From Modestobacter sp. VKM Ac-2977 (GTDB lineage Bacteria > Actinomycetota > Actinomycetes > Mycobacteriales > Geodermatophilaceae), in NCBI RefSeq assembly GCF_026968045.1, contig NZ_JAPVBQ010000005.1:145516-209515 (forward strand): DNA of 64,000 bases. The letters are read 5' to 3'. The notes beneath the pieces are model-generated. The model was not told the origin of the DNA and did not search any database. It worked only from the letters and a program-made list of their open reading frames with translations. Positions within the stretch are counted from its first letter, which is position 1. Every line of letters begins with the position of its first letter. Below are positions 1-64,000 of the stretch, one piece after another. A program made the position numbers and the translations under genes.

Positions 1-34
1 GAGAGCGGTCTCCGTCGATGATGCGCGGACCGCC

Positions 35-892
35 GTGGTGGAGCCCCCCAGGACGCCGGAATGGCTGTTCGACGCGGAGCCCTCCGGCGGGCACGAACAC
101 GAGGAGCAGGCCGTGGAAGACCACGAGTCCACTCCGGGGACGGTGCGCGACCCGGTCTGGCGGCTGCTGACCCGCGGGGCCGGCGAGCTGATGGTGACCG
201 TGGGGCTGGTCCTGTTGCTGTTCGTCGTCTACGAGGTCTACGTCACCGACCTGCTCAACGACCGCCGGCAGGACCAGTTGACCGAGGAGATCCGCGACCT
301 CTGGGCGGACGCCCCGGAGTCCTCGGGCGTGCTCCCGGTGCTGGTCGAACCGGCGGCCGGTGAGCCGCTCGCGGTGCTGCGCATCCCGCGGCTCGGGGAG
401 GACCACCAGCAGGTCGTGCTGCAGGGCACCGACGAGGCCCAGCTGTCGCAGGGGCCGGGGCACTACGCCGGGACGGCGATGCCGGGGCAGCCCGGCAACC
501 TGGCCATGGCCGGGCACCGGGTGGGCAAGGGATCGCCGTTCATGGACCTCGACCAGCTCCGGCCCGGGGACCCGATCGTGGTGGAGACCGCGGACGCGTG
601 GTTCGTGTACCGGGTGCTCGGCGATCCGGTCACCGGCGACTTCGCCACCGATCCCAGCGGGATCCCCGGCCAGCAGATCGTCCGGCCGTCCGACGTCGAC
701 GTCATCGCCCCCACGCCGGGCGTTGCCGGTGCGGCGCCGTCGGGCACGTACCTGACCCTGACCACCTGCCACCCGAAGTACTCCGCGCGGCAGCGCCTGA
801 TCGTGCACGCCGGCCTGGACGGCGCCCCGGTCGCCAAGGCGGATGCGCCCGCCGGCCCGCCGGCCCTGCTCCAGCACGGAGAGGACTCCTGA
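35..892 (+). CDS. Class E sortase
   Basis: Membrane-anchored cysteine transpeptidase that would attach LAxTG-type secreted proteins to the cell wall. A single hydrophobic segment at about residues 50-72 (VTVGLVLLLFVVYEVYV) makes it a type II membrane protein. The sortase fold follows, with the three catalytic residues in view: His161 (AGHRVG), Cys245 (LTLTTCHP) and Arg254 (SARQRLIV). The TLTTC form of the active site is typical of class E. The reading frame stays open to the left edge of the window, so GTG 35 is only the first visible start and the true start may lie upstream. The stop overlaps the next start (TGATG). A protein carrying a matching LAYTG signal is encoded at 8638-10398. Confidence 0.93.
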   Translation: MVEPPRTPEWLFDAEPSGGHEHEEQAVEDHESTPGTVRDPVWRLLTRGAGELMVTVGLVLLLFVVYEVYVTDLLNDRRQDQLTEEIRDLWADAPESSGVLPVLVEPAAGEPLAVLRIPRLGEDHQQVVLQGTDEAQLSQGPGHYAGTAMPGQPGNLAMAGHRVGKGSPFMDLDQLRPGDPIVVETADAWFVYRVLGDPVTGDFATDPSGIPGQQIVRPSDVDVIAPTPGVAGAAPSGTYLTLTTCHPKYSARQRLIVHAGLDGAPVAKADAPAGPPALLQHGEDS

Positions 893-1050
893 TGTACGGC
901 TGGATCTGGCGGATCCTCCCGGGCGCACGGACGAGCAAGGCGCTGCTCTCCCTGCTGCTGGCGCTCGCCGTCTGCGCGCTGCTGCTGCTCGTCGTCTTCC
1001 CGTGGGTCGAGCCGATGCTCCCGTTCAACGACGTGACCATCGACCAGTGA
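892..1050 (+). CDS. Small membrane protein coupled to sortase (52 aa)
   Basis: A 52-residue protein whose ATG overlaps the sortase stop codon (TGATG), which implies translational coupling. It starts MYGWIWRILPG, has one strong hydrophobic helix at about residues 17-36 (rich in Leu, Ala and Val), and ends in a short acidic tail (FNDVTIDQ). Short peptides of this layout sit directly after class E sortases in other actinobacteria; that comparison is from memory. Its function is unknown; membrane placement beside the sortase suggests an accessory role. The next gene is on the opposite strand, so this pair ends the visible operon. Confidence 0.75.
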   Translation: MYGWIWRILPGARTSKALLSLLLALAVCALLLLVVFPWVEPMLPFNDVTIDQ

Positions 1051-1093
1051 ACCGGCCCGGCTGAGGAGGTCAGACGTCGCGCGGGTCGCGCGG

Positions 1094-3745
1094 TCACATG
1101 CTGCGGCGGAGCTTGAGCAGCGGCGGGCGGCCGTCGGGGTCGATGACGTAGCGGTAGAGGGGCGCGGCCATCAGCCGCTCCTGCAGGGGCGGGCGCTCGA
1201 CGTGGTGGGCGCGCAGCCGGCCGGGGGGGCGGGGTCCGTGACGCCCGCCGGCGTGCCAGGCGTCCAGGGCGGCGGCGCACTCCCGGAACACCGCCACCGC
1301 CCGCTCCGGGTCCAGCAGCTCACCGTCGGCGTCGGCGCGGCCGAGGTGTTCGCGCATCAGCTCCAGCCGCAGCTCCCGGGCGAAGCGGCGGGCCCCGTCC
1401 CCGTGCCCGCCGGGGTCGGTCGGTTCCCGCGGGTCCCGCTCGCTGTCGAGCACGGCGGCGGTCAGCTCCGAGTCGTGCGTCCAGGACCGGCGGTTGAAGT
1501 TGTCGCTGCCGACCGTGGCCCACACGTCGTCGATGACGCAGACCTTGGCGTGCACGTAGACCGGGTTCCCCCGCGCGTTCTCCACGTCGAAGACCTGCAC
1601 CCGGTCCCCACCGGCGGCCCGGACCATGTCCAGCGCCCGGTCCTGCCCGACGGCCGCCGGCAGGATGCTGACCGGGCTGTTCTTGTCCGGGTGCCGGGGC
1701 ACGACGACCACCAGGTGCAGCCGGGGCCGGGAGCGCAGCGCCTCGGCGAACACCCGGGCGACGTCGGTGGACCACATGTACTGGTCCTCCACGTAGACCA
1801 GTCGCTCTGCCCGGGCCAGCGCCTTGGCGTACCCGCGGGCCACGCTCCGCTCGCCCTCCGGGGCGAACGGGTACCCGGGCCAGCGGTTGGGGTAGGTGCG
1901 CAGCAGCTGGACCGCGCACGACCCCTCACCCGGTGGTGCCGGCAGCGCCTCGGGCAGGGACGAAGGCGTCCGGTCCTGCCCGCGCAGCAGGTCGGGCAAC
2001 ACGTGCCACGGCATCCGGGACAGCGCTGCGGGGTCCTCCCACCGCTCCCGGAACACCGTCTCGACCTCGCGCACGACCGGCCCGCGCAGCTCGGCCTGGA
2101 CGTCGTGCCACGCCGGGGTGTCGCCGTAGGCCTCGGAGAACGGCCGGGGCTGTGGGTCGCCCCCGTGGGCGGCGTCGTCCCGGCGGCTGTGCGCGACGTC
2201 GATCCCGCCGACGAACGCGACGTCGTCGGCCGGGCGGTCGCGGTGCCGGACGACGACGAACTTCTGGTGATGGCTGCCCATCGGCCGGACCCGCTGGTCC
2301 AGCAGCACCTCCCCGCCGGTCTCGTTGACGTCCCGGGACAGGCCCCGGTTCTCCTCCGCGGAGTAGCTCATCGCCTCCACGTGCGACCGCCAGATCAGCC
2401 CCTTGACCACGGCGCCGCGGCGGACGGCGTCGGACAACGCCTTCCCCACCGTCAGCCCGTCGTCGGTGAGCAGCTCGTCGGTGTCGCCCCGCCAGCCGGC
2501 GAGGAACACCACGTCGCCGCGCCCGGCGCGGGCGAGCGCCTCGGCCAGAGCGCGGAAGTAGGCGCGGCCGTGCACGATCGGCCGCACCTGGTTGCCCTCG
2601 GTCCACGGTCGCAGCAGGGTGGCGGCGTTGCCGCGCTCGGCGGCGGTGAGGAACCACGCCTCCGGGCCGGCCGGGGCCGCAGGTGGCAGGTCGAGGGTGG
2701 TGTCCAGACGGGCGGCCAGCTCGGCGCCGTCCGGAGCCCGGACGACCGGCACCTCGCCGACGGCACCGCTCGGCTCACCGCCGTCCTGCTCACCCCCGAC
2801 CGGCAGGACCCGCCGCAGCGCGATTGCCTCCACCCGGTCCGGGTGCCGGCGGGCGAAGTCCTGGTAGATCTCCGGGTCGTGCTCGCCGTCGTCCCCCACG
2901 AGCACCCAGCGGATCCCGGGCAGGTCGGTGGACAGCCGCTCCAGCGAGCTCCGCTTGTGGGCCCGGCCGTCCCGGAACCAGGCGCGCGGCGTGATGCCCC
3001 AGTCGGTCATCAGCAGGGCCCCGGCCGGGAACCGGTTCCGGTCCAGGAAGCGGGCCACCGGGCCGGCCAGGTTCCACGGGCCGTTGCTGAGGTAGACCAC
3101 GGGGGCGTGCGGGTGCTCCTGGACCAGCCGGGTGAGCAACAGGGCCATGCCCGGCACCACGGTGCGCCCGCTGCTGGACCGGGCGAAGGTCCGCCAGGCG
3201 GCCCGGAGCGGGTGCCGCAGCCCGGTCACCCAGATGGTGTCGTCGACGTCGCAGACCACGCCGCGGCGGACGTCCGGCGCGGCGACGTGCACGGTCGCCC
3301 GGGCCGGCTCGCGCCCGGGCACGCGCAGCTCGACCTGCGCCGGTCCTGGCGGGAGGGCCACGTCCAGGGTGACGTCGACGAGGCCGGCTGCATCGGACCG
3401 GGCGGTGTGCCGCACGTCGCCCAGCGCGATCTCCACCTCACCGCCGGGCTCCTCGAGGGTGAGGAACCGCCGCCAGCCCGGGATGTCCCGCCGGGCCCCC
3501 GGGTCGGTGCCGACCGGTGCGAGCAGCACCCGGCCCAGCACCCGGGCGCGGCCGCTGGCGCCGTAGCCGGGGAAGGTCAGCGCCGCCGGGTGCCAGCCCC
3601 GGCGTCGGGCCACCCGGGCCAGCTGGTCCCGCAGGCCGTTCTCCAGCCGGTAGGCGATCCCGATCAGCCGGCTGGGGGTGTCGGCGGTGGGATCGGCCGG
3701 GTCTGCTGGCGGACCGCCCCGCCGGCGGTGGGTCTGTGCGGTCAT
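1094..3745 (-). CDS. App1-type phosphatidate phosphatase fused to phospholipase D-like domains
   Basis: An 883-residue two-part protein. The N-terminal half (about residues 150-315) matches the App1/DUF2183 phosphatidate phosphatase domain. It has a HAD-type nucleophile motif (CDVDDTIW, about residue 165), a YLSNGPWN segment and a late VGDDGEHDPEIY motif. The C-terminal half (about 360-770) is phospholipase D-like. Its second HKD motif is complete (HAKVCVID, about 732, then GSDNFNRRSW). In the first (HHQKFVVVR, about 491), Arg occupies the usual Asp position. The two activities would be consecutive: phospholipid to phosphatidate to diacylglycerol. I chose ATG 3745 because a GGAG lies 8 nt upstream; an open extension to 3949 is Pro/Arg-rich and looks non-coding. 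No signal peptide is seen, so it is probably cytoplasmic or peripheral. Confidence 0.88.
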   Translation of the reverse strand: MTAQTHRRRGGPPADPADPTADTPSRLIGIAYRLENGLRDQLARVARRRGWHPAALTFPGYGASGRARVLGRVLLAPVGTDPGARRDIPGWRRFLTLEEPGGEVEIALGDVRHTARSDAAGLVDVTLDVALPPGPAQVELRVPGREPARATVHVAAPDVRRGVVCDVDDTIWVTGLRHPLRAAWRTFARSSSGRTVVPGMALLLTRLVQEHPHAPVVYLSNGPWNLAGPVARFLDRNRFPAGALLMTDWGITPRAWFRDGRAHKRSSLERLSTDLPGIRWVLVGDDGEHDPEIYQDFARRHPDRVEAIALRRVLPVGGEQDGGEPSGAVGEVPVVRAPDGAELAARLDTTLDLPPAAPAGPEAWFLTAAERGNAATLLRPWTEGNQVRPIVHGRAYFRALAEALARAGRGDVVFLAGWRGDTDELLTDDGLTVGKALSDAVRRGAVVKGLIWRSHVEAMSYSAEENRGLSRDVNETGGEVLLDQRVRPMGSHHQKFVVVRHRDRPADDVAFVGGIDVAHSRRDDAAHGGDPQPRPFSEAYGDTPAWHDVQAELRGPVVREVETVFRERWEDPAALSRMPWHVLPDLLRGQDRTPSSLPEALPAPPGEGSCAVQLLRTYPNRWPGYPFAPEGERSVARGYAKALARAERLVYVEDQYMWSTDVARVFAEALRSRPRLHLVVVVPRHPDKNSPVSILPAAVGQDRALDMVRAAGGDRVQVFDVENARGNPVYVHAKVCVIDDVWATVGSDNFNRRSWTHDSELTAAVLDSERDPREPTDPGGHGDGARRFARELRLELMREHLGRADADGELLDPERAVAVFRECAAALDAWHAGGRHGPRPPGRLRAHHVERPPLQERLMAAPLYRYVIDPDGRPPLLKLRRSM

Positions 3746-3994
3746 CCTGGCGGCTCCGTGGGTGGTGACGTCCGTGGGTGGTGGCGCGGCTCCCGGCACC
3801 GTGCAGCGCAGCACCGCGCGGGCCGGGGCGGGCGAGTCCTCAGTCCTATCGTGGAACCACCCGGTCCGCTCGGGCGTTGCGCGGTGCAGCGGTGCAGCCG
3901 GGTGCGGACGCCGGATCGACGACGACGAACAGGGGACCACGGTGAGCACGCGCTGCCCAGGGCCGCGCCATGACCGGACACGGCGGGGACGCCG

Positions 3995-5386
3995 GTGATC
4001 GAGTGGTTGCTGCTCCTGGCGGCCGTCCTCCTCGTCGCCGCCAACGCGGTCTTCGTCGCGGCCGAGTTCTCCCTCATCGCCGCCGACCGGGTCACCCTGG
4101 AACGGGAGGCGGCGGCCGGCGACCGGCGGGCGGCCGGTGTGGTCGCGGCGATGCGCTCGCTGTCCACCCAGCTCTCCGGCGCGCAGTTGGGCATCACCGT
4201 GACCAGTCTGGTCGTCGGGTTCATCGCCGAGCCGTCACTGGCCACGTTGCTGCGTGGCCCGCTGGGGCTGACCGGGCTGGGCGACGGGGCGGTGACCGCG
4301 ATCTCCGTCGGGGTGGCGCTCGCCGTCGCCACCGGGGTGCAGATGGTCTTCGGTGAGCTCGTGCCCAAGAACTGGGCGATCGCCGAGCCGACCCGGGTGG
4401 GGAAGTTCGTGGCCGGGCCCCAGCGTGCCTTCACGACCGCGACCCGGCCGTTGATCACCTTCCTCAACGGGTCGGCGAACCGGTTGCTGCACCTCATGGG
4501 CATCACCCCGACCGAGGAGCTCGCCTCGGCGCGGGCTCCGCAGGAGCTGGCGTCGCTGGTCAACCGGTCGGGGCAGGCCGGGACGCTGGACGTGGGCACG
4601 GCCGACCTCGTCGCCCGGTCCATCCAGTTCGGCGACCGGACGGCGGCCGACGTGATGACCCCCCGCCCGCGGGTGCGGTTCCTCCGTGCGGACCAGCCGG
4701 TCGCCGACCTGCTGGAGCTGGCCGGGTCCAGCGGGCACGCGCGTTTCCCGGTCGAGGGCGAGAGCGTCGACGACGTCGTCGGGGTGGTCCACTTCAAGCA
4801 CGCGATGGCGGTGCCGGCGGCACAGCGGGTGACCCGCACGGTGGGCGAGGTGATGGTGCCGGTGCGCGCGGTGCCGGAGACCGTCGAGCTCGACCCGTTG
4901 CTGGAGACGCTCCGCGAGCCGGGGCTGCAGGTGGCCGTGGTGGTCGACGAGTACGGCGGCACCGCCGGCATCGTGACCCTGGAGGACCTCATCGAGGAGA
5001 TCGTCGGCGAGATCGACGACGAGCAGGACGCCCCCGTCCACCGGCAACGCCAGGCGCCGGACGGGTCCTGGGTGCTCTCCGGCCTGCTGCGGCCGGACGA
5101 GGCCGGGGAGGCCGTGGGGTTGGAGCTGCCCGAGGGCGAGGGGACGGACACGCTCGGCGGACTGCTCACCGAGCGGCTGGGCCGGCTGCCGCGGGTCGGC
5201 GACCGCGTCGTCCTGCCCGCCCGCGACGTCGCCCGTCCGGATCCTGACGGCGTCCCCGTGCCGACCGAGGTGGCGGTGACGGTGACCCGGCTGGACGGCC
5301 ACCGGGTCGACCGGGTGCGGATGCGGCGCACCGGGGGCGCGACCGCAGCCTCGGCACGACGGACCGAGACGGAGACCGCCCGATGA
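3995..5386 (+). CDS. CNNM/CorC-family membrane protein with CBS pair (first of two)
   Basis: Hemolysin-C-like/CNNM protein of 463 residues. The DUF21 transmembrane domain comes first: hydrophobic helices at about residues 1-22, 60-80 and 95-120, and a conserved GELVPKNWAI segment at about 122. A CBS-domain pair follows at about 210-345 (VVVDEYGGTAGIVTLEDLIEEIVGEI is the family signature region), then a C-terminal CorC_HlyC domain. Family members are linked to magnesium or cobalt export and ion homeostasis. The transported ion cannot be read from the sequence. The start is GTG 3995. The stop overlaps the start of the paralogue that follows (ATGA). Confidence 0.9.
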   Translation: MIEWLLLLAAVLLVAANAVFVAAEFSLIAADRVTLEREAAAGDRRAAGVVAAMRSLSTQLSGAQLGITVTSLVVGFIAEPSLATLLRGPLGLTGLGDGAVTAISVGVALAVATGVQMVFGELVPKNWAIAEPTRVGKFVAGPQRAFTTATRPLITFLNGSANRLLHLMGITPTEELASARAPQELASLVNRSGQAGTLDVGTADLVARSIQFGDRTAADVMTPRPRVRFLRADQPVADLLELAGSSGHARFPVEGESVDDVVGVVHFKHAMAVPAAQRVTRTVGEVMVPVRAVPETVELDPLLETLREPGLQVAVVVDEYGGTAGIVTLEDLIEEIVGEIDDEQDAPVHRQRQAPDGSWVLSGLLRPDEAGEAVGLELPEGEGTDTLGGLLTERLGRLPRVGDRVVLPARDVARPDPDGVPVPTEVAVTVTRLDGHRVDRVRMRRTGGATAASARRTETETAR

Positions 5387-6435
5387 GCGACACCGTGGCC
5401 ATCCTGCTCGCGGTGCTCCTGCTCGCCGGGAACGCCTTCTTCGTGGGAGCCGAGTTCGCCCTGGTCTCCGCCCGGCGGACCCAGGTCGAGCCGCGCGCGG
5501 CCGAGGGCGTGCGCGGCGCCCGGACGACGCTGAAGGCGATCGAGAACGTCTCGCTGATGATGGCCGGTGCCCAACTGGGCATCACGGTCTGCTCGCTGGG
5601 GCTGGGTGCGGTGGGTGAGCCGGCCGTGGCACACCTGCTGGAGGGGCCCTTCGCCGCCGCGGGCCTGCCCGAGGCCCTGGTGCACCCGGTGGCGTTCGCC
5701 ATCGCGCTCGCCGTCGTCGTCTTCCTGCACATGGTGCTGGGGGAGATGGTGCCCAAGAACATCTCGCTCGCGGGCCCGGAGCGGGCGGCGCTGCTCCTCG
5801 GACCACCGCTGTACTGGGTCGTCCGTGCGCTGCACCCGCTGATCTGGCTGCTGAACCAGGTGGCCAACCTGGTGCTGCGGGCCTTGCGGGTGACCCCCCA
5901 GGACGAAGTCGCCTCGACGTTCACCCGGGACCAGGTGACCGGCCTGATCGGGGAGTCCCGCCGCGAGGGGCTGCTGGACGAGCGGGAGCACCAGTTGCTG
6001 ACCGGGGCCCTGCAGTTCGACGAGCAGCGGACCGCAGACGTCGCGATCCCGACGGCGGACCTGGTCACCGTGCCGCCCCGGATCACCGTCGCGGAGCTCG
6101 AGGAGGTCTGTGCCACCACCGGGTACTCCCGCTTCCCGGTGGTGGCCGAGGACGGCGACCTCCGAGGCTACGTGCACCTCAAGGACTTCCTCGCCGTCCC
6201 CGCGGAGCAGCGGGACTCCCCGGTCGACCCGGCGCTCATCCGGCCGCTGGCCACCGCGACGACCGACCAGGGGCTGCGCGAGGTGCTGGCCACCATGCAG
6301 CGGGAGGGCGCACACCTGGCCGTCGTCCGTGACGAGGGCCGGACCGTCGGCGTGGTGGCCCTGGAGGACGTGCTGGAGGAGCTGGTCGGCGAGGTGCGTG
6401 ACGCCGCGCAGACGGTGGCGGCCGGTCGTCGGTAG
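5383..6435 (+). CDS. CNNM/CorC-family membrane protein with CBS pair (second, short form)
   Basis: A 350-residue paralogue of the preceding gene, sharing an ATGA overlap and therefore probably co-translated. The DUF21 domain has hydrophobic segments at about residues 1-25, 55-80 and 95-120, and the motif GEMVPKNISL at about 122. CBS repeats follow at about 205-345, ending LEDVLEELVGEV. The protein stops directly after the CBS pair and lacks the CorC_HlyC domain of its neighbour. Actinobacteria often carry such long-plus-short pairs, which suggests a hetero-oligomer. The gene converges on the helicase gene with only 14 bp between the stop codons. Confidence 0.9.
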   Translation: MSDTVAILLAVLLLAGNAFFVGAEFALVSARRTQVEPRAAEGVRGARTTLKAIENVSLMMAGAQLGITVCSLGLGAVGEPAVAHLLEGPFAAAGLPEALVHPVAFAIALAVVVFLHMVLGEMVPKNISLAGPERAALLLGPPLYWVVRALHPLIWLLNQVANLVLRALRVTPQDEVASTFTRDQVTGLIGESRREGLLDEREHQLLTGALQFDEQRTADVAIPTADLVTVPPRITVAELEEVCATTGYSRFPVVAEDGDLRGYVHLKDFLAVPAEQRDSPVDPALIRPLATATTDQGLREVLATMQREGAHLAVVRDEGRTVGVVALEDVLEELVGEVRDAAQTVAAGRR

Positions 6436-6449
6436 CGGCCGCTTCCCGG

Positions 6450-8270
6450 TCAGCTGCGGCGCGACCCCCGGGAGGAGCGGTTGCGCCGTCCGGCGCCGCC
6501 ACCGGTGTTCGCCGTCGGCGCCGGGCGACCGTCGGAGCGGCCGCGACCGCCGCGGCCCCCGGCCGGCCGGGAGCGCTCGGCGCCGCCCCGGCCGGACCTC
6601 GGGCCGCTGCACGGGCGGCAGGTGGTGAACCACGGGGCGATCGAGGTGCCGCACTCCGTGCACGTGCCCGAGCGGCCGATGGCGATCGCGTCGGGCAGCA
6701 GCTCGGTGATGGTCTCGGCGCACGCCTCCTCGAGCTCGGCGGCGTCGTCGCTGTCCAGCCCGGCCACGCCGGGGAACTGGCGGAGCAGCGTCTGGGCGTC
6801 CCGCGCGGCGGCAGCGGCCTGCTCGTACTCCTCGACCGATCCCTTGACCGGGTACTCGGGCAGCACGGTCGCGACCGGCACGGGCAGGCCGACCGCGTGC
6901 TGCAGGGCGGCCCGGGCCAGCACCAGCCAGCGGGTGCGCCGCGGCGGGTTGTAGTCGATGGCCAGGTTGATCAGCCGCCACACCGTCTGCAGGTCGCCGG
7001 CCTCGCCCAGCGGCCCGCGCAGCATCGGCAGGAGGGCGTGCACGCGCAGGACCAGGCCGGTGACGTCGTCGGCGGTCATGCCCTCGCCCTGGGTCGCCAC
7101 CCGCGCCCAGGCCATCCAGCGGGTGAGCGCCTCGGGCAGGTCGACCGCCTCGTACGCACCGAGGTCCTCCAGCTCCGGGCGGAGCCGGGGCCGGCGCTTG
7201 GGCAGGTCGCTCATCTCGTCGCCACGGGCGACCGCGGCACCGGCACCGACCAGCGCGCCGACCGGCTTGAGCCCGGCGACCCCGATCAGGATCCCGGTCT
7301 GGCCGTGCCCGGTGAGCCCGTACCGGCCGGCGCGCCCGGCGATCTGGGCGACCTCCCAGGTGCGCAGCGGACGCAGCTCCTGGCCGTCGAACTTGGTGGT
7401 CTCGGCGAACAGCACCGTGGTGGCCGGCACGTTGATCCCGTGGCCGATGACGTCCGTGGTCACCAGCACGTCGAACTCACCGCGGGTGAACCTGTCGATG
7501 ACCTGGCGGCGGGTGGCCGGCGGCAGCGCGCCGTAGAGCACGCCGACCTTGCCGGGCCGGTGCTGGTCCAGCTCGGCGGCGACGGCGTAGACGGCCTTGC
7601 GGGAGAACGCCACGACCAGCGTCTGCGGGCGGACGGCGTCGGTGCGCACCGGTGCCTTGAGGACGTCGAGCCGCGAGAGCCGCTTGTGGTTGACGACCTG
7701 CACCTGCTGGGCGTCGGTGACCAGCGGCTTGAGCACCAGGTAGGCCTCGGCGGCGGAGATCAGGTGCATCTCGCGGTACTCGCCGGTCAGCAGCAGCCGG
7801 GCCCAGTGGTGGCCGCGGTCGGGGTCGGTGACCCAGTGGGACTCGTCGAGGACGAGCAGCTCGCCGCGATCGGGGGCCTTCTCCACGGTGCAGCAGACGA
7901 TCGCCGCGTTCGGGTCGATCTCCTCCTCACCGGTGGACAGGCCCACGGTGCCCGGCGGGAGCTGGGCGGAGAGCTTGGCGTAGGCCTCGTGCGCCAGTTG
8001 ACGCAGCGGCGCGGCGTAGACGCCCGAGCCGGTGGCGGCCAGCGCCTGCAGCGACTCGTAGGTCTTGCCGGAGTTGGTCGGACCGAGGTGGAAGACCACC
8101 TTCTCCGGGCGGGTGGCGCGGGTGGGGAGCTCGGGCGCGGCGCCGTCCACCCAGATCTGCTGGGCGCGCTTCTCGTCGCGCGCGGCGGTCCGGTCGGCGT
8201 CACGGGCGGCGGTCTCGCGAGCCGCACTGCGCTCACGGCGCCGGGTGGGGGAGTGCTGGGGGCCGGTCAC
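6450..8270 (-). CDS. Suv3-like DEAD/DEAH-box RNA helicase
   Basis: A 606-residue superfamily 2 helicase resembling mitochondrial Suv3. Motif I is HLGPTNSGKTY (about residue 67) and the following GVYAAPLRQLAHEAY block is Suv3-like. Motif II is LDESH. Motifs V/VI read TTDVIGHGINVP and QIAGRAGRYG (about 285-325). The C-terminal domain ends in a Cys4 cluster (CTECG, 11 residues, then CRPC) that could bind zinc, followed by about 50 residues rich in Arg and Gly (RGG-like), expected to bind RNA. The start is a GTG. Expected role: RNA unwinding during RNA decay. No ribonuclease gene is adjacent. Confidence 0.88.
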   Translation of the reverse strand: MTGPQHSPTRRRERSAARETAARDADRTAARDEKRAQQIWVDGAAPELPTRATRPEKVVFHLGPTNSGKTYESLQALAATGSGVYAAPLRQLAHEAYAKLSAQLPPGTVGLSTGEEEIDPNAAIVCCTVEKAPDRGELLVLDESHWVTDPDRGHHWARLLLTGEYREMHLISAAEAYLVLKPLVTDAQQVQVVNHKRLSRLDVLKAPVRTDAVRPQTLVVAFSRKAVYAVAAELDQHRPGKVGVLYGALPPATRRQVIDRFTRGEFDVLVTTDVIGHGINVPATTVLFAETTKFDGQELRPLRTWEVAQIAGRAGRYGLTGHGQTGILIGVAGLKPVGALVGAGAAVARGDEMSDLPKRRPRLRPELEDLGAYEAVDLPEALTRWMAWARVATQGEGMTADDVTGLVLRVHALLPMLRGPLGEAGDLQTVWRLINLAIDYNPPRRTRWLVLARAALQHAVGLPVPVATVLPEYPVKGSVEEYEQAAAAARDAQTLLRQFPGVAGLDSDDAAELEEACAETITELLPDAIAIGRSGTCTECGTSIAPWFTTCRPCSGPRSGRGGAERSRPAGGRGGRGRSDGRPAPTANTGGGAGRRNRSSRGSRRS

Positions 8271-8637
8271 AGACAGGGAGTGTCCTTCGCTGAGGGATCA
8301 GGCGGTGGGAGGTCGACGCGCACGTGCGCGGACCATCGCAGGGTGGAACACCGCCAGTGCTCCCATCATGCCCCATCCAGGGCTCCACGACGATCCAGAG
8401 GATGGTCGTGCAGCTCTGCCAAGCCGTGGGGCGCATGGAGTCGGCGTCTGCTCGATCGACTGTAGGCAAGTGACCAAGGAACCATCTGCTCACCACAGGT
8501 AACGGTCTGGTAACGGCACGCACCAACGGCTCGGCGGCGCACAGTCGACGCTCAGGTGAGTGCCAGGTTCCGTGCAGCACCCGGACCTCCGGGTAGACGA
8601 GCCCGGCGTTCCGGGCACCCCCACCTGGGAGATCGAC
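8271..8637. other. Intergenic region between helicase and LAYTG protein genes
   Basis: A divergent promoter region of 367 bp with no convincing gene. It holds a perfect 14-bp palindrome centred on CACGTG at 8317-8330, close to the helicase start. It also holds a tandem pair of GGTAACGG at 8498-8516. I see no unambiguous -35/-10 pair. Confidence 0.5.
8498..8516 (+). promoter_or_regulatory. Direct repeat GGTAACGG x2, 11-bp period
   Basis: GGTAACGG occurs at 8498-8505 and again at 8509-8516, one helical turn apart, about 120 bp upstream of the LAYTG protein. Direct repeats with an 11-bp period are the usual binding layout for OmpR/PhoB-type response regulators. GTnAC-type cores are associated with MtrA, which controls cell-wall genes in actinobacteria. 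Assignment to MtrA is inference. Confidence 0.45.
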
Positions 8638-10398
8638 GTGCGTCTCACGTCTCCGGCCCGTCGTGCGGCCGGCCTGCTGGCCGTCACCACGATCGGCGTG
8701 TCCACCGCAGTCCTCAGCGTCACCGGCTCGGCCTCGGCTGACGTCACAGGCGACTTCACCTTCAGCACCTCCTCCGCCGATGCGGCCAACGTGACGGTCG
8801 GCGCCGACGGGGTCCTGGTGGTCCCCGAGGGCTACTGCTCCGTCGAGTGGACCGTCGTCGGCGGTCAGGGTGGCGCCGGCAGCGCCGCGGGTGAGGGTGG
8901 CCGCGGCGGCTTCCTCTACGAGGTCGTCGACATCACCGGTGCACAGACCTACCGGCTCTCTCCTGGTACGGCGGGCACAGCCGCCGAGCCTGAGTCGGCC
9001 GAGGCATTGGCCGACGGAATGGTCGGTGTCGGGGGTGAGAACGCAGTCGGTGACGACGGCACCGATGGTGCGAGCTTCGGCTCCGGGGGCGGCAACGCGT
9101 ACAGCGGCGGGGGTGGCGCCGGCTCGCGCGTGGAGGTGATGGTCGACGGCACTCCGGCCGACTTCCTGTTCGCCTATGGCGGCGACGGCGGCTACGCGGA
9201 CTCGGATGGTGACCCGGCCGCCGGCGTGGGTGCCGGAGACACGACGAACGTCTACTCGGACGGGACCACCGACGGGTCCACAGGTGGGGACACGGGCGAC
9301 GGTTTCGTCTCCGGCCAGGCCATCGCCTGCGCGGTGCCCCCCACCGACGGCCCGGTCACGCCGCCCCCTGGTGACCAGACGCCCGTGGACACGCAGGTCA
9401 CCGGCGCACCGCGGGCCAACTGGGTCTACGGGGTGGCCAACGGCCTGGACTTCCAGCTGAACACCAGCACCGTCGACTCCGCGAACCCGGTCACTGGCGT
9501 CGAGTACACCCTCGACGGTGGCAAGACCTGGACCGGCGTCGCCGCCGCGAACCTGGGCGACTACCAGTACTCCGGCACGATCACCGGCCTCGAGTCGGGC
9601 GCCACGTACTCGGTCAACTTCCGGTTCACCACTAAGCAGGCCCCGACGGCTGCCTCCGACACCGTCACCGGCCGCACCGCCGTGCCTGGACCGCGGGACG
9701 TCAAGGCCGTCGCCGGCCCCGCCTCGATCAAGGTGAACTGGGCCGCACCGGCCAGCCTCGAGGGCGTCGCCGGCTACCTCGTCACCGCGTCCCCCGAGGG
9801 TGCGCAGAGCAGCGCCGGCTCGAGGTCCTGCCAGCCGGCGGCCGCCCTGGGCACCGCCTGCGCCCTGCCCGCCGTCCCCGGCACGACCTACAAGCTGAGC
9901 GTCCACTCCCTCGACGCCGTTGGTGAGCGGCTCGGCCGCTCCGACCAGGTCACCGTCGGGCCGGTCCTCGCCTCGTCCGTCGCGGCCTCGCTCCCCAAGG
10001 CCGACGGCACCCTGACCAGTGACGACGCCGACGGCAAGGTCGTCGCCGGCGAGAAGATCACCATCTCCGGCAAGGACTTCCTCCCCGGCTCCACGGTCGA
10101 CCTGGTGGTCTACTCCACCCCGGTCGAGCTCGGCACCGCCACCGTGCTGGCCGACGGCACCTTCAGCGCCACCGTCACGCTGCCCAAGGAGCTCGCCAAC
10201 GGCACCCACCACCTGGTGGCCTCCGGTGTCGACGCCAACGGCAACCCGCGCAACCTGGTCGTCGAGGTCACCGTCTCCGGTGGCACGGCCGTCCTGGCCT
10301 ACACGGGCTTCTCGCCGCTGCCGTTCGTCGGCGCCGGCGCGCTCGCCCTGGTGGCCGGCGGTGGCCTGCTCGTCGCCTCCCGCCGCCGGGCGCAGTAA
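8638..10398 (+). CDS. Secreted glycine-rich/Fn3 protein with LAYTG cell-wall sorting signal
   Basis: A 586-residue exported surface protein. The signal peptide spans about residues 1-34, with a basic start, a hydrophobic core and a cleavage site near GSASA-DV. A Gly-rich region follows (about 70-220; runs such as SGGGGAGS), then Fn3-like beta domains (about 245-430) and an Ig-like module (about 440-545). The C-terminus is a complete sorting signal: LAYTG at about 553-557, a hydrophobic stretch, then RRRAQ. LAxTG is the class E sortase recognition form, matching the sortase at 35-892. I chose GTG 8638 because GGGAG lies 6 nt upstream. No enzymatic motif is visible; an adhesive or structural role is a guess. 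Confidence 0.85.
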   Translation: MRLTSPARRAAGLLAVTTIGVSTAVLSVTGSASADVTGDFTFSTSSADAANVTVGADGVLVVPEGYCSVEWTVVGGQGGAGSAAGEGGRGGFLYEVVDITGAQTYRLSPGTAGTAAEPESAEALADGMVGVGGENAVGDDGTDGASFGSGGGNAYSGGGGAGSRVEVMVDGTPADFLFAYGGDGGYADSDGDPAAGVGAGDTTNVYSDGTTDGSTGGDTGDGFVSGQAIACAVPPTDGPVTPPPGDQTPVDTQVTGAPRANWVYGVANGLDFQLNTSTVDSANPVTGVEYTLDGGKTWTGVAAANLGDYQYSGTITGLESGATYSVNFRFTTKQAPTAASDTVTGRTAVPGPRDVKAVAGPASIKVNWAAPASLEGVAGYLVTASPEGAQSSAGSRSCQPAAALGTACALPAVPGTTYKLSVHSLDAVGERLGRSDQVTVGPVLASSVAASLPKADGTLTSDDADGKVVAGEKITISGKDFLPGSTVDLVVYSTPVELGTATVLADGTFSATVTLPKELANGTHHLVASGVDANGNPRNLVVEVTVSGGTAVLAYTGFSPLPFVGAGALALVAGGGLLVASRRRAQ

Positions 10399-10420
10399 CC
10401 CCGCTCCGCCGCACTCCTCC

Positions 10421-10450
10421 GGCCCCGTCCCGCATCCGCGGGGCGGGGCC
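10421..10450 (+). terminator. Hairpin terminator after LAYTG protein gene
   Basis: A near-perfect GC-rich inverted repeat, GGCCCCGTCCCGC / GCGGGGCGGGGCC with a 4-nt loop, begins 22 nt after the stop codon. There is no T-run, as is common in actinobacteria. Confidence 0.65.
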
Positions 10451-10490
10451 GGACCCGTTCCCGGTGCGGGCGTTAGCCTTCGGGGTGCCA

Positions 10491-10578
10491 GGAGGGCTCG
10501 CCTAGTGGCCGATGGCGGCGGTCTTGAAAACCGCTAAGAGTTCACAGCTCTTCGTGGGTTCGAATCCCACGCCCTCCG
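10491..10578 (+). tRNA. tRNA-Ser (anticodon TGA)
   Basis: An 88-nt gene with a complete cloverleaf. The acceptor stem is GGAGGGC/GCCCTCC with discriminator G at 10578. The anticodon stem GCGGT/ACCGC encloses the loop CTTGAAA, giving anticodon TGA. A long type II variable arm (GAG...CTC) follows, then the T-arm GTGGGTTCGAATCCCAC. The CCA end is not encoded. The long variable arm and UGA anticodon identify serine. The sugar-utilisation island starts just downstream, but I see no second copy of the tRNA 3' end that would mark an integration site. Confidence 0.97.
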
Positions 10579-10666
10579 CGTTGTGATGTCCCAGGACATC
10601 CCGGACGCCCGGTCGCACGGACCTGGGCTCGGGCGGGGCGGGTGCCGGACGCCGACCGAGCGGTGC

Positions 10667-11683
10667 TCAGGTCCCCGCCGGGCCTGCGGCGCCGGCGGGG
10701 ACGCGCTCGCGCAGCCACCGCAGCTGCCGGTCGACGTGCAGGGCCTCGCCGCCCTCGTGGTGGTTGAAGGGGTACACGGCGATCTCGCGCGGTACGTCGA
10801 CGCCGGTGCGGCCGGCGTAGTGGTTGTAGGCGGCGAAGACCGTCGACGGGGGACAGATCGTGTCGCGCAGCCCGACGGCGAAGAGCGCCGGCGCGTTCGC
10901 CCGCCGCGCCAGGTGGACGCCGTCCACGTAGGACAGCGTGCGGAAGACCTGCTCGGTCGCGGTCCGGTGGGTGGCGAGGTAGCGGACGATCTCCCCGTAA
11001 GGGTCGGCATCGGTGATGTCGACCGCTCGGCGGACGTGACAGAGGAACGGCACGCTGGGCAGCGCGGCGGCGAGGTCGGGGACCAGCCCGGCGGCAGCCA
11101 GCGCGAGGCCGCCGCCCTGGCTGTTCCCCACCACGCTGACCCGGGAGCCGTCGACGCCCGGCAGGGCGCGCAGCGCCTCGACGGCCCGGACCGCGTCGGT
11201 GATCAGGCGGCAGTAGTAGTAGTCCGACGGGTCCAGGACGCCCCTCGTCACGAAGCCGGGGGTGGCCGGCCCGGCACCGACGGGGTCAGCGGTCGCCCCC
11301 CCCGATCCGTGCGAGCCGCCCTGCCCCCGGGTGTCCATCAGCAGGTGCGCGTACCCGGCCGTGGCCCAGGTCAGCCGCTCCTGTGGACAACCGCGGCCCC
11401 GCCCGTACCCCAGGTACTCGACCACCCCCGGCAGCTGGTCGCCCGCTCGCCCGGCGGGACGGGAGTACCACGCGCGGACCGGGTGGCCGTGCGCGCCGGA
11501 GAACGTGACGTCCCAGGTCTCCACGCCGACGAGCGCGGTGTCGACGGCCTCGACGTGCAGCAGCAGCTCGTGGCTGGAGGCCTCGGCCAGCGTCGTCGAC
11601 CAGAAGGCGTCGAAGTCCTCCGGTTCGTCGACCGTCGGGCGGTAGCTCTCCAGCACGTCCAGCGGGAGGTCGAACAGGGCCAT
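10667..11683 (-). CDS. Acetylxylan esterase / cephalosporin-C deacetylase family (CE7)
   Basis: A 338-residue alpha/beta hydrolase of the CE7 family, which removes acetyl groups from xylo-oligosaccharides. The family signatures are present: an RGQGGS block at about residue 118, the nucleophile serine in GNSQGGG (about 185), the acid in GLRDTICPP (about 270) and the histidine in NHHEGG (about 303). There is no signal peptide, so it acts in the cytoplasm on imported oligosaccharides. The start is ATG 11683, with GGAG about 8 nt upstream. It diverges from the ABC importer operon across a 468-bp shared regulatory region, consistent with a role in the same acetylated glucuronoxylan pathway. Confidence 0.9.
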   Translation of the reverse strand: MALFDLPLDVLESYRPTVDEPEDFDAFWSTTLAEASSHELLLHVEAVDTALVGVETWDVTFSGAHGHPVRAWYSRPAGRAGDQLPGVVEYLGYGRGRGCPQERLTWATAGYAHLLMDTRGQGGSHGSGGATADPVGAGPATPGFVTRGVLDPSDYYYCRLITDAVRAVEALRALPGVDGSRVSVVGNSQGGGLALAAAGLVPDLAAALPSVPFLCHVRRAVDITDADPYGEIVRYLATHRTATEQVFRTLSYVDGVHLARRANAPALFAVGLRDTICPPSTVFAAYNHYAGRTGVDVPREIAVYPFNHHEGGEALHVDRQLRWLRERVPAGAAGPAGT

Positions 11684-12151
11684 GGTCAGCTCTCCAGGGG
11701 CGGTGTCGTGCAGCCGGGCGCAGCGGTCCGGTCACGGGTCGGGGGAGGGGTGGGCGGGAGCCCGCGGTCGGGCCGGCAGGGCACGCACCGCAGGCCGCAG
11801 GGCACCGGCGGAGGCATCGACCCGGCGATCCCGTGGACGGCATCCGGGGGGTCCGACGACGTCCTGAGCGGCGCCCGAGCGCCTGTACATCTACCAGCGC
11901 AGAGTGACCGACGCCACGTCCCTGGCAAGCGGCGGCAAATGTTTGACCCCCCCTGGGGCCCCACCTACGTTTCAGTGCCAACCGGCCGATCGAACATTGG
12001 TGTCCGACTCCCGAGGTAATGCCCGACCCGAGGCGATGTTCTGCGCAATCCAGCGCATTTACCCCGGTCGGTTCGGGCGTGCCGGAACAAGGCGTGAGTG
12101 CCTTGCGGTGATGACGCAAGCGACCCGACAGAGCAGTCAGGAGGTGCGACC
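11684..12151. promoter_or_regulatory. Divergent control region, esterase / aldouronate importer
   Basis: A 468-bp region without a credible gene. For the rightward operon, a good promoter is visible: TTGACC at 11943-11948, a 17-bp spacer, and TACGTT at 11966-11971. An inverted repeat CAAATGTTTG (11936-11945) overlaps the -35 box. A related site, CGAACATTGG (reverse complement CCAATGTTCG), lies at 11991-12000, 55 bp or about five helical turns downstream. This is the layout expected for a repressor such as the LacI-type protein encoded at 28355-29368. The importer start has a strong AGGAGGTG Shine-Dalgarno at 12139-12146. Confidence 0.55.
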
Positions 12152-13150
12152 ATGGCGGTGACCGGAGCCGATGCCCCTGGCGTTGCGCCGATCGAGCCCC
12201 GCGCGGCGGCGCTCGCGATCGAGAGGCAGACCCCGGTCCAGCCGCCCAAGAACACCTGGCGGCGGGCCGTCCGCCGGGACTGGCGGCTGTACACCCTGGT
12301 GCTGCTGCCGCTGTTGTTCCTCCTGGTCTTCCGCTACCTGCCGATGGCCACGAACATCATCGCCTTCCGGCGCTTCCGGCCCGGGGGCAGCATCTTCGGC
12401 GACGAATGGGTCGGTCTCCGCTACATCGAGCTCTTCCTGAACGACCCCGTGTTCTGGGAGGTCTTCCAGAACACGTTGATCCTCGGTGCGCTGGGCCTGG
12501 TCTTCACCTTCCCGATGCCGATCGTCCTGGCACTGCTGCTCAACGAACTCCGTTCGGCGCGGTTCAAGAGGTTCGTGCAGACGGTCTCCTACCTGCCGCA
12601 CTTCATGTCGATCGTGATCATCGCCGGCATGATCCTGCAGATCACGTCGGTGCAGGGCACGGTGAACCAGGTCATCGAGGCCTTCGGCGGCGAGGCCATA
12701 CCGTTCATGCGCCAGGCCGAGTGGTTCCCGGCGATCTACGTGAGCTCCGAGGTCTGGGCGACCGTGGGCTGGGGGTCGATCCTCTACCTCGCAGCGCTGA
12801 CCACGATCGACGAGAACCTCTACGAAGCGGCGCGCATGGACGGGGCGAACCGCTGGCGGCAGACCTGGCACATCACACTGCCGGGCATCCGCCCGACGAT
12901 GATCACCCTGCTCATCCTCAACATCGGGACGTTCCTCGCGGTGGGCTTCGAGAAGATCCTGCTGCTGCAGAACCCGCTGCTCTACCCGACGGCCGACGTC
13001 ATCTCCACGTACCTGTACCGGGTCGGGATCCTCTCGAGCAACTTCTCCTACGCGACGGCCATCGGCCTGTTCGAGGCCGTCATCGGCCTCACGCTGATCC
13101 TGTCCGCCAACGCGATCTCGCGCCGCACAGTGGGGACGAGCCTGTGGTGA
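12152..13150 (+). CDS. ABC transporter permease, LplB type
   Basis: Integral membrane permease of 332 residues for an oligosaccharide importer. The hydrophobic helices begin at about residue 48 (LYTLVLLPLLFLLVF). The cytoplasmic EAA loop that contacts the ATPase is present (YEAARMDGANRWR, about 224, ending LPGIRP). It belongs to the LplB/YtcP/LplA importer family used by several Gram-positives for pectin- or xylan-derived oligosaccharides. The start is ATG 12152, after a strong AGGAGGTG. Its stop overlaps the second permease (GTGA). No ATP-binding subunit is encoded in this operon. Confidence 0.92.
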   Translation: MAVTGADAPGVAPIEPRAAALAIERQTPVQPPKNTWRRAVRRDWRLYTLVLLPLLFLLVFRYLPMATNIIAFRRFRPGGSIFGDEWVGLRYIELFLNDPVFWEVFQNTLILGALGLVFTFPMPIVLALLLNELRSARFKRFVQTVSYLPHFMSIVIIAGMILQITSVQGTVNQVIEAFGGEAIPFMRQAEWFPAIYVSSEVWATVGWGSILYLAALTTIDENLYEAARMDGANRWRQTWHITLPGIRPTMITLLILNIGTFLAVGFEKILLLQNPLLYPTADVISTYLYRVGILSSNFSYATAIGLFEAVIGLTLILSANAISRRTVGTSLW

Positions 13151-14079
13151 CGACCGCCTCCCCCGACCGGGCCACGACCCGGCTGGCCACCACGCCGCGT
13201 CCCCGGCGGGTCAAGGAGGGCCGCGGCTACCGGGCCTTCCGGTTCGTCAACGTCACGATCCTGCTGCTGGTCGTCGTCATCACGCTGTACCCGTTCCTCA
13301 ACATCATCGCGCAGGCGTTCTCCAGCGAGTCCTACATCGTCTCCGGCGACGTGAACCTCATCCCGCGCGGTTTCAACATCGACACGTTCCAGGTCGTCAT
13401 GTCCGACGACCTGTTCTGGATCAACTACCGGAACACGGTGGTGTACACCGTCGTCGCGACGGCGATCGCCATGGCGCTGACGACCCCCTATGCCTATGCG
13501 CTGTCCAAGCGTCATCTGAAAGGCCGGACGTTCCTCATCGGAATCGCCGTCTTCACCATGTTCTTCAACGGCGGGCTCATCCCGAACTACGTGCTCATCA
13601 ACACGCTCGGGTTCACCAACACGATCTGGGCGATCGTGCTGCCGAATGCGATCAGTGTCTTCAACCTGCTCGTGATGAAGGCGTTCTTCGAGAACTTCCC
13701 AGCGGAACTCGAGGAGGCCGCCGCGGTCGACGGGCTGACGACCTACGGCGTCTTCTTCCGCATCGTCCTGCCCTTGAGCAAGGCGGTGATCGCCACGATG
13801 GTGCTGTTCTATGCCGTCAGCTTCTGGAACTCCTGGTTCCAGGCCTTCCTGTACCTGGACCGGGCGGAGCTCTACCCGGTCACCGTCTACCTCCGGAACC
13901 TGATCGCCGGCACGACGACGGCGTCGTCGACCGGAGCAGGGGTCGGGGACGTTGCACAGATCGCGGCGAACATCCAGTCCGTGACGATGCTGCTCACCGT
14001 CCTGCCGATCGTGTGCTTCTACCCCTTCATCCAGAAGTACTTCGTGTCGGGCGTGATGCTCGGCTCGGTGAAGGGCTGA
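13147..14079 (+). CDS. ABC transporter permease, YtcP/LplC type
   Basis: The second membrane subunit of the importer, 310 residues. It starts at GTG 13147, which overlaps the preceding stop. The first helix is at about residues 36-58 (VTILLLVVVITLYPFLNII). The EAA loop reads EEAAAVDGLTTYGVFFRIVL at about 197-216. The C-terminus ends in the family-typical FVSGVMLGSVKG. It pairs with the LplB-type permease and the lipoprotein that follows. Confidence 0.92.
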   Translation: MTTASPDRATTRLATTPRPRRVKEGRGYRAFRFVNVTILLLVVVITLYPFLNIIAQAFSSESYIVSGDVNLIPRGFNIDTFQVVMSDDLFWINYRNTVVYTVVATAIAMALTTPYAYALSKRHLKGRTFLIGIAVFTMFFNGGLIPNYVLINTLGFTNTIWAIVLPNAISVFNLLVMKAFFENFPAELEEAAAVDGLTTYGVFFRIVLPLSKAVIATMVLFYAVSFWNSWFQAFLYLDRAELYPVTVYLRNLIAGTTTASSTGAGVGDVAQIAANIQSVTMLLTVLPIVCFYPFIQKYFVSGVMLGSVKG

Positions 14080-14192
14080 CCGCTCCCGGGGCCCCCCCGT
14101 CCGCCGGCCCGGACCAGTTGCCGACCGGCTCGTGCACCCATGCAGCTCGTGCAGACATGCCCAACGAAGGGCACACCGATGAAGGGACAGAC

Positions 14193-15860
14193 ATGAGGAC
14201 GTCGCGACGGCACACCATCGCGCTGATGACGGCGGGCGCGCTCGTCACGGGCCTGGCGGCCTGCGGAAGCTCGGACGGCGCAGAAGAGGGTGAGGAGCTC
14301 GACCTCAGCGGCCAGATGGTCGGGGCGATGGAGGACTACGGCGTCGGGGACACGTTCACCGCGACTGCGCCGGTGGACTTCTCGCTGCTCTACCGGGACC
14401 ATCCGAACTACGCCTACAGCGAGGAGTGGCTGCTCTGGGACGCGCTCGAGGAGCGCACCAACGTCACCCTGGACGCCACGCTGGCACCGCTGAGCGACTG
14501 GGAGCAGCGGCGCAGTCTGCTGGTCGGCGCGGGCGACGCCCCGTGCATCATCCCGATCACCTACCCCGGCCAGGAGGTCCCGTTCGTCGCCTCGGGCGCC
14601 ATCCTCCCGGTGAGCGACTACGTCGACCTGATGCCCCACTACCAGGCCAAGGTCGAGGAGTGGGGCCTGGAGTCGGAGTTGAACACGCTGCGCCAGGCGG
14701 ACGGCAAGTACTACCTCCTGCCGGGCCTGCGCGAGGTGGTGGCCCCCGACTACACCATCGGGCTGCGCACCGACGTCCTGGAGGAGACCGGCGGCAACCA
14801 GCAGCCGGAGACCTGGGACGACCTGCGCACGATGCTGGCGGACATGAAGGAGGCCAACCCGGAGGCCTACCCGATCTCGGACCGCTGGCAGGGGCTGGCG
14901 CTGCTGAACCTGGCCGACGCGAGCTTCGGCACGGTCGGCGGGTGGGGCTACGGCGAGGGCCTGGTCTGGGACGAGGAGGCCGGGGAGTTCCAGTACGCCG
15001 CCGCGTCCGACGGCTACCGCGACATGCTGGAGTACCTCAACAGCCTGGTGGAGCAGGGCCTGATGGACCCGGCGAGCTTCACGCAGGAGGACGACCAGGC
15101 GATCCAGAAGCTCTCGACCGGGGAGTCCCTGGGCATCACCACCAACTGGCAGGAGATCCTCCGGCACCGGGCGACGATGGAGGAGACGCTCGGGGCGGAC
15201 AACTTCGCGATCTCGAAGATCCGCATCCCGGCCGGTCCCGCCGGTGACGTCATCGACGCGCCACGGATCGAGAGCGGCATCATGATCTCGGCTCAGTGCG
15301 CGGAGAACGACGACTTCGTCGCGATGATGCAGTTCATCGACTGGTTGTACTACTCCGACGAGGGCCTGGAGTTCGCCAAGTGGGGCGTCCCCGGTGAGAC
15401 GTACGAGGTCGCCGAGGACGGCACCCGCACCCTGGCGGCCGACGTCAACTACGCCGACCTGAACCCCGGTGGGACGCAGCAGCTGCAGGCTGACTTCGGC
15501 TTCGCCAACGGCGTGTTCATGCTGGCGCACGGCTCCACCGAGGAGCTCACGCAGTCCACGCTGCCGGAGGAGGAGGTCATCTGGCAGCAGTCGATGGCCG
15601 ACAAGGAGATCGCCGAGCCGCTGCCGCCGCACCCGTTCGACGAGCTCGAGCTCGAGCAGGTGAGCCTCTACCGGACCGGTCTCCAGGACTACGTGGACCA
15701 GATGACCCTGCAGTTCATCCTCGGCCAGCGGGACTTCGCCGAGTGGGACGCCTTCGTCGAGGAGCTCGAGGGCCGGAACATGACCGCCTACGTCGACCTG
15801 GCCAACCAGGCGCGTGAGCGGTTCGTCGAGGAGAACCCGGACTTCGCCGAGACGGACTGA
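14193..15860 (+). CDS. Extracellular solute-binding lipoprotein, LplA type
   Basis: A 555-residue substrate-binding lipoprotein, the long form typical of LplA/YtcQ. The signal peptide has an N-terminal RTSRRH and a lipobox LAAC at about residues 22-25, followed by an acidic linker. An aldouronate-utilisation cluster with the same transporter family is known in Paenibacillus. With GH67, GH39 and CE7 genes here, methylglucuronoxylo-oligosaccharides are the likely ligand, which is inference from context. I chose ATG 14193 because the signal peptide begins there. A strong hairpin follows the stop, probably setting binding protein above enzyme levels. Confidence 0.9.
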   Translation: MRTSRRHTIALMTAGALVTGLAACGSSDGAEEGEELDLSGQMVGAMEDYGVGDTFTATAPVDFSLLYRDHPNYAYSEEWLLWDALEERTNVTLDATLAPLSDWEQRRSLLVGAGDAPCIIPITYPGQEVPFVASGAILPVSDYVDLMPHYQAKVEEWGLESELNTLRQADGKYYLLPGLREVVAPDYTIGLRTDVLEETGGNQQPETWDDLRTMLADMKEANPEAYPISDRWQGLALLNLADASFGTVGGWGYGEGLVWDEEAGEFQYAAASDGYRDMLEYLNSLVEQGLMDPASFTQEDDQAIQKLSTGESLGITTNWQEILRHRATMEETLGADNFAISKIRIPAGPAGDVIDAPRIESGIMISAQCAENDDFVAMMQFIDWLYYSDEGLEFAKWGVPGETYEVAEDGTRTLAADVNYADLNPGGTQQLQADFGFANGVFMLAHGSTEELTQSTLPEEEVIWQQSMADKEIAEPLPPHPFDELELEQVSLYRTGLQDYVDQMTLQFILGQRDFAEWDAFVEELEGRNMTAYVDLANQARERFVEENPDFAETD

Positions 15861-15866
15861 TCCACT

Positions 15867-15902
15867 GCGGGCCCGGTCGCGTGCACGCGCGACCGGGCCC
15901 GC
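15867..15902 (+). terminator. Perfect 15-bp stem hairpin between binding-protein and GH42 genes
   Basis: GCGGGCCCGGTCGCG, a 6-nt loop (TGCACG), then its exact complement, starting 6 nt after the stop. It sits inside an otherwise co-directional operon, so it may act as a partial terminator or as a 3' stabiliser of the transporter mRNA. Confidence 0.65.
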
Positions 15903-15928
15903 TCCCGTATCCCGACCCGGAGAGCCCG

Positions 15929-17962
15929 ATGCCACTCCCCTCGACCGCCCGCATCCCCTACGGGGGGGACTACAACCCCGAGCAGTGGCCCGAGCAGCTC
16001 TGGGGCGAGGACCACGCGGCGTTCGACCTCGCCGGGATCGACACGCTCACCGTCGGGGTCTTCGCGTGGGCGCTCACCCAGCCCGACGAGGACACCTACG
16101 ACTTCGCCGTCCTGGACGCGGTCCTGGCGCGTGCACAGGCGGAGGGCCGGCAGGTGTGCCTGGCGACGGGGACGGGTGCGCTCCCGCCGTGGCTGGCCGA
16201 CCGCCACCCCGACGTCACCCGCACCGACTTCGAGGGCCGCCGGCACGTCTACGGGCAGCGGCACAACGCCTGCCCCAGCTCCCCGGCCTACCGGCGGCTG
16301 GCCGCGGCACTCGCCGGCGCCGTCGCCGAGCGCTACGCCGGGCACCCCGCGGTGATCGCCTGGCACGTGAACAACGAGTACGGCGGGGCCTGCTACTGCG
16401 ACCTGTGCGCCGCGGAGTTCCGAGTCTGGCTCCGCGACCGGTACGCCGGCCTGGACGCGCTCAACGACGCCTGGAACACCACGTTCTGGTCCCACCGGTT
16501 CACCGACTGGCGGCAGATCGTGCCCCCGAACGCACTCTCGGAGCACTGGCGCGGGCCCGACCACACCGCCTTCCAGGGCATCACCCTGGACTACCTGCGC
16601 TTCACCTCCGACAACCTGCTGCGCACCTACCGGGAGGAGAAGGAGGCGATCCGCGCCCACTCGGACCTCCCGGCGACGACGAACTTCATGGGGATGTACC
16701 GCCCGATCGACTACCACCGCTGGGCGCCGCACCTGGACTTCGCGTCCTGGGACAACTACCCGCCCGACAGCCGGTCGGCCTCGCGCATGGCGCTGACCCA
16801 CGCGCTGATGCGCGGGCTCAAGGACGGTCAGCCGTTCTGGCTGATGGAGCAGACCCCCACGGTGACGGCCTCCCGCGACGTCAACCCGGTGAAGCGGCCC
16901 GGGGTGATGCGGCTGTGGTCCTGGCAGGCGGTCGCCCACGGCGCCGACGCGGTCCTGTTCTTCCAGCTGCGGCAGTCCCGCGGTGCCTCGGAGAAGTACC
17001 ACGGTGCGGTCCTCGACCACGCCGGCCGCACCGACACCCGGTCGTTCCGGGAGGTCGCCGCGCTCGGCGGCGAGCTCGAGCGGGTCGGGGACGCGCTGCT
17101 GGGCGGGCGCACCCCGGCCCGGACGGCGCTGCTGTTCGACTGGGACTCGTGGTGGGCCGTGGAGATCTCCGACGGCCCGAACCGGCACCTGCGCTACCAG
17201 CAGGTCCTGATCAGCTACCACCAGGCGCTGTGGGCGGCCGGCGTCCAGGTCGACGTCGTGCCCGGCACCGCGGACCTGAGCGGCTACGACGTCGTCGTCG
17301 CCCCGCTGCTGCACATGGTCAAGGGTGACCTCGCCCAGCGGCTGGCGGCGGTGGCCGACCGCGGTGGCACGGTGCTCACCACCGTCCTGTCCGGGCGGGT
17401 CGACGAGAACGACAACGCCTTCCTGAGCGACGTCCCCGGGCCGCTGGCCGACCTGTTCGGCGTGCGCATCGACGAGACCGATGCCCAGCCCCCGGACGTC
17501 GTCAACCCGGTGACCCTGCGCAGCCCGGACGGTGCCGCGGACGAACTGCTGGCCGGGGCCACCACGGTCTTCGACCTGGTCCTGCCCCGGGGCGCGGACG
17601 TCGTCGGCACCTACGGGTCGGACTTCTACGCCGGCGTCGCGGCCGTGACCCGCAACCGGGTCGGGGCCGGTGAGGCCTGGTACGTCGGCACCTGCCTGGC
17701 GCAGGAGGGGGTCGACTGGCTCATCCGCCGCGCGGTCGACCGGCACGGGGTGGTGGGGCCCTACGCCGGCGTGGCCGGTCTGGAGCACGCGGTGCGGGTC
17801 GTCGACGGGCGGCGGGTGGACTTCCTCCTGCACCACGGGGACGAGCCGGTCGAGGTGGCCGCCCAGGTCGCCGGGGAGGACCTCCTCACCGGACGGCGGA
17901 TCGAGCCGGGCGACCGGCTGCGGCTGGCCCCCATCGACGTCGTCGTGGTCCGGGCCGGGTGA
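15929..17962 (+). CDS. Beta-galactosidase family GH42
   Basis: A 677-residue glycoside hydrolase of family 42 that removes non-reducing beta-linked galactosyl (or alpha-arabinosyl) units from oligosaccharides. It opens with YGGDYNPEQWP, a GH42 hallmark. The acid/base glutamate is in HVNNEYGG (about residue 149) and the nucleophile glutamate in WLMEQTP (about 307). Cysteines in NACPSS and CYCDLC match the zinc cluster described for GH42. There is no signal peptide, so it is cytoplasmic. ATG 15929 has GGAG 7 nt upstream. It may remove galactose or arabinose decorations from imported hemicellulose fragments. Confidence 0.9.
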   Translation: MPLPSTARIPYGGDYNPEQWPEQLWGEDHAAFDLAGIDTLTVGVFAWALTQPDEDTYDFAVLDAVLARAQAEGRQVCLATGTGALPPWLADRHPDVTRTDFEGRRHVYGQRHNACPSSPAYRRLAAALAGAVAERYAGHPAVIAWHVNNEYGGACYCDLCAAEFRVWLRDRYAGLDALNDAWNTTFWSHRFTDWRQIVPPNALSEHWRGPDHTAFQGITLDYLRFTSDNLLRTYREEKEAIRAHSDLPATTNFMGMYRPIDYHRWAPHLDFASWDNYPPDSRSASRMALTHALMRGLKDGQPFWLMEQTPTVTASRDVNPVKRPGVMRLWSWQAVAHGADAVLFFQLRQSRGASEKYHGAVLDHAGRTDTRSFREVAALGGELERVGDALLGGRTPARTALLFDWDSWWAVEISDGPNRHLRYQQVLISYHQALWAAGVQVDVVPGTADLSGYDVVVAPLLHMVKGDLAQRLAAVADRGGTVLTTVLSGRVDENDNAFLSDVPGPLADLFGVRIDETDAQPPDVVNPVTLRSPDGAADELLAGATTVFDLVLPRGADVVGTYGSDFYAGVAAVTRNRVGAGEAWYVGTCLAQEGVDWLIRRAVDRHGVVGPYAGVAGLEHAVRVVDGRRVDFLLHHGDEPVEVAAQVAGEDLLTGRRIEPGDRLRLAPIDVVVVRAG

Positions 17963-18014
17963 CCCCGCACCAGGACCGCCCCGGTCCACCACCCCCGACG
18001 CACGAGGAGCGAGC

Positions 18015-19538
18015 ATGACCGCGATCCGCATCGCCGACCATCCCGTCGGTCCCCTGCCCACGGCGTGGCGGGAGTGTGTGGGCACCGGCCGCATGAGCCT
18101 CGCGCTGCGGCAGGACCACCAGCTCTCGCTCGCGCAGGTGCAGCGGGAGATCGGCTTCCGGTTCATCCGCGGCCACGGGTTGTTCAGCGACGACATGGGC
18201 GTCCACCGGCCCTACACCCGGGACGGCGTGCGGTCGGTCCACCACGGCTTCACCTACCTGGACCAGGTCGTCGACGCCTACCTGGGCACCGGCATCCGGC
18301 CCTTCGTCGAGCTCGGCTTCATGCCCTCGGGCCTGGCCTCGGGAGACCAGACGGTCTTCTGGTGGCAGGGGAACGTCACCCCGCCGTCGTCCTACGCCGA
18401 GTGGGGGGAGCTCGTCCGGGGCACGGTCGCGCACCTGGTGGACCGCTACGGGCTCGAGGAGGTGCGGCACTGGCCCATCGAGGTCTGGAACGAGCCGAAC
18501 CTGACGAACTTCTGGCAGGGCGCCGACCAGCAGGAGTACTTCCGGTTGTACGAGGTCAGCGCGCGCGCCGTGAAGGAGGTCGACGCCGCGCTGCAGGTCG
18601 GCGGACCGGCGATCTCCCCGGGTGCGGACGAGTGGTGGGCGCCCTTCGCCGAGTTCGTCACCGCCCGGGACGTCCCGATCGACTTCGTCTCCCGGCACGC
18701 CTACAGCTCCGGCCCCGCACGGCACGTCCCGTTCGGCACCCACCAGGACCTGCGCCCACCGGCGTCCCTGCTCGAGCAGTTCGGCGCCCCCCGCCGGCAC
18801 CTGGCCGGCACCGCGCTGGCCGGCCTCCCGGTGCACATCACGGAGTTCAACACCTCCTACCGGCCGGACAACCCCGTCCACGACACCGCGTACAACGCGG
18901 CCTATCTCGCCCCCGTCCTCGCCGGTGGCGGGGAGCTGGTCGACTCGTTCTCCTACTGGACGTTCTGCGACGTCTTCGAGGAGGAGGGGGTGCCGGTGGC
19001 GCCGTTCCACGGCGGGTTCGGGTTGCTGACCCACCGGCAGGTCCGCAAGCCCACCTACCACCTGTACGCCTTCATGGCCCGCCTCGGCGGTCAGGTCCTC
19101 GCCCGCGGCGCGGACCACCTGGTGACCCGGCACGACGACGGCCGCATCGCAGTGCTGGCCTGGCAGCCGGTGGACGGCGGCCCGGAGCCGGCCGCGGACC
19201 GGCACAGGGTGCACCTGTCGGTGCCGCTGGCGCCCGGGGCAGCCGGGCACGCCTTCGTCCTGCGGACCCGCGTCGGCGAGCAGGACGGGAACGCATGGGC
19301 CGCCTGGCGCGAGCTCGGCCGCCCGCGGCACCCGGACGAGCGGGTGCTCGGCCTGCTGCACGAGGCGTCCCGGCCCGCGGTCGAGCACCGGCGGGTGCCG
19401 GTGGTGGAAGGCCGGGTGGACCTCGACCTCGCGCTGTCGCGGCACGAGGTCACCCTCGTGGAGGTGGAGCCGGTGCGGGAGGAGACGCCGCCGTGGACCG
19501 ACGATGCCGCCATCCCCGGCTACGGTGCTGCCCGATGA
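18015..19538 (+). CDS. GH39 family glycosidase (probable beta-xylosidase)
   Basis: A 507-residue GH39 enzyme that would release xylose from the non-reducing end of xylo-oligosaccharides. The acid/base glutamate lies in EVWNEPNLTNFW (about residue 159) and the nucleophile in HITEFNTSY (about 276). The (beta/alpha)8 barrel covers about 30-350 and a beta-sandwich follows. It has no signal peptide and is therefore intracellular. ATG 18015 is preceded by GAGGAG. It follows the GH42 gene by 52 bp and overlaps or abuts the YesL-like gene, all on one strand with the importer. Confidence 0.88.
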   Translation: MTAIRIADHPVGPLPTAWRECVGTGRMSLALRQDHQLSLAQVQREIGFRFIRGHGLFSDDMGVHRPYTRDGVRSVHHGFTYLDQVVDAYLGTGIRPFVELGFMPSGLASGDQTVFWWQGNVTPPSSYAEWGELVRGTVAHLVDRYGLEEVRHWPIEVWNEPNLTNFWQGADQQEYFRLYEVSARAVKEVDAALQVGGPAISPGADEWWAPFAEFVTARDVPIDFVSRHAYSSGPARHVPFGTHQDLRPPASLLEQFGAPRRHLAGTALAGLPVHITEFNTSYRPDNPVHDTAYNAAYLAPVLAGGGELVDSFSYWTFCDVFEEEGVPVAPFHGGFGLLTHRQVRKPTYHLYAFMARLGGQVLARGADHLVTRHDDGRIAVLAWQPVDGGPEPAADRHRVHLSVPLAPGAAGHAFVLRTRVGEQDGNAWAAWRELGRPRHPDERVLGLLHEASRPAVEHRRVPVVEGRVDLDLALSRHEVTLVEVEPVREETPPWTDDAAIPGYGAAR

Positions 19539-19572
19539 GCACCTCACGCCGCAGCAGGCCGGCGTCGGGCCG

Positions 19573-20265
19573 ATGAGCCGGCCGGCCCGGGAGTTCGGCG
19601 AGGGACCGCTGTCCCGCGCCACCGCCGTCGTCTACTGGTTCCTGGTCGTCGAGTTGCTGCTCGCGGTGACCGCCGGCCCCAGCGTGATCGCGGTGGTCCT
19701 GCTCGACCGGCACCCGAGCAACATCCCCCTCGTCGCCCTCGCCGCCGTCCCGGTGGGGCCGGCGCTGGCCGCTGCGGTGTTCGCCTGGCGGGTGTTCGAC
19801 CGGGAGCGGGACACCGCACCGGCGCGGCACTTCTGGCGCGGGTACCGGCTCAACGCCCTGGACGTGCTCCGCTCGTGGGTGCCCGGCCTCGCCGTCCTGA
19901 CCGTGCTGGGGATCAACCTGACCTACCGCGAGGCCGTCGGACTCCCCGCACCGCTGACCGCGCTCCAGGTGCTGCTCGCCGTCGGGGTCGTCCTCTGGAT
20001 GCTGCTGGCCGTGGTGATCACCGCACTGTTCCGGTTCCGGGCCCGGGACGTGGCGCGGCTGGGCGCCCACTACCTCGGCGCCCGCCCGCTGGTGACCCTC
20101 GGGCTGCTGTCCTGGCTGGTGCTGTGCGCCGGGATCGCGTACTTCCTGTCGGACTGGGTGCTGTGGCTGCTGGCCTCCCCGCTGACCTTCCAGCTGACGC
20201 GGATCACCGCCCCGGTCGCCGGGGACGTCACCACCCGGTTCCTGGCCGGGACGTCGCAGCAGTAG
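19573..20265 (+). CDS. YesL-like (DUF624) membrane protein
   Basis: A 230-residue protein with about five hydrophobic segments (roughly residues 20-45, 50-75, 95-115, 130-155 and 170-200). DUF624/YesL proteins are commonly encoded beside LplA/LplB/YtcP-type sugar importers in Gram-positive bacteria; their molecular role is not established. The start is uncertain: ATG 19573 lacks a clear Shine-Dalgarno, and an in-frame ATG at 19504 would overlap the end of the GH39 gene by 35 bp. This is the last gene of the rightward operon; the next gene converges on it. Confidence 0.75.
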   Translation: MSRPAREFGEGPLSRATAVVYWFLVVELLLAVTAGPSVIAVVLLDRHPSNIPLVALAAVPVGPALAAAVFAWRVFDRERDTAPARHFWRGYRLNALDVLRSWVPGLAVLTVLGINLTYREAVGLPAPLTALQVLLAVGVVLWMLLAVVITALFRFRARDVARLGAHYLGARPLVTLGLLSWLVLCAGIAYFLSDWVLWLLASPLTFQLTRITAPVAGDVTTRFLAGTSQQ

Positions 20266-20297
20266 GCCGAGGTCCCCCGGTCTGGGCCCAGCAGGCA

Positions 20298-20324
20298 CCG
20301 GGCCCCGGCGACGCCGAGGCCCGG
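20298..20324. terminator. Hairpin between converging operons
   Basis: CCGGGCC (20298-20304) and GGCCCGG (20318-20324) form a 7-bp stem between the stop codons of the YesL-like and alpha-glucuronidase genes. It is a candidate bidirectional terminator. Confidence 0.4.
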
Positions 20325-20336
20325 CACCGGCTGGGC

Positions 20337-22400
20337 TCAGTAGAAGGTGCGGCCGCGGGCGTCGGGCACCCCGGACTTCCGGAAGAAATAGGTGCTCACC
20401 TGGTCCCGCCACTCGCGGGCTGAGCGGAGCTGCTCGGCCAGCCGTCCGGTGCCCCGCTCGGCGACGTCGGGCGGCAGCCGGTCCGCCAGCTCGGCCCATC
20501 GCGCGGCCATCCGCTCGACCTCCTCGACCCCCGCGGCGTGGGTGTCGTAGATGTGCTGGACCACCGTCGTCCCCGAGTGCAGGACGTGCCCGTAGGGCAC
20601 GTGGTGGAAGAACAGCAGCAGCTCGTCGGGGCACGTGTCGACCGACTCGTAGACGCTCCGCCACGGCTCCGGGTACTGGCCCGCGTAGCCGGTCCCGGTC
20701 GCCACCGTGCGGTCCACGCCGATGCCGTCGCGGTCGGCGAAGTGGTACGTGCCCCAGGGGGAGTACTCGTAGCCGTCGATGTCGGGCCCGTAGTGGTGGT
20801 TGGGCTTGACCATGAACCCGATGCCCAGCGGGGAGGTGTACCGCTCGTAGGTGAGCCAGGACCCGTCCATGATCTCGTGCAGCCCCCGGCGGAGCTCCGG
20901 GTCGTCCCCGAACGTCAGGCCGATCCACTCGTCCAGGACGTCCTCCGCCGCCAGCGTGGGGTCCCAGGTGAGCCGCCCGTACCCGTAGAGGTTGGCCTGG
21001 GCCAGCGGGTGCCCGGTCCAGAACGGGTCGTCGCCCACGTTGGACACCGCGGCGATGCCACCGGCCGGGCCGGTGGCGCCGGCCGCGACGTCGGAGACGG
21101 TCCGGTCGTCGTCCCACGGCCGGAAGCCGAGCAGCTCGCGCCACTGCGGCACCAGGTAGCAGACGTGCTGCTGCTGCCCGGTGTACTCCTGGGTGACCTG
21201 CAGCTCGACGGCCAGCCGGGTCCGCGGCATCGCGGCGATCACCGGGGAGACCGGCTCCCGGACCTGGAAGTCGATCGGGCCGTACTTGACCTGCACGACG
21301 ACGTTGTCGTCGAAGCGCCCGTCGAGGGGGGCGAAGTGGTCGTAGGCGGCCCGGGCGCGGTCGGTCGACCGGTCCCGCCAGTCCTGCCGGTGGTCGTAGA
21401 CGAACGCCCGCCAGAACACCGTGCCGCCGTGCGGGGCCAGCGCCCGGCCCAGCAGGTTCGCCCCGTCGGCGTGGTCGCGGCCGTAGGCGAAGGGCCCCGG
21501 CTGGCCCTCGGAGTCGGCCTTCACGACGAAGCCGCCGAGGTCCCCGACCACCGAGTAGACCCGCTCGGCGGTGTCCCGCCACCACTGCTGCACCCGGGGG
21601 TCCATCGGGTCGGCGGTGTCCAGCCCCCCCAGGGTGACCGGCGAGCCGTAGCTGACGCTCAGCCACACCCGGATGCCGTGCGCCCGGAAGACCGCCGCCA
21701 GCCGGCCGACGTCGGGCAGGTGGGTGGTGAGGAGCTCCGCCTCCCGGCGGTGCACGTTGACGTTGTTGAGCCCCACCGCGTTGATGCCCAGGCTGCCGAG
21801 CAGGCGGGCGTAGCGCGCCACGCGGGACAGGTCCGCACGCACCCGGCCGTCGGCGTAGAAGATCGACGCCCCGGCGTAGCCGCGCTCGACGGGCCCCATC
21901 GGGGAGTCGGCGGCCAGGTTGTCCCAGTGGTCGAGCATCCGGATCGGCTGCGCCGGCTCCTGCCGCGTCACCAGGCCCCCCGCCTCCGCTGGCCCGTCCT
22001 CGAACGCGCGGTGGCCGAGCCGGAGGAGGTGGTGCAGCCCGTACAGCAGGCCGGGGCCGCCGCCGGCCAGGACCACGGTGGTGTCGCCGTGCCGGGTGAC
22101 GAGGAACCCCTCGGTGACCAGGGGGGCCTCCTCGTACCGGGACACCGCCGTCCGCAGCGGCTCGGCCAGCGGCCCGCCGGCCGGCTGGTCGCGCGCCCCG
22201 TCGACGGTGGCCAGGACCAGGTCCGGCAGCCCGGAGCCGTCGGCCTCGCTCAGCACGCCGCCGTGGGCCCGCACGGCGGCGTCCACCTCGGCGCGGACGG
22301 TGTCGACCACGGCGCCCGTGCCGAGGACGACGACGGCGCGGCGCCCGACGGGGGCGAGGGCATGCTCGGGCAGCCAGCAGGGGTGCGGCTCGGTGTCCAC
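20337..22400 (-). CDS. aguA: Alpha-glucuronidase, GH67
   Basis: A 687-residue GH67 enzyme that cleaves the alpha-1,2 bond of (4-O-methyl)glucuronate on the non-reducing terminal xylose of aldouronic acids. All three catalytic carboxylates known for the family can be placed: Glu in KADSEGQPGP (about 297), Asp in YGPIDFQVREP (about 375) and Glu in QVTQEYTGQQ, exactly 28 residues after the Asp, as in characterised members. There is no signal peptide, so it acts on imported oligosaccharides. I chose GTG 22400 because GAGGAG lies 5 nt upstream; the frame runs on upstream without coding character. It is the last gene of the minus-strand operon and feeds UxaC. Confidence 0.94.
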   Translation of the reverse strand: MDTEPHPCWLPEHALAPVGRRAVVVLGTGAVVDTVRAEVDAAVRAHGGVLSEADGSGLPDLVLATVDGARDQPAGGPLAEPLRTAVSRYEEAPLVTEGFLVTRHGDTTVVLAGGGPGLLYGLHHLLRLGHRAFEDGPAEAGGLVTRQEPAQPIRMLDHWDNLAADSPMGPVERGYAGASIFYADGRVRADLSRVARYARLLGSLGINAVGLNNVNVHRREAELLTTHLPDVGRLAAVFRAHGIRVWLSVSYGSPVTLGGLDTADPMDPRVQQWWRDTAERVYSVVGDLGGFVVKADSEGQPGPFAYGRDHADGANLLGRALAPHGGTVFWRAFVYDHRQDWRDRSTDRARAAYDHFAPLDGRFDDNVVVQVKYGPIDFQVREPVSPVIAAMPRTRLAVELQVTQEYTGQQQHVCYLVPQWRELLGFRPWDDDRTVSDVAAGATGPAGGIAAVSNVGDDPFWTGHPLAQANLYGYGRLTWDPTLAAEDVLDEWIGLTFGDDPELRRGLHEIMDGSWLTYERYTSPLGIGFMVKPNHHYGPDIDGYEYSPWGTYHFADRDGIGVDRTVATGTGYAGQYPEPWRSVYESVDTCPDELLLFFHHVPYGHVLHSGTTVVQHIYDTHAAGVEEVERMAARWAELADRLPPDVAERGTGRLAEQLRSAREWRDQVSTYFFRKSGVPDARGRTFY

Positions 22401-22456
22401 GGTTCTCCTCGGGGTCGCGGGGGCCGCGGGGGCCCCGGACGTGGCGGTCGGGCGGG

Positions 22457-23695
22457 TCACCAGTCGTGCACCGTGCCGTCCTTGAGCCGGTTGAACGGCA
22501 GGTACGCCGGCTCGTAGGGGTGGCGTCCGGCTGCGTCGTCGTCGTAGTCGACCCCCAGCCCCGGCTCCTCGCCCGGGTGGAGGTGGCCGTCGGCCCAGCG
22601 GAAGGACTGCCGGAAGACCTCGTCGGTCAGCCGGCTGTGCTGCATGTACTCCTGGATGCCGAAGTTGTGGATGGCGAGGGAGAGGTGTGTCGCGGCGGCC
22701 ATGCCGACGGGGGAGACGTCGGTGGGGCCGTGCATGCCGGACTTGATCTGGTACTGCCCGGCGAAGTCGAGGATCCGGCGCAGCCCGGTGATGCCGCCGG
22801 CGTGGGTGACCGAGGAGCGCACGTAGTCGATCAGCTGCTCGCGGATCAGCGTCTGGTAGTCCCAGATCGTGTTGAGCACCTCCCCGAGCGCCAGCGGGGT
22901 GGTGGTGTGGTGCCGCACCAGCCGCAGCGCCTCCTGGTTCTCCGCGGGGGTGCAGTCCTCGAGCCAGAAGAGGTCGTAGGGCTCCAGGTCCTTCCCCAGC
23001 CGGGCCGCCTGGATGGGGGTCAGCCGGTGGTGGGCGTCGTGCAGCAGCGGCAGCTCCGCGCCGAACTCCGCGCGCACGGCCTCCACCACGCCGGGCAGGT
23101 GGCGCAGGTACGCCCGGGAGTCCCAGTCCTCCTCGACCGGCAGCGGAGCCCGGTGCGCCGGCTCGTACTGGTAGCGCCCGGTCGGCGGCTGGGACGACAC
23201 CCCGTACACCTTGTCGATCCCGGGGACCGAGGTCTGGACGCGGATGGCGCGGAAGCCCTCCGCGAGCTGGGAGCGGATGGAGTCGAACAGCTCCGGGGTG
23301 GTCCGGCCGGCAGCGTGCCCGTAGACCAGCACGCCGTCCCGCGAGGCCCCGCCGAGGAGCTGGTAGAGCGGCAGCCCCGCGGTCCTGGCCTTGATGTCCC
23401 ACAGCGCCACGTCGACCGCGGCCACCGCGGTCATGGTGACCGGCCCGCGGCGCCAGTAGGCGCTGCGGTAGAGGAACTGCCAGGTGTCCTCGATGCGCTG
23501 GGCGTCGCGGCCGATCAGCATCGGGACGACGTGGTCGCGCAGGTAGGACACCACGGCGAGCTCGCGGCCGTTGAGCGTGGCGTCGCCCAGCCCGACGACG
23601 CCGTCCTCGGTGGTGAGCCGCAGGGTGACGAAGTTGCGGCCCGGGCTCGTGACGAGCACCTCGGCCGACCGGATCAGGCTGCCCGCGCCGGTCAT
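22457..23695 (-). CDS. manD: D-mannonate dehydratase, enolase superfamily (ManD)
   Basis: A 412-residue enolase-superfamily dehydratase converting D-mannonate to 2-keto-3-deoxygluconate. The metal-binding carboxylates are in [11 protein letters not shown] (Asp), [11 protein letters not shown] (Glu) and ALGEVLNT (Glu). The HDAHHRLTP stretch and the YGHAAGRT region are typical of ManD/RspA. It replaces the non-homologous UxuA of enteric bacteria. Its ATG overlaps the kdgK stop (ATGA), so the two are translationally coupled. The family includes members with low or other activity, but the operon supports mannonate as substrate. Confidence 0.9.
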
Positions 23696-24789
23696 CGGTC
23701 CGCCCCCGCGCCGCCGTTGCGTACCAGCTTCTCCACGTCCGCCTCCGTCACCATGGTCGTGTCGCCCGGCGTGGTCATCGCCAGGGCGCCGTGCGCGGCG
23801 CCGTACTCCACCGCTGTCTGCAGGGGAAGCCCCGTGAGCAGTCCGAAGACGAGGCCGGAGGCGAAGGAGTCCCCGCCGCCGACCCGGTCCAGGATCTCCA
23901 GGCCGTCGCGCTGGGTGGCGCTGACCGGTCCGGTCCCCGCCGACCAGGCCACCGCGCCCCAGTCGTTCACCGTCGCGCTGTGCTCCGTCCGCCGGGTGGC
24001 GGCGATGACGGCGAAGTTCGGGTGCTCCGCGGTCGCCCTGGCCACCATCGCCGCGAAGGAGCCCCCGACGGGGGGCTCGGTGCCGGCGTCCGGGACAGCG
24101 ATGTCCAGGCACGCGGTGAAGTGGCCCTCGTTGCCGATCATCACGTCGACGTGCGGGGCGATCCGGCGGTTGACCTCGCGCGCCCCGGCCAGCCCGCCGA
24201 AGGTCTGCCACAGGCTCGGCCGGTAGTTCAGGTCGTAGGAGACCACCGTGCCGTGCCGCTTGGCGGAGGTCACCGCCTCCAGGGTGACCTCCGCGGCGCT
24301 GTCGCTCAGCGCGGCGAAGATGCCACCGGTGTGCAGCCAGCGCACCCCGAGCCGGCCGAACAGGTCGTCCCAGTCGACGTCTCCCGGCCGCAGCTGAGCG
24401 GCCGCGGTGTGGCCGCGGTCGGACACACCGACGGCGCCCCGCACGCCGAATCCGCGCTCGGTGAAGTTCAGGCCGTTGCGGACCGCCCGGCCGACCCCGT
24501 CGTGGGGCATCCAGCGCACGAGCGAGGTGTCGACCCCACCGGTGAGCATGCAGTCCTCGACCAGCCGGCCGACCTCGTTGTCGGCGAGCGCGGTGACGGC
24601 CGCCGTCCGCAGCCCGAAGGCGCGGCGCAGCCCCCGGGCGACGTTGTACTCCCCGCCGCCCTCCCAGACGCGGAACTGGCGGGTGGTGCGGATCCGCCCC
24701 TCGCCCGGGTCCAGCCGGAGCATCACCTCGCCGAGGGAGACCGCGTCGTAGCGGCACTCGGCGGCGGGTCTGATCGTCAGGCCGGGCAT
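23692..24789 (-). CDS. kdgK: 2-keto-3-deoxygluconate kinase (PfkB family)
   Basis: A 365-residue PfkB-family kinase phosphorylating 2-keto-3-deoxygluconate to KDPG. Signature 2 reads [12 protein letters not shown] (about residues 297-308) and carries the catalytic Asp. The N-terminal substrate region includes EVMLRLDP and [11 protein letters not shown], typical of KdgK. It lies between eda (43 bp upstream) and manD (4-bp overlap), completing the lower glucuronate route. The start is ATG 24789. Confidence 0.92.
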
Positions 24790-24832
24790 GGCTGTCCTCT
24801 CGGGGCGGGCGCAGCGGGTGGCGGGGGCCGGG

Positions 24833-25462
24833 TCACTCGGCGCGCGGCAGCGCGGCCACCGCCGCGGCGGTGCGCCGGGTGACCTCGGCGAGGTCGCCGG
24901 CGGCGATCCGGTCCCGGGGGACCATCCAGGAGCCGCCCACGGCGGTCACCGACGGGAGGTCCAGGTACTCCTGGACGGTGCCCGGCCCGATGCCGCCGGT
25001 CGGCACGAAGCGCACCCCGGGGAACGGCGCGGCCAGCGCGGCGATGGCGGCGGCCCCACCGGAGGTCGCGGCCGGGAAGAACTTGACGGTCTCGACGCCC
25101 AGCTCCAGCGCGGCCTGGACCTCCGTGGCGGTGACCGCGCCGGGCAGGGCGAGGACGCCGCGCTCGCGGCAGCGCTCGACGACCGGGCGGCTGAGCCCGG
25201 GGGAGACGACGAAGGTGGCCCCCGCGTCGACGGCCCGGTCGACCTGCTCGGGGGTGAGCACGGTGCCCGCGCCCACCACGACGTCCCCGCGGGCGGCCAT
25301 GATCCGGATGGCCTCCGGGCCTGCCGCCGTGCGGAAGGTGATCTCGGCGAGGGGCAGGCCGCCGTCCACCAGCGCCTGGGCGAGCGCGTCGGCGTGCCCG
25401 GCGTCGTCGAGCACGACGACCGGCACCAGCCGCGCCTGCGCCAGCTGGTCAGTGGTGTCCAC
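24833..25462 (-). CDS. eda: KDPG aldolase
   Basis: A 209-residue class I aldolase splitting 2-keto-3-deoxy-6-phosphogluconate into pyruvate and glyceraldehyde-3-phosphate. The catalytic Glu is in AEITFRT (about residue 40) and the Schiff-base lysine in ETVKFFPA (about 127). The glycine-rich phosphate site PTGGIGPG follows. GTG 25462 is supported by GGGAG 5 nt upstream. Its length matches the family. It is the final enzyme of the glucuronate pathway here and also fits an Entner-Doudoroff route. Confidence 0.94.
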   Translation of the reverse strand: MDTTDQLAQARLVPVVVLDDAGHADALAQALVDGGLPLAEITFRTAAGPEAIRIMAARGDVVVGAGTVLTPEQVDRAVDAGATFVVSPGLSRPVVERCRERGVLALPGAVTATEVQAALELGVETVKFFPAATSGGAAAIAALAAPFPGVRFVPTGGIGPGTVQEYLDLPSVTAVGGSWMVPRDRIAAGDLAEVTRRTAAAVAALPRAE

Positions 25463-25489
25463 GGATCTCCCTCGAGGCCGATCGCGTCG

Positions 25490-26848
25490 TCACGCCGGCT
25501 CCAGCTCGTGCGCCGCGGCCAGCACAGCGGCGCGGACGGTGTCGTCGGCCAGCTCCGGGTCCAGCTCGTCGAGGACCCGGGCGACCGCGTCGGGCAGCGG
25601 GCCGCCCGCCGCGGCCCGGAAACGGTCCGCCTGCGGATCGGTCACCGGCGCGCCCTGGCCGCTCAGGTGCAGCACCCAGGCGGCCAGTACGCGGGCCGGG
25701 CCGGCGAGGTCCGCGCCGGCCGCCCGCGCGCGGTGCAGCGCGGGCAGGATGCGCACGGGCAGCTTCAGGGAGCCGTCGGCGGCGATCTGCGCCAGGGAGT
25801 GCCGCATCCGCGGGTTGGCGAACCGCCGCAGCAGCGCGGCGCGGTACTCCTCGACCTCCGCCGCGGGCTGCGGCAGGTGGGCCGCCGCCGCGTCCCACCA
25901 GTCCTGCACCCACCGCGCGCAGCCGGCGTCGGCGATCGCGGCGTCGACGGTCCCGTGCCCGCGCAGCGGACCGGCGTAGGCCAGCAGCGAGTGCGCCCCG
26001 TTCAGCAGCCACAGCTTGCGCTGCTCGTAGGGCCCGACGTCGTCGGTGAGGACGGCGCCGGCCGTCTCCCACGCCGGCCGACCGCCGGGGAACCGGCCGC
26101 TGAGCACCCACTCGCTGAAGGGCTCGGTGAGCACCGGGACGCGGTCGTCGAACCCGTTGGCGGCTCGGCACGCGGCGACGTCCTCGGCGGTGGTCCGCGG
26201 GGTGATGCGGTCGACCATCGTCGTGGTGAAGGAGACCGTCCGGTCCAGCCAGGGCAGCAGCGACGGGTCGACCTCGGCGGCGAGGTCGCGGACGACCCGG
26301 CCGGTGACGCGCCCGTTGTCGGGGAGGTTGTCGCACGGCACCACGGTCAGCGGCCCGGCGCCGGCGTCCCGGCGGGCGAGCAGCCCGGCGAGCAGCCGGG
26401 CCGGGGCGGTGCGCACCGGCTCGGTCACCGCGGTGCGCAGCGCGGCGAGGTCGGCCCGCAGGTCGGGGTGGTCCAGGTCCGGGCCGCCGTCGGCCCGCCG
26501 CACGTAGCCGGCCTCGGTCACCGTCACGGTGAGGACGGCGACCTGCGGATCGGCCAGGTACCGGAGCCACGCGCCGTGGTCGGTGCCCGGGTGCGCGCGC
26601 ACGACGCTGGGCACCACCTCGGCCCGGTCGCCGTCGGGCGCGCGGGTGACGAGGGTGTACAGCCCGTCCTGGGCCGACAGGGCCGCGGCGAGCTCGGTGC
26701 TGCGCCCGGTGAACGCCGCGATGCCCCACTCCACCGCATCGGTGGCGTGGGCGGTGTACCAGGCCTGGTGGGCGCGGGAGAAGCTGCCCAGCCCGAGGTG
26801 GACGATCCGGACGGGTGGCGCCGGGTGCGACCGGGTCAGCGCGGTCAC
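25490..26848 (-). CDS. uxuB: Fructuronate reductase (mannitol dehydrogenase family, UxuB)
   Basis: A 452-residue polyol dehydrogenase, most likely reducing D-fructuronate to D-mannonate with NADH. The N-terminal nucleotide fold begins RIVHLGLGSFSRAH. The family catalytic block KLWLLNGAHSLLAY carries the conserved Lys, Asn and His at about residues 280-293. I set the start at GTG 26848, which overlaps the uxaC stop (GTGA). Mannitol or altronate oxidation is possible by family alone, but coupling to UxaC and ManD points to fructuronate. Confidence 0.9.
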   Translation of the reverse strand: MTALTRSHPAPPVRIVHLGLGSFSRAHQAWYTAHATDAVEWGIAAFTGRSTELAAALSAQDGLYTLVTRAPDGDRAEVVPSVVRAHPGTDHGAWLRYLADPQVAVLTVTVTEAGYVRRADGGPDLDHPDLRADLAALRTAVTEPVRTAPARLLAGLLARRDAGAGPLTVVPCDNLPDNGRVTGRVVRDLAAEVDPSLLPWLDRTVSFTTTMVDRITPRTTAEDVAACRAANGFDDRVPVLTEPFSEWVLSGRFPGGRPAWETAGAVLTDDVGPYEQRKLWLLNGAHSLLAYAGPLRGHGTVDAAIADAGCARWVQDWWDAAAAHLPQPAAEVEEYRAALLRRFANPRMRHSLAQIAADGSLKLPVRILPALHRARAAGADLAGPARVLAAWVLHLSGQGAPVTDPQADRFRAAAGGPLPDAVARVLDELDPELADDTVRAAVLAAAHELEPA

Positions 26849-28263
26849 AGCTTGAACGTCGCGGTGGGGCGCCCCGAGACCAGGTCGACCGCCGTCGCCA
26901 CGGCCTCCTCCTCGTCGAGGCAGTGCTCGGCGACCAGGTTGGCCAGGAAGCCGCTGTCCAGCCGCCGCGACATGTCGTGGCGGGCCGGGATCGAACAGAA
27001 CGCCCGGGTGTCGTCGATGAAGCCGGACAGCCGGCTGAAGCCCGCGGTCTCGGTGACGGCGGAGTAGAAGCGGCGCACCGCCAGCGGCGCGTCGAGGAAC
27101 CACCACGGTGCCCCGATGTGGACCGACGGGTAGAAGGCGGCGAGCGGGGCGAGCTCGCGGGAGAAGACCGTCTCGTCCAGGGTGAAGACGACCAGGTGCA
27201 GGTTCGGGTGCATGCCGAACCGCTGCAGCAGCGGCCGGAGCGCGTCGGTGAGCTCCATCCGCAGCGGGATGTCGTGGCCGGTGTCGGCGCCGAAGGCCTC
27301 CAGCGTGGGGGTGTGGTGGGCCCGCCGGACGCCGGGGTGCAGGGTCATCACCAGGCCGTCGTCGCAGGACATCCGGGCCATCTCCAGGAGCATGTGCCCA
27401 CGCAGCGCTGCGGCCTCTTGCGTGGTGACCCGGCCGGCCAGCGCGGCGGCGTAGATGCGCTCGGCCTCGGCCGGCGGCAACGCGTCGGTGCGGACGTCGA
27501 CGTGGCTGTGGTCGGTCGACACCGCGCCGTGGGCGATGAAGTGCTGCCGCCGCAGCTCCATCGCCGCCGCCCAGCCGGCGTAGGTCCCGGTGTCCACGTC
27601 GGCGACCTTGCCCAGCCGCTCGACCAGGTCGGCCCAGCCCTCCGCAGCGACCTCGAGGTGGGCGTCGGGCCGGAAGGTCGGGATGACCCGGCCCGCCCAG
27701 GTCGGGTCCGCGCTCAGCGCGGCGTGGGTGGCCAGGTCGTCGCACGGGTCGTCGGTGGTGGCCAGCACGCTGATGCCGAACCGCTGGAACAGCGCCCGCG
27801 GCCGGTGCGAGGGCTGCGCCAGCCGCTCGGCCACCTGGTCGTAGACGGCGTCGGCGGTCTCCGCCGACGGCCGGACCTGCACGTCGAAGATCTCGGCGAG
27901 CTCGGACTCCAGCCAGTACCGGACGGGGGTGCCGCGGAAGACGTGCCAGTGGCTGCACAGCTCCTGCCACGCCTGCCGGGACTGGGCCTCGGTGAGTGCC
28001 GTCCGGCCCACCCCGAGGGCGTCGAGGGGCACGCCGTTCGCGTGCAGCAGCCGGGTCACGTAGTGGTCCGGTGTCACGAAGAGCGAAGCCGGGTCCGGGA
28101 AGGGCTGGTCCTCCAGGAGTGTCCGGGGGTCCACGTGCCCGTGTGGGGAGATGACCGGCAGGTCCCGCACGGCGCCGTAGATCTCGCGAGCCACCGCCCG
28201 GACGCCCGCGTCGGCGGGGAGGAGACGGTCGGGGTGCAGTCTCAACGGGGCGGGGCGCTGCAT
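26845..28263 (-). CDS. uxaC: Glucuronate isomerase
   Basis: A 472-residue isomerase converting D-glucuronate to D-fructuronate, the entry step for sugar acid released by the GH67 enzyme. Family landmarks are ISPHGHVDPRTLL (about residues 36-48), the PTFRPDAH segment (about 215) and the ending SGRPTATFKL. Its length equals the family norm. ATG 28263 is the first start that fits; the Shine-Dalgarno is weak. It lies 91 bp downstream of the LacI gene, and that gap contains a possible operator (28297-28306), so it may be transcribed from its own promoter. Confidence 0.94.
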   Translation of the reverse strand: MQRPAPLRLHPDRLLPADAGVRAVAREIYGAVRDLPVISPHGHVDPRTLLEDQPFPDPASLFVTPDHYVTRLLHANGVPLDALGVGRTALTEAQSRQAWQELCSHWHVFRGTPVRYWLESELAEIFDVQVRPSAETADAVYDQVAERLAQPSHRPRALFQRFGISVLATTDDPCDDLATHAALSADPTWAGRVIPTFRPDAHLEVAAEGWADLVERLGKVADVDTGTYAGWAAAMELRRQHFIAHGAVSTDHSHVDVRTDALPPAEAERIYAAALAGRVTTQEAAALRGHMLLEMARMSCDDGLVMTLHPGVRRAHHTPTLEAFGADTGHDIPLRMELTDALRPLLQRFGMHPNLHLVVFTLDETVFSRELAPLAAFYPSVHIGAPWWFLDAPLAVRRFYSAVTETAGFSRLSGFIDDTRAFCSIPARHDMSRRLDSGFLANLVAEHCLDEEEAVATAVDLVSGRPTATFKL

Positions 28264-28296
28264 CCCGTCATGGTTGGACGCCGCCCCCCACCGCGC

Positions 28297-28306
28297 CAAG
28301 TCTTTG
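28297..28306. promoter_or_regulatory. Possible operator upstream of uxaC
   Basis: CAAGTCTTTG matches the CAAATGTTTG site in front of the importer operon at 8 of 10 positions and has the same CAA/TTG inverted ends. It lies 34 bp upstream of the uxaC start on the minus strand. A shared regulator is inferred. Confidence 0.4.
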
Positions 28307-28354
28307 CCGCCGGTTGCCGTTGCGTCCTGCACCCGCTCGGCGCGGCGTCCTCGC

Positions 28355-29368
28355 TCAGGTCGGAGGGCTGCTCCTGGCCCTGCGGTGCTGGGCGCGCCGC
28401 GGCGCGGTCGAGTCCCGCACCACCAGCCGGGTCGGCACGACCGTGGGCCGGATCTGGTGGCCGGCGCCGCCGTCGATCTGGGCGGCCAACCGCGCCACGG
28501 CCTCACCGCCGAGCCCGCGCAGTGGGATCGCGACCGTCGTCAGGCCCGGCGTGCAGAAGTCCGAACCGAAGATGTTGTCGAAGCCGATGACGCTGACGTC
28601 GGAGGGCACGGCGACGCCCGCGGCCGCCAGCCCCCGCAGCAGCCCGATCGCGAGCAGGTCGTTGTAGGCGATCACTGCGGTGGGGTCGAGCCGGCGCAGT
28701 GCCTGCACCGCGCTGACGCCGCCGTCGACGGTCGGGGGGAAGGGGCCCACCCGCACCGCGCGCATCTCCAGCTCGTAGGTCGCCTCCCGCAGGGCGCGCC
28801 ACCGGACCCCGTCGGCCCAGGAGGCCTCGGGGCCGGCGACGTAGGTGATGGTGGTGTGGCCGAGGTCGGCGAGGTGCTCGACGGCTCGGCGGATCCCGCG
28901 GGCGTTGTCAGCGACCACACTGTGCACCCCGGTGACCGCGCGGTTGCAGACCACGACGGGGAGCTGCTGGGCGACGAGCCGGATCGAGGCGTCCGACATC
29001 CGGGTGCCGGCCAGCAGCAGGCCGTCGACCGCGGTCAGCGAGCGGTCGATGCCGTCCCGTTCCTTGCGTGCCGACTCCTGCGCGTCGGTGAGCAGGGTCA
29101 TCCAGTCACGCTCGGTGGCGGCGGCCTCGGCTCCGCGGATGAGGGGGAAGTACACCGGGTTGGTGACGTCGGACACGACCAGCCCGATCATCCCCGTCTG
29201 CCCGGTGACCGTGCGCAGCGACAGCGGGGTCGCGCGATAGCCGAGCCGCTCCGCGGCCTCCTTGATCCGCTCCGCCGTCGCCGCGCTCACGCGGCCGGGG
29301 CGGGAGAAGGCACGCGACACCGTCGATGCCGCCACACCGCACTCCCGGGCGACGTCGTTGATGGTCAC
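28355..29368 (-). CDS. LacI-family transcriptional regulator
   Basis: A 337-residue LacI/GalR repressor. The N-terminal helix-turn-helix reads TINDVARECGVAASTVSRAF, followed by the hinge helix region AERLGYRATPLS (about 40-55). A periplasmic-binding-protein-like effector domain follows, with GLVVSDVTNPVYFPL, TYVAGP and VIGFDN motifs (about 60-325). The tail is Arg-rich. GTG 29368 has AAGGG 5 nt upstream. It heads the glucuronate operon and is the best candidate to control that operon and the divergent importer/esterase promoters. The inducer is probably a xylo-oligosaccharide or uronate, which is inference. Confidence 0.9.
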   Translation of the reverse strand: MTINDVARECGVAASTVSRAFSRPGRVSAATAERIKEAAERLGYRATPLSLRTVTGQTGMIGLVVSDVTNPVYFPLIRGAEAAATERDWMTLLTDAQESARKERDGIDRSLTAVDGLLLAGTRMSDASIRLVAQQLPVVVCNRAVTGVHSVVADNARGIRRAVEHLADLGHTTITYVAGPEASWADGVRWRALREATYELEMRAVRVGPFPPTVDGGVSAVQALRRLDPTAVIAYNDLLAIGLLRGLAAAGVAVPSDVSVIGFDNIFGSDFCTPGLTTVAIPLRGLGGEAVARLAAQIDGGAGHQIRPTVVPTRLVVRDSTAPRRAQHRRARSSPPT

Positions 29369-29682
29369 GGCACCCTTGCCCTGCTCGCTGACGGCCGTCC
29401 TCCCGTCCTCGTCGTCGTCCGGCGCCCCCTGGGCGGCCGGGTCCCCCGGGTGTGGCCCGCGATGCTACGTCGACACGCCGGTGAGATGGCCGCGCCCCGG
29501 CTCGCCGTGGCTCCCACCCGGACCCGGGACGCCGTGCGCCGGTCGCCCACCCGGCCCCGGCCCCGGTGTGCCACCCGGCGCGCCGGCTGTGGAACCGGCC
29601 CCGGTCCATCAGCAGGTCTCGTTCTGCTCACCCGCGCGCCACCCTCTTGACAGGTGTTTGTAAGGACGGTTGCCTAACAAAT
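29369..29682. other. Divergent intergenic region, LacI / ROK regulators
   Basis: 314 bp without a credible gene between two divergent regulator genes. Apart from the promoter and operator near its right end (29647-29681), it is ordinary GC-rich sequence. I could not identify a convincing promoter for the LacI gene. Confidence 0.4.
29647..29681 (+). promoter_or_regulatory. ROK gene promoter with palindromic operator
   Basis: A consensus -35 box TTGACA lies at 29647-29652. Just downstream, TTTGTAAGG (29657-29665) and CCTAACAAA (29673-29681) form an inverted repeat with one mismatch in nine and a 7-nt spacer. The repeat fills the -10 region and touches the GTG start at 29683, so binding would block transcription. 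The -10 itself is weak (TGCCTA or TAACAA). Autoregulation by the ROK protein is inferred. Confidence 0.6.
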
Positions 29683-30861
29683 GTGACCGCCGTCGCAGAC
29701 ACCCCGCAGCACCGCCGAGCGCTGCGCTCGACCGCCAAGGTGCTGCCCGAGCACGCCCGGGCGAGCAACCGGTCGATGGTGCTCCAGCTGCTCTTCCACG
29801 CCGGGCCGCGGTCACGGGCCGAGCTGGCCCGGGCGACCGGGCTGACCCGGGTGACGATCTCGGACCTCGTGTCCTCCCTGCTCGCCCAGGGTCTGGTCAC
29901 CGAGCTGGGGCAGCAGGCCGACGGCAAGGTCGGCAAGCCGGGCACGCTGGTCGGCCTGGACGCCGAGGCCTTCCAGATCGTCGCCGTCGACCTGGCCGAC
30001 GACGAACTGGTGCACGGTGCCGTGCTCGACCTGTCCGGTGCCGTCCAGGAGCGCCGGACGGCGGCGGTCGGCGGCCGCACCGGCGCCGCGGCGGTCGAGG
30101 TGCTGCTGGGCCTGTGCCGGGAGCTCGTCGCGGCGACCACGCGCCCGGTGCTCGGGGTGGGGGTGGGCTCCCCGGGCGTCATCGACCCCTCCGGCCGCGT
30201 GCTGCAGGCCCCCAACCGCGGCTGGTACGACCTGCCGCTCGCCGAGCAGCTGAGCGCCGCGCTGGAGCTGCCGGTGCACGTGGCCAACGACGCGGACACC
30301 GCGGCCCTCGGCGAGTTCACCTGGGGCGGCGCCTCCGGCAACGGCCTGCTGGTGCTCACCGTCGGCGGTGGCGTGGGCGCCGGCATCGTGCTGGACGGCG
30401 CCCTCGTCCAGGGCAACGAGCACGCCGCCGGAGAGCTCGGGCACGTCACCGCCCTCGACGAGCGCGACGAGCACGACCAGGCCCCGCTCGGCCGCCCCGA
30501 GCCCTGCGCCTGCGGCCGCCGCGGCTGCCTGGAGACGGTGCTGTCCGTGCCGGCGATGCGCCGGCGGATCGCCGGGCTCGACCCCGCCGCCACCGACGCC
30601 GCACTGGCCTCGGTCGGGCGTCGGCTGGGGATCGTGCTGGCCCCCGTGGTCAGCGCCCTGAACCTCTCCGAGGTCGTGCTCTGCGGCCCGGGGGAGCTGT
30701 TGGGTGGGCCGCTGCGTGACGCGGCGCTGGCCACCCTGCGCGAACGCACCATCCCGGTCGTCAGCAGCCACGTCCAGCTGCGGATGACCTCGCTCGGCGA
30801 GCACGGCGCCCTGTCCGGGGCCGCCGTGCTCGTGCTGTCCGGTCAGCTCGGGGTCACGTGA
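29683..30861 (+). CDS. ROK-family transcriptional repressor
   Basis: A 392-residue ROK regulator. The N-terminal winged helix-turn-helix occupies about residues 25-75 (SRAELARATGLTRVTISDLV). The C-terminal ROK sugar-binding domain has GVGSPGVID, NDADTAALGE and TVGGGVGAGIV blocks. The zinc motif CACGRRGCLE lies at about 281-290. GTG 29683 is preferred. It has no Shine-Dalgarno and lies within a few bases of the promoter, so the mRNA may be leaderless or nearly so. It precedes an importer, a ROK kinase and a GH3 hexosaminidase, and probably represses them in response to a GlcNAc-type sugar. Confidence 0.88.
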   Translation: MTAVADTPQHRRALRSTAKVLPEHARASNRSMVLQLLFHAGPRSRAELARATGLTRVTISDLVSSLLAQGLVTELGQQADGKVGKPGTLVGLDAEAFQIVAVDLADDELVHGAVLDLSGAVQERRTAAVGGRTGAAAVEVLLGLCRELVAATTRPVLGVGVGSPGVIDPSGRVLQAPNRGWYDLPLAEQLSAALELPVHVANDADTAALGEFTWGGASGNGLLVLTVGGGVGAGIVLDGALVQGNEHAAGELGHVTALDERDEHDQAPLGRPEPCACGRRGCLETVLSVPAMRRRIAGLDPAATDAALASVGRRLGIVLAPVVSALNLSEVVLCGPGELLGGPLRDAALATLRERTIPVVSSHVQLRMTSLGEHGALSGAAVLVLSGQLGVT

Positions 30862-30953
30862 CGACCCCGAGCCGACCCTCGCACGTCGGGAGAGCACGCC
30901 CCCCTGGAACGGCGCTGTCCGGCACCGTCCGCGCATCGGGAAGGAACCCCAAC

Positions 30954-32291
30954 ATGAAGAGGGTACGCACGAGAGGCCTGGCGGCCCTGGCCGTCGGGAT
31001 GCTGGCGCTGACCGCCTGTGGCGGTGGCGAGGACGCCGCCGACGCCGGCGGTGAGAGCGGTGGTGAGCTGCGGTTGTGGCTGGCCGGCTCCGACACCCCG
31101 CAGGACCTCCGCGACTATCTGGTCGAGACCTTCGAGGAGCAGCACCCCGACTCCACGCTGGTGATCGAGGAGCAGGACTGGAACGGGCTCGTCCCGCGGC
31201 TGCAGACGGCGCTGACGTCGGAGAGCCAGACCCCGGACCTGGTCGAGATCGGCAACACGCAGAGTCCGACGTTCACCTACGCCGGCGCCTTCAGCGACAT
31301 CACCGACATGTACGAGGAACTGGGCGGCGACGACCTGTTGCAGGGCTTCGTCGACGCCGGCACGGTCGACGACACGCTGTACGCGGTGCCCTACTACTCC
31401 GGTGCCCGCGCGGTCTTCTACAACAAGGAGCTCTTCGCCGCCGCCGGGGTCGAGGTGCCCACCACCCTGGCCGAGTTCACCGAGGTCGCGCAGACGCTCC
31501 AGCAGGCCAACCCGACCGGGGCGCCGAGCTTCTCCGGGTTCTGGCTGCCCGGTCAGGACTGGTACAACGGCGTCGCCTGGCTGAACAGCCACGGCGGCGA
31601 GCTGGCCGTCGAGGACGGCGGCGAGTGGACCGGTGCGCTGTCCAGCCCCGAGTCGCAGGAGGGGCTGGCCGAGGTCCAGGAGCTGTTCACCACGGCCACC
31701 AGCGCACCGCGGGACGCCGACTCCAACGAGCCGTGGATCGCGTTCAACAACGGTGAGGCGGCGATGTTCTCCGCCCCGACCTGGGCCCGGTGGAGCATCG
31801 ACCTGCCCGAGTGCAACAAGGGCGTGGCCGCGGACGACGAGTCCGAGGCGGCGAAGGCGCTGCTGGCCGAGCAGCAGGCGTGCAACGAGGAGAAGACCGG
31901 CATCTTCGCCCTCCCCGGTCTGGAGGAGGGCTCGGTCGCACCGGTGTTCGCCGGCGGCTCGAACATCGGCATCCCGGCGAAGTCGGGCAACCAGGAGCTG
32001 GCCCGGGACCTGCTGCGGATCATCTTCAGCCCCGAGTACCAGACGATGCTGGCCGAGAACGGGCTGATCCCCGGCAACACCGAGTACGCCGACGCGCTCG
32101 GCGACGACGTCTACTCCCAGGTGGCGCTGGCCGCTGCGGTCGACGCCGAGCTCACGCCGCCGGCCGAGAAGTGGGCCGACGTCGAGGGCGCCCGGATCCT
32201 GGAGGACCTCTTCCAGGAGATCGCCAGCGGCACCGACCCGGCCACGGCCGCGGCGGAGGCGGACCAGCTGATCACCGACACGCTCAACTGA
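30954..32291 (+). CDS. Sugar ABC transporter substrate-binding lipoprotein (family 1)
   Basis: A 445-residue binding protein with a lipoprotein signal peptide (MKRVRTRG, a hydrophobic core and lipobox LTAC at about residues 19-22). The mature domain has the family 1 fold, with YSGARAVFYNKELF and GGSNIGIPAKSGN segments. GGAAGGA precedes ATG 30954. The downstream permeases, ROK kinase and N-acetylhexosaminidase suggest a GlcNAc-containing disaccharide, such as a chitobiose- or peptidoglycan-derived sugar. The ligand is inference. Confidence 0.9.
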   Translation: MKRVRTRGLAALAVGMLALTACGGGEDAADAGGESGGELRLWLAGSDTPQDLRDYLVETFEEQHPDSTLVIEEQDWNGLVPRLQTALTSESQTPDLVEIGNTQSPTFTYAGAFSDITDMYEELGGDDLLQGFVDAGTVDDTLYAVPYYSGARAVFYNKELFAAAGVEVPTTLAEFTEVAQTLQQANPTGAPSFSGFWLPGQDWYNGVAWLNSHGGELAVEDGGEWTGALSSPESQEGLAEVQELFTTATSAPRDADSNEPWIAFNNGEAAMFSAPTWARWSIDLPECNKGVAADDESEAAKALLAEQQACNEEKTGIFALPGLEEGSVAPVFAGGSNIGIPAKSGNQELARDLLRIIFSPEYQTMLAENGLIPGNTEYADALGDDVYSQVALAAAVDAELTPPAEKWADVEGARILEDLFQEIASGTDPATAAAEADQLITDTLN

Positions 32292-32312
32292 CCGCCTGAC
32301 CCCGCTCGCCGG

Positions 32313-32328
32313 GGGCGCGACCGCGCCC
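32313..32328 (+). terminator. Short hairpin after binding-protein gene
   Basis: GGGCGCG-AC-CGCGCCC, a perfect 7-bp stem 22 nt after the stop codon and upstream of the permease genes. It is a weak internal hairpin that may reduce read-through into the permeases. Confidence 0.35.
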
Positions 32329-32405
32329 GCCCGCCGTCCGGCGCCAGCGCGCCGCGATCGCGTCCCCCGGCCCGGCCCGGTCCTGCCCGGATCCAGGAGC
32401 CCGCC

Positions 32406-33395
32406 ATGTCCGCGCCACCCGCACCCGCCGCGACCGCACCGGCCCCGCCCCGCACGTCCGCCCCGACGACGGGGAGCAGCTCCGCGACCCCGCCGCGCCG
32501 CCGCCGTCGGCCGCTCCGCTCCCGCCTGGGGCCCTACCTCCTGCTCATCCCGGCCCTGGTCCCGCTCGGGGTGGGCCTGGGCTACCCGCTGGTCCGCCAG
32601 TTCGTCTTCTCCTTCCAGGAGTACGGCCTGGCCCAGCAGTTCGGCCGGCCGGCCGAGTGGGTCGGCCTGGACAACTACGTCACCCTGCTCTCCGACCCCT
32701 ACGTCTGGGGGGTGATCGCCCGGTCGATCGCCTTCTGCCTGGTCAACGCCGCGCTGACCATGGCGCTGGGCATCGCGCTGGCGGTGCTGATGACCAAGGT
32801 CGGCCGGGCCGCCCGGATCACCCTGCAGGTCGGCATGCTGCTGGCCTGGGGCACGCCGGTGCTGGCCACGATGACCGTCTGGCAATGGCTGTTCGACTCC
32901 CAGTACGGCGTCGTCAACTGGGTGCTGGCCGGGCCGCTGGGGATGGAGGGGCAGCGCGGCCACTCCTGGCTGATCGAGCCGCTGTCCTTCTACGCGGTGG
33001 CCACGGTGATCGTGGTCTGGATGAGCGTGCCGTTCGTCGTCTTCACCGTCTACGCCGGGCTGCTGCAGGTGCCCGAGGAGTGCATGGAGGCCGCCCAGCT
33101 GGACGGGGCGAGCAGCTGGCAGCGGCTGTGGCGGCTGGCGCTCCCGATGATCAAGCCGGTGCTCTTCGTGGTGGCCCTGCTCCAGGTGATCTGGGACCTG
33201 CGGGTGTTCACCCAGATCCACGTGCTGCAGCGGGCCGGTGCGCCGACCCGGGAGACCCACCTGCTGGGCACCTACATCTACTCGCTGTCCAAGGAGTTCT
33301 CGATGGCCGGGGCGATGGCCACGATCATGCTGGTGATCACGCTGGCGCTGACCGTCTTCTACATCCGCCGGATGCTGCGCGAGGACGAGGCATGA
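32406..33395 (+). CDS. Sugar ABC transporter permease, MalF/DasB type
   Basis: A 329-residue permease. A Pro/Ala/Arg-rich N-terminus is followed by six hydrophobic helices starting at about residue 42 (LGPYLLLIPALVPLGVGL). The EAA loop MEAAQLDGASSWQRLWRLAL lies at about 227-246. AGGAG precedes ATG 32406. Its stop overlaps the next permease start (ATGA), giving a 1:1 pair. Confidence 0.92.
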   Translation: MSAPPAPAATAPAPPRTSAPTTGSSSATPPRRRRRPLRSRLGPYLLLIPALVPLGVGLGYPLVRQFVFSFQEYGLAQQFGRPAEWVGLDNYVTLLSDPYVWGVIARSIAFCLVNAALTMALGIALAVLMTKVGRAARITLQVGMLLAWGTPVLATMTVWQWLFDSQYGVVNWVLAGPLGMEGQRGHSWLIEPLSFYAVATVIVVWMSVPFVVFTVYAGLLQVPEECMEAAQLDGASSWQRLWRLALPMIKPVLFVVALLQVIWDLRVFTQIHVLQRAGAPTRETHLLGTYIYSLSKEFSMAGAMATIMLVITLALTVFYIRRMLREDEA

Positions 33396-34300
33396 CCGCC
33401 GTCGTCCCGCCGCCGTCCACCGCCGTGCCCGCCCGCGCCCAGGTGGTGCCCAACCGGCGCCGGCCCCGGCGCCGGGCCACCGCGGCCCGCTGGCTGCTGG
33501 GGGCGCTGGCGGTGCTGGTCGCGCTGGCCTGGGTCTTCCCGGTCTACTGGATGATCAACAGCGCGTTCCTGCCGACCAACCGGCTGCGCACCCCGGAGCC
33601 GTCGTTCCTGCCCTTCGGCGGCACCCTGTCCAACTTCCGCCGGGTGCTCACCGACCCGTCGTTCTACGACGCCTTCAAGGTCTCCCTCGCCGTCACCGGG
33701 CTGACCCTGGCCGCCGCGATCCTCTTCGCCTTCGTCGCGGCGCTGGCGATCAGCCGGTTCCGCTTCCGGGGCCGCAAGAGCTTCGTCGTGACGGTGCTGG
33801 TCGTGCAGATGATCCCGGCCGAGGGGCTGTTCATCTCGCAGTACCAGATGCTGGACACCTGGCACCTGGTCAACTCGGTGCTGGGCCTCTCGATCGTCTA
33901 CGTCGCCGCCGTGCTGCCGTTCACCATCTGGATGCTGCGCGGCTTCGTCAGCGGCGTGCCGATCGAGCTGGAGGAGGCCGCGATGATGGACGGCCTGTCC
34001 CGCACCGGCGCGTTCTTCCGGATCACCTTCCCGCTGCTCGCCCCCGGGCTGGTCGCCTCCGGTGTCTACGGGTTCCTGCAGGCCTGGAACGAGTACACCC
34101 TCGCGCTGGTCGTGATGACCGACCCGGCCGAGCGCACCCTCCCGCTGTGGCTGCAGGGCCTGGTCGAGGCCAACCGGGCGACCGACTGGGGCGTGGTCAT
34201 GGCCGGCGCGGCGCTGATCACCGTGCCGGTCATCGCGTTCTTCCTGTTCGTCCAGCGGCGGATGAGCTCCGGTCTGGTGGCCGGGGCGGTGAAGGGGTGA
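33392..34300 (+). CDS. Sugar ABC transporter permease, MalG/DasC type
   Basis: A 302-residue permease, the partner of the preceding one. An Arg-rich N-terminus and a first helix at about residues 35-52 precede the EAA loop EEAAMMDGLSRTGAFFRITF (about 193-212). The C-terminus is QRRMSSGLVAGAVKG, as in MalG-like proteins. The start is ATG 33392 in an ATGA overlap. Its own stop overlaps the ROK kinase start (GTGA), so the operon is tightly coupled. No ATPase gene is adjacent. Confidence 0.92.
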   Translation: MTAVVPPPSTAVPARAQVVPNRRRPRRRATAARWLLGALAVLVALAWVFPVYWMINSAFLPTNRLRTPEPSFLPFGGTLSNFRRVLTDPSFYDAFKVSLAVTGLTLAAAILFAFVAALAISRFRFRGRKSFVVTVLVVQMIPAEGLFISQYQMLDTWHLVNSVLGLSIVYVAAVLPFTIWMLRGFVSGVPIELEEAAMMDGLSRTGAFFRITFPLLAPGLVASGVYGFLQAWNEYTLALVVMTDPAERTLPLWLQGLVEANRATDWGVVMAGAALITVPVIAFFLFVQRRMSSGLVAGAVKG

Positions 34301-35277
34301 CCGCGCTGTCGGCTGGTGAGGGCGGGTGCACGGTCGGGTTGGACATCGGCGGCACCAAGGTGCTCGGGGTGCTGCTGGACGACGCGGCGACGGTGCGGGC
34401 CAGCGTGCGGGTCCCCAGCCGGCCGGGCACCGAGGGCGTGGTCGGGGCCGCGGCCGAGGTCGTGGCGCGGCTGTGCCGCACCGCCGGCATCCCCCCGGGC
34501 GAGCTGACCGGGGTCGGCGCCGGGGTGCCCGGCCTGGTCGCCCCGCTGACCGGTGAGGTCTCCCACGCGGTGAACCTGGGCATCTCCGACGAGCCGGTCG
34601 CGCTGGCCCCGCTGCTGGCCGACCGGCTGGGCGGTGTGCCGGTGACCGTGGAGAACGACCTGAACGTCGCCGCCGTCGGCGCGGCCCGGGTGCTCGGCCT
34701 GCGGGGCGACCTGGCCTTCCTCTCCCTGGGCACCGGGGTGGCCGCCGGGCTGCTGCTCGGCGGGGAGCTGCGGCGCGGCCACCGCGGCGGCGCCGGGGAG
34801 ATCGGGCACATCCCGTACGACCCGGCGGGCCCGCGCTGCCCGTGTGGTCAGCGGGGCTGCCTGGAGCTCTACGCCTCCGGGGCGGCGCTGGGCGCGGCCT
34901 GGCCCAGCCGCACCGGTCGGCCCGCCGCCGTGGAGGTGTTCGGGGCGGCCGCTGCCGGGGACGCCGCCGCCGTGCGGGTCCGGGACGCCTTCGCCGGGGC
35001 GGTCGCCGCCGCCGTCCGGCTGCTGGTGCTCACCTGCGACGTCGAGCACGTGGTGCTCGGGGGTGGGGTCGCCGAGGTCGGTGCCCCGCTGATGGCGGCG
35101 GTGGCGCTCCAGTGCCGGCGGCAGGCCTCCGGATCGCCGTTCCTGGACAGCCTGCAGATCGCCGACCGGGTCCAGCTGGTGCCCGACGGGGTGCCGGTGG
35201 CCCCGATCGGGGCCGCGCTCGCGGTGCGGGACCGGGCCGCCGCCGGCGGACGCCGCCCGGTGCCCACCCCGTCGTGA
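34297..35277 (+). CDS. ROK-family sugar kinase
   Basis: A 326-residue kinase without a helix-turn-helix. The N-terminal phosphate-binding motif is LDIGGTKVLGVLL (about residue 15). Later come VENDLNVAAVG, SLGTGVAAGLLLGG and the ROK zinc motif CPCGQRGCLE (about 186-195). The family contains glucokinase, N-acetylglucosamine kinase and related enzymes. With a downstream N-acetylhexosaminidase, GlcNAc is the most likely substrate, which is inference. GTG 34297 overlaps the permease stop. Confidence 0.88.
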   Translation: MTALSAGEGGCTVGLDIGGTKVLGVLLDDAATVRASVRVPSRPGTEGVVGAAAEVVARLCRTAGIPPGELTGVGAGVPGLVAPLTGEVSHAVNLGISDEPVALAPLLADRLGGVPVTVENDLNVAAVGAARVLGLRGDLAFLSLGTGVAAGLLLGGELRRGHRGGAGEIGHIPYDPAGPRCPCGQRGCLELYASGAALGAAWPSRTGRPAAVEVFGAAAAGDAAAVRVRDAFAGAVAAAVRLLVLTCDVEHVVLGGGVAEVGAPLMAAVALQCRRQASGSPFLDSLQIADRVQLVPDGVPVAPIGAALAVRDRAAAGGRRPVPTPS

Positions 35278-35321
35278 CCGGTCCGGCGGCACCCCCTTCC
35301 CCCGACGAGGAGCACCAGAGC

Positions 35322-36809
35322 ATGTCCACCGAGCACCACAGCACGACCGACCTGGACCGGCTGGTGAACGCCTGTCTCATGCCGGGCTTCACCGGTGCGA
35401 CGCTCCCCGCCTGGGTCGCCGACGCACTGGCCGACGGCCTGGCCGGGGTCTGCCTGTACGGCCAGAACCTCACCGGCGAGGGCCCGCCGGTGGCCGAGCG
35501 GGTCGCGGCGATCACCGCGGCGGCCCGGGCCGTGCGCGGCGACGTGCTGGTGGCGCTGGACGAGGAGGGCGGGGACGTGACCCGCCTGGAGTACACGGTC
35601 GGCAGCAGCTGGCCGGGCAACGCCGCCCTCGGCGTGGTCGACGACGAGGCGGTCACCTTCGCGGTGGCCGCCGGGATCGGCGCCCAGCTGCGCCGGGTCG
35701 GGGTGGACGTCGACCTCGCGCCGTCGGTGGACGTCAACAGCGACGTCGCCAACCCGGTCATCGGCGTCCGCTCGTTCGGCGCAGACCCTGCGCTGGTCGC
35801 CCGGCACGGGGTGGCCTACGTGCAGGGGCTGCGGGCCGCCGGCGTCGCCGCCGCCGCGAAGCACTTCCCCGGGCACGGGGCGACCACGGTCGACTCGCAC
35901 CTCGGCCTGCCGGTCATCGATGCTGATGAGGCCACCTTCCGGGAGCGCGAGCTGCCGCCCTTCGCCGCCGCCGTCCGGGCCGGGGTGGACCTGGTCATGA
36001 CGGCGCACGTCGTCTTCCCCGCACTGGACACCGCGCCGGCCACGCTGAGCCGCCGGCTGCTGGTCGACGTGCTCCGCGGCGAGCTGGGCTTCACCGGCGT
36101 CGTGGTCACCGATGCCCTGGACATGGCCGGGGTCCGGGCCGCACACGGGCTGGCCGGGGCGGCCGTGCTCTCCCTGGCCGCCGGTGCCGACCTGCTGCTG
36201 CTGGGTGCCGAGGACGGCGAGGAGCACTGCGCGGCGATCCGGGCGGCGGTGCGGGCGGCCCTCGCCGACGGCACGTTGCCCGCGGCCCGGCTGCGCGACG
36301 CCGCGGCCCGGGTGACCGCGCTGCGGCAGCGGCTGGCCGACGTCGAGCGCCCCGAGCCCCCGGCGACCGACCCGGACACCGGGCGGGCCGCTGCCCGGGC
36401 CGCCCTCCAGCCGCGTGGCGTCGCGCCGCTGAGCGGGCCGGCGGTCGTGGCCGAGCTGCGCGCCGAGACGAACCTGGCGGTCGGGGACGCCGCCTGGAGC
36501 CTGGCCCAGCCGCTGGCCGAGGACGGCCTGCTGGCCGGGCTGCAGACGGTGACCGAGGGCGGGGTCACTGCAGAGGAGGTGGCCGCCTCGGCGACCGGCC
36601 GGCCGCTGGTGGTCGCCGTCCGCGACGCCTACCGCAGCCCCTGGCAGACCGCGTGGCTCGACCGGCTCCTCCGGGCCCGGCCCGACGCGGTCCTGGTCGC
36701 GCTGGGCATGTCGGTCGACGCCGAGCGGGCGCCGGGGCCGGCGGTCGCGGCGCACGGTGCCGCCCGGGCGGTCACCCGGGCGGTCGCCGACCTGCTCCAC
36801 GGCGACTGA
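35322..36809 (+). CDS. nagZ: Beta-N-acetylhexosaminidase, GH3 (NagZ-like)
   Basis: A 495-residue GH3 enzyme that removes terminal beta-GlcNAc. The NagZ signature KHFPGHGATTVDSHLGLP (about residues 180-197) supplies the Asp/His general acid pair typical of this subfamily. The nucleophile Asp lies in VVTDALDMAG (about 262). A C-terminal domain of about 150 residues resembles the second GH3 domain. No signal peptide is present, so it would act in the cytoplasm on imported chito-oligosaccharides or GlcNAc-MurNAc fragments. GAGGAG precedes ATG 35322. It is the last gene of the ROK-regulated operon. Confidence 0.88.
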   Translation: MSTEHHSTTDLDRLVNACLMPGFTGATLPAWVADALADGLAGVCLYGQNLTGEGPPVAERVAAITAAARAVRGDVLVALDEEGGDVTRLEYTVGSSWPGNAALGVVDDEAVTFAVAAGIGAQLRRVGVDVDLAPSVDVNSDVANPVIGVRSFGADPALVARHGVAYVQGLRAAGVAAAAKHFPGHGATTVDSHLGLPVIDADEATFRERELPPFAAAVRAGVDLVMTAHVVFPALDTAPATLSRRLLVDVLRGELGFTGVVVTDALDMAGVRAAHGLAGAAVLSLAAGADLLLLGAEDGEEHCAAIRAAVRAALADGTLPAARLRDAAARVTALRQRLADVERPEPPATDPDTGRAAARAALQPRGVAPLSGPAVVAELRAETNLAVGDAAWSLAQPLAEDGLLAGLQTVTEGGVTAEEVAASATGRPLVVAVRDAYRSPWQTAWLDRLLRARPDAVLVALGMSVDAERAPGPAVAAHGAARAVTRAVADLLHGD

Positions 36810-36979
36810 GTCGGCCGTCCGCCCCGGGGCGCGCGGCAGTCGAGGGGTCCGGAGCAGACGGAGATGAACAGGACCTGTCCGTATCGACGACTGACTGCTT
36901 TCATGTCGACACGTCGCGTTCACACGAATGAGTGACAGTCCTCGGCGTCGTACCGACCCGTCGCACCCGGAGGCCATCC

Positions 36980-39900
36980 GTGCCCTTTGCCCACTCGATG
37001 ACAGCGCGCAGGGTCGCTGCCGTCACCGCCGTCGCCGTCGGGGGTGCGCTGCTCGGCGCATCACCCGCACTGGCGCTCGAGCCGCCCGCCGGCAGCCCGT
37101 TCATCAGCGAGTTCCACTACGACAACGGCGGGGACGACGCCAACGAGCGCATCGAGGTCACTGCCGCGCCGGGCACCGACCTCACCGGTTGGACGCTCGT
37201 CGGCGTCAACGGCAGCAATGGCTCGAACTACGACACGCAGACCCTCTCCGGGGTGGTCGGCGACTCCGGCGTGCTGGTCGTGGACTTCGCCGGGCTGCAG
37301 AACGGCGCCCCGGACGGCATCGCACTGGTGGCCCCGGACGGCACGGTCGTGCAGTTCCTCTCCTACGAGGGCACCCTGACCGGCACGTTCGGCGACCAGT
37401 CCGTCGACTCCACCGACGTCGGCGTCAGCGAGACCGGCAGCAGCCGCGCCGACGGCTCGATCCAGCTGGTCGACGGCGCCTGGGTGGTCACCGACACCAA
37501 CACCTTCGGCGCGGTCAACGCGGTCGTCGAGCCCACGGACCCCGAGCCCACGGACCCCGAGCCGGTCGACTGCGCCACCGACGGGCTCACCGCCATCACC
37601 GACGTGCAGGGCACCGGCGACGAGAGCCCGCTGGTCGGCGAGACGGTCACCGTCGCCGGCGTGGTGACGAGCAGCCCCGAGGGCTTCGGCAGCGTCTACG
37701 TGCAGGACCCGGCGGCGGCTCCGGGCGCGGCCTCGACCGCCGTCAACGTCTTCGGCTCCACCGAGGGCCTGGAGATCGGCGACGCCGTCCAGGTCACCGG
37801 CGAGGTCGCCGAGTACCAGGGGCTCACCCAGGTCACCGCGGACACGGTCGACGTCTGCGCCGAGGACGCCGCGCTGCCCGATCCGGTCGCCGTCGACTGG
37901 GCGGGCACCACCGCCGCCCAGCGTGAGGCGCTGGAGGGCGTGCGCATCTCCCTCAGCGGCCCCTACACCGTCACCGAGGTCTACAACCTCAACCGCTTCG
38001 GCGAGATCATGCTCAACCCCGGGGACGAGCCGCTGCGCCAGGCCACCGACGTCGTCGAGCCCGGCCAGGCCGCCATCGACTACGAGGCGGCGAACGCGGC
38101 CCGGGTGCTGCTGCTCGACGACGGCCGCAGCACCAACCTCGCCAACGCCGGCATCGAGCCGAGCTACGGCGCCCTCGAGGACGCCGTCCGGGTCGGTGAC
38201 CAGGTCGCCTCCTTCGGCGACGTGCCCTACGTCCTGGACTACCGCTACGACGCCTGGCGCGCACAGCCGGCCACCGTGGTGACCGCGGAGACCGCCGGCG
38301 CCGCCACCTTCGACGACGCCAACCCGCGCACCGACGTCCCCGAGCAGGTCGGCGGCGACGTCCAGGTCGCGTCGTTCAACGTCCTGAACTACTTCACCAC
38401 CTTCGGCGGTGAGGCACGCGGTGCCGAGGACGCCGCGGAGCTGGCGGAGCAGGAGGCCAAGATCGTCGCGGCGATCAACGCCCTGGGCGCCGAGGTGGTC
38501 GCCCTGGAGGAGATCGAGAACTCCGTCAAGTTCGGGGAGGACCGGGACGAGGCCCTGGCCGCCCTCACCGCCGCGCTGAACGCCGCGGCCGGCGAGGAGC
38601 GCTGGGCCTTCGTGCCCTCGCCGGCGGTGCTGCCGCCGGTGGAGGACCAGGACGTCATCCGCAACGCCTTCATCTACCAGCCGGCCGCCGTCGAGCTGGT
38701 GGGTGAGTCGGTGGTCGACACCGACGAGGTGTGGGCGGGCCTGGCCCGCCAGCCGCTCGCGCAGACCTTCCGCGCCGACGGCGAGGAGTTCACCGTCGTG
38801 GTGAACCACTTCAAGTCCAAGGGCTCTGCGCCCGAGGGCGACGAGGACACCGGCGACGGCCAGGGCAACGCCAACGCCACCCGGGTCGCCGAGGCGCAGC
38901 GGCTGGCCGCCTTCGTCGAGTCGCTGGAGAGCGCGCCCGAGAACGTGCTGCTGATCGGTGACTTCAACAGCTACACGATGGAGGACCCGCTCGACGTCCT
39001 CGTCGCCGAGGGCTACACCAACCTCGGGGCGCGGACCGGCGAGAGCACCTACGTCTTCTCCGGTCGGGTCGGCTCCCTGGACCACGCGTTCGCCTCCCCG
39101 GCGCTGCTCGAGGACGTCACCGGCGTCGACATCTGGAACATCAACTCCGTCGAGTCCTACGGCTACCAGTACGACGGTTACCCGGGCTGGTACGACGACG
39201 ACCCGTTCCGGTCCTCCGACCACGACCCGATCCTGGTCGGCCTGGACCTGGGTGAGGAGGGTGCCGGCGGCGGCGGTGGTGAGGACGACGGCACCACCGA
39301 GCTGCAGCTGCTGGGGATCAACGACTTCCACGGCCGGCTGGACGACGCGGTCGCCCTGGCGGGCACCATCGAGCAGCAGCGGGCCCGGGACGACGTCGAC
39401 GCGACCGTGCTGCTGTCGGCCGGGGACAACATCGGCGCCTCGCCGTTCGTCTCCGCCAGCCAGCAGGACGCCCCGACGATCGAGGTGCTCAACGAGATGG
39501 GCCTCGACGCCTCGGCCGTGGGCAACCACGAGTTCGACCGCGGCTTCGCCGACCTGACCGGCCGGGTGGGCGTCGACGGCGAGAGCGGTCTGGCCGACTT
39601 CGACTACCTGGGCGCCAACGTCTACGGCACCGACGGTGACCCGGTGCTGCCGGGGTACGAGCTGGTGGAGGCCGCCGGCGTCACCGTCGGGGTCATCGGC
39701 GTCGTCACCCAGGAGACGAGCTCGCTGGTCTCCCCGGCCGGCATCGAGGGCATCACGTTCGGCGACCCGGTGGAGGCCGTGAACAGGGTGACCGACGAGC
39801 TCACCGACGGGGTCGGGGACGAGGCCGAGGTCATCGTCCTGGTCGCCCACGAGGGCGCACCGGAGGGTGAGGCCACCAGCACGCTGGAGGCCGAGCTCGC

Positions 39901-41242
39901 CGCCGACACCGCGTTCGCCGCGATCGTCAACGGCGTGGACGCCGACGTGGACGCGATCTTCACCGGGCACACGCACCAGACCTACGCGTGGCAGGCGCCG
40001 GTCCCGGGCACCGACGAGACCCGTCCGGTGATCCAGACCGGTTCCTACGCTGCGGACCTCGGGCGGATCGTGCTCAGCTACGACGAGTCGACCGACGAGG
40101 TCACCGCCTCGACGGTGGAGAACCTGGCACTGACCGAGGTGCCCGAGGACGACCTGGTGGCCGCCTACCCGCGGGTCGCCGAGGTCGCCGAGACCGTCGC
40201 GGCCGCCCAGGCGGCTGCCGACGAGCTCGGCAGCGTGGTCGTCGGGTCGGTCACGGCCGACATCACCCGGGCCTTCACCACCGGCCCGCAGGGCGGGCAG
40301 GTCGAGGACCGCGGGTCGTACTCGGCCCTCGGTGGCCTGGTGGCGGACAGCTACGTGTACGGCGCCGCGGACAGCGCCATCGAGCCGGCCGATCTCGGCC
40401 TGGTCAACCCCGGTGGCCTGCGGGCCGACCTGCTCTACGGGGAGGACGGCGAGATCACGCTGGCCGAGGCCAACGACGTCACCCCGTTCGCCAACGACCT
40501 GGTCGTCGTCTCGCTGACCGGCGCCCAGCTGGTGCAGGTGCTGGAGCAGCAGTGGCAGCCCGAGGGCAGCTCACGGCCGTTCCTGGCCCTGGGCACCTCG
40601 GAGGAGCTCACCTGGTCCTACGACCCGGAGGCGGCCCCCGGTGAGCGGATCATCGTCGACAGCATCCGGGTCTCCGGCGAGCCGATCGACCTGGACGCGA
40701 CCTACCGGGTGGCGACCAACAGCTTCCTGGCCTCCGGCGGCGACAACTTCACCACCTTCGCCGAGGGCACCACGGAGCAGACCGGTCTGATCGACTTCGA
40801 CTCCTTCCAGGGCTACCTGGAGGAGTTCTCCCCGCTCAGCCCGGAGGAGTTCACCGGACGGGTCACCGTCGGGGACGCCTCCGAGCAGCCGCAGCAGCCG
40901 GCGGCCGAGGTGGCGGTCTCGCCGTCGACCTTCGCCCCCGGCGACCTGGTGACCTTCTCGGTGAGCGGCTTCGGCCCCGCCGAGCGGGTCCAGGTGACCG
41001 TGGACGGCCGGCCGCTGGGCCGGGTCACGACCGATGCCGAGGGCGCCGCGACGGTCCGGGTGCGGGTGCCGGGCTCCGTGGACACCGGCACGGTCGAGGT
41101 CACGGCCACCGGCGTCACCTCCGGCTCGACCGCGACGGTCGAGGTGCAGGTGACCGACGAGGCGGAGCCGGTCGACCCCGGCACCCTGCTGCAGAAGCTG
41201 GCCTCGTGGCTGCGGCAGCTGCTGGGCACCTGGCTGCGGTGA
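36980..41242 (+). CDS. Secreted multidomain nuclease / 5'-nucleotidase (ExeM/NucH type plus metallophosphatase)
   Basis: A 1420-residue exported enzyme. The signal peptide is about residues 1-33 (MTARRVAAV..., ending SPALA). The domains in order are: lamin-tail-like beta domain (about 35-155), OB-fold nucleic-acid-binding domain (about 195-300), endonuclease/exonuclease/phosphatase domain (about 460-755; ASFNVLNYF, VNHFKSKG, GDFNSY, SDHDPILV), metallophosphatase (about 774-1000; GINDFHGRL, GDNIGASPF, GNHEFDRG, GHTHQ), 5'-nucleotidase C-terminal domain (about 1083-1287) and an Ig-like module with an amphipathic tail. It would degrade extracellular DNA and dephosphorylate the released nucleotides. 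GTG 36980 has GGAGG 6 nt upstream. No sortase motif is present, so it is probably released or held by its tail. Confidence 0.9.
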   Translation: MPFAHSMTARRVAAVTAVAVGGALLGASPALALEPPAGSPFISEFHYDNGGDDANERIEVTAAPGTDLTGWTLVGVNGSNGSNYDTQTLSGVVGDSGVLVVDFAGLQNGAPDGIALVAPDGTVVQFLSYEGTLTGTFGDQSVDSTDVGVSETGSSRADGSIQLVDGAWVVTDTNTFGAVNAVVEPTDPEPTDPEPVDCATDGLTAITDVQGTGDESPLVGETVTVAGVVTSSPEGFGSVYVQDPAAAPGAASTAVNVFGSTEGLEIGDAVQVTGEVAEYQGLTQVTADTVDVCAEDAALPDPVAVDWAGTTAAQREALEGVRISLSGPYTVTEVYNLNRFGEIMLNPGDEPLRQATDVVEPGQAAIDYEAANAARVLLLDDGRSTNLANAGIEPSYGALEDAVRVGDQVASFGDVPYVLDYRYDAWRAQPATVVTAETAGAATFDDANPRTDVPEQVGGDVQVASFNVLNYFTTFGGEARGAEDAAELAEQEAKIVAAINALGAEVVALEEIENSVKFGEDRDEALAALTAALNAAAGEERWAFVPSPAVLPPVEDQDVIRNAFIYQPAAVELVGESVVDTDEVWAGLARQPLAQTFRADGEEFTVVVNHFKSKGSAPEGDEDTGDGQGNANATRVAEAQRLAAFVESLESAPENVLLIGDFNSYTMEDPLDVLVAEGYTNLGARTGESTYVFSGRVGSLDHAFASPALLEDVTGVDIWNINSVESYGYQYDGYPGWYDDDPFRSSDHDPILVGLDLGEEGAGGGGGEDDGTTELQLLGINDFHGRLDDAVALAGTIEQQRARDDVDATVLLSAGDNIGASPFVSASQQDAPTIEVLNEMGLDASAVGNHEFDRGFADLTGRVGVDGESGLADFDYLGANVYGTDGDPVLPGYELVEAAGVTVGVIGVVTQETSSLVSPAGIEGITFGDPVEAVNRVTDELTDGVGDEAEVIVLVAHEGAPEGEATSTLEAELAADTAFAAIVNGVDADVDAIFTGHTHQTYAWQAPVPGTDETRPVIQTGSYAADLGRIVLSYDESTDEVTASTVENLALTEVPEDDLVAAYPRVAEVAETVAAAQAAADELGSVVVGSVTADITRAFTTGPQGGQVEDRGSYSALGGLVADSYVYGAADSAIEPADLGLVNPGGLRADLLYGEDGEITLAEANDVTPFANDLVVVSLTGAQLVQVLEQQWQPEGSSRPFLALGTSEELTWSYDPEAAPGERIIVDSIRVSGEPIDLDATYRVATNSFLASGGDNFTTFAEGTTEQTGLIDFDSFQGYLEEFSPLSPEEFTGRVTVGDASEQPQQPAAEVAVSPSTFAPGDLVTFSVSGFGPAERVQVTVDGRPLGRVTTDAEGAATVRVRVPGSVDTGTVEVTATGVTSGSTATVEVQVTDEAEPVDPGTLLQKLASWLRQLLGTWLR

Positions 41243-41253
41243 CCACCGGTGCA

Positions 41254-41282
41254 CCGGCTCGGGCGCACGACCGGCCCGAGCC
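41254..41282 (+). terminator. Hairpin terminator after nuclease gene
   Basis: CGGCTCGGG (41254-41262) and CCCGAGCCG (41274-41282) form a perfect 9-bp stem with an 11-nt loop, starting 12 nt after the stop. Confidence 0.6.
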
Positions 41283-41311
41283 GAGGCACTGACCAGCACG
41301 ACGGGACGACG

Positions 41312-41339
41312 GCGGGCCCCCCACTCCGGTGGGGGGCCC
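41312..41339 (+). terminator. Second strong hairpin terminator
   Basis: CGGGCCCCCCAC-TCCG-GTGGGGGGCCCG, a perfect 12-bp stem with a tetraloop, flanked by further complementary bases. With the hairpin before it, it isolates the nuclease gene from the GGDEF gene. Confidence 0.7.
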
Positions 41340-41429
41340 GTCGCCGTCGGTGCCCTGCGGCGGGCGGGGACTCACCCGTACGGGGCGGCCGGGGGGCAGT
41401 CGGTCTCCCCGGCTGCCGATCACCGGAGG

Positions 41430-42497
41430 GTGCAGATCAACGAGCGGATGAGGGCGCGAGACCCTCGGACGGCAGCGCGGACCGCGGTCCCGGTGCTGTT
41501 GGTCTGTGCGGTGACGTTGCTGGTCTTCTCGCTGTTCGGGCCCAACGCGGTGACGACCGGGGGCGTCGTCGCCTCCTGGGTGTGTGCCGCCCTGCTCGCC
41601 GGCCTGGCCCTGGTCTACCGGCTCACCGACACCGCCCGGGTCGACGCCCGCGGCGGGTACGTGCTCATCGCCCTCGTCGGCGTCGTGCTGTGCTGCGGGA
41701 TGAACTGGATCACCCGCGACCCCTCCGCCGGTGGCCAGGCGTTCCTGGCCTTCCCGGTGCTCTGGGCCGGCGTCCACCTCCGGCGCACCGCGGTGGTCCT
41801 GGTGACCGCCGTCGCGCTCGCCGGGGACGCCGTGGTGCTGTTCCACCTGCAGCCGGCCGGCCACGCGGTCAGCGACCTGAGCTTCTTCGGCGCCGTGCTC
41901 GTGGTCATGGCGGCGATGCTGGTGCGCGCCGGGGACACCCAGGCCCGGCTGGTCGCCCAGCTGCAGCAGCAGGCCGCCACCGACTCGCTCACCGGGCTGG
42001 TCAACCGGCGGGTGTTCGACGCGGCGCTGGGCACCGCGCTGGCCGCCCCGGCCGCGTCGCGGGGCACCTCGCTGGTCCTCGTGGACGTCGACTCGTTCAA
42101 GACGATCAACGACGAGCACGGCCACCCGGTCGGCGACGACGCCCTGGTGCACATCGCCGCGGTGCTGCGCTCGGTGGTCCGCGCCGGGGACGCCGTGCTC
42201 AGCCGGATGGGCGGTGACGAGCTCGCCGTCCTGCTGCCCGACTGCTCGGCGGACGTGGCCACCGCCCGGGCCGCCGAGGTGCTCGACGCGGTCCGGGCCG
42301 CGCCCCTGGCGCTGCCCGACGGCAGCCTGCTGGCGATCTCGGTGAGCCTGGGCGTGGCCCACGCCCCGACGCACGCCACCGGGCTGGAGGAGCTCTACGC
42401 GGCCGCCGACGCGGCGCTGTACGCGGCCAAGCGGGCCGGCCGCGGCCGGGTCGAGGTGGCTACGGTCGGCGCGACGACCTCGGTGCGACCCGGCTGA
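41430..42497 (+). CDS. Membrane-anchored GGDEF protein (putative diguanylate cyclase)
   Basis: A 355-residue protein with an N-terminal membrane region of about six helices (about residues 15-175), a short coiled linker (LVAQLQQQAATDSLTGLVNRR) and a GGDEF domain (about 183-340). The signature is degenerate at the last position, MGGDELAVL. An RAGD upstream resembles the I-site, but one extra residue separates it from GGDEL compared with the usual spacing, so product inhibition may be altered. Catalysis usually tolerates GGDEL, but this needs assay. GTG 41430 lies too close to its GGAGG; ATG 41448 is an alternative start. Confidence 0.82.
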   Translation: MQINERMRARDPRTAARTAVPVLLVCAVTLLVFSLFGPNAVTTGGVVASWVCAALLAGLALVYRLTDTARVDARGGYVLIALVGVVLCCGMNWITRDPSAGGQAFLAFPVLWAGVHLRRTAVVLVTAVALAGDAVVLFHLQPAGHAVSDLSFFGAVLVVMAAMLVRAGDTQARLVAQLQQQAATDSLTGLVNRRVFDAALGTALAAPAASRGTSLVLVDVDSFKTINDEHGHPVGDDALVHIAAVLRSVVRAGDAVLSRMGGDELAVLLPDCSADVATARAAEVLDAVRAAPLALPDGSLLAISVSLGVAHAPTHATGLEELYAAADAALYAAKRAGRGRVEVATVGATTSVRPG

Positions 42498-42526
42498 CCT
42501 GCGGTCGGTGGAGGGAAGGGCGTGCA

Positions 42527-43285
42527 GTGGACGGGACGTTGTTGGTGGCCGGCGGCGTCGTCGTCTTCCTCGCCAGCGTCCTGGCCGGCGGGACGGGCTT
42601 CGGCTACTCCCTGGTGTGCGCGCCGCTCCTGCTGCTGGCCGGCATCCCGCTGGCCGACGTCGTCGTCATCAACCTCACGGTCGGCGTGGTGACCCGGTTC
42701 GGAGCCGTCCTCCGGCTCCGGCACTCGGTCGACCGGCAACGGTCCACGTACCTGGTGGCGGGCTGCGTCCCCGGACTGCTGCTCGGCCACCTCGCCCTCG
42801 ACCGGGTGGACGCCGACGCGCTCAAGGTGACGGCCGGAGTCGTGGCGGTCGTCGCCGCGGGGTTCCTCCTGCTCCGGCGGCCGGCTGTCCCGCCCGGTGA
42901 CCCGGGCGCGCCGTCCCGCCTCGCCCCGGGGGTCGCCGGGGTGCTGGGCGGGTTCCTCGGCATCACGACCTCGATGAACGGCCCGCCCCCGGTCATCCTG
43001 CTCTCCCACCGGAACGTGGCGCCCCGGGCGTTCATCGCCGACATGGCGGTGTACCTGCTCGCCTGCAACGGGATGGCGCTGATCCTGATCGGGCTGACCG
43101 GTGGGCTGTCGGTGGACCGGGTGGGGCTGCTGCTGGCGTGCTGGCTGCCGGGCGCGGTGCTGGGCAACCTCCTGGGCGTGGCCTACGGCTCCCGGCTGCC
43201 CCTGGCCCCGTTCCGGCTGCTGACGCTCGGTCTGGTCATGGTCACGGGGCTGGCGACCGTGGCCACGTCGGTCGGCAGTCTGTGA
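42527..43285 (+). CDS. TSUP-family (TauE/SafE) membrane transporter
   Basis: A 252-residue integral membrane protein with about eight hydrophobic segments and internal two-fold pseudo-symmetry. The LAGGTGFGYSLVCAPLLLLAGIPL and FLGITTSMNGPPPVILL regions match the sulfite exporter TauE/SafE family. Substrates in the family include sulfite, sulfoacetate and other organosulfonates; none can be assigned here. GTG 42527 is preceded by GGAGGGAAGGG. The gene converges on the flavoprotein gene with 9 bp between the stops and no hairpin. Confidence 0.85.
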   Translation: MDGTLLVAGGVVVFLASVLAGGTGFGYSLVCAPLLLLAGIPLADVVVINLTVGVVTRFGAVLRLRHSVDRQRSTYLVAGCVPGLLLGHLALDRVDADALKVTAGVVAVVAAGFLLLRRPAVPPGDPGAPSRLAPGVAGVLGGFLGITTSMNGPPPVILLSHRNVAPRAFIADMAVYLLACNGMALILIGLTGGLSVDRVGLLLACWLPGAVLGNLLGVAYGSRLPLAPFRLLTLGLVMVTGLATVATSVGSL

Positions 43286-43294
43286 CGGGGCGGG

Positions 43295-44410
43295 TCAGCG
43301 CAGCCGGCGCGCGGTGGCCGCCAGGGTCCGGGCGGTGAGCCGCCCGTCGGCCAGCCCAAGGGCGACGACGTCGTCGAAGACCCGCTGGTCGGCCTGCGCC
43401 GCCCGCACGGCGGCGTCCATCAGCACCGGCCACCGGCTCAGCTGGGAGGTCACCGCGGAGGCGCGGAGGTGCCCGCCGAGCCGGCGGCGCAGCAGCCGCC
43501 GGTGCACCTCGCCGGCCCGCGGACCGTGGCCGGCCGCCGTGCCCGCCAGCGCGCCGGAGAGGACGGCGTAGAAGATCCCCTCCCCGGTCAGCGGGTTGAT
43601 GAGCGACTGCGCGTCCCCGGCCAGCAGCACCCGCCCGCCGGGCAGCCGGGGCCGGCCGGTCGACAGCGGCAGCCGGTGCGCGCGCAGGCCCTCCGGCTGC
43701 ACGCCCGGCAGCATCCGGTGCAGCCCGGCGACCAGCTCGGTACGGGTCACGTCCCCGGAGACGAGCTCGCCGTAGCCGACGTTGGCCCGCCCGTCGCCGA
43801 TCGGGAAGGACCAGGCGTAGGCCGGCCACCGCTGGTCGGTGGTGGTCACCACCTGCACGCCGTCCAGGCCGGGGAGCACCGGCGCGTAGCCGCGGATCGC
43901 GATGGCCAGCCGGTCCGGCGGGTTGGCGGCCAGCCCGAGCGTGCGGCGCACCACCGACTCGGCGCCGTCGGCGCCCACCAGCACCCCGGCGCGGACGACG
44001 CCGTCGACCTCGACGTGCGTGGGGTGCACGGTGACCTGGCGGACGGTGTGCCGGCGGAACCGGACGCCGGTGGCCAGCACCTGGGCGAGCAGTCGCCCGT
44101 CCAGCACCGCACGGGGCACGACGAGCGAGGGCCGGTGCAGCGCCCGCTCCACCGTCGTCCCGCCCGGGCCCTGCAGGCGCAGCCGGGGGACGGCGGGGAA
44201 CCCCGCGGTCAGCGCCGGGACGTCGATCCCCAGCCCGGCGAGCACGTCGAGCGCCTCGGGGGCGATCCCGTCCCCGCAGACCTTGTCCCGGGGGAAGTCG
44301 GCGCGGTCGAGGACCAGCACGTCGGCGTCCGGCCGGGCCCGGCGGACGGCGGCCGCGCACGCCGCGCCGGCCGGCCCGCCCCCGACGACGACGACGTCCG
44401 CGCGCTCCAT
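43295..44410 (-). CDS. Geranylgeranyl reductase family flavoprotein
   Basis: A 371-residue FAD-dependent oxidoreductase. The N-terminal dinucleotide-binding motif is VVVVGGGPAGAACAAAVRR. The FAD-contacting motif VCGDGIAPEAL (about residue 45) and the C-terminal AGDAQSLINPLTGEGI (about 283) place it in the geranylgeranyl-reductase/halogenase-like group. Family members saturate isoprenoid chains (menaquinone side chains, phospholipids) or hydroxylate aromatics; the substrate is not evident. The start is ATG 44410. It follows the LOG gene by 10 bp on the same strand and is likely co-transcribed. Confidence 0.85.
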   Translation of the reverse strand: MERADVVVVGGGPAGAACAAAVRRARPDADVLVLDRADFPRDKVCGDGIAPEALDVLAGLGIDVPALTAGFPAVPRLRLQGPGGTTVERALHRPSLVVPRAVLDGRLLAQVLATGVRFRRHTVRQVTVHPTHVEVDGVVRAGVLVGADGAESVVRRTLGLAANPPDRLAIAIRGYAPVLPGLDGVQVVTTTDQRWPAYAWSFPIGDGRANVGYGELVSGDVTRTELVAGLHRMLPGVQPEGLRAHRLPLSTGRPRLPGGRVLLAGDAQSLINPLTGEGIFYAVLSGALAGTAAGHGPRAGEVHRRLLRRRLGGHLRASAVTSQLSRWPVLMDAAVRAAQADQRVFDDVVALGLADGRLTARTLAATARRLR

Positions 44411-44420
44411 GGGCAGCAGG

Positions 44421-44993
44421 CTAGGCGGCCGGTGGCGGGGTCCACTTGCGCGCCGGGTGCTCGTAGCCCGCGACGAAGGCCAGCAGCTCCGCGGCGTCGT
44501 GCACCACGCCGAGGGCGTCGAGCCGGTTGGCGGCCAGGTAGCCGTCGTCGACCATCCGGCGCAGCTGGTCCAGCAGCGGCTGCCAGAACCCGTCGACGTC
44601 GAGGAACGCGGTGGGCTTGGCGTGCAGCCCGAGCATCCCCCAGGTCCAGGCCTCGAACAGCTCCTCGAGGGTGCCGGCGGCACCGGGCAGCGCGACGAAC
44701 GCGTCGGACAGGTCGGCCATCACGGCCTTGCGCTCGTGCATCGTCTGCACGACCTCCAGCCGGGGCAGGCCGGGGTGCGCCACCTCGTCGTCCACCAGGT
44801 GCTGCGGGATGACCCCGACCACCTCGCCGCCGGCGGCCAGCGCCGCGTCGGCGACGACGCCCATCAGGCCCACGTTCCCCCCGCCGTACACGATGCCGAC
44901 GCCGGCCCGGGCCAGCTCGGTGGCGAAGGCGGCGGCGGCCCGCTGGTGGGACGGCGGCCCGACGTGGGACCCGGTGAAGACGGCGATGCGCAC
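44421..44993 (-). CDS. LOG-family protein (nucleotide 5'-monophosphate phosphoribohydrolase-like)
   Basis: A 190-residue Rossmann-fold protein of the lonely-guy (LOG) family, whose members release a free base from (cytokinin) nucleoside monophosphates. The N-terminus FTGSHVGP, the GGGNVGLMG loop (about residue 39) and MHERKAVM (about 86) fit. The catalytic motif, normally PGGxGTxxE, reads PGAAGTLEE, so the second Gly is Ala. That may lower activity or reflect subfamily variation. The start is ATG 44993. It shares an operon with the flavoprotein gene. Confidence 0.85.
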   Translation of the reverse strand: MRIAVFTGSHVGPPSHQRAAAAFATELARAGVGIVYGGGNVGLMGVVADAALAAGGEVVGVIPQHLVDDEVAHPGLPRLEVVQTMHERKAVMADLSDAFVALPGAAGTLEELFEAWTWGMLGLHAKPTAFLDVDGFWQPLLDQLRRMVDDGYLAANRLDALGVVHDAAELLAFVAGYEHPARKWTPPPAA

Positions 44994-45029
44994 GTCTCCA
45001 CCGTAGGGTCCGCTGCCGGCCCGCCGTCC

Positions 45030-45090
45030 GGCCCCGTCCAGAGGCTCGCCCCGAGCTTGCGAGGGGTGAGGAGGACGGGGTCCTTCCTCA
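45030..45090 (-). repeat. Dispersed structured repeat, copy 1
   Basis: A 61-nt element on the minus strand beginning exactly at the TGA stop of the MaoC gene (45088-45090). It is about 85% identical to copy 2 by eye. The conserved core is GGACCCCGTCCTCCTCACCCC at the 5' side and GGGGCGAGCCTC with GACGGGGCC at the 3' side. The 5' and 3' ends (GACCCCGTC and GACGGGGCC) are complementary. Confidence 0.85.
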
Positions 45091-45546
45091 GGCGTAGGTG
45101 CGGGTGACCCACTCGGCGATGCAGACCGGCTTGTCGCCGCCCTCGCGCTCGATGGTGACGGTGACGGTGTTCTGCAGCCCGCCGGCGATCTCCTCCACGT
45201 CCTTGAGCGTCACCCGGGCCCGGACCTTCGACCCGACCGGCACGGGCGCGGGGAAGCGGACCTTGTTCAGGCCGTAGTTCACGCCCATCTTCGCGTCGGT
45301 GACCGTGTAGGTCTGCGAGACCAGCGGCACGAGCAGCGACAGCGTCAGGTAGCCGTGGGCGATCGGGCCGCCGAACGGGCTCTCCGCCTTCGCCCGCTCG
45401 ACGTCGACGTGGATCCACTGGTGGTCGTTGGTGGCGTCGGCGAAGAGGTTCACCGCTTCCTGGGTCACCTCGTACCAGTCGCTGGTGCCGAGCTCCTGGC
45501 CCTTCAGCGAGGGCAGCTCGGCGATGGTGGTGGTGGTGCGGGTCAT
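45088..45546 (-). CDS. MaoC-like (R)-specific enoyl hydratase domain protein
   Basis: A 152-residue single hot-dog-fold hydratase. The hydratase 2 motif is clear: FADATNDHQWIHVD at about residues 32-45, followed by the SPFGGPIAHGYLTLSLL stretch. It would hydrate an enoyl-CoA in a degradative or biosynthetic acyl-CoA pathway. ATG 45546 overlaps the acyl-CoA ligase stop (ATGA). It is the last gene of a four-gene operon (SDR, amidohydrolase, ligase, hydratase), and its stop codon begins repeat copy 1. Confidence 0.9.
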   Translation of the reverse strand: MTRTTTTIAELPSLKGQELGTSDWYEVTQEAVNLFADATNDHQWIHVDVERAKAESPFGGPIAHGYLTLSLLVPLVSQTYTVTDAKMGVNYGLNKVRFPAPVPVGSKVRARVTLKDVEEIAGGLQNTVTVTIEREGGDKPVCIAEWVTRTYA

Positions 45547-47087
45547 GCGTCCTCCTCGGTTGGCACGTACGTCCGTCGCAGGTCCGGCTTGCGGATCTTG
45601 CCCGTCGCGGTCTTGGGCAGCTCGTCCACGTAGCGGACCTCCTTGGGCACCTTGAACCCGGCGAGCCGTTCTCGCAGCGCGGCGCACAGCGCGTCGGCGT
45701 CCCGGGGGGCCCCGGGCGCGGGGACGACGACGGCCAGGCCGACCTCGCCCCAGTGCGCATCGGGCTTGCCGATGACCGCGACCTCCTGCACCTCGGGCAG
45801 CTCCAGCATCACCGACTCGACCTCGGCCGGGTACACGTTCTCCCCGCCGGAGATGATCATGTCCTTGTAGCGGTCGCGGATGTAGAGGTAGCCGTCCTCG
45901 TCGGTGGAGCCGGCGTCCCCGGAGTGGTACCAGCCGTCGACGATCGCGGCGGCGGTGGCCTCGGGGGCGTTCCAGTACCCGGCCATGACGTTCGGCCCGG
46001 ACAGCACGATCTCGCCGACCTCACCCGGCGGGCACTCGGTCCCGTCCGGCCGGACCACCCGGACGTCGGTGAAGAACTGCGACTTCCCGGCCGACCCGAC
46101 CTTGGTCACCGCGTCCGCGCTGTCCAGCGCCGTGCCGGCCGGGGCCGTCTCGGTCATCCCGTAGGCCTGCTGCACGGTCACCCCGCGGTCCAGCCAGGTG
46201 CGCAGCAGCGGCAGGGGGAGCGGTGCCCCGGCGGCGCCGATGGTGCGCAGCGCCGACAGGTCGAGGGTGCCGAAGTCCGGCTGGCGGCTCAGCGCGTCGA
46301 GCATGGTGGGGACGGCGAAGAACGACGTCACCCGTTGCTCGGCGATGACCGCCAGCGTCGCCGGCGGGTCGAACCCCCGCACCAGCACCACGCAGCCGCC
46401 GCGCAGCAGGGTCGGGTTGAGCGTCCCGTTCAGCCCGCCGATGTGGAACAGCGGAGCGAGGCCGAGGGTCCGCTCGTCGGGGGTGAAGTCGAACCCGAGC
46501 ACCTGGCTCATGCACGACCAGGTCATGTTCCCGTGGGTCAGTACCGCGCCCTTGGGTCGGCCGGTGGTGCCGGAGGTGTACATGATCAGGCAGATGTCGT
46601 CGAGGGTGACCGGCTCGTCGCGATGCACCGGCTCCGCCTCCGCCAGCAGCGCCGCCCAGTCCAGCGAGTCGGCGCCGCCGGCCAGTGGGGGCTCGGCGGC
46701 CACCCAGTGCCGGACGGCGGGCAGGGCGTCCCGCAGGGTGTCCGCCGTCGCCCCCTGCTCGCGGCCGTGCACGACCAGCGAGGCGCCGGAGTGCTCGAGC
46801 ACGTACTGCGCCTCGGGCGGGGTGAGCCGGGCGTTGACCGGCACCCAGATCGCGCCGAGCTGGCCGCACGCGTAGAGCGCCTCCAGTCCGGCCGGGTGGT
46901 TCGCGCCCAACCAGGCGACCCGGTCACCGCGCTGCACGCCGAGCCCGGCCAGCGCGGTGGCGGCCCGTCGCACCCGCAGCGCGAACTCGCCGTGCGTCGT
47001 CGTCGTCCCCTCGAACCAGAGGGCCGGCCTGTGCGGGGAGCTCCGCAGCCGGCGCTCGGGCCAGGAGCCCAGTCCGGCGTTCCTCAT
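45543..47087 (-). CDS. Acyl-CoA synthetase (AMP-forming)
   Basis: A 514-residue ANL-superfamily ligase activating a carboxylic acid to its CoA thioester. The P-loop-like motif IMYTSGTTGRPKGA lies at about 168-181. The later motifs are QQAYGMTETAP, the GWYHSGDAG region, RDRYKDMIISGGENVYPAEVE and the catalytic lysine in KTATGKIRK (about 500). ATG 47087 overlaps the amidohydrolase stop. The substrate is unknown; the neighbours suggest a medium-chain or aromatic acid. Confidence 0.92.
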   Translation of the reverse strand: MRNAGLGSWPERRLRSSPHRPALWFEGTTTTHGEFALRVRRAATALAGLGVQRGDRVAWLGANHPAGLEALYACGQLGAIWVPVNARLTPPEAQYVLEHSGASLVVHGREQGATADTLRDALPAVRHWVAAEPPLAGGADSLDWAALLAEAEPVHRDEPVTLDDICLIMYTSGTTGRPKGAVLTHGNMTWSCMSQVLGFDFTPDERTLGLAPLFHIGGLNGTLNPTLLRGGCVVLVRGFDPPATLAVIAEQRVTSFFAVPTMLDALSRQPDFGTLDLSALRTIGAAGAPLPLPLLRTWLDRGVTVQQAYGMTETAPAGTALDSADAVTKVGSAGKSQFFTDVRVVRPDGTECPPGEVGEIVLSGPNVMAGYWNAPEATAAAIVDGWYHSGDAGSTDEDGYLYIRDRYKDMIISGGENVYPAEVESVMLELPEVQEVAVIGKPDAHWGEVGLAVVVPAPGAPRDADALCAALRERLAGFKVPKEVRYVDELPKTATGKIRKPDLRRTYVPTEEDA

Positions 47088-47956
47088 CGCAGCCCCAGGG
47101 CCACGATCGCGTTCTCCTTCATGATCAGCGGCCGGACCTCGTCCTTGATCTCCAGGGCCGCGAAGTCGCGGATCCAGCGCTCGGGGCGCAGCAGCGGGTA
47201 GTCCGAGCCGAAGAGCACCTTCCGCTTCAGCATCGTGTTCGCGGCGCGGACCAGCTGGGGCGGGAAGTACTTCGGTGACCAGCCGGACAGGTCGATGTAG
47301 ACGTTGGCCTTGTGGGTGGCCACCGAGATCGCGGCGTCCTGCCAGGGCACCGAGGGGTGGGCCATGATGATCGTCAGGCCCGGGAAGTCGGCCGCGACGT
47401 CGTCCAGCAGCATCGGGTCGGAGTAGCGCAGCTTGATCCCGCGCCCGCCGGGCAGCCCGGCGCCGATCCCGGTCTGCCCGGTGTGGAACAGCGCCGGGAT
47501 GCCGAGGCTCTGCAGCTCCTCGTACAGCGGGTACACCGCGCGGTCGTTGGGGAGGAAGTCCTGCAGGCTGGGGTGGAACTTGAACCCCCGCACCCCGTGC
47601 TCCTGCACCAGCCGGCGGGCGGCGCGGATGCCGGCCACCCCGCGTGCCGGGTCGATCGACCCGAACGGGATGAGCACGTCGGGGTGCTGCGCGGCGAGGT
47701 CGGCGATCTCCTCGTTGGACAGCGTCATCTGCCCGGTGGCCGCCTCGGCGTCGACGGTGAAGACGACCGCGGCCATCTTCCTGTCCCGGTAGTCGGCGGC
47801 GATGTCGGGGACGGTCGGGTCGTACGGGTCGCCCTTGAAGTACTGGCTGGCGGCGGCGTTGAGCTCGTCGTCCAGGGCCAGGTGCCCGTGTTGGTCGGCG
47901 TGCACGTGGACGTGCACGTCGATCGCGACCAGCGCGTCCAGGTCCAGCCCGGTCAC
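47084..47956 (-). CDS. Amidohydrolase-family protein (TIM-barrel metal hydrolase/decarboxylase)
   Basis: A 290-residue amidohydrolase-2-type protein. The N-terminal metal site reads VAIDVHVHVHADQHG, an expanded version of the usual D-x-H-x-H. Further landmarks are GFKFHPSLQ (about residue 125), FHTGQTG, IIMAHPSVPW and the C-terminal FGSDYPLLRPERW with the catalytic Asp (about 258). Relatives act as decarboxylases or hydrolases on aromatic and cyclic acids. GTG 47956 overlaps the SDR stop (GTGA). It is encoded in a catabolic operon with SDR, ligase and hydratase. Confidence 0.87.
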   Translation of the reverse strand: MTGLDLDALVAIDVHVHVHADQHGHLALDDELNAAASQYFKGDPYDPTVPDIAADYRDRKMAAVVFTVDAEAATGQMTLSNEEIADLAAQHPDVLIPFGSIDPARGVAGIRAARRLVQEHGVRGFKFHPSLQDFLPNDRAVYPLYEELQSLGIPALFHTGQTGIGAGLPGGRGIKLRYSDPMLLDDVAADFPGLTIIMAHPSVPWQDAAISVATHKANVYIDLSGWSPKYFPPQLVRAANTMLKRKVLFGSDYPLLRPERWIRDFAALEIKDEVRPLIMKENAIVALGLR

Positions 47957-48861
47957 TTCGGGGGCTCCGGCAGCTGCTGGCCCACGGTCTGCTGCGCGGC
48001 GGCGAACTGCCGCGGCCAGACCTCGGCGATGGCGTCGGGTGACCAGCCGGTGCCGTCGGCGAACTCCACGACCACCTCGGTCGGGTGGCTCCACAGCGCC
48101 AACCGGTCGCCACCGATGCCCACCGCCTGCCCGGTGATGCCGCTGGCTGCGTCGGAGGCGAGGAAGGCGACCAGCCCGGCGGCGTCGGCGGGGGAGCCGA
48201 AGCCCAGCTCCTGGCGGGCGAAGGCCGGCAGCGGGTCGCCGGCGGCGAGCGCGTCGACGTAGGGCTTGAGGAAGGGCACCGTCTCGGTCATCGCGGTGGC
48301 GGCGACCGGGACGACGGCGTTGACGGTGATCTCGGCCCGGGCCAGCTCCATCGCCCAGGTGCGCACCATCCCGACGATCCCGGCCTTGGCGGCGGCGTAG
48401 TTGGTCTGGCCGAAGTTGCCGACCTGGCCGGTGGGGGAGCCGATGCAGATGACCCGGCCGCCCTCGCCCTGCTCGCGCATCCGGACCGCGGCGGCGCGGG
48501 TGCAGGTGAAGGTGCCGCGCAGGTGGGTGGTGAGCACGGCGTCGAACTGCTCGTCGGTCATCTTCCACAGCGTCGTGTCGCGCAGGATGCCGGCGTTGTT
48601 GACCAGCACGTCGAGCCGGCCGAACTCGCCCACCGCCCGGTCGACCAGCGCCTGGGCGGCCTCGCTGCTGCCGACCGCGACGACCTCGGCGACGGCGGTG
48701 CCCCCGGCGTCGGTGATCGACTGCACGGCGGCCGCGGCGACGTCGGGGTCGACGTCGTTGACGACGACGGCGGCCCCGCAGCGGGCGAGTTCGGTGGCGT
48801 AGGCGAGGCCGAGGCCCCGTCCGGATCCGGTGACGACGGCGACCTTGCCGGTCAGGTCCAC
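47953..48861 (-). CDS. Short-chain dehydrogenase/reductase
   Basis: A 302-residue SDR, similar to the dehydrogenase part of multifunctional beta-oxidation enzymes. The cofactor motif is VTGSGRGLGLAYA and the NNAG motif is present (about residue 90). The active site has serine in CIGSPTG and YAAAK (about 155), and a further tail of about 50 residues follows the core. It would oxidise a 3-hydroxyacyl-CoA or similar alcohol. GTG 48861 has AAGGAG 6 nt upstream. It is the first gene of the leftward operon and diverges from the MarR gene by 77 bp. Confidence 0.9.
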   Translation of the reverse strand: MDLTGKVAVVTGSGRGLGLAYATELARCGAAVVVNDVDPDVAAAAVQSITDAGGTAVAEVVAVGSSEAAQALVDRAVGEFGRLDVLVNNAGILRDTTLWKMTDEQFDAVLTTHLRGTFTCTRAAAVRMREQGEGGRVICIGSPTGQVGNFGQTNYAAAKAGIVGMVRTWAMELARAEITVNAVVPVAATAMTETVPFLKPYVDALAAGDPLPAFARQELGFGSPADAAGLVAFLASDAASGITGQAVGIGGDRLALWSHPTEVVVEFADGTGWSPDAIAEVWPRQFAAAQQTVGQQLPEPPK

Positions 48862-48938
48862 GAGAGCTCCTTCGATCGGGACGGGCCAGCGCGGACGCTA
48901 GGGCGCGATGTTGGATGATGTCAACGAATGGAGGTCCC

Positions 48939-49400
48939 ATGGACATCGAGCTCGATCGACCCGGACTGACCGACGACGTCGGGTTCCTGCTCTCCCGGGC
49001 CAGTGGCCGGCTGGTGCGGGCCAGCAACGCCGTGCTCGCCGGCCACGGGCTGCGGGTCCGCCCCTGGTCGGTGCTGGTGCTGGCGTGCGACGCGGCCGAG
49101 GGGGTCTCCCAGCGGGAGCTGGCCGACGTGCTCGGGCTCGACCCCAGCCAGATCGTCCTGCTCGTCGACGAGCTGACCGCGGCCGGGCTGGTGGAGCGGC
49201 GGCCGTCTCCGGCCGACCGCCGGAACAAGCTGGTCCTCGGCACCGCAGCCGGGCAGGCCGTCCGGACGGCGGCGGCCCGGGACGTCGAGCTCGCCCTCGC
49301 CGGCGAGCTCACCGACTTCTCCGCCGGGGAGCGTCAACTGCTGCAGGAGCTGCTGACCCGCTTGGTGTTCGGCGGCGGATCGGCGGCCGGCCGCGGCTGA
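48939..49400 (+). CDS. MarR-family transcriptional regulator
   Basis: A 153-residue winged-helix regulator. The recognition region reads SQRELADVLGLDPSQIVLLVDELTAAGLVERR (about residues 53-84), followed by the DRRNKLV wing typical of MarR. ATG 48939 has GGAGG 5 nt upstream. It lies between the divergent SDR operon and the lipoprotein gene, with related GTCAACG/TTGAC words on both sides. It probably represses both and responds to an aromatic acid or CoA ester, as many MarR proteins do; this is inference. Confidence 0.9.
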   Translation: MDIELDRPGLTDDVGFLLSRASGRLVRASNAVLAGHGLRVRPWSVLVLACDAAEGVSQRELADVLGLDPSQIVLLVDELTAAGLVERRPSPADRRNKLVLGTAAGQAVRTAAARDVELALAGELTDFSAGERQLLQELLTRLVFGGGSAAGRG

Positions 49401-49455
49401 CCGCGGCCGCGACGGAGGGGCTGGCCGTCGACGGGTGTGACGTGCATCATGACCA

Positions 49456-49472
49456 ACGTCAATCGTTGACGT
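49456..49472. promoter_or_regulatory. MarR-type operator palindrome
   Basis: ACGTCAA-TCG-TTGACGT is a perfect 7-bp inverted repeat with a 3-nt spacer, 28 bp before the lipoprotein start. A possible -10 (TATCTC, 49480-49485) lies just downstream, so the palindrome would cover the -35 region. A related half-site, GTCAACG, occurs at 48920-48926 in the MarR/SDR intergenic region. Confidence 0.6.
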
Positions 49473-49500
49473 CGTCATGTATCTCATTGGGGAGAGTGCG

Positions 49501-50478
49501 ATGGTCCGGAAGTCGGTCCCTGTCCTGGTCTCGGTCCTGCTGGCGCTCTCCGCCTGCGGAGGGGAGTCCGAAGAGACGCCGGATGCCGCGTCGGGCTCGT
49601 CCGGGGACCTGCGGGAGGTCTCGGTCGGGATGCTGCCGATCATGCCGACCGCTGCCCTGTACGCGGGCATCGAGCAGGGGTTCTTCGAAGACCGCGGACT
49701 CCAGGTGGTCGTGGAGACCGGTCAGGGTGGGGCGGCGTTGTTGCCGGCCGTCCTCTCCGGTGACCTCGAGTTCGCCACCAGCAACCCGGTCTCCCTGCTG
49801 CAGGCACGGGGGCGCGGGCTGGACGTGGAGGTGGTCGCCCACTGGACCTCCGCGCTGTCGTCGGGGGACGCCGACGTCAACGCCGTCGTCGCCGCGCCGG
49901 ACTCCGGGATCGACTCGGCCGCGGACCTGGAGGGCAAGCAGGTGGCCGTGAACACGCTCAACGGCATGGGCGGACTGACCATCCGCGAGGCCGTCCGTCA
50001 GGACGGGGGCGACCCGGACGCCGTGTCCTTCCTCGAGCTCGGCTTCCCGGACATGCCCGCCGCACTGGCGGCCGGCAACGTCGACGCGGTCTGGGTGCCC
50101 GAGCCCTTCCTGAGCAGCCTGCAGGCCGAGGGGAACACCGTGGTCACCCACCCGAGCCTGGAGTCGGTCGCGGGGCACCCCACCCAGCTGTTCTTCACCT
50201 CCGGGCAGCTCGCCGAGTCCGACCCGGAGCTGGTCGCGGACATGACCGCGGCGCTGGAGGAGACCCTCGCCTACGCCGAGGAGAACCCCGACGCGGTCAA
50301 GGCCCAGATCCCCCAGGTGCTGCCGCAGTTGCCGGCGGAGGTGGCGCAGAGCGTGCGGCTGGAGGAGTTCGGCACCGACCTGCGCCGTGCGCAGCTCGAG
50401 GAGCTGGGCCGGCTGATGGAGGAGGACGGCCTGATCGAGGAGCCGGCGGACCTGGACGGGCTCCTCCCCGAGGAGTGA
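49501..50478 (+). CDS. Orphan ABC solute-binding lipoprotein (NMT1/SsuA type)
   Basis: A 325-residue binding lipoprotein. The signal peptide ends in lipobox LSAC (about residues 15-18). The domain is of the NMT1/TauA/SsuA kind (GMLPIMPTAALYAGIEQGFFEDRGL, then DVDAVWVPEPFLSS). The family binds nitrogen- or sulfur-containing organics, pyrimidine precursors or aromatic acids. No permease or ATPase gene lies nearby, so it must use partners elsewhere or act as a sensor. ATG 49501 has GGGGAG 6 nt upstream. A perfect operator-like palindrome lies in front, and the Rieske oxygenase gene follows. Confidence 0.87.
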   Translation: MVRKSVPVLVSVLLALSACGGESEETPDAASGSSGDLREVSVGMLPIMPTAALYAGIEQGFFEDRGLQVVVETGQGGAALLPAVLSGDLEFATSNPVSLLQARGRGLDVEVVAHWTSALSSGDADVNAVVAAPDSGIDSAADLEGKQVAVNTLNGMGGLTIREAVRQDGGDPDAVSFLELGFPDMPAALAAGNVDAVWVPEPFLSSLQAEGNTVVTHPSLESVAGHPTQLFFTSGQLAESDPELVADMTAALEETLAYAEENPDAVKAQIPQVLPQLPAEVAQSVRLEEFGTDLRRAQLEELGRLMEEDGLIEEPADLDGLLPEE

Positions 50479-50500
50479 GGCGGCCCCGGAGCTGCGGAGC

Positions 50501-50525
50501 GGGGCTTCCGTCACGCGGAAGCCCC
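50501..50525 (+). terminator. Hairpin terminator after orphan lipoprotein gene
   Basis: GGGGCTTCCG-TCACG-CGGAAGCCCC, a perfect 10-bp stem 22 nt after the stop codon. It separates the lipoprotein from the oxygenase operon. Confidence 0.7.
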
Positions 50526-50533
50526 ATGGTCGA

Positions 50534-50554
50534 GGTGACGTGATGGGCGTCACC
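50534..50554. promoter_or_regulatory. Inverted repeat upstream of Rieske oxygenase gene
   Basis: GGTGACG-TGATGGG-CGTCACC is a perfect 7-bp inverted repeat 39 bp before the oxygenase ATG. It is a candidate operator for the IclR-type regulator at the end of the same operon. Confidence 0.45.
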
Positions 50555-50593
50555 GTGGAGACGTCGAAGAGGACACCAGCGGGAGGAACACCC

Positions 50594-51703
50594 ATGACGT
50601 CGATCGTCCGCAACCAGTGGTACGTGGCCGCCTACGGCCGCGAGGTCGGCCGCGAGCTCTTCAGCCGCACGATCTGCGGGGAGTCGATCCTCTTCTGGCG
50701 GACCGAGGCCGGCGAGGTCACCGCGATGAGCGACCGCTGCGTGCACCGCCGGTTCCCGCTCTCCCAGGCGCCCAGCCACCTGGTCGGCGACACCGTCGTC
50801 TGCGGTTACCACGGCTTCACCTACGGCGCCGACGGCGGCTGCGTGGCGGTGCCCGGCCAGACCCGGGTGCCACGCACCGCCCGGCTCAAGACCTACCCGG
50901 TCTTCGAGCAGGACAGCTTCGTCTGGGTGTTCATCGGCGATGCCGAGAAGGCCGAGGCCACGGCGATCCCGCGCGCACCGTGGCTCGCCCAGGACGGCTG
51001 GACGACGGTCAGCGGCATGGAGCCGCTCGCCGCGCGGGCCAGCCTGCTCGTGGACAACCTGATGGACCTGTCCCACGAGACGTACCTGCACGGCGGGTAC
51101 ATCGGGACGCCGGAGGTGGCGAACACCCCGATCACCACCGAGGTCGACGACGCCGCGGGGGTCGTCTACGTCAGCCGGCACATGGCCGACGCCGAGTGCC
51201 CGCCGTTCTACGCGAAGAGCACCGGCATCACCGGCCGGATCACCCGCTGGCAGGACATCGAGTTCACCCCGCCCTGCCTGTACAAGCTGCACAGCCGGAT
51301 CGCCCCGGTCGGGGTGCTGCCCGACGACGACGGCACCGACCCGGACGCCTTCCACGTCGAGGTCGTCTACGCGATCACCCCGGAGACGGAGTCCACCACG
51401 CACGACTTCTGGGCCGTCGCCCGCGACTTCGCCCTCGACGACGAGGGGGTCTCGGACTTCCTGCGGGAGAGCAACCGCACCGTCGTCCTGCAGGACGTCG
51501 TCGCCCTCGACGTGCTGGAGAAGGTGCTCACCGGCGAGCCGGACGGCTACCAGGAGCTCTCCATCAACATCGACACCGGTGGCCTGGCCGCCCGGCGGAT
51601 CATCGCCCGGCTGGCGGCCGAGGGCACCGGCGAGGCCGCCCCGGCCGCCCCGCCGGCCCGCACCCCCGCCGGTGTGCGCAGCCCCGCGGCGGCCACCCGG
51701 TGA
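50594..51703 (+). CDS. Rieske non-heme iron oxygenase, VanA-like
   Basis: A 369-residue oxygenase component of an aromatic demethylase/hydroxylase system. The Rieske [2Fe-2S] ligands are CVHRRF (about residue 47) and CGYHGF (about 68). The mononuclear iron site begins DNLMDLSHETYLHGG (about 150-164), with two His and a nearby Asp. The closest well-known group is the vanillate O-demethylase oxygenase (VanA) and related ring-hydroxylating enzymes; the substrate is not proven. GGGAGGA precedes ATG 50594. It works with the reductase at 52109-53086. Its stop overlaps a small gene of unknown function (GTGA). Confidence 0.92.
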   Translation: MTSIVRNQWYVAAYGREVGRELFSRTICGESILFWRTEAGEVTAMSDRCVHRRFPLSQAPSHLVGDTVVCGYHGFTYGADGGCVAVPGQTRVPRTARLKTYPVFEQDSFVWVFIGDAEKAEATAIPRAPWLAQDGWTTVSGMEPLAARASLLVDNLMDLSHETYLHGGYIGTPEVANTPITTEVDDAAGVVYVSRHMADAECPPFYAKSTGITGRITRWQDIEFTPPCLYKLHSRIAPVGVLPDDDGTDPDAFHVEVVYAITPETESTTHDFWAVARDFALDDEGVSDFLRESNRTVVLQDVVALDVLEKVLTGEPDGYQELSINIDTGGLAARRIIARLAAEGTGEAAPAAPPARTPAGVRSPAAATR

Positions 51704-52014
51704 CCGTCCCCGAGCCCCGGGACGGGTCCGAGCCCGGGCTGACGCTGCCCGCGCCGCGCCAGGTGCTCGAGGGCGAGCGGGTGCTGCGGGTCAACTGGCT
51801 GCCCGGCTCCGACCGGCTGCGCGGCCTGTGCCACTGCGGCGCCGAGGCCGAGGCGTCGGACCCGGTGGAGATGTGGGAGTGGCTGCTGGCCCACCCCGAC
51901 CACCCGGCCGGTGGACCGGTCGAGCCCCCGGCGGCGGGCCCGCTGCCCACCCCACCCGCCCACCTGGTGACCGACCCGCTTGTGATCATCCGCCGGGTAC
52001 CGGTCCCCGCCTGA
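51700..52014 (+). CDS. Small unknown protein with Cys-x-Cys motif
   Basis: A 104-residue protein starting at GTG 51700, overlapping the oxygenase stop (GTGA). The N- and C-termini are Pro-rich. The centre (about residues 42-70) holds GLCHCGAEAEASDPVEMWEWLLAHPDH, a Cys-x-Cys pair followed by an acidic, Trp-rich helix. I do not recognise the family. Position and coupling suggest an accessory or electron-transfer subunit of the oxygenase, or a small zinc protein. Its TGA stop begins repeat copy 2. Confidence 0.7.
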   Translation: MTVPEPRDGSEPGLTLPAPRQVLEGERVLRVNWLPGSDRLRGLCHCGAEAEASDPVEMWEWLLAHPDHPAGGPVEPPAAGPLPTPPAHLVTDPLVIIRRVPVPA

Positions 52015-52072
52015 AGGAGGACCCCGTCCTCCTCACCCCGCGCATGCACGGGGCGAGCCTCGGGACGGGGCC
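52012..52072 (+). repeat. Dispersed structured repeat, copy 2
   Basis: A 61-nt element beginning at the TGA of the preceding gene. The first 22 nt form a perfect hairpin, AGGAGGAC-CCC-GTCCTCCT (52015-52033). A second small stem CCCCG/CGGGG follows, and the end GACGGGGCC can pair with the GACCCCGTC near the start. It lies between the Cys-x-Cys protein gene and the reductase gene. Confidence 0.85.
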
Positions 52073-52108
52073 GGGGGCCCTGGCGGTGCGATCGTGATGA
52101 GGAGAGCA

Positions 52109-53086
52109 GTGCACAGCACGCATGACGAGGTCGACCTGCGGCTGCAGGTGGCCCGGCGGACGACGGGCGCCGAGGGCGTCGTCGTCCTGGAGCTGCGCGA
52201 CCCGACCGGGGCCGACCTGCCGGCCTGGTCGCCCGGCGCGCACATCGACCTGCTGCTGCCCGGCGGGCTGACCCGGCAGTACTCGCTGTGCGGCGACCCG
52301 CACGACCGGGCGGTCTGGCAGATCGGCGTGCTCCGCGAGCCGGAGGGCCGGGGTGGGTCGGCCCTCGTGCACGACCAGGTGCAGGAGGGCGCGGAGATCG
52401 ACGTCCGTGGGCCGCGGAACCACTTCGAGCTGGTGCCCGCCGCGCGGTACGTCTTCATCGCCGGCGGCATCGGCATCACCCCGATCCTGCCGATGGCGGC
52501 CGCCGCCGAGGAGGCCGGCGCCACCTGGGAGTTCCACTACGGCGGGCGCACCCGCACGTCGATGGCCTTCCTCGAGGCGCTGGAGGCCCTGGAGGAGAAG
52601 ACCGGGCACGGTCTGCGGGTCACGCTGCACCCGCAGGACGAGGTGGGGCTGATCGACCTCGACCGCATCCTGGGCACCCCGCAGCCGGACACGAGGGTGT
52701 ACTGCTGCGGCCCCGAGCCGCTGCTGGCCGCGGTGGAACAGCGCTGCGCCGACTGGCCGCCCGGGGCGCTGCACGTGGAACGATTCGCCCCCAAGGAGCA
52801 GGGCGAGCGGGTGCTCAGCGGCGACTTCGACGTCGAGCTGACGCTGTCGGGCGCGACGCTGACCGTCCCGCCGGACAAGTCGATCCTGCAGGTGGTCGAG
52901 GAGGCGGGCATCCCGGTCCTGTCCTCCTGCCAGGAGGGGACGTGCGGCACGTGCGAGACCGGAGTGCTGGAGGGGACCGTCGACCACCGCGACTCGCTGC
53001 TGACCCCCGAGGAGCAGGCGGCGAACGACACGATGTTCATCTGCGTCTCCCGAGCCGCGTGTCCGAAGCTCGTCCTGGAGCTCTGA
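52109..53086 (+). CDS. VanB/phthalate-dioxygenase-reductase-type oxidoreductase
   Basis: A 325-residue reductase passing electrons from NAD(P)H to the Rieske oxygenase. The N-terminal flavin domain carries RQYSLCGDP (about residue 53), the nucleotide domain GGIGITPIL (about 119), and the C-terminal plant-type [2Fe-2S] domain has CxxxxCxxC in SSCQEGTCGTCETG (about 272-280) plus a fourth Cys in FICVSRA (about 310). This flavin-NAD-ferredoxin order is that of VanB. I chose GTG 52109 because AGGAG lies 5 nt upstream; GTG 52094 and ATG 52097 are alternatives in or near the frame. It is separated from the oxygenase by the small gene and repeat copy 2. Confidence 0.92.
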   Translation: MHSTHDEVDLRLQVARRTTGAEGVVVLELRDPTGADLPAWSPGAHIDLLLPGGLTRQYSLCGDPHDRAVWQIGVLREPEGRGGSALVHDQVQEGAEIDVRGPRNHFELVPAARYVFIAGGIGITPILPMAAAAEEAGATWEFHYGGRTRTSMAFLEALEALEEKTGHGLRVTLHPQDEVGLIDLDRILGTPQPDTRVYCCGPEPLLAAVEQRCADWPPGALHVERFAPKEQGERVLSGDFDVELTLSGATLTVPPDKSILQVVEEAGIPVLSSCQEGTCGTCETGVLEGTVDHRDSLLTPEEQAANDTMFICVSRAACPKLVLEL

Positions 53087-53146
53087 GCCCGCCCGGCCCC
53101 CCCGGGGTCGGCGGCGCGGAGGACGGCGGGCAGCAAACTGCTGGCC

Positions 53147-53863
53147 GTGCTGGACGCCTTCACCCGGGACCGGCGCGCGCTGACGCTCTCCGAGATCGCC
53201 CGGGCCACCGACGTCCCGCTGTCCACCGCGCACCGGCTGATCGCCGAGCTGTGCAGCTGGGGCGGGCTCGAGCGGGATCCCGACGGCCGGTACCGGGTCG
53301 GGCTGCGGCTGTGGGAGCTGGGCGCGCTGGCCCCGCGTGGCCTGGGCCTGCGGGAGGCGGCGCTGCCGTTCATGGAGGACCTCTACGAGGTGACCCACGA
53401 GAACGTCCAGCTGGCGGTGCGGGACGGCGTCGAGGTGGTGTTCGTCGAGCGCTTCGCCTCCCGGGACGCGGTCGCGGTCTACACCGAGGTCGGCGGCCGG
53501 TTCGCGCTCCCGCCCACCGGGGTCGGGCTGGTGCTGCTCGCCCACGCCCCGATCGCGGTGCAGGAGCAGGTGCTGGCCGCGCCGCTGCGCCGGTACACCG
53601 CGCAGACGATCACCGACCCGGTGCAGCTGCGCCGGGTGCTGGCCGAGGTCCGCCGGGCCGGGGTGGCGGTCAGCGACCGGCAGGTCACCGACGACGCGGT
53701 CTCGGTGGCCGCCCCGATCTCCGCCCGCGGCGAGGTGGTCGCGGCGCTGTCGATCGTGGTGCGGGGCAGCTCCCCGGCCGCCGTCCGGCCGATGGCGCCC
53801 GGCGTCCGGGCCGCCGCCCGGGCAATCAGCCGCACCCTGGCCGGAGGCCCGGCCGAGGCTTGA
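53147..53863 (+). CDS. IclR-family transcriptional regulator
   Basis: A 238-residue IclR regulator. The helix-turn-helix reads LTLSEIARATDVPLSTAHRLIAEL (about residues 13-36), followed by the effector-binding GAF-like domain (about 70-235; PPTGVGLVLLAHAP, RGEVVAALSIV). The start is unclear. The family N-terminus (SKLLAVLDAF) runs upstream of GTG 53147, but the only candidate starts there are CTG codons (53138, 53141), back to the in-frame stop of the reductase gene. GGAGG at 53118 lies upstream. It probably controls the oxygenase-reductase genes in response to an aromatic substrate. Confidence 0.88.
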   Translation: MLDAFTRDRRALTLSEIARATDVPLSTAHRLIAELCSWGGLERDPDGRYRVGLRLWELGALAPRGLGLREAALPFMEDLYEVTHENVQLAVRDGVEVVFVERFASRDAVAVYTEVGGRFALPPTGVGLVLLAHAPIAVQEQVLAAPLRRYTAQTITDPVQLRRVLAEVRRAGVAVSDRQVTDDAVSVAAPISARGEVVAALSIVVRGSSPAAVRPMAPGVRAAARAISRTLAGGPAEA

Positions 53864-53987
53864 TGTACGGCGCGCTACCGGACTCCCGGAGTTCTCCCGA
53901 TGATCTTCTGGGTGTCACCCGTTGGTCCGTACCGGCGACGGAGAGTTCCCGCGACAGATGCAGCACGGACTATGCGGGAGCGCCTCG

Positions 53988-55679
53988 ATGAGCCACGACC
54001 ACGATCACCCCCACCACGACCACGACCACGGCCACGGCCACTCCCACGGGGCGGTCTCCGGCGTGGAGGGCACCTGGGCCGACCCGCAGGCCGACGACCC
54101 GTTGTCGGTCTCGCGGCGGGCCTTCCTGGCCACCGCCGCCGCCGTCGGTGCGGCTGCCGGGCTGGGCGGCGCCGTCTCCGGCGTCGGCCAGGGAGTCGCT
54201 GCCGCCGCTGGTGCCGGGACGACCACCAACGCGTGGACCGGCCGCACCCGGTACTACGCGGGCGACCACCACATCCACACCAAGTACTCGCCGGACGCGC
54301 AGTACGACGTGTCGACCCAGGTCATCAAGGGCCGGCAGTACGGCCTGGACTGGATGGTCATCACCGACCACGGTGGCGTCGCGCACCAGAAGCTCTCGAT
54401 CGACAAGATCACCCCGGAGATCGAGAAGGTCCGCCGGCAGTACGCGGGCACGATGGTCTACCAGGGCCTGGAGTGGAACATCCCGGGCGCCGAGCACGCC
54501 ACCGTCATGCTGCCCCCGGGGAGTGCGACCGTCGACATCCTGAAGGCCTTCGAGGCCGGCTACGACGGCAGCGCGCTGGCGGCCAAGGGCGTGACCGGCA
54601 ACGTGGAGCCCTACGCCATCGACGCGCTGAAGTACCTGGACAACCAGGTGCGCAACCGGCGCACCGAGATCGCGCTGATGTTCGCCAACCACCCGAGCCG
54701 CCAGGGCATCGACAGCCCGCACGAGATCCGCAACTGGCGCGACGCGGCCCCGCAGGTCGCCGTCGGCATGGAGGGCGCGCCCGGTCACCAGGCCGCCGGC
54801 ATCCCGACGTCGCAGGGTGGCCCCGGCAGCGGCCGCGGCTACTACGACAACGCCGGCACCAACCCCACCCGCTTCCTGGCGTACCCGCCGGAGTCCTACC
54901 GCACCTTCGGCGGCTTCGACTGGATGACCTCCACCGTCGGCGGCCTGTGGGACTCGCTGCTGGCCGAGGGCAAGCCCTGGTGGGTCACGGCCACGTCGGA
55001 CTCGCACCGGGTGTTCCGGGACACCCGCATCCAGGGCCCGCTGGACTTCAACACCCACGGCACCAAGGGCGACGCGGTCGACACCGGCCGTCCGATCACC
55101 CAGTACGGCGACTTCTGGCCCGGCCAGTACAGCAGCACCCTCGTGGGGTCGGACTCCCGCTCCTACGTCGGCATCATGCAGGGCCTGCAGGCCGGCAAGG
55201 TCGTGGCCGTGCACGGCCGGATCATCGAGGGCCTCGACGTGCGGGTCCGCTCGGCGAAGGACGGCGACCCGCAGGGCGCCACGCTCGGTGGCCGCACCTG
55301 GGTGCGCCGCGGTGGCAGCGTCACGGTGACCATCACGGTCAAGGTGGCCGGTGGCGCGAACGCCAACGGCGACGTGCCCAAGCTGGCCAAGGTCGACCTG
55401 ATCAGCGGCCCGATCACCGGCGAGGCGAGCGACCGGGACCGGTTCACCGCCCCGGAGACCGCCGTCGCGAAGACCTTCGAGGTCGGTCGCGGCCGGGCAC
55501 AGTGGACGTTCGAGCACACGTTCACGAACGTGGACCGGTCCTTCTACGTGCGCCTGCGGGGCAGCGACGGCAACCAGCTGGACGCCAACGGCAACCCGCT
55601 CATGGACGTCGTCGGGGAGGCGAACCCGTGGGAGGACCTCTGGTTCTACGCCAACCCGGTCTTCGTCGACGCCATCTGA
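53988..55679 (+). CDS. Tat-exported PHP-domain metallohydrolase (CehA/McbA-like) with His-rich leader
   Basis: A 563-residue protein. It begins with a His/Asp-rich stretch (about residues 2-21, alternating His-Asp and His-Gly) and then carries a Tat signal, SRRAFLATAAAVGAAAGL (about 42-60). The exported PHP phosphoesterase domain has GDHHIHTKYSPDA (about 92), VITDHGG (about 122), FANHPSRQG (about 228) and TSDSHRVF (about 337), metal ligands of a trinuclear site. A C-terminal beta domain of about 150 residues follows. CehA/McbA relatives hydrolyse esters or phosphates. GGGAG lies 7 nt before ATG 53988. The stop overlaps the next start. Confidence 0.88.
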   Translation: MSHDHDHPHHDHDHGHGHSHGAVSGVEGTWADPQADDPLSVSRRAFLATAAAVGAAAGLGGAVSGVGQGVAAAAGAGTTTNAWTGRTRYYAGDHHIHTKYSPDAQYDVSTQVIKGRQYGLDWMVITDHGGVAHQKLSIDKITPEIEKVRRQYAGTMVYQGLEWNIPGAEHATVMLPPGSATVDILKAFEAGYDGSALAAKGVTGNVEPYAIDALKYLDNQVRNRRTEIALMFANHPSRQGIDSPHEIRNWRDAAPQVAVGMEGAPGHQAAGIPTSQGGPGSGRGYYDNAGTNPTRFLAYPPESYRTFGGFDWMTSTVGGLWDSLLAEGKPWWVTATSDSHRVFRDTRIQGPLDFNTHGTKGDAVDTGRPITQYGDFWPGQYSSTLVGSDSRSYVGIMQGLQAGKVVAVHGRIIEGLDVRVRSAKDGDPQGATLGGRTWVRRGGSVTVTITVKVAGGANANGDVPKLAKVDLISGPITGEASDRDRFTAPETAVAKTFEVGRGRAQWTFEHTFTNVDRSFYVRLRGSDGNQLDANGNPLMDVVGEANPWEDLWFYANPVFVDAI

Positions 55680-56275
55680 TGACCGCCTCGCTGACGGCGG
55701 TCTGGTGGGGCGGGGCGCCGGTGGACGACCAGATCGCCGACGCCCACCTCCTGGCGGCGGTCGACGAGGCGCTGTCCGGCTCGGGAGCCGAGGCGGAGCT
55801 GGTCTGCACCCACGTGGACAGCTCCGCCCCGGCGCCCCGGGTCGGCGTCTCGATCCGGCTGACCGGGGAACCGGCGGACCCGGCGGCGACCCGGTCGGCC
55901 CTGGCCCGGGCGCTGGCCGGCCCGGTGGTGGCCGACGGCACCCTCGATGCGGACGTCGCCGGCCCGGCCCGGACGGCGCTGGTCGAGGCCGGTGCCGGGG
56001 ACGCCGGCCGGGCGGTCCGCTTCCCCGGCTCGACGTCGGTCACCGGGCGGGTCTCGGTGGCCGACCTGATCGCCACCACCGCGATCGAGCAGGTCGTCGG
56101 GATCGGCGTGGCGCCGGCCGGCACCGACGTCGTGGACACCGGGCCGAACGGGTTCCTGCGGCCGCGGTTCTCCGGAGGCCGGCTCACGCTGCTGGTCGAG
56201 CGGGCCGCCGGGGGCGTGCTCCAGCCGTTCGAGATCGAGGACCCGCACCAGTGCTGCGAGGGCGGCGGGCACTGA
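55679..56275 (+). CDS. Unknown protein coupled to PHP hydrolase
   Basis: A 198-residue protein whose ATG overlaps the hydrolase stop (TGATG). It has no signal peptide or membrane helix. It is Ala/Val-rich, with alternating predicted helices and strands, and ends in a compact Cys/His cluster (EDPHQCCEGGGH) that could bind a metal. I do not recognise the family. Given the His-rich leader of its partner, a role in metal insertion before Tat export, or chaperoning of the hydrolase, is a reasonable but untested idea. Confidence 0.7.
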   Translation: MTASLTAVWWGGAPVDDQIADAHLLAAVDEALSGSGAEAELVCTHVDSSAPAPRVGVSIRLTGEPADPAATRSALARALAGPVVADGTLDADVAGPARTALVEAGAGDAGRAVRFPGSTSVTGRVSVADLIATTAIEQVVGIGVAPAGTDVVDTGPNGFLRPRFSGGRLTLLVERAAGGVLQPFEIEDPHQCCEGGGH

Positions 56276-56280
56276 GCGAC

Positions 56281-56317
56281 CCGCGGGGGCAGGGACGGAC
56301 CGTCCCTGCCCCCGCGG
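56281..56317. terminator. Bidirectional terminator, perfect 18-bp stem
   Basis: CCGCGGGGGCAGGGACGG, one unpaired A, then the exact complement, between the stop codons of converging genes. It is one of the strongest hairpins in the window. Confidence 0.8.
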
Positions 56318-56321
56318 ACGT

Positions 56322-56618
56322 TCAGACGGCGGAGACGGCGAAGCCGATCTCCTTGTCGGCGACGCACGCCGGGAAGGTCTCGAACACCCGGGCCCGCTCG
56401 GGGGAGTCGTGGTACGTCTCCTCCACCCGACGGAACTCGTCCTGGTCGCCGTCGTGCGCGACGGCCCAGGTGAACGTCTGGTGCTCCTCGTCGGCCAGGG
56501 CGAACAGCACCCGGAACCCGTACTGCTCACGCACCGGCAGCAGGGTGGGGAACCAGGCCAGGAAGTCGGCCATCCGGCCCGGCTCGAGCACGTATCGGCG
56601 CAGCTGCACGGTCTCCAT
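56322..56618 (-). CDS. NIPSNAP-family protein
   Basis: A 98-residue alpha/beta-barrel (ferredoxin-like) protein of the NIPSNAP family: METVQLRRYVLEPGR at the start and an EYGFRV-like segment (QYGFRVLFAL). The role of bacterial members is poorly defined. The start could be ATG 56618, or ATG 56627 with three extra residues. It converges with the preceding pair across a strong terminator and follows the VOC gene by 47 bp, probably in one transcript. Confidence 0.8.
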   Translation of the reverse strand: METVQLRRYVLEPGRMADFLAWFPTLLPVREQYGFRVLFALADEEHQTFTWAVAHDGDQDEFRRVEETYHDSPERARVFETFPACVADKEIGFAVSAV

Positions 56619-56665
56619 GCCACTCATCCTGCCCGTCGTCGTCCGACGCTGATCAGGACGGCAGC

Positions 56666-57013
56666 TCAGGACGGTGGGGCGTAGAACTGCAGGTCGTTGC
56701 CCTCGGAGTCCTTGAACGGGGCGAGCCGGCCCCACGGGTGGTCGGCGATCCCGCTGAACTCCACGCCCTTGTCCTGCAGGGCGGCCACCTCGGCGTCCAG
56801 GTCGCCGTCGGGCTGGAAGGTGATCACCGCGCCGCCGGTGGCGGGCTGGGCACTCTCCCGCGCGTTGAGCCCGATCATCAGGCCGTTGGCGTCGAACTCG
56901 CTCCAGTCGTCGGTGGTCTTCCCCTCGGGCAGCCCCAGGGTGTCCCGGTAGAACGCCCGGGCCCGGGCCATGTCCGTCACCGGCACCCACACACTCGCCA
57001 CACCACTCGCCAC
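56666..57013 (-). CDS. VOC/glyoxalase-family protein
   Basis: A 115-residue vicinal-oxygen-chelate domain. Typical features are VWVPVTDMARARAFYRDTLGL at the start and KDSEGNDLQFY at the end, the latter holding the conserved metal-ligand Glu region. Members detoxify or cleave small molecules; the substrate is not evident. GTG 57013 has GGGAG 8 nt upstream. It diverges from the NUDIX gene by 82 bp. Confidence 0.87.
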   Translation of the reverse strand: MASGVASVWVPVTDMARARAFYRDTLGLPEGKTTDDWSEFDANGLMIGLNARESAQPATGGAVITFQPDGDLDAEVAALQDKGVEFSGIADHPWGRLAPFKDSEGNDLQFYAPPS

Positions 57014-57095
57014 GTCAGCACTCCCTCGTCCTCGGTCGGTCGTGCCCGACCGGTGCCCCGCGCGGCGGCCGGCCAACCCACGGCAGACTGTCGGC

Positions 57096-57569
57096 GTGCG
57101 CTCTCCGACCGATGGCTGGACGACCTGCGCCCTGGGCCACCGGCACTGGGGCCTGGCCGGAGCGGCCGGTCTGCTGCTGCACCGGCCCGGTGCAGACGGG
57201 GTCGAGGTGTTGCTCCAGCTGCGGGTGGAGTGGTCGCACCACGGTGGCACCTGGGGCACCCCGGGCGGCGCGCTGCACCCGCAGGAGTCCGCGGCCGACG
57301 GCGCGCTGCGCGAGGCGGGGGAGGAGCTCGGGCTGCGCTCCGCGGACGTCGTCCTGGGCGCGGAGTGGGTCGACGACCACGGAGGCTGGAGCTACACCAC
57401 CGTGCTGGCCACGCCCGCCGGCGCACTGGAGCCCGACGACCTGGCGCTGAACGAGGAGAGCGCGGGCGTCGGCTGGTTCGCCCTCGATGCGCTGCCGGTG
57501 CTACACCCCGGGCTCGCCGCGACCCTGCCCGTGCTCGCCCGCGCGGTGACCGGCTCCGACGTCACATGA
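57096..57569 (+). CDS. NUDIX hydrolase
   Basis: A 157-residue NUDIX protein with an intact Nudix box, GALHPQESAADGALREAGEELGL (about residues 61-83), matching Gx5Ex7REUxEExGU exactly. It hydrolyses a nucleoside diphosphate linked to another moiety; the substrate cannot be inferred. The start is GTG 57096 with a poor Shine-Dalgarno. Its stop overlaps a 30-residue membrane peptide gene (ATGA). Confidence 0.9.
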   Translation: MRSPTDGWTTCALGHRHWGLAGAAGLLLHRPGADGVEVLLQLRVEWSHHGGTWGTPGGALHPQESAADGALREAGEELGLRSADVVLGAEWVDDHGGWSYTTVLATPAGALEPDDLALNEESAGVGWFALDALPVLHPGLAATLPVLARAVTGSDVT

Positions 57570-57658
57570 GCGGACGCCAGACCGCGAGGGTCCACTGGGC
57601 CGTGGTGGCACTCGTCGTGGGGGTGTGCCTGGCGACGTCCCTGGTGCGCACCGTGTGA
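57566..57658 (+). CDS. Putative 30-residue membrane microprotein
   Basis: A short frame in an ATGA overlap with the NUDIX stop. It encodes 30 residues: a basic, polar start (MSGRQTARVHW), a hydrophobic helix (AVVALVVGVCLATSLV) and RTV. The coupling position and clear single-helix character argue for a real gene; its length makes that uncertain. No family is recognised. Confidence 0.45.
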   Translation: MSGRQTARVHWAVVALVVGVCLATSLVRTV

Positions 57659-57695
57659 TCGAGACGGCGGGCGGGCGCGCCACCACGGTGACGGA

Positions 57696-57717
57696 CCGGG
57701 CGCCCTCGGGCGCCCGG
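57696..57717. terminator. Bidirectional terminator hairpin
   Basis: CCGGGCGCCC-TC-GGGCGCCCGG, a perfect 10-bp stem between the converging microprotein and endonuclease/exonuclease/phosphatase genes. Confidence 0.7.
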
Positions 57718-57720
57718 AAC

Positions 57721-58515
57721 TCAGCCCGGTGACACCGACACGGTGACCAGTCGGTGGTCGCCGAGCGAGAGCTGCCGCACCTCGGGGCGCTGCGGGTCCA
57801 GGCCGGCCGGGCCGAGCAGGTGGTCGAACTGCACCCGCGGCGCCGGGGCCGGGTAGGTCGGCGCGCTGACCAACCGCGCCGCGCCGAACACCCGCGCGGG
57901 CACCGGTCCGACCAGGTTGAGGTCGCCGGCCAGCACCACCGGGCCGGGCAACTCGGCGCACCACCGGCGCAGCCGGGTCAGCTGGCGGAGCGCGGTGTGC
58001 GGCGCGAAGGACAGGTGGGTGCTGACCACGGTGCAGTGCTCCAGCTCGGCGGCGATCGCCAGCCGCGGCTCGTCCGGGAACCACCACCGGCGGGTCTGCC
58101 CGGTGCGCGGGTCGGGCGCCCGCAGCGGGAGTCGGGCCCGCCCGGCGCCCAGCGGGAGCACCGACCAGCGGTGCACCGGCAGCCGACTGAACAGCGCGAT
58201 CCCGTAGTGCGGGCCGGTCAGCGTCTCCCAGGACCCGCGGAGCACCGGCGGGTCGACCGGGGTCCAGCTGCGGAACGGGTCGGGGGTGCCGGCGACGGCT
58301 GCGGCGAACCGCCACTCGGGCGTACCGAGCGCGGCGGCCACCTCGGCCGCCTGGTCGGCACCGTGCGACCGGGGCTGGCCCACGTCGACCTCCTGGACGG
58401 CGAGGACGTCGACGTCCACCTCCGCCAGGGCGGCCCGCAGTGTCGCGGCGTCGAGCGAGCGACCGCCACCGTCCCGGCCGGAGGCGAGGTTCAACGTCCC
58501 GATCCGGAGTTCCAC
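57721..58515 (-). CDS. Endonuclease/exonuclease/phosphatase family protein
   Basis: A 264-residue metal-dependent phosphoesterase of the DNase I-like superfamily. The motifs are in order: RIGTLNLASGR (about residue 5), VLAVQEVD (Glu, about 40), STHLSFAP, LAGDLNLVG (about 190) and the C-terminal GDHRLVTV with the catalytic His. No signal peptide is seen. Substrates in the family range from DNA to phosphoinositides. GTG 58515 is the likely start. It diverges from menB by 124 bp. Confidence 0.85.
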   Translation of the reverse strand: MELRIGTLNLASGRDGGGRSLDAATLRAALAEVDVDVLAVQEVDVGQPRSHGADQAAEVAAALGTPEWRFAAAVAGTPDPFRSWTPVDPPVLRGSWETLTGPHYGIALFSRLPVHRWSVLPLGAGRARLPLRAPDPRTGQTRRWWFPDEPRLAIAAELEHCTVVSTHLSFAPHTALRQLTRLRRWCAELPGPVVLAGDLNLVGPVPARVFGAARLVSAPTYPAPAPRVQFDHLLGPAGLDPQRPEVRQLSLGDHRLVTVSVSPG

Positions 58516-58626
58516 GCCACCATCAGACCAGTCCGGGGCCACTCGTGCTCTGCTCGCCGGTGGTGAGCAGCGCACGAGGCGCCGAGGAGGCACCTGCTCG
58601 GCGGAGCGGGTGCATCCTGCTGCGAC

Positions 58627-58632
58627 TAGGTT
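58627..58632 (+). promoter_or_regulatory. Probable -10 box of menB (leaderless)
   Basis: TAGGTT fits the actinobacterial TAnnnT -10 pattern and lies 7 nt before the menB GTG. Transcription would start at or next to the start codon, and no Shine-Dalgarno is present. Confidence 0.45.
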
Positions 58633-58639
58633 CGGGACC

Positions 58640-59530
58640 GTGAGTGCCCGCGCCGACGTCTCCGAGATCTTCGACCCCACCGCCTGGCGGCCGGTCGAGG
58701 GCTTCGAGCAGCTGACCGACGTCACCTACCACCGCGCCGTCGACGCCGGTGTCGTCCGGATCGCGCTCGACCGGCCCGAGGTGCGCAATGCCTTCCGGCC
58801 GCAGACGGTCGACCAGTTGCTCGCCGTCTTCGAGCACGCGCGGCTGGCGACCGACGTCGGCTGCGTGCTGCTCACCGGCAACGGCCCCAGCGCCAAGGAC
58901 GGCGGCTGGGCGTTCTGCTCCGGCGGCGACCAGCGGGTACGCGGCAGGTACGGCTACGAGGCCGGCGACGGCGCGAACGGACGGCTGCACATCCTGGAGG
59001 TGCAGCGGCTGATCCGGTTCATGCCGAAGGTCGTCGTCTGCGTCGTCCCGGGCTGGGCGGCCGGTGGCGGGCACAGCCTGCACGTGGTCGCCGACCTGAC
59101 CCTGGCCAGCGCCGAGCACGCCCGCTTCAAGCAGACCGACGCCGACGTCGGCAGCTTCGACGGCGGGTTCGGCTCGGCGTACCTGGCCCGCCAGGTCGGG
59201 CAGAAGTTCGCCCGGGAGGTCTTCTTCCTCGGGGAGGAGTACTCCGCCGAGGAGGCGCACCGGATGGGCATGGTCAACCGGGTCGTGCCGCACGCCGAGC
59301 TGGAGGCCACCGCGCTGGACTGGGGACGCCGGATCGTGGCGAAGAGCCCGACCGCCCAGCGGATGCTCAAGTACTCGTTCAACCTGATCGACGACGGGCT
59401 GGTCGGTCAGCAGCTGTTCGCCGGGGAGACCACCCGGCTGGCCTACATGGCCGAGGAAGCGGTGGAGGGCCGGGACTCGTTCCTGGAGAAGCGCCCGGCC
59501 GACTTCTCCCGCTTCCCATGGCACGCCTGA
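58640..59530 (+). CDS. menB: 1,4-dihydroxy-2-naphthoyl-CoA synthase
   Basis: A 296-residue crotonase-fold enzyme of menaquinone biosynthesis that closes the ring of o-succinylbenzoyl-CoA. Diagnostic parts are WAFCSGGDQRVRG (about residues 91-103), the oxyanion-hole GWAAGGGHSLHVV (about 138), the DVGSFDGGFGS motif (about 170-180) and the C-terminal FSRFPWHA. Its length matches the family's long form. GTG 58640 is likely leaderless. Other men genes are not in this window. A small coupled gene follows after 15 bp. Confidence 0.95.
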   Translation: MSARADVSEIFDPTAWRPVEGFEQLTDVTYHRAVDAGVVRIALDRPEVRNAFRPQTVDQLLAVFEHARLATDVGCVLLTGNGPSAKDGGWAFCSGGDQRVRGRYGYEAGDGANGRLHILEVQRLIRFMPKVVVCVVPGWAAGGGHSLHVVADLTLASAEHARFKQTDADVGSFDGGFGSAYLARQVGQKFAREVFFLGEEYSAEEAHRMGMVNRVVPHAELEATALDWGRRIVAKSPTAQRMLKYSFNLIDDGLVGQQLFAGETTRLAYMAEEAVEGRDSFLEKRPADFSRFPWHA

Positions 59531-59545
59531 AGGAGGAGGACACGG

Positions 59546-59878
59546 ATGATCGTCGAGGTGATCGGGGGCACCGACGAGGTGCCCGAGGTGCGGGTGGCCG
59601 ACGTCGACGACCTGGCCCGGCTGCACCTGGCCGTGGGGGCGCTGACCGACGAGGACGTCGACCGGGCGTTGCGCGAGGCGGGCCTGGGCCGGCTGAGCGA
59701 GGGTGACACCGGCCTGCTGGACGTGGCGGCCCTGCGCGCCGCCGCCGAACCGCAGGCGACCGCCGACGACTGGGCGCAGCGTTTCGACGGGATGGTGGCG
59801 CAGGCCGTCGAGAAGGGCTGGGCGGCGGACGACGGAGCCAGCCTGCAGGTGCACGTGGAGCCCGCCGCGTCGGCCTGA
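59546..59878 (+). CDS. Small conserved-looking acidic protein downstream of menB
   Basis: A 110-residue acidic protein with no signal peptide or membrane helix. It looks helical, with LHLAVGALTDEDVDRALREAGLG and a QRFDGMVAQAVEKGW segment. A strong GGAGGAGG Shine-Dalgarno precedes ATG 59546, and the gene follows menB by 15 bp, so it is probably co-expressed. The family was not recognised; I cannot assign a function. Confidence 0.75.
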   Translation: MIVEVIGGTDEVPEVRVADVDDLARLHLAVGALTDEDVDRALREAGLGRLSEGDTGLLDVAALRAAAEPQATADDWAQRFDGMVAQAVEKGWAADDGASLQVHVEPAASA

Positions 59879-59970
59879 GGGCGCTCCGCGACCCGCCCGG
59901 CGAACTGTGATCTCGATGCGGAGTCGCTCGGTTGTTGTGGTCACTCCACCTTCTTGGGCACGATTGCACG

Positions 59971-60597
59971 GTGACCACGACCGATCTGCCTCCGCGACCC
60001 GCCGCCGCCCGTCCCCCGGGGCGCCCGCTGTCGTCGGAGCTGTCCGAGCAACTGGTGGCCGTGGCGGTGGAGATCCTCGCCGACGAGGGGTGGGGGAGGC
60101 TCAACAGCGACCGCGTGGCCGCGCGGGCCCGGGCCGGCAAGGCCGGCATCTACCGGCGTTGGCCCACGATGGCCGCACTGGCGCGGCACGCCCTGAACAC
60201 CGCGCCGCTGGTCGAGCTGCCCGCCGACTCCGGGTCGCTGCGCAGCGACCTCTGCGAGCTGCTGGCCCGTTGGACCCGGCCGCTGGACCGCGCCGAGCGA
60301 GCCGCCGCGAGCCTGGTCGGGGCAGCTCGGCACGACGACGAGCTGCGCGCCGGCCTCGAGGAGGCGCTGGTGCGCCCGCTGGCCGGCGCAGTGCGTGAGC
60401 TGGCGGCGCGGGAGGCCGCCCGCGGGCGTGAGCTGCCGCACCAGCGGGTCGCGCTGCTGGGATCGGCGGTGCAGGCGCTGTGGTGGCAGCGCTACACGGC
60501 CTTCGGTCCGGCGCCGATGAGCACCGCGCAGGTCGAGCAGCTGGTCACCGACGTGCTGCTGCCGATCGTCGAGTCGGAGCAGCAGCCGCCCGGCTGA
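59971..60597 (+). CDS. TetR-family regulator
   Basis: A 208-residue TetR regulator. The helix-turn-helix lies at about residues 20-65 (AVEILADEGWGRLNSDRVAARARAGKAGIYRRWPTMAAL), and the C-terminal helical domain follows. GTG 59971 lacks a Shine-Dalgarno and may be leaderless. Its target is unknown; it is convergent with the second TetR gene and follows the menB pair. Its TGA stop is the first base triplet of repeat copy 3. Confidence 0.88.
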   Translation: MTTTDLPPRPAAARPPGRPLSSELSEQLVAVAVEILADEGWGRLNSDRVAARARAGKAGIYRRWPTMAALARHALNTAPLVELPADSGSLRSDLCELLARWTRPLDRAERAAASLVGAARHDDELRAGLEEALVRPLAGAVRELAAREAARGRELPHQRVALLGSAVQALWWQRYTAFGPAPMSTAQVEQLVTDVLLPIVESEQQPPG

Positions 60598-60653
60598 GGG
60601 AGGACCCCGTCCTCCTCGTCCCTCAGGCTCGGGACGAGCCTCTGGACGGGGCC
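60595..60653 (+). repeat. Dispersed structured repeat, copy 3
   Basis: A 59-nt element beginning at the TGA of the TetR gene. The 5' hairpin GGAGGAC-CCC-GTCCTCC is intact. The middle differs from copies 1 and 2 and is 2 nt shorter, but it keeps a stem by compensation: CGTCCC pairs with GGGACG. The 3' end GACGGGGCC is conserved. Confidence 0.85.
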
Positions 60654-60667
60654 GGTGGAGTCCTTCT

Positions 60668-61342
60668 TCAGTCGATCCGCACGTCCAGCTGGCGGGCGAG
60701 CCGGCGCACCCCGTCCTCGAGCACGGCGAGGGTGGCGGCGGTGGTCGCGTGCTCGGGTCCACGCGCCGCGGTGCCGTGCCCCGTGCCGAGCACCTGCCGG
60801 CGGTTCGCGAGCACCAGCACGCGCCCGGCCACCAGGAACAGGTCGGCCGCCAGTCGGCTGAGCAGGTCGACTGAGGCGCCGTCCGGCTGCTCCGTCGCCG
60901 CGAGCGCGGTCGCCAGCGCCGCCGCCACCCGCCCGCCGGCCTCCTCCACCAGGGTCCGTTCCCGTTGCTGCAGGCTGGTCGTCCGCGCCAGGGCCTCCAG
61001 GTAGCTGCGGTGCTCCGGCTGCGCCTCCTGCTCCAGCAGCTGGTGGAGGTCGCTCTCCAGGTAGCTGCGCAGCGCGGCCAGCGGTCCGGTGCCGTGCGGC
61101 CGGGCCGTGACGGCGGCGGCGACCCCCTCGACCCACGGCGTCCGGCCGTCGAAGAACAGTGCTTCCTTGCTGTCGAAGTGGTTGAAGACGGTCTGCACCG
61201 CGACGTCGGCGGTCGCGGCGATGTCGGCGATGGTCACCGCGTCGAAGCTGCGCTCGGCGAACAGGCGCTGAGCCGCCGCGCGTATCTCCGTCCGGGTCTG
61301 CGCCTTGCGGCGTTCCCGGCGTCCCCCTGTCGCCGCGTCCAC
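60668..61342 (-). CDS. TetR-family regulator
   Basis: A 224-residue TetR regulator. The helix-turn-helix is clear (AAQRLFAERSFDAVTIADIAATADVAVQTVFNHFDSKEAL, about residues 20-60). I prefer GTG 61342: on the minus strand a TACATT -10-like box (61355-61350) ends 7 nt before it, predicting a leaderless mRNA. An upstream TTG at 61363 would add seven residues. It sits 42 bp downstream of the DUF5946 gene on the same strand. Ligand and targets are unknown. Confidence 0.87.
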   Translation of the reverse strand: MDAATGGRRERRKAQTRTEIRAAAQRLFAERSFDAVTIADIAATADVAVQTVFNHFDSKEALFFDGRTPWVEGVAAAVTARPHGTGPLAALRSYLESDLHQLLEQEAQPEHRSYLEALARTTSLQQRERTLVEEAGGRVAAALATALAATEQPDGASVDLLSRLAADLFLVAGRVLVLANRRQVLGTGHGTAARGPEHATTAATLAVLEDGVRRLARQLDVRID

Positions 61343-61384
61343 GATCGACAATGTAGAGCGCAACTCACCGCTCGTGATGCCGTG

Positions 61385-61906
61385 TCAGCCGGTCAGGGCC
61401 GTGTCCGCGGCGGCGCGCAGCCGGTCGTGCGCCGGTGTCCAGTCCGTCCACACCGCGTCGGCCCAGGCGCGCACCAGGGCCGGCAGGTCCACGACGTCCA
61501 GGTCGGCGGCCAGGTCCGCGACGGTCGTCGTCCAGCGTTCCGGTGCGGTCAGGTCACGGGGGGCGGCGTCGTCCACCCGGCTGCCGAGCGCAGCCGAGCG
61601 CGCGTGGTCGACGCTCCGCTCCAGCTCCAGGCAGAGCCGGACCGGTGCGGCGGCCGGTGCACCGGGCAGCAGGTGCTGGGCCTCGTAGGCGTCGGCGGCC
61701 ACCCGGAGCAGCGACGCGGCCTGCACGTCCTGCCCGGCCTCCTCGCGGAGGCCGCGCACCGTCACGGCGAACAGCCCGGCGCAGCTGGCCGAGGCGCCGG
61801 CGTGCGTGCCGGCCAGACCGGGGACGACGGCGAGCACCGCGCCACAGCCGGGACAGGCCGAGGTCTCCGGCGCCTGCTGGGGGCTCGGGGTGTCGGCGCC
61901 GGTCAC
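61385..61906 (-). CDS. DUF5946 family protein
   Basis: A 173-residue protein with the pattern of DUF5946: an N-terminal CPGCGAVL pair (about residues 18-25), then GTHAGASASCAGLFAVTVRGL with a third Cys, and an all-helical C-terminal part with a Trp-rich end. Function is not known; the Cys-x-x-Cys plus Cys/His could bind metal. GTG 61906 is the likely start, without a clear Shine-Dalgarno. It diverges from the alcohol dehydrogenase gene by 132 bp. Confidence 0.75.
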   Translation of the reverse strand: MTGADTPSPQQAPETSACPGCGAVLAVVPGLAGTHAGASASCAGLFAVTVRGLREEAGQDVQAASLLRVAADAYEAQHLLPGAPAAAPVRLCLELERSVDHARSAALGSRVDDAAPRDLTAPERWTTTVADLAADLDVVDLPALVRAWADAVWTDWTPAHDRLRAAADTALTG

Positions 61907-62038
61907 GACGGTCGATCGTGCCGTACGGGGACGGGCAGCGCCGACCGGGCGGGGTGGCACTGGGTGCCACCCGACGGCGGGGGGTGGCGCCGGACCCCCT
62001 AGCGTGGGCCAGGTCACGCTCGAGACAGGAGACGGTGG

Positions 62039-63145
62039 ATGAAGACGCACGGTGCGGTGCTGCGGGGTCCCGGCGACTGGGAGGTCGCGGAGCTCGAGCT
62101 GGTCGACCCCGGCCCGGGGCAGGTGCTGGTCGAGATGGCCTACGCGGGGCTGTGCCACTCCGACGAGCACCTGCGGTTCGAGAGCCAGCGCTACCCCATC
62201 GTCGGCGGGCACGAGGGCGCCGGCGTGGTCCAGGCCGTCGGGGCCGGCGTCACCGGCGTGCAGCCCGGCGACCACGTGGTCACCTCCTTCCTGCCGGCGT
62301 GCGGCCACTGCCGCTGGTGCGCCACCGGCCGGTCCAACCTCTGCGACCTCGGCGCGACGATCGGCACCGGGCAGCTGCCGGACGGGACCTGGCCGTTCCG
62401 GCTGGACGGCGAGGAGCTCGGCGGCTTCTGCATGGTCGGCGCCTTCGCCCAGCACTCGGTGCTGTCGGAGTTCTCCTGCGTCAAGATCGAGCCGCACCTG
62501 CCCCTGGACGTCGCCGCGCTGATGGCCTGCAGCGTCCCGACCGGCTGGGGCTCCGCGGTGAACGCCGGGCCGGTGCGCCAGGGCGACGTCGTGGTCGTCG
62601 TCGGCACCGGTGGGGTCGGCTGCAACGCGGTGCAGGGCGCGGCGATGGCCGGTGCGGGCGCCGTCGTCGCCGTCGACCCGGTGGCCTTCCGCCGGGAGTT
62701 CGCCCGGACGCTGGGCGCCACCCACGCGGTCGCCAGCACCGAGGAGGCGGCGGGCCTGGCGAAGCAGCTGTCCCGCGGCACCGGGGCCGACGTCGTCATC
62801 CTGGCCACCGGCACGACCAGCCCGGAGATCACCGGCGGCGCCTACCGCTGCCTGGGCAAGGGCGGCACGCTGGTGCTGACCGGCCTGGCCGACCACACGA
62901 TGGCGACGACCGTCGCGCTGCCCGGCAACATCACCACCGTCTACGAGCAGCGGGTGCAGGGCGCGCTGTACGGGATGTGCAACGCCTACCGGGACATCCC
63001 GCGGCTGCTGCGGCTCTACGAGGACGGCGCGCTCGAGGTCGACTCGCTGATCACCGAGCGCTACGCCCTCGACGAGGTCAACCAGGGCTACCAGGACCAG
63101 CGCGACGGCACCGTCATCCGCGGCGTCCTCCAGCACCAGCACTGA
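62039..63145 (+). CDS. Zinc-dependent alcohol dehydrogenase, NDMA-dependent type
   Basis: A 368-residue medium-chain dehydrogenase. Catalytic zinc ligands lie in GLCHSDEH (about residue 37) and GGHEGAGVV (about 60). The structural zinc lobe is CGHCRWCATGRSNLC (about 88-102). The nucleotide fold has VVVGTGGVGCNAVQ (about 188). The overall sequence best fits actinobacterial NDMA-dependent alcohol dehydrogenases, which hold nicotinamide tightly and pass electrons to a redox partner. No mycofactocin genes are in the window. The GGAGACGGTGG leader precedes ATG 62039. A perfect 40-bp palindrome follows the stop. Confidence 0.92.
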   Translation: MKTHGAVLRGPGDWEVAELELVDPGPGQVLVEMAYAGLCHSDEHLRFESQRYPIVGGHEGAGVVQAVGAGVTGVQPGDHVVTSFLPACGHCRWCATGRSNLCDLGATIGTGQLPDGTWPFRLDGEELGGFCMVGAFAQHSVLSEFSCVKIEPHLPLDVAALMACSVPTGWGSAVNAGPVRQGDVVVVVGTGGVGCNAVQGAAMAGAGAVVAVDPVAFRREFARTLGATHAVASTEEAAGLAKQLSRGTGADVVILATGTTSPEITGGAYRCLGKGGTLVLTGLADHTMATTVALPGNITTVYEQRVQGALYGMCNAYRDIPRLLRLYEDGALEVDSLITERYALDEVNQGYQDQRDGTVIRGVLQHQH

Positions 63146-63149
63146 CCCA

Positions 63150-63189
63150 CCCCTGAGCCACCAAAATGGCCATTTTGGTGGCTCAGGGG
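63150..63189. repeat. Perfect 40-bp palindrome
   Basis: Two exact 20-bp arms with no loop: CCCCTGAGCCACCAAAATGG and its reverse complement. It begins 5 nt after the alcohol dehydrogenase stop. The AT-rich centre (AAAATGGCCATTTT) stands out in this GC-rich genome. It could be a terminator, a regulator site or a repeat family member. Confidence 0.85.
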
Positions 63190-63223
63190 GTGATCGTCCA
63201 GGTGGCTGGGCAGGTCAGCGTGC

Positions 63224-63889
63224 ATGGCCGAACCCACCATCGCCGTCATGGACGTCGACGGCACCCTCGTCGACTCGAACTACCACCACGCCCTGGCCTG
63301 GTACCGGGCGCTCCGCTCACTGGGGGAGACCTACCCCGTCTGGCGCATCCACCGCCTGATCGGCATGGGCGGTGACCAACTCGTCGCCGCCCTCGGTGGC
63401 GAGGAGGTCGAGCGGCGGATCGGTGACGAGGCCCGGGACAGGTGGGTGACGGAGGTCGACACGATGATCGACGAGATCGCCCCGCTCCCCGGCGCCCGCG
63501 ACCTGCTGGTGGCCATCAAGGAGCGCGGGCACCGGCTGGTGCTGGCCAGCTCGGGCAAGCCGAAGCACGTGGAGGTCTTCCTCGACCTCCTCGACGCCCG
63601 CGACCTCGCCGACGCCGTCACCGACAGCGGCGACGCCGAGTCCTCCAAGCCCGAGCCGGACCTGCTGCAGGTGGCGCGGCAGATGCTCGGGGCCGCCGAC
63701 GAGACGCGCAGCGTGATGGTCGGTGACTCGGTCTGGGACGTGGTCGCGGCGAAGAACGCCGGGATGCCGGCGATCGTCGTCCGCTCCGGTGGCTTCGGGG
63801 ACGACGAGCTGCACGACGCCGGTGCCGTGGGGATCTACGACACCCCCGGCGACCTCGCGGCCGCACTGGACGACACCCCGCTCGCCTGA
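63224..63889 (+). CDS. HAD-family phosphatase (phosphoglycolate phosphatase-like)
   Basis: A 221-residue HAD hydrolase. Motif I is VMDVDGTLVDSN (about residues 8-19), motif II LASSGKPK (about 107), motif III lysine in SSKPEPDLL (about 141) and motif IV MVGDSVWDV (about 165). A four-helix cap lies between motifs I and II, as in phosphoglycolate phosphatases and beta-phosphoglucomutases. The substrate is unknown. The start is ATG 63224 with a weak Shine-Dalgarno. Its TGA stop begins repeat copy 4. Confidence 0.9.
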   Translation: MAEPTIAVMDVDGTLVDSNYHHALAWYRALRSLGETYPVWRIHRLIGMGGDQLVAALGGEEVERRIGDEARDRWVTEVDTMIDEIAPLPGARDLLVAIKERGHRLVLASSGKPKHVEVFLDLLDARDLADAVTDSGDAESSKPEPDLLQVARQMLGAADETRSVMVGDSVWDVVAAKNAGMPAIVVRSGGFGDDELHDAGAVGIYDTPGDLAAALDDTPLA

Positions 63890-63930
63890 GAGAGGAGCCC
63901 CGTCCTCCGGCCCCGTCTCGGGGCGGAGTC
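63887..63930 (+). repeat. Dispersed structured repeat, copy 4 (divergent)
   Basis: It begins at the TGA of the HAD gene with TGAGAGAGGAGCCCCGTCCTCC, matching the 5' hairpin of copies 1-3 with one inserted G. CCCCG-TCT-CGGGG follows as a second stem. The 3' third is not conserved, so this is a degenerate or truncated member. Confidence 0.6.
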
Positions 63931-63958
63931 GAGCAGGCGGCACCTTGCACGGAGGGCG

Positions 63959-64000
63959 CGTTCCCGCTGCGTCTACGTCGACCACGGGCTGATGCGGGAG
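63959..64000 (+). other. Open frame at right edge resembling part of GMP synthase
   Basis: The last 42 nt can be read CVYVDHGLMRE, similar to the ATP-pyrophosphatase segment of GuaA (CVFVDHGLLR). No glutamine amidotransferase domain or plausible start precedes it: the HAD gene and repeat copy 4 lie directly upstream. It is either a gene remnant or chance. Sequence beyond the window is required. Confidence 0.2.

Follow-up and report, generated by a model that had tools for sequence, protein, structure and literature searches.

A family of palindromic repeats placed behind stop codons in the Geodermatophilaceae

The genome of Modestobacter sp. VKM Ac-2977 carries a family of palindromic repeats of about 55 nt that lie mostly in sense orientation behind stop codons and that are probably copied by an enzyme, as folded DNA hairpins, from the end of one gene to that of another. 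Dozens to more than one hundred copies are present in most of the Geodermatophilaceae genomes examined. The family is described here on the basis of its copy number, its placement relative to genes, the covariation in its stems and the turnover of its copies between related species.

Results

Three clear copies in the window and a large family beyond it

The window is a stretch of 64,000 nucleotides of contig NZ_JAPVBQ010000005.1 (positions 145,516 to 209,515; assembly GCF_026968045.1). A preceding sequence-only reading had reported four copies of a dispersed element in it, each behind a different gene. Three of them were recovered in the places given and share one layout, in which the stop TGA of the gene is followed by four junction bases and a core of 52-54 nt with the ends GGACC...GGCC. 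Scores refer to two covariance models, R1, built from 16 copies, and R2, built from 34 gapless copies; E-values of such home-made models are rough. The features are as follows.

45030..45083, minus strand: hairpin core of copy 1 (GGACC..GGCC), subfamily A; R1 84.1 bits, R2 61.4 bits, and fold
45084..45090, minus strand: stop TGA (45088-45090) of the MaoC gene and 4-nt junction GGAA
45088..45687, minus strand: gene upstream of copy 1, MaoC-like dehydratase (PF01575, E 3.5e-27)
50617..52014, plus strand: gene upstream of copy 2, 465 aa, without a Pfam family at E 0.001
52012..52018, plus strand: stop TGA (52012-52014) and junction AGGA of copy 2
52019..52072, plus strand: hairpin core of copy 2, subfamily A; R1 76.5 bits
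59932..60597, plus strand: gene upstream of copy 3, TetR-type regulator (PF16859, PF00440)
60595..60601, plus strand: stop TGA (60595-60597) and junction GGGA of copy 3
60602..60653, plus strand: hairpin core of copy 3, inner stem unlike that of copy 1 with pairing preserved; R1 69 bits; folds
63887..63930, plus strand: copy 4 of the sequence-only reading, behind a HAD hydrolase gene; R1 15.4 bits, fold z -0.62

The fourth site gave no match in the census described below, neither with R2 (to E 1) nor with R1 (to E 0.01). Its 15.4 bits, obtained in a 301-base R1 search with filters off, stand against 25 to 84 bits for the R1 matches listed from the same genome. It is an unconvincing member of the family and at best a decayed relic. 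When the window was compared with Rfam at gathering thresholds, tRNA alone matched, and the repeat itself gave no match to a described RNA family.

A characteristic 14-mer of the repeat occurs three times exactly in the window and ten times with at most two mismatches, against 1.9 expected for the latter class. The whole VKM Ac-2977 genome holds 16 exact sites and 32 sites with one mismatch (12 for the reversed control pattern), the one-mismatch sites being family members only in part. A TGA lies at most 7 nt upstream in all 16 exact sites, 14 of which share one register. The genome-wide covariance search that had been proposed as a check on the element returned many further copies, namely at least 109 R1 matches at E≤1 among 150 candidates scored. 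All match counts are lower bounds, with 150 candidates scored per genome in the searches of this genome, the genus and the outgroups and 50 in the search of the family. Within the genus the repeat was found in 17/17 genomes, with at least 14 to at least 145 matches each (150 candidates scored per genome), and the same R1 search gave a match in none of 12 genomes from other families. Across the Geodermatophilaceae, matches came from 101 of the 112 genomes searched and from 9 of 12 genera (50 candidates scored per genome); the named carriers, from 80 of at least 116 stretches, are Geodermatophilus, Blastococcus, Modestobacter, Trujillonella and Goekera, together with metagenome bins.

Most copies begin within a few nucleotides of stop codons of all three kinds

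Genes were called with our own codon-usage script, which is blind to the repeat, and since neither R1 nor R2 has upstream columns, placement behind stops is not built into the search. In a census of 835 kb, made up of the window and of stretches fetched without regard to the repeat and searched with R2, 37 of 39 sites start between -3 and +5 nt relative to where a sense stop ends, 25 of them at exactly 4 nt (one of 40 rows was removed as the reverse reading of another). The VKM Ac-2977 genome gave the same picture: a sense stop lies no more than 5 nt from the start of 89 of 103 copies, and 59 of these start at exactly 4 nt, as compared with 23 of 1979 intergenic positions drawn at random, on random strands, and 12 of 2000 random positions. 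Placement relative to stops and strand, also named beforehand as a check, is thus clearly non-random. This set derives from the 109 matches, three of which had no fetched flank while three more, being duplicate, fragmentary or weak, were dropped. Of the 103 copies, 3 adjoin a stop only on their antisense side and 7 adjoin stops on both sides. Named and binned genomes contributed 80 contig stretches, in which a stop lies at 0-5 nt from 90 of 132 copies (one of 133 matches lay too close to a contig end and was dropped). Some of the 14/103 and 42/132 copies that failed this test are nested or compound, and the stops of others may have been overlooked by the crude coding test.

The stops at the 89 copies are TGA in 73, TAG in 12 and TAA in 4 cases. 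For the 37 census sites the numbers are 30, 4 and 3, and for all 765 genes 673, 78 and 14. The assertion that the element always starts at TGA therefore does not hold for the family, and a TGA-based DNA target motif is ruled out, TAG and TAA being used at about genomic rates. As all three stops are used in roughly genomic proportions, the rule is "behind a stop" and not "at TGA". The junction NGAA accompanies the repeat; of 643 TGA genes without the element only 8 have it. The upstream flank consensus over 105 matches is CTGANGAA. In 18 copies of the VKM Ac-2977 genome the core lies 1 or 2 nt behind the stop, and the flanks read suggest for this group that the GAA of the repeat can supply the GA or G that completes the stop codon (T followed by GA, TA followed by G). 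A constant distance to any stop is unlike the prediction for a simple DNA-motif target, and selection on an RNA function could produce it.

Two further palindromes were compared in relatives, where 25 of 30 fetched loci were examined. Palindrome F3 (GTGGAGTGCCAGCGC), which is unrelated to the repeat, has at least one stop no more than 5 nt away in 12 of 15 copies, and for a second one, F2, this holds in none of 10. Since F3 is also found behind stops, the site behind a stop may be a docking niche common to more than one family.

A single long hairpin with strong compensatory evolution

RNAalifold and direct folding agree on a single long hairpin with an outer stem of 11 bp, an inner stem of 7-8 bp and the loop YTCGCNNGCTC. 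A smaller 5' hairpin containing AGGAGG and CCTCCT, which the sequence-only reading had described, does exist as a weaker alternative in the subfamily represented in the window (about -25 to -26 kcal/mol, against -30 to -34 kcal/mol for the long hairpin) and would also pair around the stop codon. Most of the copies listed lack its sequence, and it is ruled out as the conserved fold because it is not kept outside this subfamily. In copy 3, for which a compensatory change in a stem had been noted earlier, the inner stem differs from that of copy 1 with its pairing kept.

Covariation in the stems, whose absence had been named beforehand as a result that would refute the element, is strong. Two-sided changes affect 12 of 18 pairs, with 67 double-change cells against 17 after shuffling, for a structure that we wrote from the very sequences counted. 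For named and binned genomes, 130 distinct copies in an alignment fitted to the model structure gave 273 double-change cells against 75, and 95.4% of the cells pair.

Selection acting on the sense RNA would be expected to permit G·U but not A·C. Well-paired rows, with one inner pair left out, contain 36 G·T and 55 A·C cells, unevenly distributed between the VKM Ac-2977 genome (24 versus 21) and the named genomes (12 versus 34). Two inner positions are A·C in 27/34 and 14/34 copies and hence G·U on the opposite strand; the A·C counts are sensitive to how the sequences are aligned. In 34 of 34 copies the antisense RNA has a more stable predicted fold than the sense RNA (mean -38.3 versus -30.9 kcal/mol). 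Behind the core, T occupies positions 1-8 in 1-30% of cases each, and no U-tract or run of T was present in the flanks of the matches from the VKM Ac-2977 genome. These predicted pairings and the missing U-tract make a plain terminator less likely and favour a structure that would be recognised as DNA. Inspection by eye revealed further terminator-like hairpins 3' of several copies.

Copies interrupt one another and turn over between species

Copies were found within the loops of other copies (loci L225, L268, L270, L283 and L303) and within inverted copies (L074 and L088), and in the nested cases the outer loop appears, by eye, to be partly lost around the inserted copy. An automatic screen for nesting by perfect complementarity gave 11 rows, several of them due to chance, from which L283, L303, L074 and L088 alone were accepted by reading. 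Because copies interrupt one another, the repeat is taken to spread, and the nested sequences constitute the best evidence for its insertion. No target-site duplication was found. Matches in the VKM Ac-2977 genome are mostly single with few close pairs, and adjacent copies occur in other genomes at L269, L291, L330 and L337.

Behind the MaoC stop, 18 loci of relatives include several with the same family in the form of other stems, one deletion form, and others with unrelated hairpins. In the sister species G029 a recognisable copy is kept at 9 of 20 comparable stops and absent at 11 (one of 21 sites was not comparable). At these 11 sites the stop position is unchanged in 11/11, the codon itself differing in three, which rules out that the repeat brings new stop codons to new places. 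As the stop stays put where the element is missing, it is taken to be the gene's own. By eye, at least three of the 11 sites (C1:43957, C1:129431 and C11:498658) hold deleted or decayed copies in G029, and loss thus contributes besides gain. At C10:585389 a terminator-like hairpin is present in G029, and in G000 its right arm alone persists, the element replacing the left arm and loop. Several differences between G000 and G029 look like swaps of the whole segment from stop to terminator, and at C1:867505 the difference could have arisen by loss between GGACCCC repeats.

Candidate movers

The Y1/RAYT transposase domain (IS200/RAYT, PF01797) was detected in none of the 112 family genomes and in 5 of 14 control genomes, and a RAYT was rejected as the mover. 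IS110 elements occur in 74/112 family genomes; they are absent from the element-rich genomes G001, G010, G011, G013, G014 and G015 and present in the match-free genomes G035 and G063, and were rejected. Reverse transcriptases, encoded in 49/112 family genomes and recurring in most of the genus, were likewise rejected, as genomes rich in the element, G002, G004 and G015 among them, lack such genes.

Discussion

In the explanation that we regard as probable, the repeat would be a non-autonomous mobile element whose folded DNA, rather than its sense RNA, is the form recognised and kept paired, and its preferred landing sites would be the tips of hairpins, be they older copies or native terminators, and the bases directly behind a stop. 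The suggestion of a REP/MITE-like element targeting gene ends has gained support from copy number, non-random placement and covariation. By analogy with the REPs of E. coli, an element behind a stop would slow terminating ribosomes and lower the output of the upstream gene, and judged from this analogy ribosome stalling would be the most likely effect here. An RNA that touches ribosome recycling, also suggested from the sequence alone, retains a measure of plausibility in view of the stalling reported for E. coli. It is quite improbable that the repeat represents a new class of mobile DNA whose machinery senses the position of the stop via the terminating ribosome or its mRNA instead of a DNA motif; docking guided in this way would lead unrelated palindromes of one genus, such as the repeat and F3, to settle behind stops and not inside genes.

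Copies that are mostly in sense and directly behind genes, a GC-rich hairpin, and unrelated hairpins at one stop codon in other species, as if a hairpin were wanted there, are all features to be expected if the repeats were intrinsic terminators or 3' stabilisers of mRNA, that is RNA hairpins under selection with occasional duplication by recombination. This possibility, which had also been raised from the sequence alone, is unlikely: the run of T behind the core is absent, sense G·U does not exceed A·C overall while the antisense RNA folds better in 34/34 copies, additional terminator-like hairpins seen by eye follow several copies, 11 of 20 sites carry no recognisable copy in the sister species, and the repeat interrupts other copies. 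A related and rather less likely idea is that the repeat serves as a translational brake of the REP type, a hairpin close to the stop and under selection for ribosome stalling; the 4-nt spacing and sense orientation would then be set by this selection, and mobility would be secondary. The spacing itself (4 nt exactly in 59/103 copies, at most 5 nt from any sense stop in 89) agrees with it, as does the stalling of ribosomes reported for E. coli REPs at most 15 nt from a stop (PMC12306157). However, the effect in E. coli extends to 15 nt and does not need a sharp peak at 4 nt, the wobble signature of selection on sense RNA is absent, and copies turn over between sister species.

Spread might also proceed without an enzyme, by breaks at the tips of DNA hairpins that are repaired by short templated copying or end joining. 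The partial loss of the outer loop around the insert in nested cases (by eye), the site C10:585389, where the element takes the place of a left arm and loop that belong to a terminator-like hairpin in G029, and the failure to find a RAYT or to see IS110 and reverse transcriptase track the element are in line with such a process. We consider it very improbable, as it leaves the distance to the stop, the sense bias and the constant ends GAAGGACC..GGCC unexplained. Copying of a folded DNA hairpin by an enzyme remains the explanation that we prefer.

As a high-copy extragenic imperfect palindrome the repeat corresponds to the general description of a REP. GTAG REPs and REPINs are likewise short dispersed extragenic palindromes with hundreds of copies per genome, and REPINs show compensatory changes (PMC3116915). 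The repeat differs from them in its flank consensus CTGAN-GAA, which has no unpaired GTAG, and from the GTAG REP/RAYT system in the lack of a Y1/RAYT domain in 112 genomes and in sense docking at stops. CGTC-tagged REPs form palindromic families apparently without a dedicated transposase, and the available portion of their description names five phyla, Actinomycetota not included (PMC3733652). In contrast to these, the flank consensus of the repeat has no unpaired CGTC tag, and the downstream tail GTTCCAGCNNGTCACC of some copies contains CGTC only occasionally. The E. coli REPs near stops resemble the repeat in being hairpins close to a stop, with a translational effect reported for the E. coli ones; in E. 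coli 446 of 4,072 predicted REPs are reported at most 15 nt from a stop, and 260 of 496 in an earlier study (PMC12306157), whereas here 89/103 copies of the VKM Ac-2977 genome lie within 5 nt. With an intrinsic terminator the repeat shares the GC-rich hairpin but not the U-tract that follows it.

MIRUs, according to Supply 1997, are said to be sense-oriented and inserted at DTGA stop/start overlaps. In Mycobacterium tuberculosis they are small intergenic repeats for which an influence on translation inside operons has been proposed (PMC2734929), and they are summarised elsewhere as tandem repeats of 46-101 bp at 41 loci (PMC3914561). Compared by description, the repeat is unlike them in being one covarying palindrome behind all three stops, and its copies in the window do not end at the next start codon. 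It behaves like a REP or MIRU but has neither the tag nor the RAYT of a REP. The closest summary, and in our opinion the best reading, is a REP/MIRU-like mobile palindrome that docks at stops without a detectable RAYT.

Many of the small palindromes repeated in bacterial genomes either go with RAYT transposases or have been left unexplained. The present case is a large repeat family of Actinomycetota without a detectable RAYT, very sharply placed behind stops and with strong compensatory evolution; in the parts of the literature accessible to our search nothing was found on such repeats in Geodermatophilaceae. Sister species provide natural paired sites, with the element, no element or another hairpin behind the same gene, for the effect of a hairpin on translation, and the placement of the family raises the question of what can find stop codons in DNA.

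Predicted pairing around the stop codon and at the 3' end of the repeat

For subfamily A of the main repeat, RNA folding predicts a local hairpin whose stem could include the stop codon along with its neighbouring bases, with UGAGGA pairing with UCCUCA in copy 1; this structure is predicted to be weaker than the long hairpin.

Predicted local hairpins at stop codons (window positions)
45065-45090, minus strand, copy 1
52012-52037, plus strand, copy 2
60595-60620, plus strand, copy 3

Several copies of the main repeat are followed downstream by a 3' tail, GTTCCAGCNNGTCACC (e.g. loci L112, L120 and L132), the TTC of which could pair with the GAA at the junction between stop codon and repeat core, as an extension of the stem. 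A GTTCC-like start lies 3' of 23 of the 132 copies from named or binned genomes.

Other repeats and a reverse transcriptase

A reverse transcriptase, its reading frame about 484 aa long, is found in many of the genus's genomes, without link to the main repeat. In a third family of repeated hairpins, F2 (AGGCATAGGAACCTATTCACCC..), the arms vary while complementarity is kept; when a stop codon within 5 nt was looked for in ten F2 copies, none had one. A further palindrome, GGCCATGTTGGCGAACATGGCC, is present in three tandem copies at the MaoC stop codon of one genome. The repeated palindrome F3, GTGGAGTGCCAGCGC..GCGCTGGCACTCCAC, is unrelated to the main repeat and likewise adjoins stop codons: at least one stop lies within 5 nt of 12 of 15 copies, and some copies are flanked by convergent stops, one on each side.

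Loci of the other elements
G000:C1:566340-566990 (the window's own genome), reverse transcriptase; similar genes elsewhere in the genus
L193, L192, L411, L427 (genomes G001, G014, G008), F2 hairpin
L207 (G034), GGCCATGTTGGCGAACATGGCC three times in tandem behind the MaoC stop
L412, L416, L413, L417, L434 and others (G008, G006), F3 palindrome
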